Source: Owenia fusiformis (lineage: Eukaryota > Annelida > Polychaeta > Sabellida > Oweniidae). From it: a stretch of 64,000 bases of DNA. The DNA is taken from positions 29,273,936 through 29,337,935 of the forward strand of contig CAIIXF020000006.1 in the NCBI GenBank assembly GCA_903813345.2. Reading direction: 5' to 3'. Position 1 is the first letter of the stretch. Each line of letters begins with the position of its first letter. The notes below the pieces were generated by a model, which did not search any database, was not told where the DNA came from, and saw only the letters and a program-made list of their open reading frames with translations. The position numbers and the translations under genes are program-made. This document shows, in pieces, positions 1-64,000 of this stretch.

Positions 1-780
1 TTCAAGAGTCAAAGATGGTTTAGCCTCCAGAGCCTTTGATGAGTTCTGGGAATAGCCTTCAAGAGAAGATGGTACACTTTTCAGATGCAGTGTCTATGAT
101 GGGTAAAGCCCCTAAGAGTCTAAGATAGTACAGCCTCTCCAGAGTCTATTATGGGTATAGTCTCCAAGAGTCTAAGATGGTACAGCCTCTAGAGGCTTAG
201 AGGGTTTAGCCTTAAGTGTTTAATGGGTACATCCTCAATAGTCTACAATGGGTACAGCATCCATAATCTAAGATTCATACAGTTTACAGAGTCTAAGTTG
301 GTACATCTTCTAGAGTCTAAGATGTCAAGAATCGACATTTTGTCACATCTAACACCAATCTGTTATTAATAAATGGGTCTAAGATTGCACAGCCTCTAGA
401 GTCTTAGAGGGTTTAGCCTTTAATGTTTAATGGGTACATCCTCCAGAGTCTACAATGGGTACAGCATCCATAATCTAAGATTGATACAGCCTACAGAGTC
501 TAAGTTGGTACATCTTCTAGAGTCTTAGATGTCAGGAATCACCATTTAGTCACATATAACACCAAGCTGAGATAAATAAATGGGTCTAAGATGGCACAGT
601 CTCTAGAGTCTTAGAGGGTTTAGCCTCTAATGTTTAATGGTATATCCTCCAAAGTCTACAATGGGCACAGCATTCATAATCTAAGATTGATACAGCCTAC
701 AGAGTCTAAGTTGGTACATCTTCTAGAGTCTTAGATGTTACATATAACACCAATATGTGTTTAATAAATGGGTCAGGAAA
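1..780. repeat. Degenerate tandem repeat with higher-order period
   Basis: The region is built from short variants of a motif like gagtctaagatggtacagcc, about 35-60 bases apart. A longer block of roughly 190-210 bases recurs: gggtctaag appears near 375 and 582, with a related start near 769. No open reading frame or transposase is visible. It runs off the left edge of the window, so its full length is unknown. Confidence 0.8.
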
Positions 781-1746
781 TGCTTTGACAGACTGACGGG
801 CAGACGGACAAACAGAGCAGTATTATAACAAACAGCATTATTAGTTGTGTTAACACAGCAAACGCGTATCAATATCATCCAAACTTGTATTTGTTAAAAA
901 AGATTATACACTAAAACATTTCTTAGGGATGGATGCAACAAACAATTTGTTAAGGTATAAGGATTGCCTGAAATGATCTCTACCCACATCCTATTTACAT
1001 ACATTATCTTGTGTTACTATGGCAACCAATTGACAAAACATGTTTAGACTCACCATACCAGGTAATAACATGTGTATCAATCTGTCAATGAGCCTTGTAA
1101 ATATGATTCTGTAAACATGGAATTATTTTGAAATGTAATAAAAAAGCGCCACGCCCACTTTGTGGTAAATCGCTCAGTAGTTATCAAACATGAATAGAGT
1201 CCAAAGCCAAATATGTCAACCTATTCATAGATTACTAGTAATCATGTTATCTTGTTGTAAACACCTTCAATATGTATTAAGCTCAACTTTGCATTCATTT
1301 TGAAAAATTAAAAATGACGAGCTACCATCCGTTTGTAGAGACACGGTTGATTTATCCTTAATATTTTCAATATTTTGCAGTTCAATTGTGTTGCCATGGT
1401 AACCAATTGTCCAATCAAGATTAAACTTTACATGACTACTAACCAAACATAGATGCATGATCTCTGAAAATTTGAATATGATTGGAGGCACATAACAGAA
1501 AATATAAATGCTTATCATAGTACCCCTCATAAAATAAGATCAGGGGGTACAAATAGTGATTTTTACATGTTTTCCACTACTTAGATTTTTCTAGATTTTT
1601 GATATGTGTTTTAACTCATCAATATGCATTTATTGCACTAGGTTTAATTAGGTGTGCAATTTTTTCATTTATTTTTGATAATTTTACTGGAGTACTTGTA
1701 TATGTTATAACATTTCTCATCTGGAGTTGATTTGACAGAGACAAAG
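781..1746. other. Upstream region of copy A, no gene seen
   Basis: AT-rich sequence between the left-hand tandem repeat and the first secreted-protein gene. The only longer frame, on the - strand at 1,267-1,530, has no recognisable domain. The promoter and 5' UTR of copy A should lie here, but I see no convincing TATA box or initiator. The 20-30 bases before the start codon resemble the same stretch in copy B (15,940-15,965). Confidence 0.4.
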
Positions 1747-4700
1747 ATGATGACAAAGAGCTTGTCACCTGCATTGTTTATGGCAGTGTTGATCATTGGA
1801 ACCTGTAGCCTACCAGTTGATAACAACGCAGACAGTGCAGATGATGTACTGGCACAGTTATTGAAGCAGCGCGAACTTTCAAAGGAAGAAAAGTTAGAGG
1901 TGTTGAAGCAGCGCAAACTTTCCGATGAAGAAAAAGAAGAACTGTTAAAGCTGCTATACGATTTGAAGGTACGTTGGTGCTAATTGTGTTCTTGGTAAAA
2001 GCCAAATCACATCAGAGGAGACGAGTATCACACAGTAATATTTAGATGAATAATTACAAGACAGATGCTTTTCCTGTATGCTTGCTTCCACATATCAGTA
2101 TTTCTTGACTTTGGCATTTACCCTAATTTTACGTGATTTGCATCATGAAGATAAGAATACTTTCCTTAAAAATAATAAAATACACCCTTGTTTTCATTCT
2201 TTCTTTTGAATCACAGAAAACTGGTTTGAACGTTACATTGCACTGCTAGGATAGAAAAATGAGTTCGGCAACAATGGAATAATATACTTACCACTGGGCT
2301 TTTATTTTGGATAAAGACGTATGAATATTTCTATAGATTGCATGTCACTAATCATAAACTAAAATTAGAAAAATGCCCATGAAAGAAGTTGTGAAAGGCC
2401 GAAAGAATGACAGAAATATAAAAGAGTTTTTGATGTAAAAATACAAACTGCAGATGCTTAAACAAGGCATTAGCATGATAAAATGTTACCACCTAGTTGC
2501 TCACAATATACAATCGAATGTCAGATTTTAATTTTTGAGCACTTGTAGCTGGTCCAGAAAAAATTGGTCAATTTGAAGCCAGTTGAAAAATACATTTTTG
2601 ACTTGTTTGGTGGTGGGTTATATCCTTTTTTGAGGTGCTAGCTTTAATGTCCCCGAAATGGTCTCAGATAGTACTTGTTTAATCTCTTGTACTTTTCTCT
2701 GCTGTTGTGTTTTGCTACTCTTGTTGTTTGTAGTTTAAAAGGTCATTGAAGGGCAACTCTCAGATTTGAACTTCTGAGAAATTGTAGATTATTTTGAAAA
2801 GATTGGTCAATTTTAAGCAAGTTGGTAAGAGACCTAATCACCTAATTGACCCTTTTACCACCAGAAGGACATTGAAGGTCAAGCCTTAAATCTAACAATC
2901 AGATGTGAACTCCTGCGAACTTAGAGATGATTTTGAAAGAAAATAGGTCAATTTGAAGCAAGTTGAAAAATACCTTTTTGACCTTTTTTTGCTTTGATAA
3001 GGCCATTGAATGTCAAATCCCTAATCTAATGTCAGATTTGAACTTCTGAGAACTTGTAAATGATTTTGAAAACTGGTCAAATTTGGTCAATTTGAAGCAA
3101 TTTAAAAATACAATTTTGTGTTTTTGTGAACTTGAGAAGGTCAAATCTAAAGTCAGATTTGGATTTCTGAGAACTTAAGAAGTTTTTGAAAAGTTGGTCG
3201 ATTTAAAGCAAGTTGAAAAAATACCTATTTGACATTTTTGACCTTTAGAAGGGCATTGAAGGTCCAATATTACATATATACCAATCAGATGTGAATATAT
3301 ATGATGTGGTATATAAGCAACGGTGTAGCATCATATAGTTTGTTATTTTATGATGGATCAAACATTCCATTCAGGGACTATTCCTCCCCTATAGATTTTA
3401 GGTTTTTGAGGATCAAAGAAAGCATTCTTCCCACTTTAAAACTATGGATAACTTCCAAAATTACCAGTTATAAATGGGATGCCTACGGCATTGAATTCGA
3501 AATTGATGAAAACAATATTATTTAATTAATAATTTTCAAACATGTACATTGTTCATTTTTCTATTTTGAAGGAAGGACCCTCGAAAGAGCTCCTAAGTCT
3601 TATCAAAGAATACAACCTTGAAGGATTGCTTGAAGGCACTGATAGTAACGTTAATGAAACTCCCGAAAAACATGTTTCCAACCACAAGGCACACACAAAG
3701 CATACCAAAAAGAAGAAAAAGACGTCAGCCAATGAAGCATCAAATAAAGTTTTGGATGAAGCACTAGTTATGAAGTCTCTGGAACACATGGCTGGTAAGA
3801 GAAAGACATCTTAATGTTTTTTTTCTCATTTGATCTTAGTAGAGACGTTTCTTTTGCTTGATATGTCATTAAATAGTCGTCCATCTCAGATGATTCCAAT
3901 ATTGTACTGTAATCACATATATTAGAATCGTAATAAGTATTGTTGTTTGTGTAGTCTAGTATATATATGTCATATTTTTAGCTCTTACCGCGTGGTGTGC
4001 TGGTCTGAAGGAGTTAGGACCAAAAATAGATGTCACCGAAGAGGCGTTGAAAAACAGAGTATTGGCTGGTTATATCGAAGGTGCTGTAGAAATTGTTAGC
4101 CGTAATCTGGAAATGATCGGTACGAATAAATGATGACACTTGAATAATGAATAACTACAGTAGATTGTACTTTTGTTCACAAAATAGTGTGTGGCCAATC
4201 TTCTTATCAGTATACAAATCTATCAAAACTTGTATTTCTTATTCTTTATTAATAAGTGCTATAAATATCGTCTCAACAAAAACAATTTAGTATTTGCTTA
4301 ATACAATACTCTCGGTAATTTTCACGAGTTTTGAAAAATCAAATTTCGGCGCTATTAAATTTCGCCGATTTAACTATTTTTTTAGTGCAATAAATATCCT
4401 CTTAACAAACAATTAAGTATATTTGCTAATACGCTTATAATTCGAAAATTTGAATTATTGCAAAATATGAGGCACTGTTGAATATGGTTCATAGTAGAAT
4501 TTAAATTTTCTTGGGAAAATGTGGCATGCTTATCACATGTTATAAAAGTATTTATTCATAAACGCCACAGGAGACAATGAAGGGAGCGCTGAGGGATCTG
4601 CTGAAAATGATGGAAGTGATCGTATCGACGATGATAAAGACATGGATATGTCCAAGATATCGGAAAAGATCTCGAATAAGATGCGTGAGATTTGTACTTC

Positions 4701-5994
4701 TTTGAACAGCCTTGAAGCTATTGGCGCAAAAGTAAGTAGCATTTTTAAATCAAGTAAAAACTCAATGAATCATGCATGCATGCATTCAATTGAAATACCA
4801 TTGTCTTAAGATTTATTTTTTATTCTAATTATTATAAAGCAAACAGTGGCCTAAGTCATTTTCTTTCCTTTACACGATTTTCAATAATTCAACTTATTGT
4901 AAGTGATCCAAGCAAAAAACAGTATTACTCAAAGGGGTAGCCAATTCAAAAGAACAAATGATCACTAAAACTGAATCATGTCAAAAGTTTGAAAGATGTT
5001 ACAAGAAACGTTAACGTTTAGCCCCTCAAGTATTCTAAAAAGGTGTTACAAGTTGATATGTGAAATCTTTTGGAACCATCAAGTCCTTTGAAACTAATTA
5101 CTTTCAGATTGAAGCAGGTGTGGCGAAAAAGAAAATGGTTGACGGTTTGAACGTTGAGACCAGAACCCATGAAAATCAAATTGAAGCTGGTGTGGCGGAA
5201 ACGAAATTAGTCGGTGGTTTGGAAGTTAAGACCAGAAATAGATCTCCAATTTCCAGAAGTTTCAAAGAAGATCAAGGGGCCGGCAGTCTACAGAAGACGG
5301 GGGAAATGGCACACCTAGCCAGGGACGTTGGGTACGAGATCGAGCTTAATAAACTGATTGAAGAACTTAGTGATAGCGCTCGGCCAATAGAGGAGCATAA
5401 GAAGAATGCGCTTGAAAAGAAGAATACGCTTGAAAAGGAGGTACAATTGCTCCGTTTTAATGAAAATCAAAATTCAAAGACAATTTGACTATTTTCTTTC
5501 GAATAACATAAATTCTATCTAACGAAAATGTGTAAGCATTTTCCCAAATAATATTATGAAATGTTAGAGTTTTATTTTCTGTATTGTTTCATTTGACAAG
5601 TTCGCTGTAATGGCACTTTATATGGTATGGCTTGTTTATTGGCTTCATATCACATTGGCGTTGTGCAGTTTTATTTAACATGACATCAAACTTTATTTGG
5701 TATGATTTCATATGACATCAATGTTGTACTTCATTTGCAATTGATATTTATGGTTTCATATTACTTGTGGGATACAAAATATTTGGTATAGTTTTCCTTA
5801 TCATGAGGCTTTCGCAATACATGATCATTTGATTTCATAACAACATTGGTTCTCCTGCACATTTTTTATTGCTACGGGCCGGGTGTTTGAGATACTTAAT
5901 TTGACATTTCTTTGTCTTTTATTTCTAGAAAAACGTTGAGGAACGTATCGAAGAATTACTTTTGAATCGTCTGGCACATTCTAGGAAACAATAA
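1747..5994 (+). CDS. Secreted repeat-family protein, copy A (six exons, about 380 residues)
   Basis: I do not recognise this family. Proposed exons are 1747-1968, 3572-3794, 3982-4119, 4571-4731, 5108-5440 and 5929-5994. Each junction has GT/AG, and the phases (0,1,1,0,0) join to one open frame of 381 codons. Exon 1 starts at tandem ATGs and encodes a signal peptide (hydrophobic core LFMAVLIIGTCS), then a Glu/Lys/Leu-rich helical stretch with two KQR(E/K)LS repeats. Exon 2 ends in a Lys/His-rich tail. Exon 3 holds ALTAWCAGLKEL and exon 4 is acidic, with IDDDKDMDMSKIS. Exon 5 has two diverged copies of the GL.VETRTH-type unit that is expanded in copy B, then a helical segment (EIELNKLIEEL). 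Exon 6 ends LLLNRLAHSRKQ. Secretion is inferred from the N terminus; function is unknown. Exons 1, 5 and 6 match copy B, which supports a real gene. The start could be 1747 or 1750. Confidence 0.72.
2450..3290 (-). mobile_element. Old copy of the GTCACCAC element with CTTCAATGACC-type repeats, in copy A intron 1
   Basis: Read on the - strand this carries the same right end seen at 11,050-11,100 (gtggtaacattttatcatgc-like, then the gccttgttta-like edge). It also has four or five diverged repeats of the unit that fills 9,255-10,990 (ttggtcaatttgaagcaagt read on the + strand). The left terminus with the gtcaccac hairpin is not visible, so the copy is truncated. It lies wholly within intron 1. 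Confidence 0.65.
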
Positions 5995-6524
5995 GTTAAA
6001 AGTGACTGAGCCCGGGATGGTGATGACGCAGATATATCTCATACTCGTTTCCCAGTTTGATTTTTAATTATGAAAACATCATACCTTGGAAATCCAAGAT
6101 GGATATATCTCCTAATTAGATTCAGTGATTTATATAGTATTCACACATAGCTAGGCAAGGTGTGTCCAATACCAGCCAATCAGAACACGCAATTTCACGT
6201 AACTGCATTCCATCAGATAACCAATAATTCACCCAAGGTCACTCCTTCTAGATTATATTGAAACTAATGAACTGAGTTCATATTTGAGTAAAATATCGGC
6301 ACTATTAAATAGTATCATAGGGAATAACAAGCTTCATGTATGTGCTACTGCAGGTCAAATGTTAAAGTGTTGTATGGTTGCCATGATGACAATCCATGAT
6401 ACCAACTGACACAAACAGAAGTGACCTTTGCAAAAGGTCTCCTTGAAATATATTTTTTAGGTCATTTCATATCTTTTAAGTAATTGTATAAAATATTTTG
6501 AAATGTTTGGAAAGAATTGAAGTC
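5995..6524. other. 3' flank of copy A, homologous to the flank of copy B
   Basis: The stretch near 6,105-6,160 (ctcctaatt.gattcagtga) matches 25,305-25,345 after copy B. A second match lies at 7,190-7,225 versus 25,373-25,400. So the duplication that made the two genes extended past the coding end, and 6,160-7,190 contains sequence not present in copy B. No gene is seen. Confidence 0.55.
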
Positions 6525-6690
6525 CATGTACTCAATGCATTGTGGAATGACCATTCTTTTCAGGCGTTGTTTCCTAAAATTAACACTCGATGCAAGCATC
6601 TCGTGCAAATTTTGGAAAGCAACACCTTCAAGGAATAGTAATTCCACATTTCATTGAGTACATGGCTTAAATCCTTAAATACGTTGCTAC
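6525..6690. repeat. Dispersed repeat shared with 14,600-14,745
   Basis: Both places carry caatgc.ttgtgg, then caggcgttgtttcctaaa, then aacaccttcaa, ending in atccttaaata, in the same order and orientation. One copy lies downstream of gene A and the other upstream of gene B. I cannot tell whether it is a small mobile element or a remnant of the segmental duplication. Confidence 0.65.
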
Positions 6691-6699
6691 CTTTTTAAC

Positions 6700-7188
6700 C
6701 CGGACACTGGTGGTCCGCTCGATAACGCTGGTTACCGAAACGGTTCGTCGTTTTGGTAACAAAATGTCGGAACGTCGAAGGTACGATTTTTCTTTTTTCC
6801 TTATTTCACGCGTTGTAGGCAGAATCCCCACGACGTTTTTCTCACAAATGTGTATCAGCATCATATGTTTTAGAAAATGTACATGTTTGTGAAAAAAAGG
6901 TTAAAAGTGCGGATCTCAACTGTTTTTCGAAAAACCGTTTATGTAACTTAAGTGAGGAATTAAATCTATGATTCTGTCGTCTTCTGAACTATTTGTTCGC
7001 AAATATGTACATTTTCTTAAACATATGATACTGACACACGTTTGTCTTAATAAAAATGTCGTGGGAATTCTGCCTACAACGTGTGAAATAAGGTAAAAAG
7101 AAAAATCGTACCTTCGATGTTCCGACATTTTGTTACCAAAACGAACCGTTTCGGTAACCAGCGTAATCGAGTGGATCACCAGTGCCGG
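6700..7188. mobile_element. Snap-back inverted-repeat element (MITE)
   Basis: The arms are about 190 bases and highly complementary: the left begins ccggacactggtggtccgct and the right ends as its near reverse complement. Both contain gtaacaaaatgtcgga and the cgtaggcagaatcccacgac-like core. The loop is about 95 bases. The reading frames here are mirror images produced by the arms, not genes. It interrupts the flank homology between copies A and B, so it inserted after their duplication. Confidence 0.85.
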
Positions 7189-8257
7189 ATGCAGTCAATG
7201 TATCTTTCATTACACGAAATATTGATGGAACGCTGATAGTAATACAGTATTCGTGTTCATATATGATTGCTTCGGGAATGAAGTAAGCTTTGTCTCAAAA
7301 ATAGATACATTAAGGAATTTTGCGGACAAGCATTGTCGTGTAAATCAAGATCAGATCGCAAATTGGGGGTCAAAAATGGTAAAAATGATTTGCCTTATCT
7401 GGTACTTTTGCAAATCTAAATCTGTCATATCTTTTCTCTAGAATCCCCGAATTCCATTAAGTAATGATGTATAGTAAAGATGTTACAGCTGTTTTAAGTT
7501 GTATACCAAGGAGGTAGAATTGGCATGTTGCGGACACTGAATAATAATCACATGCATTCAATAAAGCACATAAAACAATCAGAAATCAAAATACTCCTTG
7601 TTATTATAATTTATCTGATCTACAAAAGAAACAAATACAAGAAAATCATAAGTTCTTTTCATGAACACACCATATATTTAAAAAAAAAAAATATATATCA
7701 AATGCCTTTATTATTGACATTCAAATGGTATTGCATCTTTGACAATATCAATACTTTTCAATCATCATACCATTAACTTATGACCTCAGCAAACATTTAT
7801 CCACAAGTCAATACTTTGTAAAATACCTAATCCTCCGTTTAAGCAACAGTTGAGGAACAATTATCTTTTCAATACAATATAGAATATTTATACAAGAACA
7901 GTACCCAAACGTTGCGGACACTGAATTAGTTCATTAAAGATTCAACTTGTTATATACTAAAAGTTGCCATACCATGTCTGTCATCCAAAATGCCTGATAA
8001 TTTTGTTTTTCTGACACTTTCACTGTCATAATTCAATGATCATTATGATGTAACAGGTATGACAGGTGCAACAAAGGGTATATTTTGGGCCTTTTTCATC
8101 ATTATGAAGGGTCACTCTTGAAAAGTGCATATTTCGATGGTTTGTGAAAAGTGTATAATGTATTTTGTTTCCACATATTTGTTAAACAATGATATAAACT
8201 TCTTTTCTTCTTTGTTTTGCAGGTTATTTTAATGAAATCGGACTACAAAATCCTGAA
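7189..8257. other. No gene seen; short direct repeat
   Basis: AT-rich sequence without a supported gene. gttgcggacactgaat occurs near 7,525 and again near 7,913, bracketing about 390 bases, which could be a small insertion or chance. The beginning (7,190-7,225) matches the 3' flank of copy B. Confidence 0.4.
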
Positions 8258-9086
8258 TTAAGGTACAGCTGGAAAATAACATTTTGGTAAAAATTGCTAT
8301 ACCTGCATATGTTATTTTCTGGTACAAAATTAAGTATGAAGGCATGTGTGTGTTTCCTTGCTTTTTTCAGTAAAGTATCATTACACTGTCTACTTTTAGT
8401 AAACCTGGATACAGGTCAATGGTAGCTCCTGTAGTTGTCTGGAAACTTTGAAAGAAAATTTGGAAAAATAGAAAGTGTGAAATATCAGAATTTCCTGGAG
8501 TTCCCATTGAACTCCTACTATATATTCTTAAAGGAGACAATGCAATGATACTTTCCTGAAAAAAGCAAGGCAATTGACACATGTCTTCATACTTTATTTT
8601 GTACCAGAAAATAACATGTGCTGGTATAGCAATTTTTTACCAAAATGTTACTTTCCAGCTGTACCTTAAGGTCAGGGTGCATGATGGGAAATTTTCTGCA
8701 TTCCTCAATTGAGTCACATGTTATTTTTCAAACAAGAATCACTCCTTCCCTTCATTGTCTATATCTTCCAGTTTTGCACAAAGAGTGCACCTATGTGCCT
8801 AGAAAAGACTTGTGAGAAGAATGTTTTGATAAAGTGTATAAAAAACAAGAAAATTCAGTGAAAAAAATCAGAAAATTTCAGAAATTTTTTTCACTGAATT
8901 TTCTCATTTTTTATACATTTTACAAAACAAACCTTCTCACAAGGCTTTTCTAGGCACAGAAGTGCACTCTTTGTGCAAACTTGGAAGATGTAGACAATGT
9001 GGGGAAGGAGTTATTCATGTTTGAAAAATAACATGTGACTCAATTGAGGAATGCAGAAAATTTCCCAACATGCACCCTGTCCTTAA
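8258..9086. mobile_element. Paired TTAA-flanked hairpin elements, copy 1
   Basis: Two hairpins abut through a shared TTAA. The first (8,262-8,665) begins ggtacagctgg and ends ccagctgtacc; the second (8,670-9,082) begins ggtcagggtgcat and ends atgcaccctgtcc. TTAA stands at 8,258, 8,666 and 9,083. Duplicated TTAA is the target-site signature of piggyBac-type elements. There is no transposase, so these are non-autonomous. The same pair in the same order occurs at 35,619-36,444. Confidence 0.85.
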
Positions 9087-9130
9087 TAGCAACTTTCATA
9101 TATCCTGTCCATCGTTATAGAATTTTTTAT

Positions 9131-11100
9131 GTCACCACCAAAAGTGGTGACATATTGTTATGGTCTCCGTTTTTTTGCGACGGCGTCCGGCGGTTGGTGG
9201 TTGGCGTCCGGCGTCTGTAACAATTTCTTACAACTTCCTATAACTTAACAAATACTGTTTAGACTGACTTCAATTTTTTTCTAAATCATCTACATGTTCT
9301 CAGAAGTTCAAATCTGACTTTAGATTTGACATTTGACCTTCAATGACCTTCTCAAGGTCAAAAAGGTCTTTTTTCAACTTGCTTCAAATTGACTAAATTT
9401 TTTTTCAAAATCATCTACATGTTCTCAGAAATTCAAATCTGACTTTAGATTTGACATTTGACCTTCAAATTTGACTTTAGATTTGACATTTGACCTTCAA
9501 TGACCTTCTCAAGGTCAAAAAAAGGTCAAAAAGGTCTGTTTTCAACTTGCTTCAAATTGACTAAATTTTTTTTTCAAAATCATCTACGTGTTCTCAGAAA
9601 TTCAAATCTGACTTAAGATTTGACTTAAGATTTGACACTTGACCTTCAATGACCTTCTCAAGGTCAAAAAAGGTCTGTTTTCAACTTGCTTCAAATTGAC
9701 TAAAAAAAATTTCAAAATCATCTACGTGTTCTCAGAAATTCAAATCTGACTTAAGATTTGACTTAAGATTTGACATTTGACCTTCAAATGACCTTCTCAA
9801 AGTCAAAAAAGGTCAAAAAGGTCTTTTTTCAACTTGCTTCAAATTGACTAAATTTTTTTTTCAAAATCATCTACATGTTCTCAGAAATTCAAATCTGACT
9901 TTAGATTTGACATTTGACCTTCAATGACCTTCTCAAGGTCAAAAAAGGTCTGTTTTCAACTTGCTTCAAATTGACTAAATTTTTTTTTCAAAATCATCTA
10001 CGTGTTCTCAGAAATTCAAATCTGACTTAAGATTTGACTTAAGATTTGACATTTGACCTTCAATGACCTTCTCAAGGTCAAAAAAGGTCAAAAATGTCTG
10101 TTTTCAACTTGCTTCAAATTGACTAAAAAAAATTTTCAAAATCATCTACGTGTTCTCAGAAATTCAAATCTGACTTAAGATTTGACTTAAGATTTGACAT
10201 TTGACCTTCAATGACCTTCTCAATGTCAAAAAAGGTCAAAAAGGTATTTTTTCACCTTGCTTCAAATTGACTAAATTTTTTTTCAAAATCATCTACATGT
10301 TCTCAGAAATTCAAATATGACTTTAGATTTGACATTTGACCTTCAATGACCTTCTCAAGGTCAAAAAAGGTCAAAAAGGTTTGTTTTCAACTTGCTTCAA
10401 ATTGACTAAAAAAAATTTTCAAAATCATCTACGTGTTCTCAGAAATTCAAATCTGACTTTAGATTTGACTTAAGATTTGACATTTGACCTTCAATGACCT
10501 TCTCAAAGTCAAAAAAGGTCAAAAAGGTCTTTTTTCAACTTACTTCAAATTGACTTAATTTTTTTTTCAAAATCATCTACATGTTCTCAGAAATTCAAAT
10601 ATGACTTTAGATTTGACATTTGACCTTCAATGACCTTCTCAATGTCAAAAAAGGTCAAAAAGGTATTTTTTCATCTTGCTTCAAATTGACTAATTTTTTT
10701 TTCAAAATCATCTACATGTTCTCAGAAATTCAAATATGACTTTAGATTTGACATTTGACCTTCAATGACCTTCTCAAGGTCAAAAAAGGTCAAAAAGGTC
10801 TTTTTTCAACTTGCTTCAAATTGACTAATTTTTTTTTCAAAATCATCTACATGTTCTCAGAAATTCAAATCTGACTTTAGATTTGACATTTGACCTTTAA
10901 TGACCTTCTCAAGGTCAAAAAAGGTCTGTTTTCAACTTGCTTCAAATTGACCAAATTTTTTTTTCAAAATCATCTACATCTTTTCATAAGTTCAAATTTG
11001 ACTTTACAAGTTCTCAGAAATTCAAATCTGACTTAAGTTTGAACTCATAATATTGTGAGCAACTAGGTGGTGACATTTTGTCATGTTAATGCCTTGTTTA
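9131..11100 (+). mobile_element. GTCACCAC element with a satellite-like interior
   Basis: The left end is gtcaccaccaaaagtggtga, itself a hairpin, followed by a tggtctccg and ggcgtccggcg region. The right end is aggtggtgacattttgtc, then atgttaatgccttgttta. About a dozen tandem units of some 125-165 bases fill the middle (see separate entry). Short copies without the array occur elsewhere in the window (44,195; 47,459; 51,350; 54,480; 56,370; 58,262; 63,128), so the array appears to have grown inside one lineage of the element. No transposase is seen. Confidence 0.8.
9255..10990. repeat. Tandem array, about 12 units of 125-165 bp
   Basis: Each unit contains, in order, caaaatcatctacatgttct, cagaaattcaaatctgactt, gatttgacatttgacc, ttcaatgaccttctcaagg, a run of aaggtcaaaa and tttcaacttgcttcaaat. 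Units differ by duplication of the gacttaagatttg segment and in A/T run length. It lies inside the GTCACCAC element and is non-coding. Confidence 0.9.
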
Positions 11101-11225
11101 TTTTATGCTTTCATACATTGAATACCCCAGGACTTCAACATAAATACACTTTCAACAACTGCAAAAGCACATTAAAAGCTTAAATATATACTAGTTCAGA
11201 AATTAACAAGACACACAGTGATAAA

Positions 11226-12674
11226 TATCGCACTTTGAAGAGCAAACTGGCCACCATGCAATTTACCCAGCATGCCAAAAACCTAATCAGACCTTGGCAC
11301 TAGTCTGCTCTTGCATCTGTAAACATTTCAAGTTGACAAGGTTAGCAGTTTTCCTGCAATTTTGATGAGAAGAATTTATTTGTAGTCTCGAACTTTGGGA
11401 AAATTTAGATAACATTGTTTGTGACCTAATTTGATGACCGTCGACCTTGAAAATTTCACTTTTTCAGACCTCAGTAGGTGTTTTGTAATAAGCTGACCTA
11501 AATTTAAATCCAAAATAACAATTTAGAAAATCAAATTTTTGACCTTTTCAAGGTCAATGAAGGTCAACGAAAGGTCAAATCTGAAATCTAAGGTCAGATT
11601 TGAACTTCTGAGAACTTGTAGATGTTTTAAAAAAAAAATTGGTCAATTTGGAGCAAGTTGAAAAATTCAAAATGGCCGCCAAATTGAAAAATTCAAAATG
11701 GCCACTATGTAATTCAGCCAGCATACCCAAAACCTAATCAGATCTTGGCAATAGTCTGCTCTTGCATCTGTAAAAATTTCAAGTTGAACGGATAAGTGGT
11801 TTTCCTGGAATTTTGATGATAAGATTTGTTGAAAAATTCAAAATGGCCGCCATGTAGTTTACCCAGCGTGCCCTTAACCTAATCAGATCTTGGCACTAGT
11901 CTGCTATTGCATGTGTAAAAATTTCAAGTTGAACAGGTTAGCGGTTTTCTTGGAATTTTGATGACAAGAATTGATTTGTAGTCTCAAACTTTGAGAAACT
12001 TGGATAACATCATTTGTGACCTAGTTTAATGACCTTGACCTTCGACCTTGAAAATTTCACTTTTTCAGACCTCAGTAGGTGTTTTGTAATTAAGCTGACC
12101 TAAATTTAAATCCAAAATATCAATTTAGAAAATCAACTCTTTTGACCTTTTCAAGGTCACTGAAGGTGAATGAAAGGTCAAATTTGAAATCTAAGGTCAG
12201 ATTTGAACTTCTGAGAACTTGTAGATGTTTTTAAAAAAAAAATTGGTCAATTTGGAGCAAGTTGAAAAATTCAAAATGGCCGCCAAATTGAAAAATTCAA
12301 AATGGCCACCATGTAATTCAGCCAGCATACCCAAAACCTAATCAGATCTTGGCAATAGTCTGCTCTTGCATCTGTAAAAATTTCAAGTTGAACGGATAAG
12401 TGGTTTTCCTGGAATTTTGATGACAAGATTTGTTGAAAAATTCAAAATGGCCGCCACGTAGTTTACCCAGCATGCCCTTAACCTAATTAGATCTTGGTAC
12501 TAGTCTGCTCTTGCATCTGTAAAAATTTCAAGTTGAACAGGTAAGCAGTTATCCTGGAAATTTGATGACAAGATTTGGTTTATGTGCCGCCCGCCCGCCC
12601 GCCCGCCCGCCCGCACGCCCGCCCGCCCAACAGCACAAGACGACGACAATATAGCACTTTTTCAAAGTGCGATA
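11226..12674. mobile_element. Inverted-repeat element with termini tatcgcactttgaa
   Basis: The left end tatcgcactttgaa is matched exactly by ttcaaagtgcgata at the right. Inside, a block of about 650 bases is duplicated: cctaatcagatcttggcaat and caaaatggccgcca recur, with gaccttttcaaggtca tracts between. The ggtcaatttg and aacttctgagaacttg parts resemble the satellite unit at 9,255, so the two elements share internal sequence. No coding capacity is visible. Confidence 0.75.
12586..12630. repeat. GCCC simple repeat
   Basis: A run of cgcccgccc tetramers near the right end of the tatcgcac element, with one cgcacgccc interruption. It gives a local GC spike in otherwise AT-rich DNA. Reading frames through it code only for Gly/Arg/Ala runs. 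Confidence 0.9.
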
Positions 12675-13429
12675 AAAAGTCCACAATGGACCCGACAAAA
12701 GGCCAAGTAAGTTGTATTGTACCATAAGGCCATTTGATAGAGGTGAAGTAGTAAGTTTGAAAACTCTTTTGATTTTCTGTAAATGGTATATTCAAAGTTT
12801 TATCTCACGTACTCAATACTCAATAGGCTATTGATGATTGCCTTCTCGGGCCAGTGAGTGGACACATCAAAACATCAGTGGGAGTGGTTTCGTTAGTTGT
12901 ATAAAATATATGGCATCGGCCTAGTTTTCCGTTCTGTTGATCGACGTGTAGACTTTATGTAAAGAAGCTCCAATACGGTATTACTGCTGAGAGCAAATAA
13001 TGTAAGTTTTTTGTTGTAATTAATTTATTTGTTTGTTAATTAATTAATTTATTATTTATTCATTAAAATGCATTTATGCATTAAAATATGACAATGAGCA
13101 GGCATCACGAATTGTATATATTCCCGAACAAACATACAAATATTGAAAGTTTGAGTCACTCAGTCAAATAATTAATCTGATATATGTTTTGAGATGTCAA
13201 GTGAAATTGTCTACAGGTTAAAATTACAAAATCCCACTGAAAAAGTCAAAGGTTACTTGATTATACATATATATTTCAATGAGATACCTGGTTTGGAAAT
13301 TACAGTTATTTTGCATGGAAACATTGCAATACAGGTGTTTTGATAAAAATAGAAACTTTCCAGTTAGTTGTTGAACTAATATAACGCCAAATATTCATTT
13401 TGGCTACGAGAGGTAGTACTAAAGTAGAC
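12675..13429. other. No gene or clear repeat seen
   Basis: AT-rich single-copy-looking sequence with a run of taattaatt near 13,020-13,050. I find no supported frame or inverted termini. Confidence 0.4.
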
Positions 13430-13923
13430 TAACACCCCAGTCACATTTCCTACGGCGACCTTGCGGTCTATCATTTCTGCGGCCAGTAACATTTCTACGC
13501 TCGCCGTGGAATTTCTGCGCTCTCATACTTTTGCAGTCACATTTCCCACGGCAGCCGCACGGTGAATTTTAAATTTCTGTTGATAAATAATACTTTTTTC
13601 ATTTTATTTACATCGGGACAATTTATAAATGTTATTCGTAGTGCTAGGATGTAATATCAAATGAAAAGTGATCGTGAAACATTGACAAATAATGATTCAA
13701 TCTTGTTGAGCCAGTTGATTTCTACGGGGACCTCAGAAATGAACAAATATTATAACTCCGAGTTATAATTTCTACGCCTTCCATGCGACCTGTAAAAATC
13801 TGCATTCGCCGTACGGAGGCCGCAAGGCGAGCGTAGTTTTTCTACGCTCGCCGCAGAAATTCACCGATTTAATTGATCTGCGGTCGACTTGCGGCCGCCG
13901 TGCGACAAATGTGACTGGTGTTA
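13430..13923. mobile_element. MITE with termini taacacc.cagtcacatttc
   Basis: The left end taacaccccagtcacattt and the right end aaatgtgactggtgtta are inverted. The ends are unusually GC-rich (cggccgc, gcggtcgac, ctcgccgcagaaatt) around an AT-rich centre. A partial copy of the right part lies at 17,160-17,345. No transposase is seen. Confidence 0.85.
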
Positions 13924-14029
13924 CAACAAAACATTTTGATTCCAGTATTGGGGTATTGAAGAGTAGGGCGTTGACCTTAGATTTCAACAAAAAAAAAAAA
14001 ATCTACAATAAGTGTGAAAGGTAATGCCT

Positions 14030-14310
14030 GGGTCACATTTGCTCCGATTCATCGGCCGGCGCCCGCCCAATTAAGTATTTTGTTCAAGATTGTACACAGT
14101 TTTATGACTGGGTCACATTTGCTCCGATCCATCGGCCGGTGCCCGGCCGCCGATTGAGTGTTTTGTTTAATATTTAAATCAATTTTGAACAAAATACTTA
14201 ATCGGCCGGGCGCCGAAATGAAAATCGGAGCAAATGTGACCAAGGCATTAACCAGAATACTCAATCGGCTGGGCGCCGGCCGATGAATCGGAGCAAATGT
14301 ACTATTGACC
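14030..14310. mobile_element. Small element with repeated cggagcaaatgtgacc ends
   Basis: The terminus-like motif gggtcacatttgctccgat occurs twice forward (about 14,030 and 14,105) and twice inverted as cggagcaaatgt (about 14,216 and 14,287), each joined to a ggccgg..gcgcc stretch and aagtattttgtt. This looks like one element nested in, or tandem with, another of the same family. It is non-coding. Confidence 0.75.
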
Positions 14311-14599
14311 AAATCATAATTAATGCACTCGCTGTGGCTTTATTCAGGCGTCACTAGTATGCATTGAGAGGTGTTTTTTATACACATGCACATTAACCTT
14401 TTTATAGTTCCACATTGAACGTCTTTGTATGATTTGCCAACTACCCAATTATACACGCATTGTTTACGGATGAGTAGGCATAAATTCCGCCCTAGTAGAT
14501 GTCAAATTACGCCCGCGCAGACGTAAAATTACTTTTTTGGACGTAAATTACGCCTGTGATGGCAAATAATAGTCTCTGAGCTTGTATTCGCCAACACTC

Positions 14600-14745
14600 A
14601 ATGCCTTGTGGCTGCTTCATTCCACTCAGGCGTTGTTTCCTAAACGTTACATTCCCTCTTCTTGGTCATGCAAAGATTTGGAAATAACACCTTCAATTGA
14701 ATGATTCAGCATACAAGTCCAGGGCTTCAATCCTTAAATAATTAT
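14600..14745. repeat. Dispersed repeat shared with 6,525-6,690
   Basis: Same block order as the copy downstream of gene A (gcgttgtttcctaaa, then aacaccttcaa, then atccttaaata). It lies between two inverted-repeat elements upstream of gene B. Confidence 0.65.
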
Positions 14746-14764
14746 AGTCGATTCTAAGAAAATA

Positions 14765-15653
14765 CAGGGTGGTCCAAAAAAGTAAACCCTTGCAACAAGC
14801 TATATCTAATTTATTACTTGTATTAATGAGCTGATATTCTCACATGTTTTAGAGGAAGGTATAAAGTTTTACTGTGTACCATTAAGGTCACGTAGTCTTA
14901 ATTCTTGTAGAAGTTACATGGCATCAACAGACATGCCTGATTATGGATGATGTGCTCAACCAATAGCTCCACGGTTCTTGATTAATGCTGCAATGCGAAT
15001 GTTGAAGTTGTTCACTGCTCCTTCCAGCATATCTAGGAGTGATGTTAAAGAAATAATTGTTGTACCAGTACACCCCCAATAGGATCCACATGGAATTCCA
15101 CTTGGCTATGTGTGGCAATCAATGTAGATTCCACATGGAATCTCCACTATTTCCTCATAAATTTGATCCACATGGATCCACATTATTGTCACACATTTCA
15201 GCGTCGACATTTTGCAAGGATTCAAGAGGAATAAAGAGGGAAAACTTTCCGAATTCCTGCACGTGGATCAATTAACGTGCCTAAAATCCATGCGGAATTC
15301 ACATGCAATCCATGTGGGTTTCATGAGGATTCCAGATGAATCCTCGTGGAATAGGTTCAATGTGGATGTGGATTGGTTGAGTATCTAATGTTTTTATTAG
15401 CAGTAAACAACTTCAACATTCAGATAACGGCAGTTATCCAGAACCGTGGAGCATGGATTGAACACATTACCCATTTATCAGGCATGTCTGTAGATGCCAT
15501 GTAACTTCTGTAAAACTTAAGGCTGAGTGACCTTTATGGTATCAACAAAAATTTTAGACCGTCATCTAGAACATGTGAGAATATCAGCTCATTAGTGCAA
15601 GTAATAACTGAGATACAGCTTGTTGCAATGGTTCACTTTTTTGGACCACCCTG
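14765..15653. mobile_element. Mariner-like inverted element, TA target, transposase remnants in both arms
   Basis: The termini are cagggtggtccaaaaaagt and its complement, flanked by TA at 14,763 and 15,654, as expected for the Tc1/mariner superfamily. Each arm is about 275 bases. Both arms, read toward the nearest end, can be translated as a VNNFNI.I.A.I.NRGA-like C-terminal transposase fragment. This suggests the element formed from two opposed 3' ends. The centre (15,060-15,375) is rich in palindromic ccacatgg words. Confidence 0.8.
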
Positions 15654-15965
15654 TATAATGCATTGATTATCGACTTTTTCCCTTCAAAAATTACAATTTT
15701 TATTTCGTTAATTATAGCATAAATGCAGCATAGACTTGAACATTTTATAACTAAACATGATTCAATGAATCGATGTAGATTAACTATTGATATACCATTA
15801 CTAAAAACTCGTTCGTAAGATATCAAGGATGTTACCTTGTATACGTCGTATAATTGAACATTCATCAAATCATAGCTCCTTTACACCGTCTTTTGCCAAT
15901 GTATAATTACTTTGATATCTTTTCTTAGATTTTTTAACCTGGATTGATCTGTGACAGAGACAAAG

Positions 15966-18900
15966 ATGATGACAAAGAGCTTGCCAACTGCATTGTTTAT
16001 GGTAGTGTTGATCATGGGAACCTGTAGCCTACCAGTTGTTAACAACGCAGACAGCGCAGTTGAACTACTAGCACAGTTGTTGGAGCGCGAACTTTCCATG
16101 GAAAAAAAGGTAGAGTTGTTGAAACATAGTCTAGTCACAAGCCTCTGTGCTCCACCCCCTCTTCTTGACTTTACACCTTTTCACAGAGTAGTTGGGTCAC
16201 AGTTGGTTGTACCATGGGCTTTCAATTAGAAGGGTATACAACTCTGTGTAATAAGCATGAGGCCTTCAAAATGAGCAATGCCATGCTTCCCTTTTATGGT
16301 AATATTTCAAAAAGTATTAAATACTTAATGTATGTTTTAGTATTATTTTAAATATAAATCAATTTTCAATATGATCAAAGCATAAAATATATTCAATCGC
16401 ATGTAAAAGTAAACAAAAGAGACAAATAAGAATAAGAGGTATCAAGATGTTCTCTTCGAGTATTGCATTATGGGTAGTTATTCAAGAACGCATTCCAATA
16501 AAAACATAATTTGTGGGAGAATGTTCACTTTGTGTATTTTCATAATTATGATGAATTTCATTTTTTTTATTAGATTATCAACATATATGTAGATGATTAT
16601 GTTTTTATTTTTGAGTTATTTCTTTAAATCATCCATAAAAAGTACAAAATAAGATTTTCTTGAAATGTGTACATTCTCCAATTTTGAAAACCCAAAGGCA
16701 ATGCTTATGTATGAAATATGGGAAGTTGCCTACCCTTCTAGTTGAAAGCTGAAAGCCCATGGTTGTAGCTAGATTATTGAAGCAGCGCGAACTTTCAATG
16801 GAAGAAACGGTATTCATACTTTCATTTTGAACCATGCAGAAATCTGGTTTGAGCATGCATTGTGCTGCAAGGATAAAATATTAGCGCGGCAAAATGGAAT
16901 AATATACTATAATATGACTTTTATTAGAAAAAGACGTCTAAATTTACTCGTATATATACTTCTATAAATTGCATGCTAAAAATCTGCTAATTATTTCCGC
17001 TGAACCAACGCGAAATTGCAAATCTCCCATTCTAAACACAACTCTAAAGCTGATCGGCATAGCATGTTGAATAGGAATGTAAAGGTTACATGCATCGCTA
17101 TTCCCACAAAGTTATAACATGATCATATGAGGAACTGAGAGTGAAATATATTGAGATATTGATCCCGCAAGGCGACCGTCTACGCTCGCCGCAGAAATTC
17201 ACTGATTGAATTGATCTGCGGTCGACGTACGGCCGTCGTGCGACAAATTTGACTTGGATTTTACCGATTAAAATCTTAGGGCAGGCGCAAGATGACCGTA
17301 AGCCCGACGTGCGGCCACTGTGGACTCTTTCTGCGGCCTGGCTACGCACTGTTGATTTCTACGGTCCAAATATACACCAAAACGCCCCGCAAAACCGTTA
17401 ATTTAATTTTTCAAATCTACCCTGTCTTTGGAAAAACAATGATTGTGAGTCTCACCATCCTCCGATCACAGGGCTGGTATGGATTCTGGACACCTGCTTA
17501 GGAGGATGGAGTCTCACACTACACCGTTTTTCTTCAAACTTGTTCCATTAAAACCTTCACAGATATACCTTTCAGTAGAGACATTGCTTTTGTTTACAAA
17601 GTCCCTCGTTTTAGCGGCGTTTTGGTCCCCAGATGCGAGAAGTTGCAAATCCTTAGAGATTTCAACCACAATCCTTGATATCTCGCCGGTTCTTCTATCA
17701 CTCTCCCCCATATTCTGCGCAAGATCTCCCATTACAACCCTCCATCATTGCATCAACATGCATGTTTATTACATGAAACGCAGCAATTCTGAAAAAACCT
17801 ACGCAACTGTTCGAAATTGACCAAAACGCCTCGTTGTCTTCCAAAACGCCCGCAGAGTCTATGACTACAAACGTGTAGTTTCAAGGTGTATAGATCCAAC
17901 GGGGCGTTTTGGAAGAGAGCGGTTCGTTTTGATCAATTTATGATATATCTGGAAAGTTTCAATGGTTCAATCAAATTCTGTAATTGTTCTGTTTCAATTT
18001 TAAATGCATCTAAACCCCCTGTCTGTTAGTGTTATGAAAAATACGTTGTCTGTGAATTAAGTAAGTTCAATGGGACAACGTACATTCGAGTTGACAACAT
18101 ACACCATGGGCTTTCAATAAGAAGGCTATGCAACTCTGCGTAATAACATGAGACCTTCAAAATGAGCAATGTCATGCTTCCCTTTTATGGTAATATTTCA
18201 AAAAGTATTAGATAAATGTATAGATTTATGAACTTTATTACACATTCATACCCATAAAAGGTTAAGTGTACACAAAGTAAACACTAATTTTACAATATAT
18301 CAATACAACAGAAAACAGTATATATAACAACACACAAAATTAACACTTCATAATAAATAAATAAGTAAATAAATGAACAAATAAATATGCATCATGGATA
18401 AGCACATGAATGGTGATTGTGATACGCGTCCATTGTTTATGTCATATATCACACCCTTCTATGTTATATTACATTTATGAATAAATTCTGCTACAATTTC
18501 AATTTCTTTATTTTCACAAGACATACAATATTGGAAAAAAAGTGAATCGTCCTCCATGTTGAAAAGGTGTTTAATTGGGTTGCCGTGTGATACAAGTTTA
18601 TCGAGCATTTTCTTTCTATATATACTGTATTTTTTACATGAACGCATTATGTGTTTTTCGTTTTCTATTAAATTGCAAACCTCGCAAATTCTTTCATCGA
18701 TCTTTAATTTTGGGCGTTCGTATCTACCCGTTTCTATTTTTAATTTGTGGTTACTGATACGAAACTTTGTTAGACTTCGTCGTAAATGCCCATTTGAAAT
18801 TGAATCTAAATATGGTTCGAACCTGAAATTGCTTTTAAATATTTTGTATGTATTCAGTTTGCGACATTGGTCGGAATTCAATTGATTTCGCCAATAATCT

Positions 18901-21900
18901 TCAAAACTAATTTTTGATTTACAAACAACTTCGTATGCGTCAATAGTATATTCTTTTACATCTAAAGTATTATTGATATTGCTGGGAGTATTTCCTGAAA
19001 ATGATACTACCTCTAATTTATCCATTACACTTTTAAAATTCAGCATCCACGATGACTTGTTGATCTTTGATAAGTCATTTGATGTAGTAAGTGCTTCTGA
19101 TAATAAGATGTATGACGTATTTAACATGTGATTATAGAAATTAGTAGCTTGTTTGAATATATGAACATCATATATCATATATATCAATCATCATATAGTT
19201 GTATATGTTTTAGTATTAGTTTGAATAAAGTATTTAGAGGTTATGTCACTATGACGTGAAATATGCCTGAGTTCTCCCAATATAGGCCGACCTTGGGAGG
19301 CTCTATATTTGGGCAAGAACGAAGGCATATTTCACGTCATAGTGACATAACTGATGTATTACATGCCTTTGTTCCCATGGGGGTCATTAACAGAACTTTC
19401 GTAAAGTTACGAATTCGCAAGTCAATTGTTAATTTTACGAATTTGGTAAATGTGCATTAACAGAACTTTCGTAAAGTTACGAACGATTCGCAAAGTTACG
19501 AAAAAATGACGTCACGTATGCTTTCGTTCGTAACTTTAATAGCACCTCAGACCCTTTCATAACTTTGCGAATGGCACATTTCTCATCCAATTCTTATGTA
19601 AGGTATACAGGTTGGCAAAAAGAAATTGTTCTCTATACGCATGCTGAGTTTCAAGCTAAAATATCTACCTATTCTTACATGATAAGCAAATATGTTCCTG
19701 AGCTGGGAATCTTTGAAATCGCGGAGACAGGTTTGATCACAGCGCGCAATGATATCAAATGACATCATATTTTTATTTGTGCTAAATAATGATATAAGAT
19801 GACGTCACAATTTGAAATTCGTTTACGAACGATAAAACTTATGAATGACTTACGAAAGTGTTCTGTTAATGGCCGATTCGTAACTTTATGAATTCGTAAA
19901 TCATTCGTAACTTTTTAAATATTTACGAATTTCATAAAGTTACGAATTACGAATTGGTAACTTTGCGAAAGTTCTGTTAATGACCCCATGGTTACTTTGT
20001 ATCAATGACGTGACGTCATGATATTATCATGGTTATTAAAGAAATCTAATATCAAAACGAGGTAAGCGGGCTATATCGGGGTAATCGGGCAATATCGGTG
20101 GATATAGCTCGCTAACTTTCCCATTGACTTCCATACAAATGCTTCGCTAGGTATGTAATACTATTAAATATAGTATAGTATTAAATACTTAATGTATGTT
20201 TTAGTATTATTTTGAATATAAATCAATTTTCAATATGATTTAAGCATAAAATATATTCAATATCATGTAAAAGTAAACAAAAAAGACCAATAGGAATAAG
20301 AGGTATCAAGATGTTCTCTTCGAGTATTGCATTGTGGGTAATTATTCAAGAACACATTCCAATAAAAACATAATTTGTGAGAGAATGTTCACTTTCTGTA
20401 TTGTCATAAGTATGATGAATTCCATTTTTATCAAATTATCAACATGTATGTAGATAATCATGTTTTTATTTTTGAGTTATTTCTTTAAATCATCAATGGA
20501 AAGTACAATATAAGATTTTCTCGGAATGTGTACATTCTCCAATTTTGAAAACCAAGGCAATGCTTATGTATGAAATATGGGAAGTTGCCTACCCTTCTAG
20601 TTGAAAGCCCATGCATACACTTATGATTTTTAAAATTATAGCTAAAATATTAATACTTATTAAATCTTCAAAAGATCTTAATTGTGCTGTTTAAAAAACA
20701 TATTCTCATAAAAATCTTCGACACGTTTAGACGACAGGGGAGGGAATGATCAAAGGAAAGTGTAAAAACACAACATTTTCCAACCGAACAATTATATGGG
20801 TAGATTGACTACGAAAAAAAATCGAGCACTGTTCGAAAATCTTTTAACGTTATTAGAAAGTTAAATGTCTTCCTAAACGAATACACAAAAAATCAAACAT
20901 GAAATCCTTAATGCATTCATCGGATTATTTTTTTAAACCTACATCATTGTCTTTGCTTCAAATTTGTTAAATAGTGACATCGTACATCAAAAATGTACTA
21001 CGGTATATTTTGTCACTGTACCTTGTCGATGGTTAGGCGTGGCGTAGGACTTTTGGAAATTGCTGCGTTAAATGTAATAAATATGTTGATGCAGAGATGG
21101 AGGGTTGTAATGGGAGTCCTTGTGCAAAATAAAGGGGAGAATGATAAAAGAACTGGCGATATATCGAGGCTTTTGGTTGAAATCTCTGAAGATTTACATC
21201 GTCTCACATCTGGGGACCAAAACGCCGCTAAAACGAGCGACTCTGTACACAAACGCAATGTCTCGAGTGAAAGGTATTTCTGTGAAGGTTTTAATGGAAC
21301 AAGTTTGAAGAAAAACGGTGTACTGTGAGACTCACAATCATTGATTTTCCAAAGAAAGGGTAGGTTTAAAATTCAAATTAACGGTTTTGCGGGGCGTTTT
21401 GGTTTCGATACGCCCCGGTGATTTAGTACTGCGTGATGCCTTCGGTCTGTCGAAATATAGCCCTCGCAAGCTCAGCCTATATTGATGACAGACCTCAGGC
21501 ATAGATTTAATAGGTGGAATTACACCTACGATGTAAAAGCGCTTTTTAAAATCCTATCGGGTTTCGACCCGCCTTTAGAGTCAGGTGTAATCACGATCGC
21601 GGATTTAGAAAAGCGCTTTTGTAATCCTCCCAGACCCCTAGTCATTAAAAACCGCTTTCACACCCAAAGGCGGTTTAACGTGTAGGTGTAATACCGATTG
21701 GTTTTCAAGGCGCTTTAACTCGATTTTACACTGAACGAAAACTATATTTGCGCATGAGCATCAAGCATGTTATTGATTTCCGGTGTGGAGGAAACTTCAA
21801 AAAACAAAATTCAAATATTGCGCAAAACTCAATCAAATCACCAAAATGTCGAAACAAAGTAGAATTTATTGGGACCACGTCAATACTGAGCGTATGCTTT

Positions 21901-24900
21901 CGATTAAAATATGAAAAATGATAAAATAACGGACGAAATTACCCCTTCTTTCAGTTATACGCCCAGGGCTTATATACGAGAAATTCCGGTACTATTGTAG
22001 ATTGGGGAAGGCGAGGGGAGGGGATGATTGAATAGTTGAAATTACCTCTCTACAATGAAGTCAAAAAAATGACGAGATCTTTGTCTTGTCCACATCGTTC
22101 GTTCCTGTCCCATATTACCAAGGATGCCAAACAGCCCCAACAAAAACAAAAGTACCATCTTCATTTTACTGGATCTCTCTTGGATCTCTCCTAACGACCG
22201 AGCTTCTCTCTTTGCGCTCTTGTGCATTGTTTTCCATGCTTTCTTTAGCACATATTTGTTACGATTTAAGAAAAAAAGGAACATACAGTATCGGATCATT
22301 TTGAATCTCCAGAGATGGCGCTACGGTTGAAAGTGAATATCTAAATAGCAGATTTTGATGCAAATGCGATGGTTGATGGCAAATTTTTGTCTTAAATCAG
22401 TCTAAAAGCGCTTTAGAAAAATCAAGTGTAATCACGAAAAGTTGTCTTCAAGGCGCTTTTAAAATTCTGGTGTAATCAGGATTGCGGTTTTCTAGCCTAC
22501 GTTACCCAAAACGCCTTGAAAACGCCTTTAGCCATGAAATAGGTGTAATTCCACTAAATGATACGGACATAACTGCTAAGTATAGTGTACAGCAATAATG
22601 CGTTGTGAACCTATTCGAATTATGCAGTCGCATTCCACGGCTGTGCCATCGTTTTGATTCCCAACCGTGAAGGTGATAATTCTATTTCTACATGTTTTAG
22701 ATCAAACTGTTCCCTTAACTTAATACACCCAAATCTCCCAATGCTTCGTGTCATTCTACTTCCAATACATTAGACTTCGTGTGCTGTTACAGACAGATTT
22801 AGTGATGAAACGGTTCAATATGTTGTTTGTACTATTCTATCCCGTTGCAAATTGAATATAGTACAGTGAGGTCCACTGAAACTAATTTGTTTTCAGATTG
22901 GATCTGATTTGGTGGGAAAGAAATTAGACAACGGTTTGGAGGTTGAGACTAGAACTCACCCGTATATAGTGGAAAAGAAATTAGACAACGGTTTGGCAGT
23001 TGAGACTAGAACTCACCCGTATATGGTGGAAAAGAAATTAGACAACGGTTTGGCAGTTGAGACTAGATCTTACCCGTATATAGTGGAAAAGAAATTAGAC
23101 AACGGTTTGGAGGTTGAGACTAGAACTCACCCGTATATAGTGGAAAAGAAATTAGACAACGGTTTGGCAGTTGAGACTAGAACTCACCCGTATATGGTGG
23201 AAAAGAAATTAGACAACGGTTTGGCAGTTGAGACTAGATCTTACCCGTATATAGTGGAAAATAAATTAGACAACGGTTTGGAGGTTGAGACTAGAACTCA
23301 CCCGTATATGGTGGAAAAGAAATTAAACAACGGTTTGGAAGTTGAGACTAGAACTCACCCGTATCCGGTGGAAAAGAAATTAAACAACGGTTTGGAAGTT
23401 GAGACTAGAACTCACCCGTATCCGGTGGAAAAGAAATTAAACAACGGTTTGGAAGTTGAGACTAGAACTCACCCGTATATGGTGGAAAAGAAATTAGACA
23501 ACGGTTTGGCAGTTGAGACTAGATCTTACCCGTATATAGTGGAAAAGAAATTAGACAACGGTTTGGAGGTTGAGACTAGAACTCACCCGTATATGGTGGA
23601 AAAGAAATTAAACAACGGCTTGGAAGTTGAGACTAGAACTCACCCGTATCCGGTGGAAAAGAAATTAAACAACGGTTTGGAAGTTGAGACTAGAACTCAC
23701 CCGTATATGGTGGAAAAGAAATTAGACAACGGTTTGGCAGTTGAGACTAGATCTTACCCGTATATAGTGGAAAAGAAATTAGACAACGGTTTGGAGGTTG
23801 AGACTAGAACTCACCCGTATATGGTGGAAAAGAAATTAAACAACGGTTTGGAAGTTGAGACTAGAACTCACCCGTATATGGTGGAAAAGAAATTAAACAA
23901 CGGTTTGGAGGTTGAGACTAGAACTCACCCGTATATGGTGGAAAAGAAATTAGACAACGGTTTGGCAGTTGAGACTAGATCTTACCCGTATATAGTGGAA
24001 AAGAAATTAGACAACGGTTTGGCAGTTGAGACTAGAACTCACCCGTATATGGTGGAAAAGAAATTAAACAACGGTTTGGAGGTTGAGACTAGAACTCACC
24101 CGTATATGGTGGAAAAAAAATTAGACAACGGTTTGGCAGTTGAGACTAGATCTTACCCGTATATAGTGGAAAAGAAATTAGACAACGGTTTGGCAGTTGA
24201 GACTAGAACTCACCCGTATATGGTGGAAAAGAAATTAGACAACGGTTTGGCAGTTGAGACTAGATCTTACCCGTATATAGTGGAAAAGAAATTAGACAAC
24301 GGTTTGGCAGTTGAGACTAGAACTCACCCGTATATGGTGGAAAAGAAATTAGACAACGGTTTGGCAGTTGAGACTAGATCTTACCCGTATATAGTGGAAA
24401 AGAAATTAGACAACGGTTTGGCAGTTGAGACTAGAACTCACCCGTATATGGTGGAAAAGAAATTAGACAACGGTTTGGCAGTTGAGACCAGAACCCATCC
24501 AACTCCAATTTCAAGAAGTTTCAAAGGCGAGCAGCAGGCTGGCAGTCTCTTGGAGACGGAGGAAATGCAACACTTAGTCAGAGACGCGAAGTACGAGATC
24601 GAGCTTAATAAACTGATTGAAGAACTTCGTGATAGCGCCCAGCCAATAGAGGAGCATAAGAAGACGACGCTTGAAAAGAAGGTACATTGCCCACTTTCTA
24701 ATTCCTTTTCGTTCGCAGTAACATTTTTTGGCATTGTATTTACGAATAGACAAGATGCGAGTAGAAATAATCTTAATTTACGCCATCAAAAAGTGATGTC
24801 ATATTTAAAATCTACATGTAAAAGTACATCTAGAAATATGGTTTCGAAAATTGTTCATCAACTTTAAAAATTTAATTTTTTGGGGAAAATGTGAATTCTA

Positions 24901-25199
24901 GTTCGGGGAGAATCCCCATAGACCCTTTGTAATAAAATCACAAAAAGTGAAATATCTTTTCTTTTTTTGAACAGATAATATTTTCTTTTGCTGGTAACTA
25001 AGCCTACCTACTCGCATTCAAGTTATTGGCAATTTTATATTGTTTGAATAAAGGAGAGGGAACTTTTACAATGTCAAACATAAACTTTGCTTTTTCCAGC
25101 TTATGGATGATTAATCATATTATTCTTTTGTCTTTTTTCCAGGACAACCTTGAACAACGTATCCAGGAATTCCTTTTGGATCGTCTGGCACAATTCTAG
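15966..25199 (+). CDS. Secreted tandem-repeat protein, copy B (28 x 19-residue repeat); possibly incomplete
   Basis: This is a paralogue of the gene at 1,747-5,994. Exon 1 (15,966 to about 16,109) encodes a signal peptide nearly identical to copy A (LFMVVLIMGTCS), then LLAQLLERELSMEKK before a weak GT donor. The large exon 22,897-24,681 (TTTTCAG acceptor, GTACAT donor) encodes 595 residues: IGSD, 28 units of 19 residues, then a helical tail (EIELNKLIEELRDSAQPIEE) matching copy A exon 5. The last exon is 25,143-25,199, ending FLLDRLAQF. All three exons are phase 0, so splicing 1 to 5 to 6 keeps the frame (about 661 residues). Counterparts of copy A exons 2-4 are not visible in 16,990-22,890, which is full of mobile elements. 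The missing middle, the weak donor and the insertion near exon 1 leave open that the 5' part is dead. The open 28-unit frame argues that at least the 3' part was recently functional. Role unknown. Confidence 0.6.
16212..16762. mobile_element. MITE with ccatgggctttcaa termini inserted beside copy B exon 1
   Basis: The left end ccatgggctttcaattagaa and the right end, ending ttctagttgaaagctgaaagcccatgg-like with ccatgg at its tip, are inverted. It is flanked by TTGTA at 16,207 and 16,763, a 5-base target-site duplication. Just past it, 16,770-16,812 repeats part of exon 1 (LLKQRELSMEE), so the insertion split the original repeat region of exon 1. A related element is at 18,104-20,614. Confidence 0.85.
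16770..16812 (+). pseudogene. Detached exon 1 fragment of copy B
   Basis: It translates as RLLKQRELSMEE, matching the helical repeat of exon 1 in copy A (LLKQRELSKEE). It lies just downstream of the inserted MITE and is followed by sequence homologous to copy A intron 1 (16,840-16,940 versus 2,215-2,330). It has no own start. Confidence 0.65.
17160..17345. repeat. Partial copy of the element at 13,430
   Basis: Shares cgctcgccgcagaaattcac, gaattgatctgcggtcgac and gtgcgacaaat with the right part of 13,430-13,923, in the same order. The left terminus is missing. It abuts the inverted block that starts at about 17,370. Confidence 0.7.
17370..17935 (-). mobile_element. Inverted partner block with caaaacgccccg ends
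   Basis: Begins ccaaaacgccccgcaaaacc and ends cggggcgttttgg. Much of it is the reverse complement of 20,990-21,425, including a conserved short frame (separate entries). The two blocks face each other about 3 kb apart, with other elements nested between. Confidence 0.7.
17514..17732 (-). CDS. Short conserved frame in inverted block, copy 1 (72 residues)
   Basis: Unrecognised. The product contains RTGEISRIVVEISKDL, then SGDQNAAKT and CEGFNGTSLKKNG before a stop. The frame at 21,110-21,328 has the same length and stop position and differs mainly by conservative changes (E/D, I/L, R/K). That pattern suggests it was under protein-level selection, probably as part of a transposon protein or captured exon. 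It has no signal peptide or membrane segment. It may be one exon, since a possible AG acceptor precedes the ATG. Confidence 0.4.
   Translation of the reverse strand: MGDLAQNMGESDRRTGEISRIVVEISKDLQLLASGDQNAAKTRDFVNKSNVSTERYICEGFNGTSLKKNGVV
18459..19187 (-). mobile_element. Non-LTR retrotransposon 3' end (reverse-transcriptase C-terminal region)
   Basis: The 242-residue frame holds a block typical of the C terminus of animal LINE polyproteins: a basic LTKFRISNHKLKIETGRY stretch, then a Cys/His knuckle ICEVCN...EKHIMRSCKKY. The catalytic reverse-transcriptase and endonuclease domains are absent, so this is a 5'-truncated copy, as is usual for LINEs. The start codon is arbitrary. It sits inside the expanded ccatgggc element. 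The clade cannot be assigned by eye. Confidence 0.7.
19240..19352. repeat. Short inverted repeat ttatgtcactatgacgtgaa
   Basis: ttatgtcactatgacgtgaa at the left is matched by ttcacgtcatagtgacataa at the right, with about 70 bases between containing ctcccaatataggccgacc. It may be a tiny MITE or the end of a larger one. Confidence 0.7.
19380..19987. mobile_element. MITE with ggggtcattaacagaacttt termini
   Basis: The inverted ends are ggggtcattaacagaactt and aagttctgttaatgacccc, flanked by ATG on both sides (19,377 and 19,988). The interior has several cgtaaagttacgaa words in both orientations. It is non-coding and nested in the 18,104-20,614 element. Confidence 0.85.
20990..21425 (+). mobile_element. 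Inverted partner block of 17,370-17,935
   Basis: The reverse complement of much of the 17,370 block, ending gcggggcgttttgg then a second inverted tacgccccgg. It carries the second copy of the conserved short frame. Confidence 0.65.
21110..21328 (+). CDS. Short conserved frame in inverted block, copy 2 (72 residues)
   Basis: The product runs MGVLVQNKGENDKRTGDIS, then VEISEDLHRLTSGDQNAAKT and FNGTSLKKNGVL before TGA. It aligns without gaps to the - strand frame at 17,514-17,732. The frame stays open upstream to 20,993, but that part is not conserved, so I begin at the shared ATG. Function unknown. A possible AG precedes it (gatgcagag), so an internal exon is possible. Confidence 0.4.
   Translation: MGVLVQNKGENDKRTGDISRLLVEISEDLHRLTSGDQNAAKTSDSVHKRNVSSERYFCEGFNGTSLKKNGVL
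21511..22555. mobile_element. PIF/Harbinger-like element remnant with ggtggaattacacct ends
   Basis: The left end taggtggaattacaccta is inverted as taggtgtaattccacta at the right. Longer imperfect inverted homology continues inward (aaaagcgctttt; ggtgtaatca.gat.gcgg). The - strand frame inside (next entry) has a transposase-like start. A TAA target is plausible on both sides but not clean. Confidence 0.6.
22042..22299 (-). pseudogene. Possible Harbinger-type transposase N-terminal fragment
   Basis: An 85-residue frame with a basic stretch, a hydrophobic run (MVLLFLLGLFGILG) and then RTMWTRQRSRHFFDFIVER. The last part resembles the W-x-R-x-R-S segment found before the catalytic domain in PIF/Harbinger nucleases. 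That is a by-eye resemblance only. No DDE domain follows. The hydrophobic run could instead mean a small membrane protein exon. Confidence 0.3.
22912..24507 (+). repeat. Coding minisatellite, 28 units of 57 bp
   Basis: Each unit encodes V-E-K-K-L-(D/N)-N-G-L-(A/E)-V-E-T-R-(T-H/S-Y)-P-Y-(M/I/P). Nearly every difference falls at five residue positions, and synonymous change is rare (one ggc for ggt, one aaa for aag), so the array expanded or was homogenised very recently. The order shows higher-order structure: pairs of an A-V-E-T-R-T-H unit and an A-V-E-T-R-S-Y unit alternate toward the 3' end, while N-N-G-L-E units cluster in the middle. The frame is open throughout. Confidence 0.97.
24745..24975 (+). 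repeat. Dispersed repeat in copy B intron, inverted copy at 31,465
   Basis: Contains atgcgagtagaaataatctt, gatgtcatatttaaaatcta, ggggagaatccccatagacc and cacaaaaagtgaaatatctt. All recur in reverse complement and reverse order at about 31,465-31,695. No inverted termini are obvious, so the element class is unknown. Confidence 0.8.
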
Positions 25200-25598
25200 A
25201 AAATAGTTCTTTTTCTAGCATGCTGAAAGAAATTGAGCCCAGGGGAATTGAACCCGGGGGCTAGTTCTAAATAAGGACACTTCTAATATAATGACGTAGA
25301 TACATCTCCTAATTCGATTCAGTGATTATTACTTTATATAGTAATACTTTGTTAGTTTTTGTAACCCTGATGAGGTCAATGTATCTCTCATTTCACGAGA
25401 TGGTCCAGAGGGGTTTTCAGGGGGTTCGAGTTACCCCCCCCCCGCTCTCTCAAGTTATCTCGCCATTGTCTGCATAAGGGTTAAGTCATATATCTTTTTA
25501 TATACACCTTTGTATATATACACTGTTGCTCATTTACAATATCCATTAGCGAGAAAAAAGAATGCATGCAAATAGTGCAGAAAACGTGATAAGTGTAA
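25200..25598. other. 3' flank of copy B
   Basis: Non-coding. Shares two short blocks with the copy A flank (see 5,995-6,524). Includes a C-run at 25,434-25,443. Confidence 0.5.
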
Positions 25599-26353
25599 GG
25601 AGCATGGGGCAAAACGGTCCTGTTGGGTAAAATGGCCCATCGAAATATCTTTTGAACTATAAAAGATGGTTCTTCAAAAGTCACATTAATCAAATTTCGG
25701 AATTTCCGCCAACTAGCAGCGTCTCGTCTTACGTAAGAGGTAATTCTACTTTTCACTCTCTTTTTTCTCTAAAAATCCGAAAATAGAATATGGTTTTGAA
25801 TTATCATTTTACTTAGAGGATGTACAATATTATTCTTTATTTGTCAAAATTTCGAGCTTCAAATATTAAGGAACAAGGCGTCTATTTGCAATTCACATGA
25901 CTGTGGGGTAAAACGGCCCACAAAGGTTATACCATACAAAAAGATTAATGTACAAGAACAATATTAACGATTCTAACATTTAGTTTGTACCGTACACCTT
26001 CTGACACAAATCTAATGACTAGAATTATGGTAGGGGTTAAGAATACATTATCTGTCTAAGGTTTGAACGTCTGAGACAAGATGTGTGTGGACGAGTCCTG
26101 TAATTGATTAATCTTGGTTTTATAAACCATGTAACAGAGGGTGGGCCGTTTTGCCCCACCCACGGGCCATTTTGCCCCACTCTCAGCGTTATTTTTGACC
26201 ATTGATAAATCAGAAAACACTCGAAAAATGTAAAACTCAACCCATTGATAAAGTGGAACATCAAAGCGCGCGATGATTGACAGATAAATACAGATATACC
26301 CCGTACGGAACAACTTAAAATTTAATTTTGAGGACCGTTTTGCCCCATGTTCC
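25599..26353. mobile_element. MITE with ggagcatggggcaaaacggt termini
   Basis: The left end ggagcatggggcaaaacggt is inverted at the right as accgttttgccccatgttcc. The phrase tggggcaaaacgg or its complement recurs internally (near 25,910, 26,143 and 26,165), so the ends are repeated inside. Frames through it are not conserved. Confidence 0.85.
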
Positions 26354-26835
26354 GTTAATTAAATGAAAGAGTACGCTTATAACATGTTTTATATAACATA
26401 AACTACCAACACTTGTTCGTCTTCAATCAATCACTGTAGTATAAATAAACTAACTAACTAGTTAATTACTTTAGCGATTCTTCATTCGACTTTTTACTTC
26501 TCGGAAAAATTAAAGACTGATAATGGCATGTAGACTGTTTTATTTACATTTTATAATCCACTGGCATGTAGCGATCCTGATATCGATAAATTCTACACGC
26601 AATAAAACCAGATTCAACATTTATACTCAACTGAAAGAGCAGTCATGTATATCAAGTAATAGTTGGATTTACTTTCCTGTGGGTGCATTTGTAACACGAT
26701 TAGTTGCTGATAGTGTCGTTAGAACAACCGTTAAATGTCAAGATAAGAATCTGAATTTAAATTATCGGACTGATCACTTTCCTGACATTACAGTGTTCAT
26801 TCGCCTTTATTCTGACCTTGCACGTACATTTCGCT
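26354..26835. other. No supported gene
   Basis: A 104-residue + strand frame (26,523-26,837) has no domain I recognise and runs into a transposon end, so I do not call it. Otherwise AT-rich. Confidence 0.35.
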
Positions 26836-26873
26836 AAAGCGCCATCAAAGCGCCGTTGGTGTGAACCTAGCTT
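26836..26873 (-). mobile_element. Isolated end of the AAAGC-rich element
   Basis: aaagcgccatcaaagcgccg followed by ttggtgtgaacctagcttt is the reverse complement of the left end at 27,058. It is a lone right end, either of an element deleted on one side or of a composite starting further left. Confidence 0.7.
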
Positions 26874-27576
26874 TGGGCGGCCTTGCTCAATCAGTTTCTA
26901 TACGTCCGTTGCAGGCATTATGTGAAGTGAATAAAAGAAATTCAAATGATACACAGTTTATATATGTTTTTAGGTTGTAAGTACATGAAACTAGGACTTG
27001 AAACAGGTACATAATATATTCAACAAGATCGTCAAATATGCAAAAACATTGTTCGGTAAAGCTACGTTCACACCAACGGCGCTTTGATGGCGCTTTGAAG
27101 CGGCTTGTAAAGCGGCACCAAAGCGTAACAAAGCTTGATTAAAGCGTCGGGGTCGTAATAGGTCGTAGAAAAGCTCGGAGTAAAGCGGGATATTCGGCAA
27201 GAGCGCCAAACATTTTTAAAGCTACGCTCACAACAACGAAGAATGCCACACTTTAAATCGGCGAGCAAAGCGCCGTCATTTTTGTTTACTTTTCCCAAAA
27301 TATCACGATCTCCAAAGTAATGTTCCGCTCTGATAAGCTCTGATTTCCCGACTTGATACGGTTCCTCACGCTATGATCCCGCTTCGACCAAGCTTTGTTA
27401 CGCTTAAAATCACGCTTTGATAAGCTTTGATAAGCATTATTACCCTTTGATGCGATTATGGCGCTTTTAATCAGGCTCTGATACGATTGCCAAGCTCTGT
27501 TGTGCATTGTTACGCTCAGTTAAGCTCTGTCACACATTGGAAATCGCCGATTTCATGTCGCTTTTGATCCAATGGC

Positions 27577-27585
27577 TATATAAAG
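27577..27585 (+). promoter_or_regulatory. TATA box candidate in AAAGC element, copy 1
   Basis: TATATAAAG lies 44 bases before the ATG at 27,629. The second copy has gtataaag at the equivalent place near 28,335. Conservation of both box and spacing in the two internal copies supports a real element promoter. Confidence 0.55.
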
Positions 27586-27628
27586 ACTTAGATCCATAAA
27601 ACAATTGCATCTTTGACACGAGAACACG

Positions 27629-27763
27629 ATGGCAGAACAACAAGATCTAGAAATTCCAGATGGACCAGAACATGACCTATCTGAAGAAGACATGATGTTT
27701 GTCGCATGGCGTGAAAGAGCGGGAGAGAGCGTGGGGAAGCTTGTCAAGCGTAACAAAGCCTAA
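27629..27763 (+). CDS. Short frame MAEQQD..., copy 1 (44 residues), in AAAGC element
   Basis: Unrecognised acidic N terminus: MAEQQDLEIPDGPEH, then LSEEDMMFVAWRERAGE. It follows a TATA-like box. The second copy (28,389-28,481) keeps MAEQQD.E.PDG, LSEE and MMFVAW but stops earlier. It probably marks the 5' end of a transposon gene whose remainder is deleted, because the frame ends where the AAAGC-rich repeat resumes. Confidence 0.4.
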   Translation: MAEQQDLEIPDGPEHDLSEEDMMFVAWRERAGESVGKLVKRNKA

Positions 27764-28388
27764 CAAGGCGTTTCAATCCTTGATTAAAGCGTCTCAATTC
27801 GTTGGAAAGATTGAGAGTGCCTCATGAACGCGTAAAGCTACGTTCACACCAACGGCGCTTTGATGGCGCTTTAAAGCGGCTTGTAAAGCGGCACCAAAGC
27901 GTAACAAAGCTTGATTAAAGCGTCAGGGTCGTAATAGGTCGTAAAAAAGCTAGGAGTAAAGCGGGATATTCGGCAAGAGCGTCAAACATTTTTAAAGCTA
28001 CTTTCACACCAACGGCGAATGCCACGCTTTAAATCGGCGAGCAAAGCGCTGTCATTTATGTTTCCTTTTCCAAAAATATCACGATCTCCTAAGTAATGTT
28101 ACGCTCTAATAAGCTCTGATACGCTCTGATTTCCCGACTTGTTACGGTTCCTCACGCTATGATCCCGCTTCGACCAGGCTTTGTTACGCTTAAAATCACG
28201 CTTTGATAAGCTTTGGTAAGCATTATTACGCTTTGGTGTAATTATGACGCTTTAATCAGGCTCTGATACGATTGCCAAGCTATGTTGTGCATTTTCGAGA
28301 TCGCCTTTATCATGACGCTTTTGATCAAATGGCTGTATAAAGATGCAGTAGATCCATAAGACCATTGCATCTGTGACTCGAGAAGACG

Positions 28389-28481
28389 ATGGCAGAACAA
28401 CAAGATCCAGAATTTCCAGATGGACTAGATCATCTATCTGAAGAAGAAATGATGTTTGTCGCATGGCATGAAAGAGCGTAA
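28389..28481 (+). pseudogene. Short frame MAEQQD..., copy 2 (30 residues)
   Basis: A shorter duplicate of 27,629-27,763, with a two-residue deletion after the PDG motif and an early TAA after AWHERA. Same upstream context with a TATA-like box. Confidence 0.4.
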
Positions 28482-29021
28482 GAAAGCGTGAGGAAGCTTG
28501 TCAAGCGTAACAAAGCTTAACAAAGCGTTTCAATCCTTGATTAAAGCGTCTCAATTCGTTAAAAAGCTTGAGAGTCCTTCATGAAAGCGTAACAAAGAGT
28601 GTCAGATATTGATGAAAGCGACTGACCTGGTGTCAGATCTTCATGCTAGATCGTAGCTAATCTTGAGACATCCTAACGAAGCGTGTCAAGTGGTAACAGA
28701 CCGTGAAGAGACTGGGGTCTGCTTTGAACCAAGCTTTGTTAAGCTTTCCTACGCTTTGGGTCAGGGTCAAGCTTTGCTGAGCTTTGTAACGGTTTGTTAA
28801 GCTTTGATACGCTCTCGGCGCTTTAATCAATTCGTAACAGAGCGCCCAAAATTTTTAAACAGTTTAGAAATTTTTGGCGCTCTTGCCAAATATCCCGCTT
28901 TACTCCGAGCTTTTCTACGACCTATTACCCCGACGCTTTAATCAAGCTTTGTTACGCTTTGATGTCGCTTTACAAGTTGCTTTAAAGCGCCATCAAAGCG
29001 CCGTTGGTGTGAACATAGCTT

Positions 29022-29110
29022 AAGCTATGTTCACACCAACGGCGAATGCCACGCTTTAAATTGGCGAGCAAAGCGCCATCATTTTTGTCATTTTTGTTCA
29101 TACCAACGGC
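29022..29110 (+). mobile_element. Abutting partial AAAGC element
   Basis: Begins aagctatgttcacaccaacg and continues with ggcgaatgccacgctttaaa, as in 28,010-28,060, then decays after cataccaacggc. It is joined base to base to the right end of the larger element. Confidence 0.65.
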
Positions 29111-29277
29111 AGAACAAAGAAATTTTCGTTTTTGATCGCAATATTTGCGTGTAATATTTAACTTATTTCAACCGTCAAATTCTTCCATTTATTGGTACAT
29201 CCGGGCCACTCCCTGGTCAGTCAAACGGGGAATCCCCTTTTAAATCTAAATCAAAATGCTAAAATATCCAGGAATCT

Positions 29278-29912
29278 TGTTACGCGGTAAACACGATACA
29301 AAAATATGTCATATTCCGCAACGAATATGGCATATTCATTTGCGGTGTATGACAGATTCACCTGCGGTATATGGCATACAAATTAACCAATGAGAACGTG
29401 ATACGAAAGTACGCAGTTGTCAATTGCATCTATTGAACGAAATAGTAAAACGTTATTAATCATTGTAATGATTACTGAATCAACAGTACTGTGTATCGAA
29501 TATATTAACTAAGCAGAAGTATGGGTCACCAATCTCGCGTAATAAACTTACTCAATCAATCCAGGATTCATATATTAGTACTCGACGCACTAACTATAAT
29601 GGTAAGTAATTACAGCGTAGATTTACATTTAGAGTCGATTCTCGCAACCAATCAAATCAAGGCTTTCTGTATCACGTTTTCACCTGCGGTATATGTCATA
29701 TTCACCTGCGGTATATGGCATATTCCGCAAGAGAGTATGACATATTCCGCAGGTGAGTATCGGGTATTCACTGAAATCAATGTATCGCATATTCACTGCG
29801 GAATATCGCATACTCATCTGCGGAATATGCCATATACCGCAGGTGAGTATGGCATATTCACCCGTATCACAAATACCGCACAACCATGAATGTATGCCAT
29901 ATACCGCGTAAC
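29278..29912. mobile_element. MITE with ttgttacgcggta termini and repeated gcggtatatggcatattc
   Basis: The left end ttgttacgcggta and right end taccgcgtaacaa are exact inverted repeats. The word gcggtatatggcatattc and its complement occur about ten times inside, in both orientations. Translated frames over it are only this word repeated, so it is non-coding. Confidence 0.85.
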
Positions 29913-30283
29913 AAATCTATTGAAGTAGGTATCTTAAGTGTAAGGGGCGTAGATAATTCTCCCAAGTTGTAATCATACAGGCAAAAGAATGCGCCCGTTA
30001 GAGGACTATAGTCCTGGTACGGGATAAATGATGCTTTAGATGAATAGAAAATGATACAAACTTTATTTTGGGAGCAATGATCATTAGGCTGGTTCATTTT
30101 TCCGCGTGTCGATTTTCACAAGAAAATTGGAAGCAAATGACAATGAGTTATATGTTCACTTAAGAGAAATCTTAATTCACGAATGGGCATTTTTGATGAC
30201 TACAGCTAGCTGAATTGAGAAACAAGTTTGTATTTTTTGTCTTATATCATCACCTTTATGTTTAATTTTCCGTCAAAACTCGA
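29913..30283. other. No gene seen
   Basis: A short AT-rich spacer between two MITEs, without a supported frame. Confidence 0.4.
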
Positions 30284-30701
30284 CATAAGGCCATAAGAAG
30301 CAGATTCTTTGTTTCGCGTCCCCTTGCTTGCACGATTTTGAGTAAATCAGAAAAACACATCCAAATAGCAATCACAAGGGTCTGAAAGTACCATCTTGTT
30401 CAATCAGAATCAGACAAAATGGCGGATAATTTGATGTGCGTCAAAATTGACAGTGTTATTGATTACTTTGGCATATATTATGTATTTTCTAATGTTTAAA
30501 CCTTGAAAATAGCTATGTTTAAATATAAATAGATATGTATGTGTTTGTAATCACTACAAATTGGTATGTCATCACTTTTAATGCCCATAAAATGTATACA
30601 TTTCTCAGCAAACTGAGTTTGTGTTTGTTTTCCTTGTACCCTTGCATGATTTGGATTTTGCCAGGACGCAAAACAAAGAATCTACTTCTTATGGCCTAAT
30701 G
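30284..30701. mobile_element. MITE with cat(a/t)aggccataagaag termini
   Basis: The left end cataaggccataagaagc, followed by agattctttgtt, is inverted at the right as aacaaagaatctacttctt then atggcctaatg. The arms are about 36 bases with a few mismatches, around an AT-rich centre. Confidence 0.85.
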
Positions 30702-31464
30702 CATGAATAGCAGAATCGTGTCGTGTTTCACTATATCTCCAAGGAAAAAGCAGTTACGTACATGTTACATATGTGGACTCCTATGCAATCATAGTTTTTT
30801 ATATGTACTGAACACATCTTTTCTATTTTCAATAACTATGTGCACACCACATTATTTATCTTTTTAAATCAACTTCACCAAAACTTTTCACTGATTCAAG
30901 AAACCGGCGCATTTACATTTTACATTGATGGTGCAAATGCCATGTCGTCAAGCACCCAATCACTCTAGTTCCCTTTAAATCTCTTTTAGTGTATGAGGTA
31001 AGACACTTTGATTTGTTTTTACAACTTGAGAAACTTTTACAATGGGTGTTCACTTTTTCGACCAGCTGCAGGTTGACGTTGTGAAGTTTTTCACCACAAA
31101 CAAGCAGGGCAACCATGTACATGTTCATTCCAAATGACATTAACGGCATTCAATCATGCATCAGAAAGTCCCTTTTAAAGATTTCAAAATTTAAAGAGAG
31201 ACTTTTTCATTTAAAAGATGTTAATGGTAACTCTACTTGATTTTACCTTATCATTTGAATGATAGCAATGATGTCCATTAAAATCCGGGCCCCCAATTAT
31301 CCACAAATCTTACTAATTTTGTCTTTTCAAACATTAATGGGATACGAAAGTTCCCTTAAACTTGAATATTCATCAGTTTTAGTGACTCACTTTTCATATT
31401 ACCCTTATGTATCTGATAGTTATACAAATTAGAATATGTCCAGTAAAGAAAAATGTTACCTGCT
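30702..31464. other. No gene seen
   Basis: AT-rich. The - strand frame at 30,913-31,149 lacks a recognisable domain. Confidence 0.35.
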
Positions 31465-31695
31465 CAACACAAGAAAAGATATTTTACTTTTTGTGATTTT
31501 ACAACATGGGGTCTATGGGGAATCTCCCCGACCTAGAAGTCACATTTTCTAAGAAAATTAAATTTTCAAAGTTGATAAACTCTTTTTAAAACAACATTTC
31601 TGGATGCAATTTTACATGTAGATTCCAAATATGACATCAGTTTGACTTTTGAATTTTTAATGACGCAAATCAAGATTATTTCTACTCGCACCTAG
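31465..31695 (-). repeat. Inverted copy of the repeat at 24,745-24,975
   Basis: Reverse complement of the copy B intron repeat, with many substitutions (ggtctatggggaatctcccc; gattatttctactcgca). It is outside any gene I can call. Confidence 0.8.
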
Positions 31696-32490
31696 TCTAT
31701 AGACCAGTAAGTATGCAGAAAACAGGAATTTAGGATTCTCCAGGGAATTGGTACATCTATTTCATATCATGTGACCACGAATTAACCACTAAACATGTAG
31801 AAAATAGGAATTTAGGACTCTCCAAGGAATTAGTCCATCTATTTCATATCATTTTACCACAAATTCAACAATAAGCATGCAGAATACATACGAGGTATGT
31901 AATAATATATAGTACCGACTGCAAATAGCCTGATTGATGTGTTTTATATTTACACTTTTTTATGATCAAGTAAACATGACATTGATTTAATTGAGCAGTT
32001 CACTTTTAATGTTTTTGTCCGTATGAGTTAATTACAAAAGAAGGTTGTTGAAGATACAATTTGTCATTTATAATGAAGAAGTGTTTCATTGCTGTTAGGT
32101 TTAATATACATGTATGTACGCATCAATAAACTGTTAAACCAACTTGTTAATTTGTGAGATGAATAGGTTTAACCTAATTTTTTCTTTAAATAGTTCATTT
32201 TAATTAATTAAGACCAACAAACAGCTTTAAATGTACACAAAGAATAAAGAATAGACTAGTTTGTTTATTGCTTTCCTTGTAGTGCCAATTTTCAAATGAC
32301 ATGAAATCTACATTCAGACTTAAAAAATGAAAATGAGTTGTTTTGATTTTTAAAACTAAGATAATTTGGCAATAAATCAGAAAAAGACTGCCCCTTTCAT
32401 AAATCAAATGAATTCACGTTGAATTCAAGTTTGTTTTAGCCCAGCCTGTGAATATGTGTACAAATAGTGCTTTTGTAGTTGTGTCATTAA
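31696..32490. other. No gene seen; probable 3' flank of the FkbM fragment
   Basis: AT-rich. A sentence-like direct repeat occurs near 31,715 and 31,797 (aggaatttaggact/ttctcca.gga, then catctatttcatatcat). Any 3' UTR of the - strand exon at 32,491 would lie here. Confidence 0.4.
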
Positions 32491-32753
32491 TCATAGATTA
32501 TAAAACACAACATCTAGTCCAAGTGGAAAACTTTGAGTTTTGCCTAGGATACCCCATTCTGTGTAGTTACGTTGAGCAAAAAATCTTCGCAGTCTCTGTA
32601 GTTTTAGTGCATCTTCCTTATGACTTCCAGAGCCTGCGAACTCTACGGTAAACACTCTTATATGGATGTCATTAAATGGAATAGTGTTGAGGATAGCTTC
32701 TTCTGCTCCCTCGACATCCAATGAGAAATAGTCCACAATTGTCCATTCAAGGG
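32491..32753 (-). CDS. FkbM-family methyltransferase, terminal exon (partial or pseudogene)
   Basis: The - strand frame encodes about 87 residues with YFSLDVEGAEEAIL, the Asp-Val-Glu-Gly-x-Glu motif of the FkbM methyltransferase domain, then a TVEFAG-type strand and a C-terminal GLDVVFYNL before TGA. That is how animal FkbM / Star-like proteins usually end. A splice acceptor (TTGAAAG read on the - strand) precedes CCCTTGAATGG. The SAM-binding first half should be upstream, above 32,753. Only disordered fragments of it may be present at 33,061-33,190, so the gene is probably broken, or its other exons lie further away beyond NELFB sequence, which is unlikely. FkbM enzymes transfer a methyl group from SAM to an oxygen; the substrate here is unknown. 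Confidence 0.65.
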
Positions 32754-33060
32754 CTTTCAAAATTGTAGCAAATGGAAAGCATGGTTTGTTAATTTAAAAA
32801 CATACGGGATTGTTCGAATGCGTATTTATTAATATATATGCTTTAAATCATATATTTTATTTTTTTAAATTATACAATTCAACTGATCTGCTCCGGTTAC
32901 GTTCCCAGCTCCGGTTACGTTCCTAAGTAATATTTTTAAAACTTTTTTTTAAATTAAACAAATCAGAGTCGTGTGAATCAGAAATAACAGAATTATTCAA
33001 AAGTATAAGGACTATTCTGTACTTTTTTTAAAAGTCTATACTTAAATGTTGTGAAAAGTT

Positions 33061-33193
33061 ATAATCGAAAAACCATCTTTCGGAGTAAAGTCCGTCTGCG
33101 CCGATTTCAATAACTTCGTACTTGATCAGAACTGGGTTCCAACAGAATTCCTACAAACTCATGAATGAAATAGTTATTGCATGGAATACTTAC
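33061..33193 (-). pseudogene. Possible FkbM N-terminal fragments in swapped order
   Basis: On the - strand two frames in succession read FVGILLEPSSDQ and then VIEIGADGLYSERWFFDYNF. Both resemble pieces of the FkbM N-terminal half (an E-I-G-x-x-D-G motif, then W/F-x-G-I-L-L-E-P), but in family members the second precedes the first. This could be a rearranged relic or chance. Confidence 0.25.
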
Positions 33194-33484
33194 TTTTGTC
33201 AAAATCAAAATAGAACTCTAGTTAAAAAATATATTGATCTAAATTATTGCAATTTCTTAGTAAAATGTCGTTCTCCGGTACGTTGCCAAACTTATTCGAT
33301 GGTACCCCGTGATTGATACATTTCAAATAGCATGATAAAACATAACGTTACGCACACCATTAATCTAAATGATAGTTCCAAACTGTTAACTGATTTCATT
33401 TTATACTTTTTCCTGTATTGTAATTACTGTTCTTAATTCGCACGGGTATTTCAGCTTTACCTGTTGATTAGCTAGCAATACACA

Positions 33485-33665
33485 CTTTGACAGTAAAACA
33501 TGCCAAGTTGAACACCTCCAAAATTGAACACCTTTGTTAGTGGAACACATTCCAGTCTAGTCACCTATTGACTTAATGTTAATTGGACCTCTTTGTATGG
33601 AACATCTCCAAAGTGGAACGTTTTTTAGTGAAACCAACGATGTTCCATTTACACAGGTATTACTG
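33485..33665. mobile_element. acagtaaaac / gttttactgt hairpin element, copy 1
   Basis: Starts gacagtaaaacatgcc and contains several gaacacctccaaa and gtggaacat words. The right end is near acaggtattactgta. Related copies are at 41,010-41,189, 50,714-50,896 and 54,105-54,315. Confidence 0.65.
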
Positions 33666-33994
33666 TATTTTGTTTCTGCTTCATTTGATGAGTTGATATC
33701 TATGAGATTTCAAACAACCTGGATGATATTTATCTTCTGCACAAACATAAGTTCATCATCTTGTTAGGGAATTAGGGAAATGCAAACCAATGTAAATGTA
33801 ATTAAAAACTCCACACTTCAGATGAAGGTTATTTTTATCCTTGTATGTGTACAAGGATTAATAGTTTTTGTCAACCTTGTTTTTTAAATTAATGACTGGC
33901 TCAAATAAATGGTATAAACTGTACGTTATTTATGTATTTATGATAGGGTCAAGTTATGCATGTATTTCATACCTACTGAGGTTTCAGGTACATA

Positions 33995-34770
33995 ACGAGC
34001 GGGAATATATAGTGTATCTAGGGACCGGGATGGATACACGCTGTATCCATCCCGGTTCAGCTCCCGAAAAAACAAATATAATTTTTTTTTCAATTTTTTT
34101 TTTAAGAATTGTCAAAAAAATATTTCACATTTTTTCAAATTATTTTTCAAAATTATTTTTTACATTTTATTTTTTCACATTTTTGAAAATCTCGCAAACT
34201 TTAAGACCAAAAAACCGCCTAGTACCTTAAGTTTGTTTTGGAATTTTGGATCTTTGTAAGGTACATGTATGATGTACCTAGAACCCCAGTAGGTATGAAA
34301 TACATCTGTTATGTACGGTCGGTTTTGATGCGGTCCCTCGGGAGATACACACATTTCCCTTGGGATAAACCCTGTATCCAAAACCTCCCAGTACATAACC
34401 CTTATATATATCATGCATATATAAGGGTTATGCACTGGAAGGTTTTGGATACAGGGAATATCCCGAGGGATATACAATATATCTTCCCGAGGGACCGAAA
34501 GTACCGAGGGAAGATGTATTGTATATCCCAAGGGATATTCCATGTATCCAAACCGACCGTGCAATACTGGTGTATCTCATACTTTTTTAAACTTTTTAAA
34601 ACTTTTTTAAACTTTTGAAAAATTCCCGGGAGCGGGATGGATATATTATATCTGCCCGCATTTGGCCTGGAGCGGGACATATACAATATATCCTGCCCGC
34701 TCCTCAGATATGATATATATATTCCTGAGTGATATCTACCCCAAACCCACTTAAGTATGAGATACATTGT
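33995..34770. repeat. Clustered palindromic gatatac/gtatatc words
   Basis: Contains gggatggatacac and its inverse tgtatccatccc side by side. Further on, tataagggttatgcactgga and its complement and several cccgagggatatacaatata segments occur in both orientations. Long frames on both strands arise from this symmetry. Similar words occur at 45,260-45,340 and in the metX-like intron at 60,380-61,110, so the family is dispersed. No clean outer termini are identified. Confidence 0.55.
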
Positions 34771-35618
34771 TATATATACAAAATATTATTACCACCTTGC
34801 CAGGCCAGTTCTACGTTGGTACGTTTATGGAGCTCCTCCGCACCCAATATTTAGAGGGGGCTCATATCTGAAAAACATTTCCGAATTTTTATAAAATCAC
34901 ACAGATACTGCCTGGCTTCCAAGATGCAAAAATAATTTGTATAGATAGTGTACCTTGAACACCATTTTTTATGAATGCTGGGGACTCAGTATTAAAAGGA
35001 TAATTTCAAAATATATAGGTCTGGGAAAGGTTTAAGGCACACTGCGTCGCTATAGAATGAATTGCGCTACTATTTTCACAATTGTATTGATATTTGGTGT
35101 CAAATACACATATCTTGGTATATTTGAAGTCCCAAAACGGCTTAGTTTCAGAAATATCCCAAATTTAAATTCAAAAATGACCGTTCAGCTCCGCACCCTC
35201 CGCTCATTTGCTCCGCACCCAATATTTCCCACAGGCTCTGTCTGCATAGGGTGATAGAGGGTAAATAAGTATTGAGTCCTATGCCTGGTTCTTAGAAGAA
35301 TATTCATCTTGACATTATGTATCTCTTCAACCATCAATAAAAATGAATAGGGATGCTGGTACAAAACAAATGTATGACAAGACAGTATAAATTCTAAGCA
35401 CAGAAACATTCCCGGGGGAAATTATTTATATGTTTTTTCCTTCAGTGTAGAATGCTTCGCCAAAAATTTGCCATATGCCCTAAAACCGGAAGTGAGTTCA
35501 AATTTTGTTTTTTACTAAATCCTTCACTTTCACATCATTATATCATGTAGTAAGTATTAAACTATATTCATATGGACTTTAAGGAACTCTAATATCAACA
35601 AAGAAACGGAATATTTCC
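34771..35618. other. No gene seen; 17-base direct repeat
   Basis: ctccgcacccaatattt occurs at 34,836 and 35,211, bracketing about 375 bases, perhaps an insertion with a long duplication or a repeat remnant. No supported frame. Confidence 0.4.
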
Positions 35619-36444
35619 TTAAGGTACAGCTGGAAAGTAACATTTTGGTAAAAAATTGCTATACCTGCACATGTTATTTTCTGGTACAAAATAAAGTATG
35701 AAGGCATGTGTCAATTTCCTTGCTTTTTTCAGGAAAGTATCATTACATTGTCTTCTTTTAGAATATCTGGTAGGTGTTCAATGGGAACTCCAGGAAATAC
35801 TGATATTTCACGCTTTCTATTTTTCCAAATTTTCTTTCAAAGTTTCCAGACAACACAGAAGCTTCCATTGACCTGTTTCCAGATATTCTAAAAGTAAACA
35901 GTGTTATGATACTTTCCTGAAAAAAGCAAGGAAATACACACATGACTTCATACTTAATTTTGTACCAGAAAATAACATGTGCAGGTATAGCAATTTTTTA
36001 GCAAAATGTTACTTTCCAGCTGAACCTTAGGTCAGGGTGCATGTTCGGAATTTTGCTGCAACCCTCAATAGGTCACAATGTTATTTTTCAAATTTGAATC
36101 ACTTCCCCACAGTATCTACATCTCTCACTTTGGCGCAACGTGTGCGCTAATGTCCTAGAAAAGAATGTAAAGAAGAATGTTTTGATAAAATGTATAAAAA
36201 AACAGTGAAAAAATTCTGAAAATTTTCAGAAAAATTTTTCACTGAATTTTCTCGTATTTTATTGGTAAGGTAGACATTTTACTAAACAAATCTTCTCACC
36301 AGTTTTGTTAGGCACATAATTGCACCTCTTATGCAAAACTGGAAGATGTAGACAATGTGTGGAAGGAGTGATTCCTGTTTGAAAAATAACATGCGATTCA
36401 ATTGGGGAATACAGAAAAATTCCGAACATGCACCCTGGCCTTAT
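35619..36444. mobile_element. Paired TTAA-flanked hairpin elements, copy 2
   Basis: Same two hairpins, order and orientation as 8,258-9,086: ggtacagctggaaagtaac to ccagctgaacc, then ggtcagggtgcatg to catgcaccctggcc. The left TTAA is intact. The middle site has decayed to ttaggt and the right one to TTAT, so this copy is older. Confidence 0.8.
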
Positions 36445-36599
36445 ATACCAGATTTCACAAATTTTCTTACAGTTTGTGACTTTGGTGTCATGTCATAGAT
36501 GATAGGGCTTAAGTTGCAGAAAGTATGATGGTTTTCGTGAAAAATAATCATTTTTTTCCAAGAAATTGTCGTGCTTTCTAGAAGCTTTGAGAAGTTTTA

Positions 36600-36871
36600 G
36601 ACTGTGTTCAGACGAAATGTTGAGACGTAGTGATACTAGAGAGCTCTAGAGGTATATCTGCATGGTATGGTCAATATTTCCATGAAAGGGAAAGGACCTT
36701 ATTCTGTCAAAACATCGAAATAAATGAGTACTTACAAATCTCCCGCCGAAAATATTTGGTATACCGTCGTAAACTTCCGGTGTTACGACGTATAAGAGAA
36801 TGGGGTGTGGTCATTGTAATCATAGGCTTTGTCTTGATTCATATTTCTTCATCCTTCTGTCTTCAATTCAG
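36600..36871 (+). promoter_or_regulatory. Candidate NELFB promoter and non-coding first exon
   Basis: acttccggtg (36,773), an ETS-type site common in housekeeping promoters, and tctcccgccg (36,740), E2F-like, lie about 100 bases before a strong donor, TTCAG|GTAAGA at 36,872. The first coding exon of NELFB starts only 3 bases after a TTTCAG acceptor (37,702), which requires an upstream non-coding exon. This segment is the best candidate. No TATA box. Transcript ends are not visible from sequence. Confidence 0.45.
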
Positions 36872-36895
36872 GTAAGAATCAGATTCAAACTATTT

Positions 36896-37410
36896 CAGGG
36901 CTTGCATTAACGGCGTCCCGTACATGTTAAGGACTCAAAAATAATTTGGAGGACGCAAAAATTGAAAATATTTCCGTTTTTTGGACGCAAATTTTTTTTA
37001 GGTCAACACTACAATGTGTTTTAAACGATACCTAACAAAAACAAATAATTATGATCTCTTACCTTTATTTGAATCGTAAATAAGGCTCAACATGTTGAAT
37101 ATTTACAAATAATCATGATTCTCTCAAATTTTTTCGACTTTGTTTATTTTTAGATTTGAAACCATGACACGCCACAGTTTTTCCTATTCAGAAACAAATA
37201 TTAGGTTATTCATGAAATAAAATGTATTCATTGTCGAATGAACAAACATGCCTTTATTCAGTCCGTACTTAATGTTTACTTCCGTTTTAAATTCGCGGCA
37301 AGAAATCAAAAACTGAAAAATAAGGGACACACTTTTTTTTCAAAGGACACACTTTTAAAAAAAATTGCATCCTTGGGACTCACAAATTTTCTAACCTAAT
37401 GCAAGCGCTG
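36896..37410. mobile_element. MITE in the NELFB 5' UTR intron, cagggcttgcatta termini
   Basis: The left end cagggcttgcattaacg is inverted at the right as taatgcaagcgctg. The inner arms share ggactcaaaaataa / ggactcacaaattt-like words. It lies between the candidate first exon and the coding start of NELFB. Confidence 0.7.
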
Positions 37411-37705
37411 TATTTACATGTTCAGTTACCAGTGTAACAATACACGCATTTATATACAATTTGCTTCCAATTTACTTCCAATATTTCTTACAGTGGGGCA
37501 ATGTTGTCAATGTAGGTAATTGTTGGACACTCAGTGCATGAGGTCATTTGTCCAACAAAATTCAAGGAAAAGTACTTCATGTACACATTCCAAGAAAAAA
37601 TTTATTTTGTACTTTTTCATTTTTGAATACTCTTCCTTCGGAAGGGGTCAAAATAAGACATTTTACTACTGTAACACAGTTATCTTTTACTCTTTGTTTC
37701 AGATA

Positions 37706-40700
37706 ATGTCAAACCTTGAAGAGTTAGGGTTTCCTGGCAGTGCTGCATTGAGAGATGCACTTACTAGTTGTGCTGACCCTCTACAAGCAATAGAGACGTT
37801 TCAGGTCGAAAATGGTAAGGTCATCAACCACAACAAACAAGTATGGTAACACTGTACTGCCATAGATACTAGTATTCCGTAATTCCGCGGCGTGGACGGA
37901 ATTTGACAAAACTTCAATTTTTTGCAGAATCCCTGATTTTCATGAAAATCCTGCGGAATTACCAGAATTTCCAGAAATTACATATTTTACGATCTCCTAC
38001 CTTTGCGGGGTATTGGAAGAGTGTCTGTTTATGTCCAACAATCAATCATTATTGAGTACAAGTACGATTTCTCCTTGAAATTCAACATTCTATCACGTTT
38101 AAATTCGCTAAAGCGAATTCGCTAATGACGCGCAGTTCTTACCTAGAAAGTAGCTGACTTCCGTTTCCGTTTTCTACGTCAATTTTCATCATTTTAAAAA
38201 ATTGCAGAATTTGGACTATTTTTGAAAATTTGTGCAGAATTTCGATTTTCTCCTTGCAGAATTTGCTTTTTTTCTTGCAGAATTTTTTGCAGAATTTTGA
38301 TTTTTTTCATGCAGAAAACTAGTATCTGTGTACTGCACTGTACTGTAAATATCAAGAAACAAATATAAATAGAAATTTATTTGAACTGATTGCTCGTGAC
38401 CAACTATTTAATGCATTCTTTTGATGTTATGGCACCTCAAATTTGCCATACTAAATTTCAGAGTCAACATTTAGTGTGCTTTAAAGGGAAGCATAAATTC
38501 AATATGATTTTGAAAATGATTTTTAAGCTCATTATTTGACAGTTACATTTCACTGGCTTCCAGGTATCCTTTTGCCATCTTTGCGACCATCTCTCCCATT
38601 TTTGGACCTCCATGGAGTAAAACGATTGGAATTTCATACCTCCATTATGGAAGAGCTCCGGGAGCGTCTGATTCAACAAGTAACAACATTAAGTCAGAAT
38701 GAGTCGAAAGGCAACCAAAAGATTCTGAATGAGCTTCTGGAGAAAAGTTTTCCTGTAATAAAATCAAAGACAATGCGCCCCGTTGTCATGGCAGTTATGA
38801 AACACATCCCAAAAATCAAACAAGAATATTTGAAAAAGATAATGGAAGATGATGAACTGTATAAAGAAAGTAGTACGGAAGTTAAACGCCAAATATGGCA
38901 AGACAATCAAGCCTTATTTGGTGATGAAGTGTCTCCCTTGTTATCAAAATATATAGAAGACAAAGAACATGCCATATATGGACATGAAAATGAAATGGCA
39001 GGACTTTTTACGCCATCTCCAAAAAATCGCCGCCAAATGGAAGTAATTCGAAAACTGGTGCATATGGTAGGGCGTAATGTCAAACTTTACGATATGGTAT
39101 TACAGTTTCTCCGAACATTGTACTTGCGTACAAGGAATATTCATTATTGCACATTACGTGCTGAAATTCTAATGGCACTCCATGATGGAGAAGTTACAGA
39201 AATATGCAATATTGATCCCTGTCGTAAATTCACATGGTGTCTTGATGCTTGTATCAGAGAACGATTTGTTGACGAGAAGAGGGCTAAAGAACTTCAAGGT
39301 TTTTTAGATGGGGTCAGGAAAGGACAAGAACAAGTTTTAGGGTAAGCAAGCATCAATATAATTATGTCATAAATCATTGAACTTACAAAATTATGCTCAC
39401 ACTCAAATGTTTATATTTTTTATTTTGAGTAGGTTTATTTCTTTCATTCTGCAGAGAATCACAGAAAAATTTAATTTCGGCCTTTTGCACAATGGACTAC
39501 TTCTAGAAAAATAGTGAAAATATCAACAAGTGCCATATTTTGAGCTGAGCTTCCAAAAAATAAAAGACAGCAGATTTAAATTATATTTGAAATTAAATGA
39601 ACAGTAAATATAAGGCACAAAGTGCAATATGTGAAAACAAAGTTGCATTCTTCTCTTAACTTGACCTCAGTCTTAAACACCATTATTTTAATCTTTCTCA
39701 TTCATCTCGTATGTTTTATTTGGCAAAACTACATCTATGCATAAACCTGTAAAAATCATGAAAAACTTCATGCAAATAAAGTTTGATAGGGATATATAGA
39801 CCAGTGCAGCCCTCCATCTGACCATCCATCTCTTAGTTTAATCCGTCAATCTATCTGATTTGCTAATTGATGAAATTTCTCTATCGAATGATTTATCTGC
39901 TTTCAGTGACCTGTCGATGATCCTATGTGATCCATTTGCGGTGAACACAATCTGTCTATCCACCATAAAGTGTCTTCAGCACTGTGTCAATGTTGACATG
40001 CTCCCTCGGGTAAGCTCTGAACATTTTGTAATTTTGAAATCCTATGTACTTCTCTCCAGTAAATTGAAGTTACCAAGCAAAGCAAGACTCAGTTAAGAAT
40101 TTGAAAATTACCTTGCATCAAGTTGAAAGATTAGAAAATAACAAAATCCTCAACTCAAAAAAGTTCCTGGGGAGAGCATTGTAAAGTTCCATGCATTTGA
40201 TATTAATTTATATATTTGGTGCTATTTTCTGATTCAGGAGAATGGTGAGCTGATCCTACTACTGAGAATGTTGTCTCTGGGACTTGGTGCTTGGGATATG
40301 ATTGACAGTCAAGATTTCAAGGAACCCAAACTGGTAAGACCCTAATACTAGGATAAAAATATGTTAATGAAGCTGATCTGAATAATTAAAATAATCCCTC
40401 AGTATATTGAAAATGGTCAATACTCTATATACTGGTACATGCACTTACGATGCATTTGTGTACACTGTAAAGATTGGATCTGTTTTGCATCCATTTGAGC
40501 CTCTTGTGTTCCTCTAAACTAAAATTCCATTGAAACCTATGGGTCACATTCATTAAAATTGATCATGTAACATTAATTTATTCTGAATTGTAGGACAGCT
40601 TACTGATCCTGAAGTTCTTACCAGCCGTAGTAACAATGATGGTGGACGATCAACTTAACACAGTTATAACTAAAATCTCAGATAATGCCAAAATTGTCAC

Positions 40701-42997
40701 CTCCTCTCCAGGAGAGTTCTTCTCAATGTATTTGCGCCAGAATGCTGTGGCAAGTACAATGTTGCTGCATTATGCTTTGCTTGTGTCAAGGCAGAAAGAC
40801 AAGGTATACACTATATAAACTATGTACACTATATACACTGTACACTATATAAGTTCTTATGTTGAAATTCTGAATGAGAAAAGTTAAGAATTAATCTCCC
40901 TGTTTTTCATTATTTTAGAAAATCTCAGAACTTTTATGCAATGCCTTTAATGTTATTCTTGATTTTCTGCAAATTGCAAAATAACTCTATTTTATATTTC
41001 CTTAATATAGTGGAGTAAAATTTGTAAATTCGAAAACCTCTCAAATCTGAACACCTCTAAATGGAAATGCTTTTCTTCAGTCCCATTTTCAATCTGCAAT
41101 ATGTTGAAAACCTCAAAGTGTGAACACCTGCAAATCTGAACACTTTTGGCCAGTCACAGTGGAGTTCAGATGAGACAGGTTTTACTGTACATGTGTTTCT
41201 TACAGGCTGCAGTAGAGAAGGTCATGCCCTACTTAGGTCAATGTGAAAATGATCGTGGCTACGAAGATACATTTCTACACGCATTTGTTGCTAATCTTAT
41301 CTCCATGTCTGAAGAGTTCCAAGATGCAGAATTCATGAATATGGTCATAGATGATTTCTTCATGGTATGCTATTTAAAATGATTTTCTTTTTTAAACTAA
41401 TTTATAATTTGAAAGTACATGTACTTGTTAATTGAAATGTTATAATGCCTGGTATTCGGAATCATGCAAACATATTCCAAACTAAATACTTGTTCAACTG
41501 TGTTGATGGAAAACCAATTAGAAACCAGGTCATATTGACACAGTAGGAAGCAAGACTTACATGAATTTCATGATTTGGGTTAAAAATGAAAATGGATTCA
41601 TGAAATAAATGCAGCAAATGAATAGAAAGCTAGGATTTCAGCCAGTATTTTTACCTAAGCTTCATGTTCTTGCAGGCCTCTCTATCAAAGGAAAATGTCT
41701 TCAGGCACATGCTGCGTCTTCTCTGGCATATTCACTTTAGGATACCTCCAGCTAAGCTAGATGCTACCCTCTCTGCACTGGAACCCACAAGTCAGGTGAG
41801 GAATGAGGGTCATTTTTCAGTTACTGTACTCCTGGTATTTTTCGCGTGCGATTTAGTTTCACGCTTTTCACGATTGTGGTAAAATCTCGAAAATTAATCT
41901 TCCCGAAATTGTCAATTAAATCCCCAGGGATTTGTGAATTTTTTTATTACCTGGGACTCCATTGCACTTCATGTTTTGTAAAATGTTTGTAAAAGTTTTT
42001 AGGTGATAAATGGGATACTTTGTAACAATGTCTGTTACAATGGCTTACTAGAACAAATAAACCATAACATTACGATGCAATAGAGGTTAAGGTGCAGCGT
42101 GTCGTTGACCAAGATGACATAGTAGTACGTGTACTTAGTTCAATTCACGAAACTTAATAGCTGCGAAATTCTGTTTTCTCAAAAATCGCGAAATTATAAC
42201 TCGCGAAATTAACCGGGAGTACAGTATCATGGTTTTAAAGGAAGACTATATGATAGACATTTCGAACATGCACTACATGCATTTAAAAATGATTTTGTTG
42301 TTTCACGAAAAGAATATCCTATGATTTTCAAGAAAGGTATCCATCCGCATTTTGAAAAACTTTTTTACTTATTTCAACTACCATATCCTCTTTATTAAAC
42401 GCAGTGGAGCTCCTAATAGAGAGGTTTCAAATGTCAAAATTTGACATTTGTCAAAATTACTGTGACAGTACAATCATGGTTGAGGGCTATATTTTGAGTT
42501 GGTACGCACACTCAGGGATGCCTGATTGCCAAAGGCAGCGCATCGCGGGGGGTCCGGGGGTATGCTCCCCCGTGAATTTTTTTCAAGGGCGTTATTTGAT
42601 GCAATCTAAGCGCTTTTATCAACTTTAAATGTTGACAATGGTTAAAATACAGATACGGTAGGAAGCATCAATAATTTCGCAAATAAATTAATGCATTTTA
42701 ACACATTTTTAATTTTTTTCAAATTCATTTGGTACATGTACGCCTGTGCGTATTTTGCGTAATAGGCCCATGACAATGTCATGTATACTGGCATAAGCGT
42801 TGGACTGTGTACTCTATCTAAATATACATTCTCTTATTTTTCAGCATAGCGAAGCAGTACATAATGTATACAGATCATTAATGGAGAGAGTAGCTAGCTA
42901 CCAGCCAAGTCCCGTAGCAGTCATTGAGAAACTAGACTCCCCTTTACTCAGTGTTCCTGCGCCTACCCCTGGACCCATGACACCCATGTACAATTAG
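37706..42997 (+). CDS. NELFB: Negative elongation factor subunit B (NELF-B/COBRA1)
   Basis: NELF-B is a nuclear HEAT-like repeat subunit of the NELF complex, which with DSIF holds RNA polymerase II in promoter-proximal pause. Exons are 37706-37814, 38564-39341, 39907-40009, 40238-40333, 40594-40803, 41206-41364, 41676-41795 and 42845-42997. All have GT/AG borders and compatible phases, giving 576 codons (575 residues), close to the roughly 580 of vertebrate NELF-B. Recognisable segments are MSNLEELGFPGSAALRDALT at the N terminus, LPFLDLHGVKRLEFH and the long helical exon 2, then YLRTRNIHYCTLRAEILMAL and DPCRKFTWCLDACIRERFVD, and a Pro-rich C terminus (PAPTPGPMTPMYN). The ATG lies 3 bases inside its exon, implying a non-coding first exon upstream. 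Introns hold MITEs but the coding frame is intact. It converges on the flower gene. Confidence 0.95.
37864..38327. mobile_element. MITE in NELFB intron 1, agatactagt termini
   Basis: The ends agatactagt and actagtatct are exact inverted repeats. The interior repeats gcagaatttt-like words, more densely toward the right. It is wholly intronic. Confidence 0.65.
41010..41189. mobile_element. acagtaaaac / gttttactgt hairpin element, copy 2
   Basis: Contains gaacacctctaaatgg and gaacacctgcaaatctgaac, and ends gacaggttttactgta. The end lies only about 16 bases before the acceptor of NELFB exon 6, so the element supplies part of the upstream splice region. Confidence 0.65.
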
Positions 42998-43130
42998 ACT
43001 CCATTATTCAGCATTTTTGCCCCTGGAGGTCAGTTGATAATATCAAGAGACTGTTCCAAAACATCTAACATGAATCAGTACTGATGGAAATTGCAAGTAG
43101 TTGCAAGTGGTCAAGTTCAGTAGCAGATTA

Positions 43131-43214
43131 CAGGCCCGTAGCCAGAGGGGGAGCTGGGGGAGCGAGCTCCCCCCTGGAAAAAAGCTCCCCTCCTGGTAAA
43201 AGCTGGCTACAGGC
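43131..43214. mobile_element. caggcccgtagcc element, copy 1 (short)
   Basis: The left end caggcccgtagcc and right end ggctacaggc surround a purine-rich gggggagc stretch and its complement. Four longer relatives are at 45,376, 53,174, 55,645 and 56,816. Confidence 0.7.
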
Positions 43215-43344
43215 AAGGATTACTACTTTTGCATTGTGGTTTCATGCCCTGCTTATGTACAGTTACAGTTATACCATACTGCTTATGCTATTGCAATCAT
43301 CACTAATGTGATGTATGTTTCTATCTAAATCATGGCTTCAGGAA

Positions 43345-43790
43345 AATCTGCCATGAATAACTCAATATTATGACCACCTAGTGCTCACAATATCATGAGT
43401 TCAATCTTAAGTCAGATTTGAATTTCTGAGAACTTGTAGATGATTTTGAAAAAATAAATTGTTCAATTTGAAGCAAGTTAAAAAAAGATGAAGGTAAAAT
43501 CTCAAATCTTAAGCCAGATTTGAACTTCTGATAACTTGTAGATGATTTTGAAAAAGAAATTTGGTCAATTTGAAAAAATACATTTTTGACCTTGAAAAGG
43601 GAACTTCTGAAATTTTTAAGATGATACTAAACAGTATTTGTTAAGTTATTGGAAGTTTTAAGAATTTGTTAAAGACACCAACCACCGATCGCGGATCACC
43701 AACCGCCACACACGAGTCGCCAACTGCCGTCACAAAAAACGGAGACCATAACAATATGTCACCACTTTTTGGTTGGTGGGGACATAAAAA
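43345..43790 (-). mobile_element. GTCACCAC element with two to three satellite units
   Basis: An inverted relative of 9,131-11,100. The right-end block (tatgaccacctagtgctcac) comes first on the + strand, then two or three ttgaagcaagttaaaaa units. It ends in ggagaccataacaatatgtc and accacttttt. It is intermediate between the bare copies and the dozen-unit copy. Confidence 0.75.
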
Positions 43791-44194
43791 TGGACTTCCT
43801 ATCTGAATGGTTGCCTCAAATCTGGTCATATGCAGCAATTGTTGGGCTTTTCTCTAGAGTGTAGACCCATAGATGCAGTAACTTGACTTATGCCATTGTT
43901 TATATTCTAAAAAAGTGGGATAGAAGTCCACATGGGGTTCCATCCATTGCAGTGTTGAATGTGAATGATATAGTAGCACAGAAGGGACTTTTAAGTAAAT
44001 GTTTTGACTAGTACTATAAATTGTATTTTATAATTTGTATTGTATTTTTTTTGTCCCCATCTTCAATATCATCATTCAACAAGATTGCTTATTCAAATCT
44101 AGGTGGAGAACCATTTTTAGCATTTCATCCAAGAGAATTTTGATGTCAGTTTTCTCAAAAATTCACCTTAAAAATATGGCAAATTAAGTAGTAT

Positions 44195-44325
44195 CGTTGT
44201 TATGGTCTCCAACTTTTTGTGGATGGTGTTCAGCATTCGAAGTTTGGTGTTTGGTGTTCAGCTATCAGCATTCGGTGTTGTAAAAAATGGCAGGTGGTGA
44301 CATTTTGCATGACAATGCCATGTTC
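44195..44325 (+). mobile_element. Short GTCACCAC-family element
   Basis: gttatggtctccaactttt, then tgtggatggtgttcag, several cattcgg words and aggtggtgacattttgcat, then atgccatgtt. No satellite interior. Confidence 0.65.
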
Positions 44326-44520
44326 TGTTCAAGAACATTGGAGCTCTACATCAGGCAACCTGTTAATTATTGTACAAAATGTGGATGTTTGTAATATCAG
44401 TTTAGCAGGAGATATTGTTGTTGACCAATATGACTATTGCTGTCATTATATTGCAAACCTAAGTTTATACTGTAAAACATAAAAAATAGAAATAAAATCT
44501 TTTTTTAATAAAATTTATTT

Positions 44521-45375
44521 ATGTACAATAACTTGATAGCATGTTTTTACATTGCACCCCAAATTAACTATAAATGCACCATGCATTTTAATAACTGTTG
44601 TATATTACATGTAAATAATGTAATATGCATCTAATATCACAATTAATGGACTTTTATAAATATATAGTACTATGTACAAAGCATGTACATAAATGTGCTA
44701 CATGTGTATAATAATGTAATCATTAGAACTACATCATAACAAATATCAGTCTAATGATAAATAAAACTGACACAATGCATGGGTTTTAACAATGACCCTC
44801 TCTTAAGACTGTCTCTTTAAAATTGGGGAATGTGTAAGAAACTACACTTACTCTGAAATTATCATTTTGGTACATACACCGTGAATAAATCACTTCAGAG
44901 AAAAATTAATATCCTACATGTATGTGTATAATTAAGAAACACCTGCTCAACATCAAAATGTGACCTGAACTTATCTCCAAAAATCAAACTCTATTAGACT
45001 ATGGTCATGAGTGCATTAAATACTACCCTATGCCCCTCCTAAGGGTGGTTCTATGTGCCAACTTGTGCAATGGTCAGAACTCTAGAAAATACAAAGTACA
45101 GTATGTATGACATGGAGTTGCTCATCTTTGTCTTTCCTTTCCCTAGCAAAGCTACATGTAAAAATATTTCATTTCAGTGAAAGGTTAAAAGTATCTTGCG
45201 AGATGTTGGGACATTCTCTGTGTATTTACTTCTCATGAAATATGATATCTCTGAGCCTCCAGGGCCTCAGTAAGATATCTATATTTCCCTCAGGATATAC
45301 CCCATATCCAAAACCTCCAATAACCTCTCATAAATTAATAATAAAAAGGACTATCTGATTACTTCAGTATGTACA
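44521..45375 (-). other. Probable flower 3' UTR, no repeat recognised
   Basis: AT-rich. If the - strand signal at about 44,512 is used, this is the distal 3' UTR of flower. Gatatatc-type words appear at 45,260-45,340. No other gene seen. Confidence 0.35.
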
Positions 45376-45556
45376 CAGGCCCGTAGCCCCCCCCCCCCCC
45401 CCGGCCAAGAAATCTTTCAAAATCACGCAGTTTTTCACCATTCTTAGCATTTTTTAAGTGATCTTGGCCATTTTTGGACCAAAATTATCACAAGTGAACC
45501 CCCCTGGAATTTTTCAAAAGGTGAAACCCCCTTGGCAAATCCTGGCTACGGGCCTG
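45376..45556. mobile_element. caggcccgtagcc element, copy 2
   Basis: caggcccgtagcc followed by a C-run, then gcagtttttcaccattct, then caaatcctggctacgggcct at the right. The same inner words occur in copies 3-5. Confidence 0.85.
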
Positions 45557-45619
45557 GTACAGATAACAACTCATTTGTAACTCAGTTTTGATCAGTCATG
45601 TTGGTTGTCCTGGAAACCT

Positions 45620-45895
45620 TATGACACATTCTTAGAAATACAGGTGTCCATATAAAGTCTCTTTACACAGCAGACCTTGTATTGTAATTGTAGAGACCTT
45701 ATGGACACCTTATGAAATATCCTTAGAAATACAGGGTGTTGATAAAGTCTCTACACAGCAGACCTTGTATTGTAATTGTAGAGACCTTATGGACACCTAA
45801 TGAAATATCCTTAAAAATACAGGGCGTCCATAAAGTCTCTTTACACAGCAGACTTTGTATTGTAATTGTAGAGACTTTATGGACACCTTGTATTA
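45620..45895. repeat. About 100-bp tandem repeat, three units
   Basis: Each unit reads cttagaaatacagg-t-gtc, cataaagtctcttta, cacagcagaccttgtattgt, aattgtagagaccttatgg and acacct. Within a unit gtccataaagtctct and agagaccttatggacacc are inverted, so every unit can form a hairpin, suggesting tandem copies of a tiny MITE. Confidence 0.9.
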
Positions 45896-46379
45896 CACAA
45901 ATATATATTTTGCTGTGACATGTTCAATTTGATAACCCAGGTTTTGAGATTCTAGATCAAAACTCCTATATAAACTGTACATGAGTTAAATTGAGGATTT
46001 CATGCTGCAAGAACCCAACCACCTTGCATCAAGTAATAAAGAACCCACCCACCTTGCATCAAGTAAATGGAATGTTACAGTGGAATTGTTGAGCTTGGTG
46101 CACTTAACTACAGAGAAACCCCTCTCTTTCACATCATTTTTTTAAGAAAAATTCCTCAATATAAAGACTAGATCCAGATTCAGTAGTTCCTGTTTTAAGG
46201 CTGTTCATTGAACAGATGGTGTCATGTCCTACATATTGCCAATTATGCAAGTTTAATATTTGTTTCCTTGACACTGGCTTTCTCGATGTCACGAAATGAT
46301 TGGAATCTTACACAAGTCATAACGATAACATATGTCTTCAATAATTTAACACACATAAGCATGATTGTGATGTAACGTA

Positions 46380-46450
46380 CAACATACTCATTGTGATGTC
46401 ACACCACACATCATTGTGATGTCACACATCACATCATGATGATGTCACAA
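46380..46450. repeat. gatgtcacac minisatellite
   Basis: attgtgatgtcacaccacac and close variants occur about four times just downstream (- strand sense) of the flower stop codon, so it would lie in the 3' UTR. Confidence 0.7.
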
Positions 46451-46456
46451 CACCTA

Positions 46457-49400
46457 TCATTCTGTCACAACTCCTGTCAATTGTGATGTGGCACCTGTGG
46501 GTTCAATATTGTCTAATAAAATCTCCTCAGATTCACCTTCAGTCGCCCTCTTCATCATTGTTTCCCTATCAGCTCTGAAAAACAGAATTCAAATTTAATT
46601 ACAAGTTCATAATCTTGGTACATGGTCATGTCTGTAACAAGGGGGGTTGTCCTTCCCCAAACAAGGCTAAACATGCAAAATGTCATTACCTGCCATTTGT
46701 TACAGATGTTTGATAGTGTCAGAAATATGAATACTGAAAATGTAGCCATTACTTTTGCTCCAGAAACTTAATGAATGCCAACATTTTACTAAAATGTAAA
46801 CATTTTCTGGGAAAACATGAACTGAACCCCCATTATATTAGCATATGCCTCAAACTTCAAACTCAGTTGCACATCTGGACAAAACAGCCCTGATGTATTA
46901 AGATACAGGTCAAATGTTTAAGAGCTCTTTAAAAGGTTTATAGATCTCATCTGCCAGTTCATAAAACTTTTATCAAACTTGGGGTTCCATTTTCACGGAG
47001 CCCAAATGAATAACACTTGACCAACCATTTGGATGTGTTATAGTATAGTATGTGTTAAGTGAATTGTCAGATTAGTTTAAATAAATATGTCTTACTTTTT
47101 TCCTAATGCCATTATACCATAAAGAGTTGCTGTAACAAAGAGAAGTCCACTTCCAAATACTGTAGACATCTCAAAACAGAAGAACATTGGTAATAGTGCT
47201 ATTCTGAAATCAAAGAAATACATTAGTTATTTAATTCAGATTTTAATAGGATTTAATTCTAAATCATATTGTAACTGCAAAATTATGTTTTTTAGGAAAA
47301 GTGCTAATCATTTTTGGGAGATAAACTTTTAAAAAGTTTAAATCTCATTTTAAACTGCAAACCACAACTTTTTAGCCTAATATTGCCACAAATGCTAACA
47401 TCCACCAAGGCCAAATTCCCAGGAATTTCTACAGGAATAAATCATAAAATGAAACAAGGCATTAACATGCAAAATGTTGATGCACCACCTGCCATTTGTT
47501 CAAGATGCCAAACGCCAACCGCCACCACAAAAAGTGGAAGACAACATGTCACCGCATGTGGTGGTGACATAAAAACGGGAGAGAAAAAACTGATGAGAGT
47601 TCCTTCGAAGAACAAGATTATCTCTACTTACATGCCATATCCAATTGCTTTCTGCCAATGAGGCCTGTTGTCTGAGAAATTTCCAATCTGGTTTATAAAG
47701 TCTAGACACTGACAACAACATGGTGCCTCAAATACAATTACAATAAATGCAGAACATCTGAAAAATAACAATGAAATGTTATCCAATTATTATAGCTCAA
47801 AAATCATACATTTATGACTTCTGTTTAGTCCAATATATACACAGAAGCATAGGCCTAAAGAAAAGTAGTAGTAGGCTTCTACAAACATGTCAAAACAAAG
47901 ATTGTCTTTCTATATATTGTAACGACCCTTGATAGCAAGTTGCTACTACGGCCCAGCTGTAGTGGCTTAAGCCTTTATAGCTCAGTAAGTAGAGCATAAG
48001 TCTTTGGATCCAAGGGTCCTAGGTTCAATTCCCACATGGGGCATCGGATTTAGCACACTTTCTTTCAATTTCTTTATCTGGCTTGTTACACTATGCTCAT
48101 TAGTTAATTAGTTAGTTAGTCATTCCCCTGGGGCGCCCTCGGGTCATTACATTATGTACTACTATTAACTTTTTTACTACTTTTCCCTTGAAGTATTCTC
48201 AGAAGAGTATCAGAACATAAAATAAAAATAATCAGCACACCTTATTTCAAACTGAGAAACAAGTATTTTTATGGATGCTTTCTGATCTGATTTGAGATTG
48301 TTTAGTCTCATCAACTTCAAAACTTTAAATCCTTTGTAATACTATAGTCAATGTCGTCAGTGTAATGTAGTAAAGATGAGTATTCTTGCATACCTGCCAA
48401 CCTAAGACCAAAATTTTGCGGTAGATTTTTTAAAATTGCTGTATTTTTGCGGTAGATTTTTTCAAAATACGGTAGTTTTTGCGGTATTTTTCAACAAAAT
48501 TGCGGTAGTTTTTGCGGTAGATTTTAGAAAAAACGGTAGTTTTTGCGGTAGATTTTTTAAAAAACAGTAGTGTTTGCGATAGATTTAAAAAATACGGTAC
48601 TTTTTGCGGTAGATTTTAAAAAAATACTGTAGTTTCAGAGGTTTGGGGTAGATTTTTGAAAAAAGTGTAATTTTGCGGTAGAATTTTGAAAAAAGCGGTA
48701 GTTTTGCGGAAGATTTAGAAAAAATGCAGTAGTTTTACGGTAGATTTTAAAAAATGCGGTAGTTTTTTGAAAAACCGGTAGTTTTGCGAAAGATTCTGAA
48801 AAAAATTCGGTAGTTTTACGGTAGATTTTGAAAAATGCGGTAGTTTTTACGGAAGCTTTTTGAAAAACTGGTAGTTTTGCGGAAAATTTTGAAAAATGCG
48901 GTAGTTTTGCGGAAAATTTTGAAAAATGCGGTAGTTTTACGGTAGATTTTGAAAATTGCAGTAGTTTTTACGGAAATTTTTTGAAAAAACCGGTACTTTT
49001 GCGGAAGATTTCGAAAAAATACGGTAGTTTTACGGTAGATTTTGAAAATTGCAGTAGTTTTTACGGTAATTTTTTGAAAAACTGGTACTTTTGCGGAAGA
49101 TTTGCCAAAATGCGGTATTTTTCGGTAGATTTTGAAAAATGCGGTAGTTAAACCTTTATACAATGCGGTTTTCTATATTAATACAATGTTAACGTGGTCA
49201 TATTGTTGTTGTTATTGTGATTACATATTTTACTGCAAGAGTGCTTTTGATAATAACAGTTTGTAAAGCAGAACTACCACCTGAGAATTATACGAAACTA
49301 TTATTTTCAAGAAATAATAGATATACTATTTTCAAGAATAAATAGAGACTAAACACTTTTTATTCTTCATTTACCATGCCTACAATGGACTGACAGCAAC

Positions 49401-51907
49401 TTTAAATTTTAATGTTTCAGCAACTCTTTTACAATAAATCTAGATTGATTCAAAATACGAACACAATATTCAAATCTCCACTTTTATTCACCTTCTAACC
49501 ATTTTTTTAGATATCAGGATGTTTGGAAATACCATGAATGAAACATTTACTGAAATACAAAATATGGATTTTACACATTTTTACTCACCATCTTAGATGA
49601 TTTTTCACTTTTACGAATTGAAATGACAGACATAATGTTCATATAACATTGGAATCATATGGTATTAAATATTGATTTGTTCACTCGCAAGTCTCTAATG
49701 ATATCAATGTGTTTGTCTGGCACAAATAGAAAATAAGTACAGGTCAATTGTCTTTCAAAAATAATCTGTTATGAGCATTTGCTGAAACCTTTCCCCTGAG
49801 ACATCGTTCAGATTCGGATATCACAATACTTTTATAATAAACCAGAACTCAATGCTTTATTTTTTAATTATGTATTTGTTACTGATAATGTGTTCTGATG
49901 AAAAATACATTTTATCGTTCTGTAAACAAATTGATTAAACTATGTATAATGTATATATGGCGTTCATTACTGATCATAACAAATCAAACTACGCATATTT
50001 CATACGCTAAATATGCATACACATTTCACTCATTTATTTAGATGAAGCGCAACTAAAATCATATTTTTGTTGCATTCGGAATAAAGATCTGTGTACAAAA
50101 GGGTTTGGTTAACTACAAAAATCATGGCAGAAAGAATTCTTTCTAGCAAGTGGTAGTTGGTGTTTGGACTGATTACACGCAAGCTTACTTAGATAGATGC
50201 GCAATAACCTGATAACCACAGACCTGCCGATACCTATTTATATTCGGGTTGTTGGTGAAGGAATATTACAGGGACAGTACAGGAAGACTTCAATTTTTCA
50301 GCATTTCTCAATAACAATAATGGGAAATTTTACAGTAGTTTGAACAAAAATACTGTTGATTTTAGCAGAAATACGGTAGATTTTCGAAAATTTACGGTAG
50401 ATTTTCAAAAATTTACGGTAGATTTTACGGCCGTTCTCATGGAATAAACGAGTTTTTTAAAAAGAAAATTTACGGTAGATTACGAAAAAAATACGGTAGA
50501 TTTTTTTATGGGCGTTTTTACGGGAAAAAAATGGTATCTTTTTACGGTAGTTTGTCATTTTTTTACGGAAAAACGAAAAATTTACGGTAGATTCCCGTAA
50601 AAATACGGTAGGTTGGCAGGTATGTCTTGATTAAATTCAATGTTAATGCAAATGTATTGCAAGTTCAACTCAAATTGTATTCTCCTGATGAGTTGCACCT
50701 CTAATATATATATACAGTAAAACCTGTCTTGGTGAACACATCTCTCTAGTGAACACCTGTGTTTAGCGAACACCACTTCAAGACACATTTTACATTATCT
50801 CTGCATAAAATCCTCTCTCTGTAGTGAACACCTACCTACAGTGAACACTTTTTGTGGCTAAATAGGTGTTCACTATATACAGGTTTTACAGTACACTTTA
50901 CATATACTTACATTTGGAGTATTCCTGCCACAATACATATGGCTTTAAAGGTGATGCAGACAAACAGTCCAAGGGCCATTGCAACTGGAAAATATGAACA
51001 TATCAGATTATTCCATAATAAGCATGTTAACTATTACAGTTCAAATGTATTTCTGCAATATGTATTCATTTTTTGTTAGTATTACAGTCAATTTTATAGT
51101 CAAGTGTAGTTGTTCACACGAGAAATGGGCGGTCCAATGTAATAGCATAAGGGCAATGGTTTGAGGAGTGTACAGATTGAGTACAATTTATATTGTGGTA
51201 TCATTATATGATTTTGATGGAATTAAGGAATTACACCCAGTAATGGCATCTTTATGTTTTTGTTGTCCTTTGATACAAAATTAACAACATATTCGACAAA
51301 AACATATTTGGTTGGAAAAGTATTTTTTCAATGAGCAATACTAAAGCATGGCATTAATATGCAAAATCTCGCTACCTGCCATTTGTTACAGACACTGAAC
51401 GCCAAATGCCGAACACTGAACACCTTGCGTGACAAACACAATCCACCAAAAAGTTAGAGACTCATGACATAAGAATGTCTAATTTAGAGTAGACATGGGA
51501 TTTCTCCTTGAATATATCAATTATAACCATGCAGTAAAGTGGTATGATAACACATTTGAAACAAGAGTCTAAAGGGGGCGTGTCCTTGAGTGGGCGATAA
51601 TAGAGAAATTTAAAATGATACACTTTTTTATCTTACTTTGTCCCCGGTTCTTTGAAAAGAACACCATAAGATCAAATACCCTTGGTGTAGAAATATAACC
51701 AGTACATGAGTTACCATCACACATTTCAATTTTACGAGTCTATTTCATAAGATATGACTTAGAGGAAATGGCAAATTTTTAAAAATATATTGGTGACTCA
51801 CTTATGGATGACACTATCGCCACTGCTTTTGTCATCAACTTGAACCACCACGCCACTCCATCGTTCTGTTGGCCCGATTCCGATGGGGAACTTGTACCTA
51901 CTCCCAT
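46457..51907 (-). CDS. CACFD1: Calcium channel flower homologue (four-pass vesicle membrane protein)
   Basis: Flower proteins are small vesicle and plasma-membrane proteins linked to Ca2+ entry, endocytosis and, in flies, cell competition. The exons, in transcript order on the - strand, are 51907-51802, 50984-50912, 47757-47632, 47203-47096 and 46574-46457. All have GT/AG borders and consistent phases, giving 177 codons (176 residues; human about 172). Features are an N-terminal GVAWWFKLMTKAVAIVSS, TM1 about residues 22-48, TM2 about 53-72 ending IVIVFEAPCCC with the conserved acidic residue Glu70 proposed to line the pore, then NRPHWQKAIGYG. TM3/TM4 are about 102-136, ending LYGIMALGKKADRE. 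The acidic tail (EGESEEILLDNIEP) matches the family style. It is convergent with NELFB and head-to-head with the metX-like gene. Introns carry several MITEs; no coding damage is seen. Confidence 0.95.
47459..47576 (-). mobile_element. Short GTCACCAC-family element in flower intron
   Basis: On the + strand it runs ggcattaacatgcaaaatgt, then caccacctgccatttgttc, aacgccaaccgccaccac and ends gtggtggtgacataaaa. It lies 55 bases from flower exon 3. Confidence 0.7.
47918..48151. mobile_element. Element with tgtaacgaccc ends enclosing a tRNA-like sequence
   Basis: The left end tgtaacgaccc and the right end gggtcattaca are inverted with one mismatch. Between them lies a 73-base tRNA-like segment (separate entry) and a tail with ttagttaattagttagttag. 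Either a tRNA-derived SINE carries a chance inverted end, or a DNA element captured a tRNA-like sequence. Confidence 0.55.
47971..48043 (+). ncRNA. tRNA-like (SINE-head or tRNA pseudogene)
   Basis: 73 bases, the length of a tRNA. Box A tagctcagtaagtag and box B ggttcaattcc, both Pol III promoter elements, are correctly spaced, and a gctc/gagc D stem forms. The acceptor stem pairs poorly and the anticodon arm (aagtctttggatccaag) does not form a standard 5-bp stem with a 7-base loop, so a functional tRNA is unlikely. Confidence 0.6.
48389..50624. mobile_element. Element with catacctgccaacct termini and gcggtaga arrays
   Basis: The left end catacctgccaacct and right end aggttggcaggtatg are exact inverted repeats, flanked by TCTTG at 48,384 and 50,625 (5-base duplication). 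Arrays rich in gcggtagatttt fill the left 780 bases and tacggtagatttt the right 290. The centre (49,170-50,330) is unique-looking AT-rich DNA without a transposase. It lies in a flower intron. Confidence 0.85.
48416..49150. repeat. Tandem array of about 33-40 bp units, gcggtagttttgcggaagat
   Basis: About twenty imperfect units alternating gcggtagtttt and gcggtagattttgaaaaa. The - strand frame that reads through (48,816-49,163) encodes only a repetitive FR/KTTAFFKI pattern and is not a gene. Confidence 0.9.
50714..50896. mobile_element. acagtaaaac / gttttacagt hairpin element, copy 3
   Basis: Left acagtaaaacctgtcttggt, right actatatacaggttttaca then gta. Inside are agtgaacacct words in tandem. 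It lies in a flower intron, ending about 15 bases from an exon. Confidence 0.85.
51350..51475 (-). mobile_element. Short GTCACCAC-family element
   Basis: ggcattaatatgcaaaatct, cctgccatttgttacagaca, gaacgccaaatgccgaacac and ccaccaaaaagtt in the order expected for the inverted short form. It lies in flower intron 1. Confidence 0.65.
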
Positions 51908-52471
51908 GTTTAAAGAGTCTTTTTATGTTAATATACAAGCTAAATATCAAGAAATCTGTTCTAATATGAGCCGCTTCAAAATCATCTTTGTTTACGTGTA
52001 AATTTGGCCTCGGTTTCGATAGACCTTGACCTCTGCACCAAAACAAAATGAGAGGAAGAAATTTTTGAAATTAGTGGAATTTGAACCCATTATGTGCCAC
52101 TGTTGAGGAGTAGAGATTGGTTCGTATCTTATGAAGTTAATTATTGATAAAACTCTTACCTGTTTTCGTCCAGTTTTGCTAAACATTAACTTATGTTTTG
52201 AATAAGATCCACGTGAAGTTTGCATGATTGCCAATCTCTGTCCTCAGCCTCCACCTTTCAACTTCAATTCAAAACCAATGGCATAACCAACAATTAGTTC
52301 ACATGCGTACATACCAGCCTTCTTGATTGTATGATGACTTAGCATATTTTCGTACTCTATATAAGGCTAAAGTCAAGATTTTATTACTTCAGATTTCTAC
52401 CGAGAGTGTTGGACTCGACATATCATTCCTGAGTAGAGTTACTCTGACTTAGATACCAAATAGCACAGTAT
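51908..52471. promoter_or_regulatory. Candidate bidirectional promoter between flower and the metX-like gene
   Basis: Only 564 bases separate the two divergent start codons, so the 5' UTRs and promoters of both genes must share this interval unless undetected non-coding exons exist. No clear TATA box, CpG cluster or ETS site stands out. tctatataaggctaaagtc at about 52,357 contains TATATAAG about 110 bases before the metX-like ATG and is the best TATA candidate for that side. Confidence 0.45.
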
Positions 52472-55400
52472 ATGCATTCCATGATGTGGAGAAAATCATT
52501 TATCGGAGAGATTAGACGGATAACAAAACGACAAAAAATAGTCGAGAATGGTGTATGCAGTCATTGTCTCTCTACGACTGTGCCTCCAAATTTTGACCAG
52601 TCCCGATCAAAGCACCATCAACAAGCATTTAAACTCAAACAAGTTGAGGTACCAAACATAAAACAGGAATTTCAGGGATTACAAACCGATTTCCCATGCC
52701 TGACAAAAAAGTGAGTCAGTTTTGAAGGATTTAAGCCCAGGAATCAATGATTTGTTGGTGATTTACTACATGGGATTCTTGTTTACAACTTAAAATGAGT
52801 GTATTCCAAGTTTTAAAGCTACCATACAATAATCAAGTACAATAAATCCTGCCAGCTGAATAAATCGCCAACAATTCATTCAACTGTGCTTCAGCTTGCA
52901 AACCATTTTGGACAGTATTGTAAATAATTGATTTTTTAACCAGAAACATTTTAAAATCCCAACTGGGAAAGACATATTGCTACGAAGGTAGGGTTATTTT
53001 ATTTTACTTCACTCCCTCCTTCCTGTGTTACACATCTTTTAGAATATTATTTTTAATTCTATTAAATAGTAGATACTGTAACATTATAATGTACTTAATT
53101 AAGCTAGTTAGGATTTTATATCAGGTGATTGTACTAATTAGCTAGATTATGGTTTTATTTAAATTAAATAGGCCAGGCCCGTAGCCCGTTGGATGCGCCC
53201 CCCAACACCTACCCCCCCCCCCCCCCCCCCTTTCAAAATCATGCAGTTTTTCACCATTCTGATTCTGAGGATTTTTAAGTGATTTTTAGACCAAAATTGT
53301 CCTGGAATTTTCAAATCCTGGCTACGGGCTTATATAGCTAATTGAAGATGTAGTGCAGTCTAATTTTCATATAAACCCTTTTCTAGTGATCCATTTATCT
53401 TTTATTAATTATGCTATTATGCTAATTAAGTGTTTGAATTAAGACTCCCAATGGCAAACTAAAATAAAATAATTGATGAGATAAAAACATGTTTCAAGCT
53501 GACCTGATAAATAATTCAAACATATAAAAAAACATTCGAATAATCAGATGTAAACAAGACTGGATAGGATGTTAAATGATCTTTTACCAAGCTAATACTT
53601 TTATTACAGCAAGCCTTCTGGTCCGGAACCCGAATATGGTAAGATAGTGTCAGGATTCAAAGTATATGACCATGATGAGCCTTTTAAATTGAAATATAAT
53701 GGAGGGCTCCTTCCGAACCTCAGCATTGCATACGAAACCTGGGGAGAATTGAATGAAGACAAAAGTAATGCCGTCTACATATGTGCAGGACTTTCAGCAA
53801 GTTCACACGCAAGAAGCCACCTGGTAATTTTTTTTGATCATTTTGATAAAAAGTTATATCCTTATGATTATTTATAGACATTTTTATATTATATTCATTT
53901 GATTATGCTAAATACTTAAAATGTTAAGAATTTTAAAATAATACTGAATCATTAGAAACATCCTATCAGGTGTTCATTGTAATCATTTCTATCTCTATTT
54001 TGATATTGCATAACAGAGTGTATTTACTTTAATGATAAACAGTACTATCAATGTTTAACGCATGAGGTAAAACGTGTGTTTGCCTATATAGAGCTATATA
54101 AGTATAGTTAAAGCTGTCTTAGTGAACAGCTTTCTCTAGTGGACACCTCTCTCTAGTGAACAACTCTCTCCAGTGAACACCTTTCTGTAGGGAACATCCT
54201 TCCTCCACACTAATCTCTACTTACTTCTATATAAAGTACACTCTCTGTAGTGAATACCTTCCAACAAAGAATGCTTTTTTTCAGCAAAAAAATATATACA
54301 GGTTTTACTTTATATGGCATTCATATTTACATGTGGTAATTATTTTGGGGGGATTTACAGGCATTTACAGACAGTCACATAAGATAATACCTTTCTTGAG
54401 CTTCCAATAGTTAGTAAATCATAGACCTTCTACAAATTGTGTATATGTAGCCTAGCTCATATTTGGAGAATTATTTTTTATTATGTTACCACCACAAGTG
54501 GTGCACATTGTTATAGTCTCTGATTTTTTTGTGGACAGTGTTTGAAGTGTTATGTTTCTGTAACAAATGGTGGGTTGTGACATTTTGCATTTGTTTTAGA
54601 AGTAGTTTGTCCCCTCCCTGTCTTCAGCCTTACCCCATATCCGTCCTGTGTTTCCAGCCCAGAGGTTGCAGAATTGGGGATTAGATAAAGTGTAACTTGT
54701 TACAGTTTCTCAATTATTGCACTCTGACCCTACCCAGGCACATGCACATTGTCCTTGGTCTTTATATAAATCCTGATGAAAATGTACATTATTTTCTTGT
54801 TTAACTTATGTTTGTTACTGTATTAGTTAGGGTTGTCTTTTGTACTCTTATACCCTATAAGGGGTGAATTGAGAAATTAATAAATAAATAGATAAACAAA
54901 ATAATCATTTCTTTAATATTTCAGGCAAATCCCAATGCTGGTTGGTGGGAGAAGTTTGTGGGACCAGGATGTGCAGTTGATACATCAAAGTTTTTTGTCA
55001 TATGTGCAAACAATCTTGGTGGCTGCTATGGAACTACGTAAGTTTTTTCAGGCCATGGCCATTCTTAATGAGCGCTTAAAATAATTGCTTGTTACCATAA
55101 TAATGTTACGTTGACTTGAAATGACTATATGTAACATCAATTCATCAGCATTAGGTATTGATAAATAAAAAGAAATCTAAACATTTTTGGGGTTGGCGAA
55201 ATAGTAGGATTAAATTTCTTTGTGGATGCCATTTCTGCATTTTTGTCTTAAATAATATTTCCGTACCCCACAAACAGTGCCACAAAGATATAGTTTAATC
55301 GTTGAATATGACACCCATAGTACAGTATGTCAATGGGTCATGAAATATAAGAGTATGTACACACAACAGATTATGCATGAAACACTCTATTACAACTTTT

Positions 55401-58400
55401 GGGTGTTGACAGGTTGAATTTAATAAAATTGCTCTTTTGTTAAAATTCTCCTCACGAATGAAGCAACCAGACCCGGTGTGTCACTCTAACCAATATTTAT
55501 TAAAAACATCCCAGGGCTTAAAATATATATGGTTACATATCTTGGTAAGGTAGCAGATTTATGTTTTCCATTATAGGCAATGAAAATATGTTCAGTTTGC
55601 ATCCAAAAGCAACATAATTTAAATTATGAAATAAAAAATATCAGGTCCTTACCAGGAACCCCCCTCCCCTGGCCAAATGTTTTTTCAAAATCATGCAGTT
55701 TTCACCATTTGGAGCAAATTTTCCCACGATTTTGGGCATTTTTGGGCAAAAGTTGTCAAAACAGAACCCCCCTAAAATTTTTTGGAAAGTGAACCCCCCT
55801 TTGGAAATCATGGCTATGGGCCTGAATATTGTTACCCTTTGCATTATTCACTTCTTCACTTCTTAAAAGAGAGCTTCGTCTTCACTCTTTCAGTTTACAA
55901 TAAATCTCTGAACTCACCTAGCCAATCAGAGTTTGTCGTCAAAATACGAATGACTTAAATGTCTTTCTATACAGTCATTTCCTCTGACATCACCGCAGAG
56001 TTGATGAGTACGTATTTAGCACGTGTTCCTTCAACTTCGCTAATTGGTTGAGAAAGGGTCGGCATGGAAGATTTGGAAAAATTTATCACCCGGGCTGTCA
56101 CAAGCACCAATCTTTGGTGCGGGGCTGCTAAACTGTAGTATAGTTTCGGCAGAGGGTAGTTTGTAGCTAGACTGTGCTCAGGGTAGAATATTGTATTAAG
56201 TATCATGTTCCTAAAGCTGTTGACAGTTGCTTTTAATACAAAGTAGCAAAAATAGAACATGTTCAGAGTTATTTGCAACTTTGTTGTAAATATTTGTATT
56301 GCAACATTTGTATACAGTGTTTTGAGTAGAATTAAAAGATAACATTGTAACAGATACATTGAAATCATTATTTATGTCACCACCACAAGTGATGACATAT
56401 CAGCTCCAACTTTTTGTGGATGGTGTTCTGTGGTTGATGTTTGGCATTTGGCAGTTGGTATTCAACGGTCAGTGTCTGTAACAAATGGTAGGTGGTGACA
56501 TTTTGCATGTTAATGCCATTTTATTGTTTAGTCTTGCTCCTAGCCACTTAAAGTAGAAAAACAAAATGATGCCACAAATGTTATCAGCTTATACCTCAAG
56601 CATTCTTGAGGCTCTTAACAGTAACAGTGTCTTTTAAATAGGATTACATTTCATACAGTCATGCGAGTTTGGCCATCAAAATTGAAAGTCTCTTGCTTAT
56701 ATAATCATTTTTGTATCTTATTAGTTAATTCGAATATAATGGGTACGTGAAAATAGAATAAAAATAAAATACTCAAGTGAAAATAAGACATGGTATTAAA
56801 GGCCTATTATGTAATCAGGCCCGTAGGCCGTAGCCGTAGCCCCCCCCCCCCCCCCCCCCGGCCAAAAATTCTTTCAAAATCATGCAGTTTTTCACCATTT
56901 TGAGCACTTCTCAATTGATTTTAGCCATATTTGGGCCAAAATTGTCAAATGTGAACCCACCCTGGAAATTTTTTAAAACTGAACCCCCCTTGGCAAATCC
57001 TGGCTACGGGCCTGGTAATCCTATGTAAAAATATCTTAATCAAAAATAAACATGTGGTCTTAAAATTAATATCTTTTGCTCAACATCCTCAGTATTTTGG
57101 TATAGGATAAAAGTGGATGAATGGTAGAGCACTTTAAATCCACGTTATAATCATATTTTGAAAGTGTTCAACACGTCTTGACTTAAAATTAGTTCTGCGA
57201 TCTGCTTTGGCTTCCAGAGTATTTTGGTTCATGATAATGAAATTTGGGAATGACTTCAAGGTTCTCACCAGAAAATTTTTAGACCCCGGATTTTTCGTGG
57301 TATCGCGACTACTCACTTCCCCATGTGAGGTCAGAGATATCCTATTAGTATATTTTTCAAAATTCTATTTCAGATTATCTTCCTATTTTAATCACAATAC
57401 ACATTTCTTATTCTAACCTATATTCCTTTTTTGTTTCCAGTTTTATGTATTTTCTCAAGAATTTTACCACAAATAATGTGACAAAAATTGGACTCTGGAT
57501 AAAATACTTTGACTCCATCTATTAGACTCTGGAGCAAGAGGGTCTAAAGACATTAGACTCTGGAGAATCTCCGAAGTCTAGAAACCTTGTGAGAACCCTG
57601 GACTTGAAGGCTTCCCAATCCACTTGAATATCATGTTTTTAAACACTTAACTTAACACTTAACTTGGAATAGCAATTGACCTGGTCATCACACATGACTC
57701 TAAAAGTTCACAATATCAAACTCAATATGATAAAATGAAGAATTTCGGTAAACAGCTCAGATAAGTATTTGTTATTAGGAATAGTTTTGTGACTTTTGAA
57801 ATAATTTGGATAAAACCATTTGATAAAACCTACTTGTAAAGATTTGACTTTGCTCTCCTTGATAAAAGTTGATTTAAATCCCCCCCCCCCCGATAATACA
57901 AATAATAATGATTATTAAGAGAATTTCATCAAAACAATTGAAGGTCATAGCAACATATACCCACCCATTCATAATAAACTTTGGACTCTAAACAACATCA
58001 GTATTGACCTTTAATACTCTGATCAAGAATCAAGATCTAGTATTTTTTAACAGATTGACATCAGACCTTGAACTGAATATCCCAAAATTTATAATATTGA
58101 ATACTGGTACTCAAGTGTTTATTTATATCTAAAGATTGATTAGTTGTATCCTTATATAAGGTTTGTTTTTGTCACAAAATTAGTCTCTGGCCTGGTGCAT
58201 TACAGAAAATCATTTGTTTATGAATTTCTTTTTTGGGGAGGGGATAAATGGATATTTTTCTATTATGTCACCTACTACGAATCTCCTACATTTTTGTGGA
58301 CAGTGTTCAGCATTCGGCACTTAATATTCGGCAGTTGGCATCTGTAACAAATGGCAGTGATGACATTTTGCATGTTAATGCCTTGTTTATTTCTTTAAAG

Positions 58401-61400
58401 ACTTCAAAGCTCTGTATTGCATCCTGATGTGCTAGATAAAATGTTATATTGTATGTAATTTGTTGTTGTTGTAAGTTGATATATGCACTGATACACCCTG
58501 CACTTACTTAAGGTGTCGAGTGCAAATATTTTGTGTTATGTTCCAATATGCTGAATTAAAGCAGATAGATAGATGTATTTGGACATGTTTTTTCATCAGT
58601 AGTGTGAAAACTATTTCACTCTAACGATCGTTATCGCTGCTTAATATAAGCAATATTCGAATTGGTTGTGACGTTATTGGCCCCCACGTGATCTCTCACT
58701 GGTCCCCACGTGGCCTGTTTTGGTCCATTAGATCATGACGGCATAATGCCAAAATGTTTTGTTATTTGTTTACACAACAATCCTATGGTTGCCGTGACGT
58801 TGTGATTACTATGGAACCAATAAACCAAAGCTATAATTTGTATATGACGTTACTAATCACGTGGGGGCCAATTTGATTCATCAGTTAGTTTTATTTCGTT
58901 ATCTATGACCGTTAGCAGTTATCTAACATTTATTTTATAATGGCTATTGCAAGAACTCTACGGTGGGCTTACAATGGAGAAAACCGCATTTTTGTAGCTG
59001 CAAGTTGAGAAAAGCTATTTCAGTTGTCCTTTAAATAAACTATTAACTAGCTGTAAGCGTAATACAGAGAATCAGCATCGCAATTGCATCATTGCTGCTG
59101 TTTGACACTTTATTAAATTTTGTAAATTTCGTTGTTATTCACAAGAATTAAACAGATCTAATTTAATATGATGTGATTGTTTCCAAAATTTCTATAATTT
59201 AAATTAAAGTCTCTCATCTAAAACAACCTCATTTAAGGGCCCTGGATATTCATAAATAACCTTGTTGAGCAAACAGTGACATATTTAACAAAGAGTTGTT
59301 CAGGTTACAAGATTGTTAAACAGTATGTTTTCCAAAGTACATGTATTTCATAATCACAATTTTAGGGTCCTGGATGACAATAAACAACCTTTAAGTTAGA
59401 CAGTATTGTTGCAAATAGACATTATAGCAAAATAAAGTACTTAATGCGCTACTTACCAACTTTAAAGAAACATCTTATGATTTATTAGATATCATTAACA
59501 CAAGAAAAAATAAGCTACTTCATTCTGCCTAGTGCACTTGATAAAGTGGTGGCAAAGACTAAAGAGTGAAAAATCTTTTAAAATATTCAGTCATCAATTT
59601 ATTCCCATCTTTTACCATTCTATTTCATTTTTTTATCTCAACAAAACCTTAAGCTTCATCAATCATCTCAAAAAAATGTTGATTTATTTGTAATATAGTA
59701 ATTAACATGGCAAAAATGCTTAATTTAACCTAGCCGCTGTCACGGGTATTGTGAATATTGTAAAAAAAGAAACCATAAAAACTAAAAAGAAACTTACAGT
59801 TTCTTAGTATGTGAACCAATGGAAATTTAGTTACTATATTTTTCAGTGGGCCTTCTTCCATCAACCCCATTACAGAGGAAGTAAGTTTTTGTTTCCTCCA
59901 AATCTTTTTCATGCACTACCTTTCAAAATGCACACTGTATTTATTTAAATTAAAAAATGAGTTCTAAAGCCTGTCTTTGATCTTTATTATTTTATTTTCT
60001 GCATTTCTGCATCCTTGAGGCAAAAATGCTTCAAAATGCACAATGTATTTATTCATATTAAAATTAAAGAATGAGTTCTGAAACTTTTCACCCTTTTCAA
60101 AAATTAAAATTGATCTTTATTTTGTTCTCTGCATTTATCATACCATTCTCTAGGAATTTTGAGGCAAAATGTCTTCAATTTGGTAGAGATAAACATCTCT
60201 GAAATTAACCAATCTCACAAATTAAAACAATATGTTTATTTCCAGCCATATGCCACTACATTTCCTATTATCAGTGTACAGGACATGGTCAATGCTCACT
60301 TCTTACTGCTGGACAGTTTGGGAATAAAAAAGGTATGCATTCACTTGACCTTTACTTTATATCATGGGCAGAAAAAATGGAATATATCATGGGAGTATCC
60401 AATTGGATATATCATGGGAGTATCCAATGGAATATATCATGGGAGTATCCAATTGGATATATCATGGGAGTATCCAATTGGATATATCATGGGAGTATCC
60501 AACTGGATATATCATGGGTAGTATCCATGAGAACATATTGTGGGAGTATCCAAGGGAATTTATGGATAATATCAAAGGGAATATCATGGGGAATATCCAA
60601 TTGAATATATCATGGGTAGTATCCATGAGAACATATTGTTGGAGTATCCAAGGGAATTTATCATGGGTAGTATCCATGAGAACATATTGTGGGAGTATCC
60701 AAGGGAATTTATGGATAATATCAAAGGGAATATCATGGGGAATATCCAAGGGAATATATCATGGGTAGTATCCATGAGAACGTATTTTGGGAGTATCCAA
60801 GGGAATTTATGGATAATATCAAAGGGAATATCATGGGGAATATCCAAGGGAATATATCATGAGTAGTATCCATGAGAACATATTGTGGGAGTATCCAAGG
60901 GAATTTATGGATAATATCAAAGGGAATATCATGGGGAATATCCAAGGGAATATATCATAGATAGTAACCATGAAAAGATACCGATTGAGTATCCCAGGTA
61001 AGTGAATGTATCATCTGTAATATCCAAGGAAACATATCATGTGTAGGACATGTATCTAAGGGAATATTTCATGGGTAAAATCCAAGAGAATAAATCATGG
61101 AGATTTTCCGAGGGAATATAAATGTAGGGCTCTAAAAATGGGCTAAAAAGCTAAGACATATTGTGCATGAATAATTGGAAAGTTAATAGACTAGACCACA
61201 CGAGACTAGACTAGTTAAACATTATAAGTTCATTGCGACAAATGTTACATAGTTGATGTGTCTGGGTGTAATCATAAAGTAATGTTACAATGAAATTTCA
61301 AAGCATTTTAACACATTGGAAATATCTCAATGTTTCAGCTCCATACATGTGTCGGCTCGAGTCTCGGAGGAATGTTATCTCTCACTGCTGCTGTGCAATA

Positions 61401-63450
61401 CCCAGAAAGGGTTGGCAGGTATGTGTGTTATACACTGTGTATTTGTACACTGTGTATGTATGGACTATGTGTACTTTAATATATACACAGTATGTGGAAT
61501 TTCTATATGAACAAAGTTCCGAAAACTCACTTTTTCCCCTTTAGCTCTTTAACATGGTCCCCTTTACCTTTGATATATACTTGGATGGGTTTGTGATCTG
61601 TAAACCTTTCTGTTTCTTCTTTTAGATTTGTGTCTATATCGTCATGTGCAATGTCACACCCCTCATCAATAGCCATGAGGTACTTACAGAGGAAGAATAT
61701 AATGACAGACCCTAACTGGAACAAGGGATACTATTACAATGGGAAGTATCCTAGAATGGGGATGAAGCTAGCCAGGTATTGTACCCTTTTAAAGTTTCAG
61801 TTTGCTTTGTTACTATTCTCTCAGCAAATTTCAAAATCAAATGTCAAAATTTTCAATTGATTCTGAATAATCTTCAAATGGTATTGGATAATCTTCAAAT
61901 GGTTTTGGATAATCTTCAGATATTATCGCATAATCTTCAACTGGTGTTTGATGATCTTCATTTGTTTTGTGTGTACATTCCTTAAATGATATTCGATAAT
62001 CTTCAAATGGTTTTGGATGATTTTCAAATTTTTTAATAAAATCTTCAAATAGTATCGCATAATCTTCAAATGGTGTTGGATAATTTTCAAATGGTGTTGG
62101 ATAATCTTCAAATGATGTTCGATAATCTTCATATGGTGTTGGATAATATTCACATGGTGTTGGATAATCTTCAAATATTATCATATAATCTTCAAATGAT
62201 GTTTGATAATCTTCAAATGGTGTTGGATAATCTTCAAATGATGTTGAATAATCTCCAAATGGTGTTTGATAATCTTCAGATGTTGTTGGATAATCTTCAA
62301 ATGGTGTTGGATAATCTTCAAATGATGTTTGATAATCTTCAAATGGTGTTGGATAATCTTAAAATATTATCACATCATCTACAAATGATGTTTGATAATC
62401 TTCAAATGGTGTTGGATAATCTTCAAATGGTGTTGGATAATCTTCAAATGGTGTTTGATAATCTTCAATTGGTGTTGTATAATCTTCAAATGGTGTTTGA
62501 TAATCTTCAAATAGTGATTGATAATCTTCAAATAGTCTTGGATAATCTTCAAATGGTGTTGGATAATCTTCAAATGGTGTTTGATAATCTTCAAATGGTG
62601 TTGGATAATCTTCAAATGGTGTTGGATGATCTTCAAATGGTGTTGGATAATCTTCAAATTTTGTTGCTTAATCTTCAAAACGTTTTGTTATGTTCTTCAA
62701 ATCATGTCTAACATTCTTTTTCTGGTTTCTGTAATGAAATTCTACATTTTCTTTACAGAGAAATTGGGACACTTACCTACAGAAGTGGACCTGAGTGGGA
62801 TGAAAGGTTTGGGAGAAAGCGCATAGATGAAAATGAGGCTAAAACACCGAGCCTCTGCCCCACCTTTATGATTGAGAACTACCTAGATTACCAGGGGGAG
62901 TCTTTCTGTACAAAGTTTGACCCAAACTCACTGCTCTATATATCAAAGGTAATAAAACATTTGGATGGCAGTAATCCATAATTACAGAGGTAGTTCAGGT
63001 GTATAATTGTAATTTTAGTAAAGGATTTTCAATGTTATTTCCAAAGGGAAATAATGCATATTAATAACTTCAAAACTAACTTATTGTTTCATTCCTTTTG
63101 AATGTCAATAACATCTTTCTTGATCGATGTAAGGTTGACAAACTGTGTCTATGAGGAGACTACATTCTGCCTCGGCTTTCAGAATCTGTTACAAATGGCA
63201 GGTGGTCAATGCCATGATGTCTTTATTTATTGAAATTTAAAATGACATATTAGTCAGATCTTGGGGGAAAATTGTTGTTTAATGTTACTTTTTCAGGCTA
63301 TGGACCTGTTTGATATTGGAGAGGGGTTTAATAGTGTAGATGAGGCTTTGAGCATGACCTCCTGTCCTGCAATGGTGATTGGAGTCCAGACTGACATTTT
63401 GTTCCCCATCTGGCAACAGAGGGAACTTGCAAAGATGCTACAAGATTCAG
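52472..63450 (+). CDS. Homoserine O-acetyltransferase (MetX/Met2)-like enzyme, 3' end outside the window
   Basis: An alpha/beta-hydrolase acyltransferase of the MetX family, which moves an acetyl or succinyl group from CoA to homoserine (or serine). Exons are 52472-52710, 53610-53823, 54925-55037, 59847-59880, 60246-60332, 61339-61418, 61626-61775, 62759-62948 and 63297-63450. All are GT/AG with matching phases, giving 420 residues so far. Family landmarks are [49 protein letters not shown] and [15 protein letters not shown]. The nucleophile elbow is CVGSSLGGM with Ser near residue 237, and QTDILFP carries the catalytic Asp near residue 402. The catalytic His should be in the missing last exon(s). 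The first about 85 residues precede the family core, are rich in Lys/Arg near the start ([20 protein letters not shown]), and could be a mitochondrial presequence. A later start is possible but no other exon 1 is seen. Such enzymes are typical of bacteria and fungi, and vertebrates lack the pathway. Confidence 0.9.
53174..53331. mobile_element. caggcccgtagcc element, copy 3
   Basis: caggcccgtagccc, then a long C-run, gcagtttttcaccattct and caaatcctggctacgggctt. It lies in metX-like intron 1. Confidence 0.85.
54105..54315. mobile_element. acagtaaaac / gttttact hairpin element, copy 4
   Basis: Starts agttaaagctgtcttagtga, has agtgaacacct and ctctctagtg words repeated, and ends atatacaggttttacttta. 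Diverged from the 50,714 copy. It lies in metX-like intron 2. Confidence 0.7.
54484..54600 (+). mobile_element. Short GTCACCAC-family element
   Basis: atgttaccaccacaagtggt, a tatagtctctgattttttt part, then ctgtaacaaatggtgggttg and tgacattttgcat. Confidence 0.65.
55645..55824. mobile_element. caggcccgtagcc element, copy 4 (left end eroded)
   Basis: aacccccctcccctggccaa, then atgcagttttcaccattt, then ggaaatcatggctatgggcc. The left terminus is ambiguous. Confidence 0.75.
56370..56525 (+). mobile_element. Short GTCACCAC-family element
   Basis: tatgtcaccaccacaagtga at the left, a ttggcatttggcagttgg middle, then gtaggtggtgacattttgca and atgccattt. This is the best-preserved short form. Confidence 0.8.
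56816..57014. mobile_element. caggcccgtagcc element, copy 5
   Basis: caggcccgtaggccgtagc, a C-run, atgcagtttttcaccatttt and ggcaaatcctggctacggg then cctg. The best-preserved termini of the family. Confidence 0.85.
58262..58385 (+). mobile_element. Short GTCACCAC-family element
   Basis: tatgtcacctactacgaatc at the left, ttcggcacttaatattcgg inside, then caaatggcagtgatgacatt and atgccttgttta at the right. Confidence 0.7.
58655..58885. mobile_element. MITE with ttggcccccacgtgat arms
   Basis: aattggttgtgacgttattg and gcccccacgtgat at the left are inverted at the right as atcacgtgggggccaattt, preceded by gacgttacta. A second ccccacgtgg sits inside the left arm. The CACGTG cores are E-box words but belong to the element. 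Confidence 0.75.
60364..61110. repeat. Minisatellite in metX-like intron 5, gggagtatccaattggatat
   Basis: First five 27-base units (gggagtatccaattggatat plus atcatg), then a larger unit of about 123 bases repeated three to four times (tgggtagtatccatgagaac; gaatttatggataatatcaa). Because 27 is divisible by 3, frames stay open on both strands. They are artefacts. Confidence 0.92.
61857..62690. repeat. 21-bp minisatellite in metX-like intron 7, about 40 units
   Basis: The unit is ggataatcttcaaatggtgt plus t, with variants (gatgttt, agtcttg, tattatcac). The period is a multiple of three, so a 213-residue + frame and frames on the - strand stay open. The predicted LDNLQMV repeat is between the donor at 61,776 and the acceptor at 62,758 and is intronic. 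Confidence 0.95.
63128..63215 (+). mobile_element. Decayed short GTCACCAC-family element
   Basis: ctatgaggagactacattct, tcggctttcagaatctg and ttacaaatggcaggtggtca then atgccatg keep the family order but with losses. It lies in metX-like intron 8. Confidence 0.5.
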
Positions 63451-64000
63451 GTAACTAAAACTAGATTCTAGAAAAAATATGAGATTTTGATACCAGAACT
63501 GTAACTAGAAAGAAGAAGGCTGATTTTTTATTGTTTGAGGATGAATTGAGGGGCTTTAATTAAGAAAAAATAAAACAATTATTCTTTTATGTGTAGCTCT
63601 GAATGTTGATTTTTAATTCATATGGGTTTTTGGAAATGAAAAAAAATCAAAACAGCAAGCAGCTGTATTTTTGTTGGAATAAAGATGGCAGACTAAGTGG
63701 GGAAGAGTTGAAAAAACATTATGTGGGAAATAATATTACGAACCTTTATCTAACTGTTATATTCCAGTTAGTTCAACCATGGTCATCCAGGGATGAGGCA
63801 TTGCGGCGAAATTTTACAGAAAAATGTTAATTCAGATATTTTTACAAAAGAAACTTTAATGTTTTGTGATGTTATTTCACTTTTAAATCACATTTGACTT
63901 GTCAAATAAAATTTTGATCCTGGCTACGCTGATTTCTCAAGTAAAAGTACAATTGATCGGTGACACATGAGAACAATACATTATTAGAACCATTTGTTCA
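63451..64000. other. Start of metX-like intron 9 to window edge
   Basis: No further exon of the metX-like gene (the GHDAF-type His motif is not found). tcctggctacgctga near 63,920 is a scrap of the caggcccgtagcc family. Confidence 0.5.

Follow-up and report, generated by a model that had tools for sequence, protein, structure and literature searches.

Neighboring genes for putatively secreted proteins with two and 28 tandem repeat units in Owenia fusiformis

The window analyzed, a stretch of 64,000 nucleotides from the annelid Owenia fusiformis (contig CAIIXF020000006.1), contains two neighboring gene models on its forward strand, here called A and B. Both were proposed in an initial annotation as models of 380 and 661 residues, and we recovered them in place with compatible phases. 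Copy A (1747-5994) comprises six exons. The first (1747-1968; 74 amino acids, phase 0) supplies a start codon, a putative signal peptide and a charged segment, and is homologous to the first exon of B (15966-16109; 48 amino acids), which likewise supplies a start codon and signal peptide. The evidence for exons 2-4 of A (3572-3794, 3982-4119 and 4571-4731) consists of open frames and splice signals; exon 2 has no counterpart in B, and a tblastn comparison of all three with the B region returned no match and no trace of them. Exon 5 (5108-5440) encodes two 24-residue units and a tail, and exon 6 (5929-5994), which carries the stop codon, is homologous to the last exon of B (25143-25199), which carries its stop codon too. 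Copy B (15966-25199) has three exons, the middle of which (22897-24681; 595 amino acids) consists of 28 units and a tail. The array itself occupies 22912-24507, with 57 bp to each unit and VEKKLDNGLAVETRTHPYM as the commonest residues, and the tail (24508-24681) is homologous to that of A exon 5 and is predicted, at low confidence, to form a helix. All seven introns of the two models are bounded by GT and AG, phases agree throughout, and every exon common to A and B has phase-0 borders.

Alignment of the shared exons gave 130 identical bases of 144 for exon 1, 153 of 182 for the repeat-exon tail and 47 of 56 for the last exon, values reached by none of 200 shuffles in each case. This bears out the proposal that signal-peptide, repeat and last exons are common to both copies. 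Similarity extends to the 35 bases upstream of the start codon, the 60 bases upstream of the repeat exon and one patch in intron 1 (0/200 shuffles each), and to the 30 bases upstream of the last exon (1/200). Five of six further intron or flanking stretches aligned no better than shuffled sequence (60, 84, 159, 162 and 188 of 200 shuffles equalled or exceeded the observed score); the sixth, which lies immediately 3' of the repeat exon, gave a borderline value (10/200). Downstream of both genes are short matching patches (6102-6130 with 25299-25327, and 7185-7220 with 25366-25401). Homology is thus mostly confined to, and centered on, the shared exons, as expected from an older duplication in which exons were conserved. 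At the level of sequence, the gene pair is real.

The 28 units of B are in register, and all 27 spacings between them are exactly 19 residues, as the initial annotation had it (Tandem Repeats Finder, TRF, score 2715). It had also assigned two copies of this 19-residue unit to A; two units are indeed present there, but they recur every 24 residues (72 bp, 1.9 copies) and only a core is common with B. That core, K-[LM]-x-x-G-L-x-V-x-T-R, is kept in all 30 units of the two proteins, while the linker differs and is five residues longer in A. Among the units of B we found 12 DNA and nine protein variants, with a mean pairwise identity of 93% and 42 identical pairs of 378. Eight of the 28 carry SYPYI in place of THPY[IMP] or THPTP, each of them with A at position 10. 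Units four apart are more similar than expected (34 of 2,000 shuffles reach the observed value, which is the best of eight distances, uncorrected), and the values at the other seven distances were reached by 245 to 1,864 of the shuffles; this may be a hint of duplication in blocks. The claim of a duplicated family whose repeat number differs more than tenfold between neighbors is supported by these counts. The accompanying suggestion of recent divergence fits the array, given the likeness of its units, and fits less well the gene duplication, for which dS is 0.26 and introns are mostly unalignable.

We do not take the open frame of such an array as proof of a gene. When 20,000 random 57-mers drawn from the window were each repeated, 13,726 left one or more frames open on one strand, and so an open array by itself proves nothing. 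A 21-bp tandem array at 61867-62679, which served as a control, has stop-free runs of 213 codons on the plus strand and 164 on the minus strand, with open reading frames of 223 and 173 amino acids; its openness is probably due to chance. The case is therefore carried by the homologous flanks and the splice sites.

Evidence of selection since the duplication is marginal. Across the 126 codons common to A and B, dN is 0.149 and dS 0.264, a ratio of 0.56 (Fisher P 0.052). By part, the ratio is 0.43 in the tail (P 0.044), 0.57 in exon 1 (P 0.34), 1.1 in the last exon (P 1.0) and 0.55 in tail and last exon together (P 0.14). Within units 1-27 of B, nine of 11 codon variants encode an amino acid other than that of the commonest codon, or eight changing against three silent when GAA/GAG is counted as one silent change; with changing and silent sites in a ratio of about 3.8 to 1, we judge these changes neutral-like. 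A stronger claim based on introns was dropped, since the single well-aligned patch has 24 mismatches, which by eye is not clearly above the rate of amino acid-changing differences.

We next consider whether the proteins belong to a known group. Neither A nor B has a credible relative in Pfam, NCBIfam or PDB, and parts of B have none in IMG/VR, phages, plasmids or prokaryotes. This reproduces the annotation's failure to place the family, against libraries without a general animal proteome, and the proteins are unrecognised in that sense only. For a 114-residue query from the end of B (its final two units, the tail and the last exon), five stretches in IMG/VR and 61 in 84,980 prokaryote genomes matched a pattern and none was confirmed. 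The units and tail (590 amino acids) had no tblastn match in phages. Two plasmid records aligned to B, at E 8e-12 (22% identity) and 5e-5 (25%). On translation, each proves to be a tandem array with a unit of about 19 residues whose sequence is unrelated to B, and two units plus tail had no match among plasmids; the match is therefore one of period, and we rejected both records as relatives. Arrays of this period do occur elsewhere: the C-terminal part of a plasmid pLS20_p028-family conjugation protein from Terrisporobacter (positions 601-1419 of its record) is composed of 19-residue units, unrelated in sequence to those of B. Twelve peptide strings from A and B have no occurrence in the 5.39 million papers searched, granin-like literature contained no relative, and in the wider literature none was evident from title and start of abstract among the matches listed.

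Several weak profile matches were set aside. Units of the TRH precursor have the sequence QHPG. The TRH family (PF05438) scored 36.6 over the whole B repeat exon, above its cut-off of 27.8, but not one stretch passes alone and no unit contains QHPG, which marks the score as a repeat artefact. KAR9 likewise exceeded its whole-protein Pfam cut-off with no stretch passing alone, and the same lack of any passing stretch applied to CHS5_N, Actin and DUF4785_2nd in Pfam and to one NCBIfam family. We took as chance two NCBIfam matches (E 0.06-0.07) and three PDB DNA-adenine-methylase chains (E 0.09-0.3) on A, Nop5_N (E 0.13) and a gelsolin model (E 4) on A exons 1-4, and ProQ_C (E 0.18) on two units. 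A match to a transposon protein would have spoken against the initial annotation; Pfam at E up to 1 gave no family for A and five for the B repeat exon, none from a transposon.

Structure prediction suggests, at low confidence, that the repeat folds into a long ribbon of hairpins. For 229 residues of B, aligned in seven rows, the best AlphaFold model, whose mean pLDDT is 49.9 against 28-39 for the other four, gives each unit two strands and places a helix at the C-terminus; this tail helix is mostly below 50. For nine units of B, the best model again has two strands per unit (mean pLDDT 70.4, against 24-27 for the other four); the 20 rows of this second alignment are register-shifted copies of one array, and it is therefore not independent. 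Foldseek found no match in PDB at E 0.001 with either model (0 of 496 and 0 of 497). The ranking by E-value was headed by designed proteins for the first model and by BamB for the second, with TM near 0.2. Ranked by probability, the CPAP G-box came top among the best 50 of 496 and 497, with 4bxp at 1.00 and 0.99.

The CPAP/SAS-4 G-box (TCP10 domain) is the closest structural comparison. The CPAP report describes roughly 20 strands in a single-layer sheet, where PDG turns are frequent and a hydrophobic core is lacking; in 2013 this free-standing meander was, to the authors' knowledge, unique among natural proteins (PMC3776556). A later report likened MORN repeats to it, naming the CPAP domain as their nearest structure and giving their unit as 23 residues with GxG and YEGEW motifs (PMC7725318). 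The predicted sheet of the B array resembles CPAP's single antiparallel layer in placing repeated hairpins in one open, meander-like sheet, and its DNG turn recalls the PDG turns of CPAP (PMC3776556). Foldseek probabilities for CPAP chains range from 0.69 to 1.00 among the matches listed, and TM reaches 0.54/0.58 (4ld3_A; rmsd 5.3, E 0.17). Against this, only one of five models converged, E-values run from 0.01 to 0.40 with none below 0.001, and CPAP is centriolar, whereas A and B are putatively secreted and B has 28 near-identical units. Pfam matched the G-box neither to the B repeat exon (E up to 1) nor to A exon 5, tail or two units (E up to 10), and PDB sequence matches at E up to 10 did not include it either; MORN has no Pfam match, and its GxG and YEGEW motifs are absent from the 28 B units. 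Sequence searches thus support membership of neither family.

OspA is a bacterial lipoprotein with globular caps. Its single-layer sheet was among the matches listed in both PDB fold searches (probability 0.85 and 0.90), but with TM of only 0.25-0.45 to the B-array query. Three predicted viral structures pass E 0.001, and the best of them is an uncharacterised phage protein: A0A6J7XI16 (E 1.8e-5, TM 0.75/0.60), A0A6J5KQX6 (E 6.8e-4), likewise an uncharacterised phage protein, and the unnamed A0A6G5XZ17 are the closest folds by E-value. The first two are only 8-9% identical to the B array, and such a match of prediction to prediction may reflect generic meander sheets.

We favor, tentatively, the reading that A and B are tandemly duplicated and encode secreted proteins of a family that probably occurs in a single lineage. 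In each protein, a signal peptide would be followed by a short stretch of charged residues, then by an array whose beta-hairpin units share the conserved core, and finally by a helical tail, the hairpins and helix being low-confidence predictions. Secretion, inferred in the initial annotation, is suggested by a hydrophobic N-terminus in both: of all 11-residue windows, the one beginning at residue 10 has the highest hydropathy (2.61 in A, 2.59 in B), compared with best values beyond residue 30 of 1.56 and 0.73. Unequal exchange or slippage within the repeat exon would have expanded the B array to 28 units, leaving the frame unbroken because the unit is a multiple of three bases. After removal of the signal peptide, the hairpins may line up next to one another as an extended sheet that lengthens with unit number, the array most likely acting as an extracellular spacer or scaffold and the tail serving association. 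In favor of this reading we counted the exon-centered homology, the similar sequence upstream of both shared acceptors, the phase-0 borders, the core kept in all units, the four-unit similarity, two strands per unit in both best models, the C-terminal helix of the first and the CPAP probabilities; against it, the weak models, the absence of a significant PDB match, a phage model that fits better than CPAP, weak constraint and neutral-like unit changes. It is distinctly improbable on present evidence that a secreted animal protein is built on a free-standing single-layer sheet with about 56 strands and that the number of repeats tunes its length in neighboring paralogues. If true, B would be an extracellular, much longer counterpart of the CPAP/MORN meander; a correct fold prediction would mean that open beta-sheets lacking a hydrophobic core include an extracellular example.

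Secreted tandem-repeat paralogues with unequal unit numbers are an already known kind. Mussel foot proteins are secreted and vary in repeats. Schistosome polymorphic mucins and sea urchin SpTransformer are likewise described as secreted invertebrate families that vary in repeats, as A and B do; all three appear to differ from A and B in unit and composition. Should both copies be expressed, they would form a natural pair differing in repeat number, spacing and middle part, useful for learning how repeat number affects a secreted protein.

Alternatively, but in our view unlikely, the genes encode multi-copy peptide precursors, in which cleavage at the KK of each unit would release many near-identical 17-residue peptides, as in precursors of neuropeptides or sperm-activating peptides. 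Paralogues of such precursors can differ in copy number. The hydrophobic N-terminus, the tandem near-identical units, the KK in 27 of 28 B units and a mature B protein free of cysteine all fit. KK is, however, a convertase site of lesser use, and it occurs in only one of the two A units, where a different stretch replaces HPYMVE; the linker is not conserved. A repeated amidation glycine or disulfide is common in neuropeptide precursors, not universal; B has one GKK and A none, and hence no repeated amidation signal, nor does mature B have cysteine for a disulfide.

A further possibility, which we also regard as doubtful, concerns B itself: A works, and B is a decaying or chimeric duplicate from which exons 2-4 and the former donor of exon 1 were lost, or in which they were never present, its array having grown neutrally. 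The exon-1 donor of B reads AAG/GTAGAG across the splice site, where A has TTAGAG; it is weak and non-homologous to A's, and the junction of exon 1 with the repeat exon therefore has no support from homology. Behind exon 1 lies a transposon-like insertion (16212-16762), read by eye from inverted ends CCATGGGCTTTCA flanked on both sides by TTGTA. Just beyond it is a stranded piece of exon 1 (16774-16807, reading LLKQRELSMEE, with 97% identity to A 1858-1891 across 34 bp), followed by homology to A intron 1 (16810-16943). Because of donor, insertion and stranded piece, B may be a damaged gene or a shortened working one. Decay would also agree with the missing exons 2-4, the neutral-looking array changes and the ease with which such arrays stay open. 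Yet all three B exons are in frame, with last intron and acceptors intact, and the tail dN/dS of 0.43 (P 0.044) suggests constraint, in a test blind to which copy is constrained. The donor at 16109 is moreover the best GT among those scanned in 15990-16260 and lies at the 95th percentile of plus-strand GT sites, like the exon-3 donor of A, by a generic weight matrix. Were B dying, the expansion of repeats in this duplicate would be nothing out of the ordinary.

An adhesive or matrix function of the kind served by the Lys/Tyr repeats of mussel foot proteins or tube-worm cements is very unlikely: Tyr does account for 36 of the 640 mature residues of B, and Lys+Arg for 15%, but A has four Tyr in 359, neither protein is basic (pI 5.35 for A, 6.02 for B), and Gly amounts to only 32 of 640 in B.

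Across the window, Rfam at gathering scores and tRNA scans gave no match. An exon of NELFB/COBRA1, from which we took the window to be animal DNA, lies at 38527-39345 on the plus strand (PF06209, Pfam E 1.8e-101), with what by eye is likely its first exon at 37520-37849. On the minus strand, a fragment at 32491-32793 resembles an FkbM-type methyltransferase (PF05050, E 2.3e-4), although its 21.8 bits fall short of the cut-off, 22.7. A satellite-like array at 9432-11004 has periods of 135-283 bp with shorter repeats nested inside. An element starting CCATGGGCTTTCAA is present, by eye, in two copies, 16212-16762 and about 18104-20613, the second interrupted by sequence with a 242-amino acid open reading frame (18459-19187, minus strand) for which Pfam gives only a sub-threshold zf-nanos match (E 0.29). 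Also by eye, elements at 27060-29030 share GTTCACACCAACGGCG-type ends in both directions and are possibly a nested DNA transposon family.
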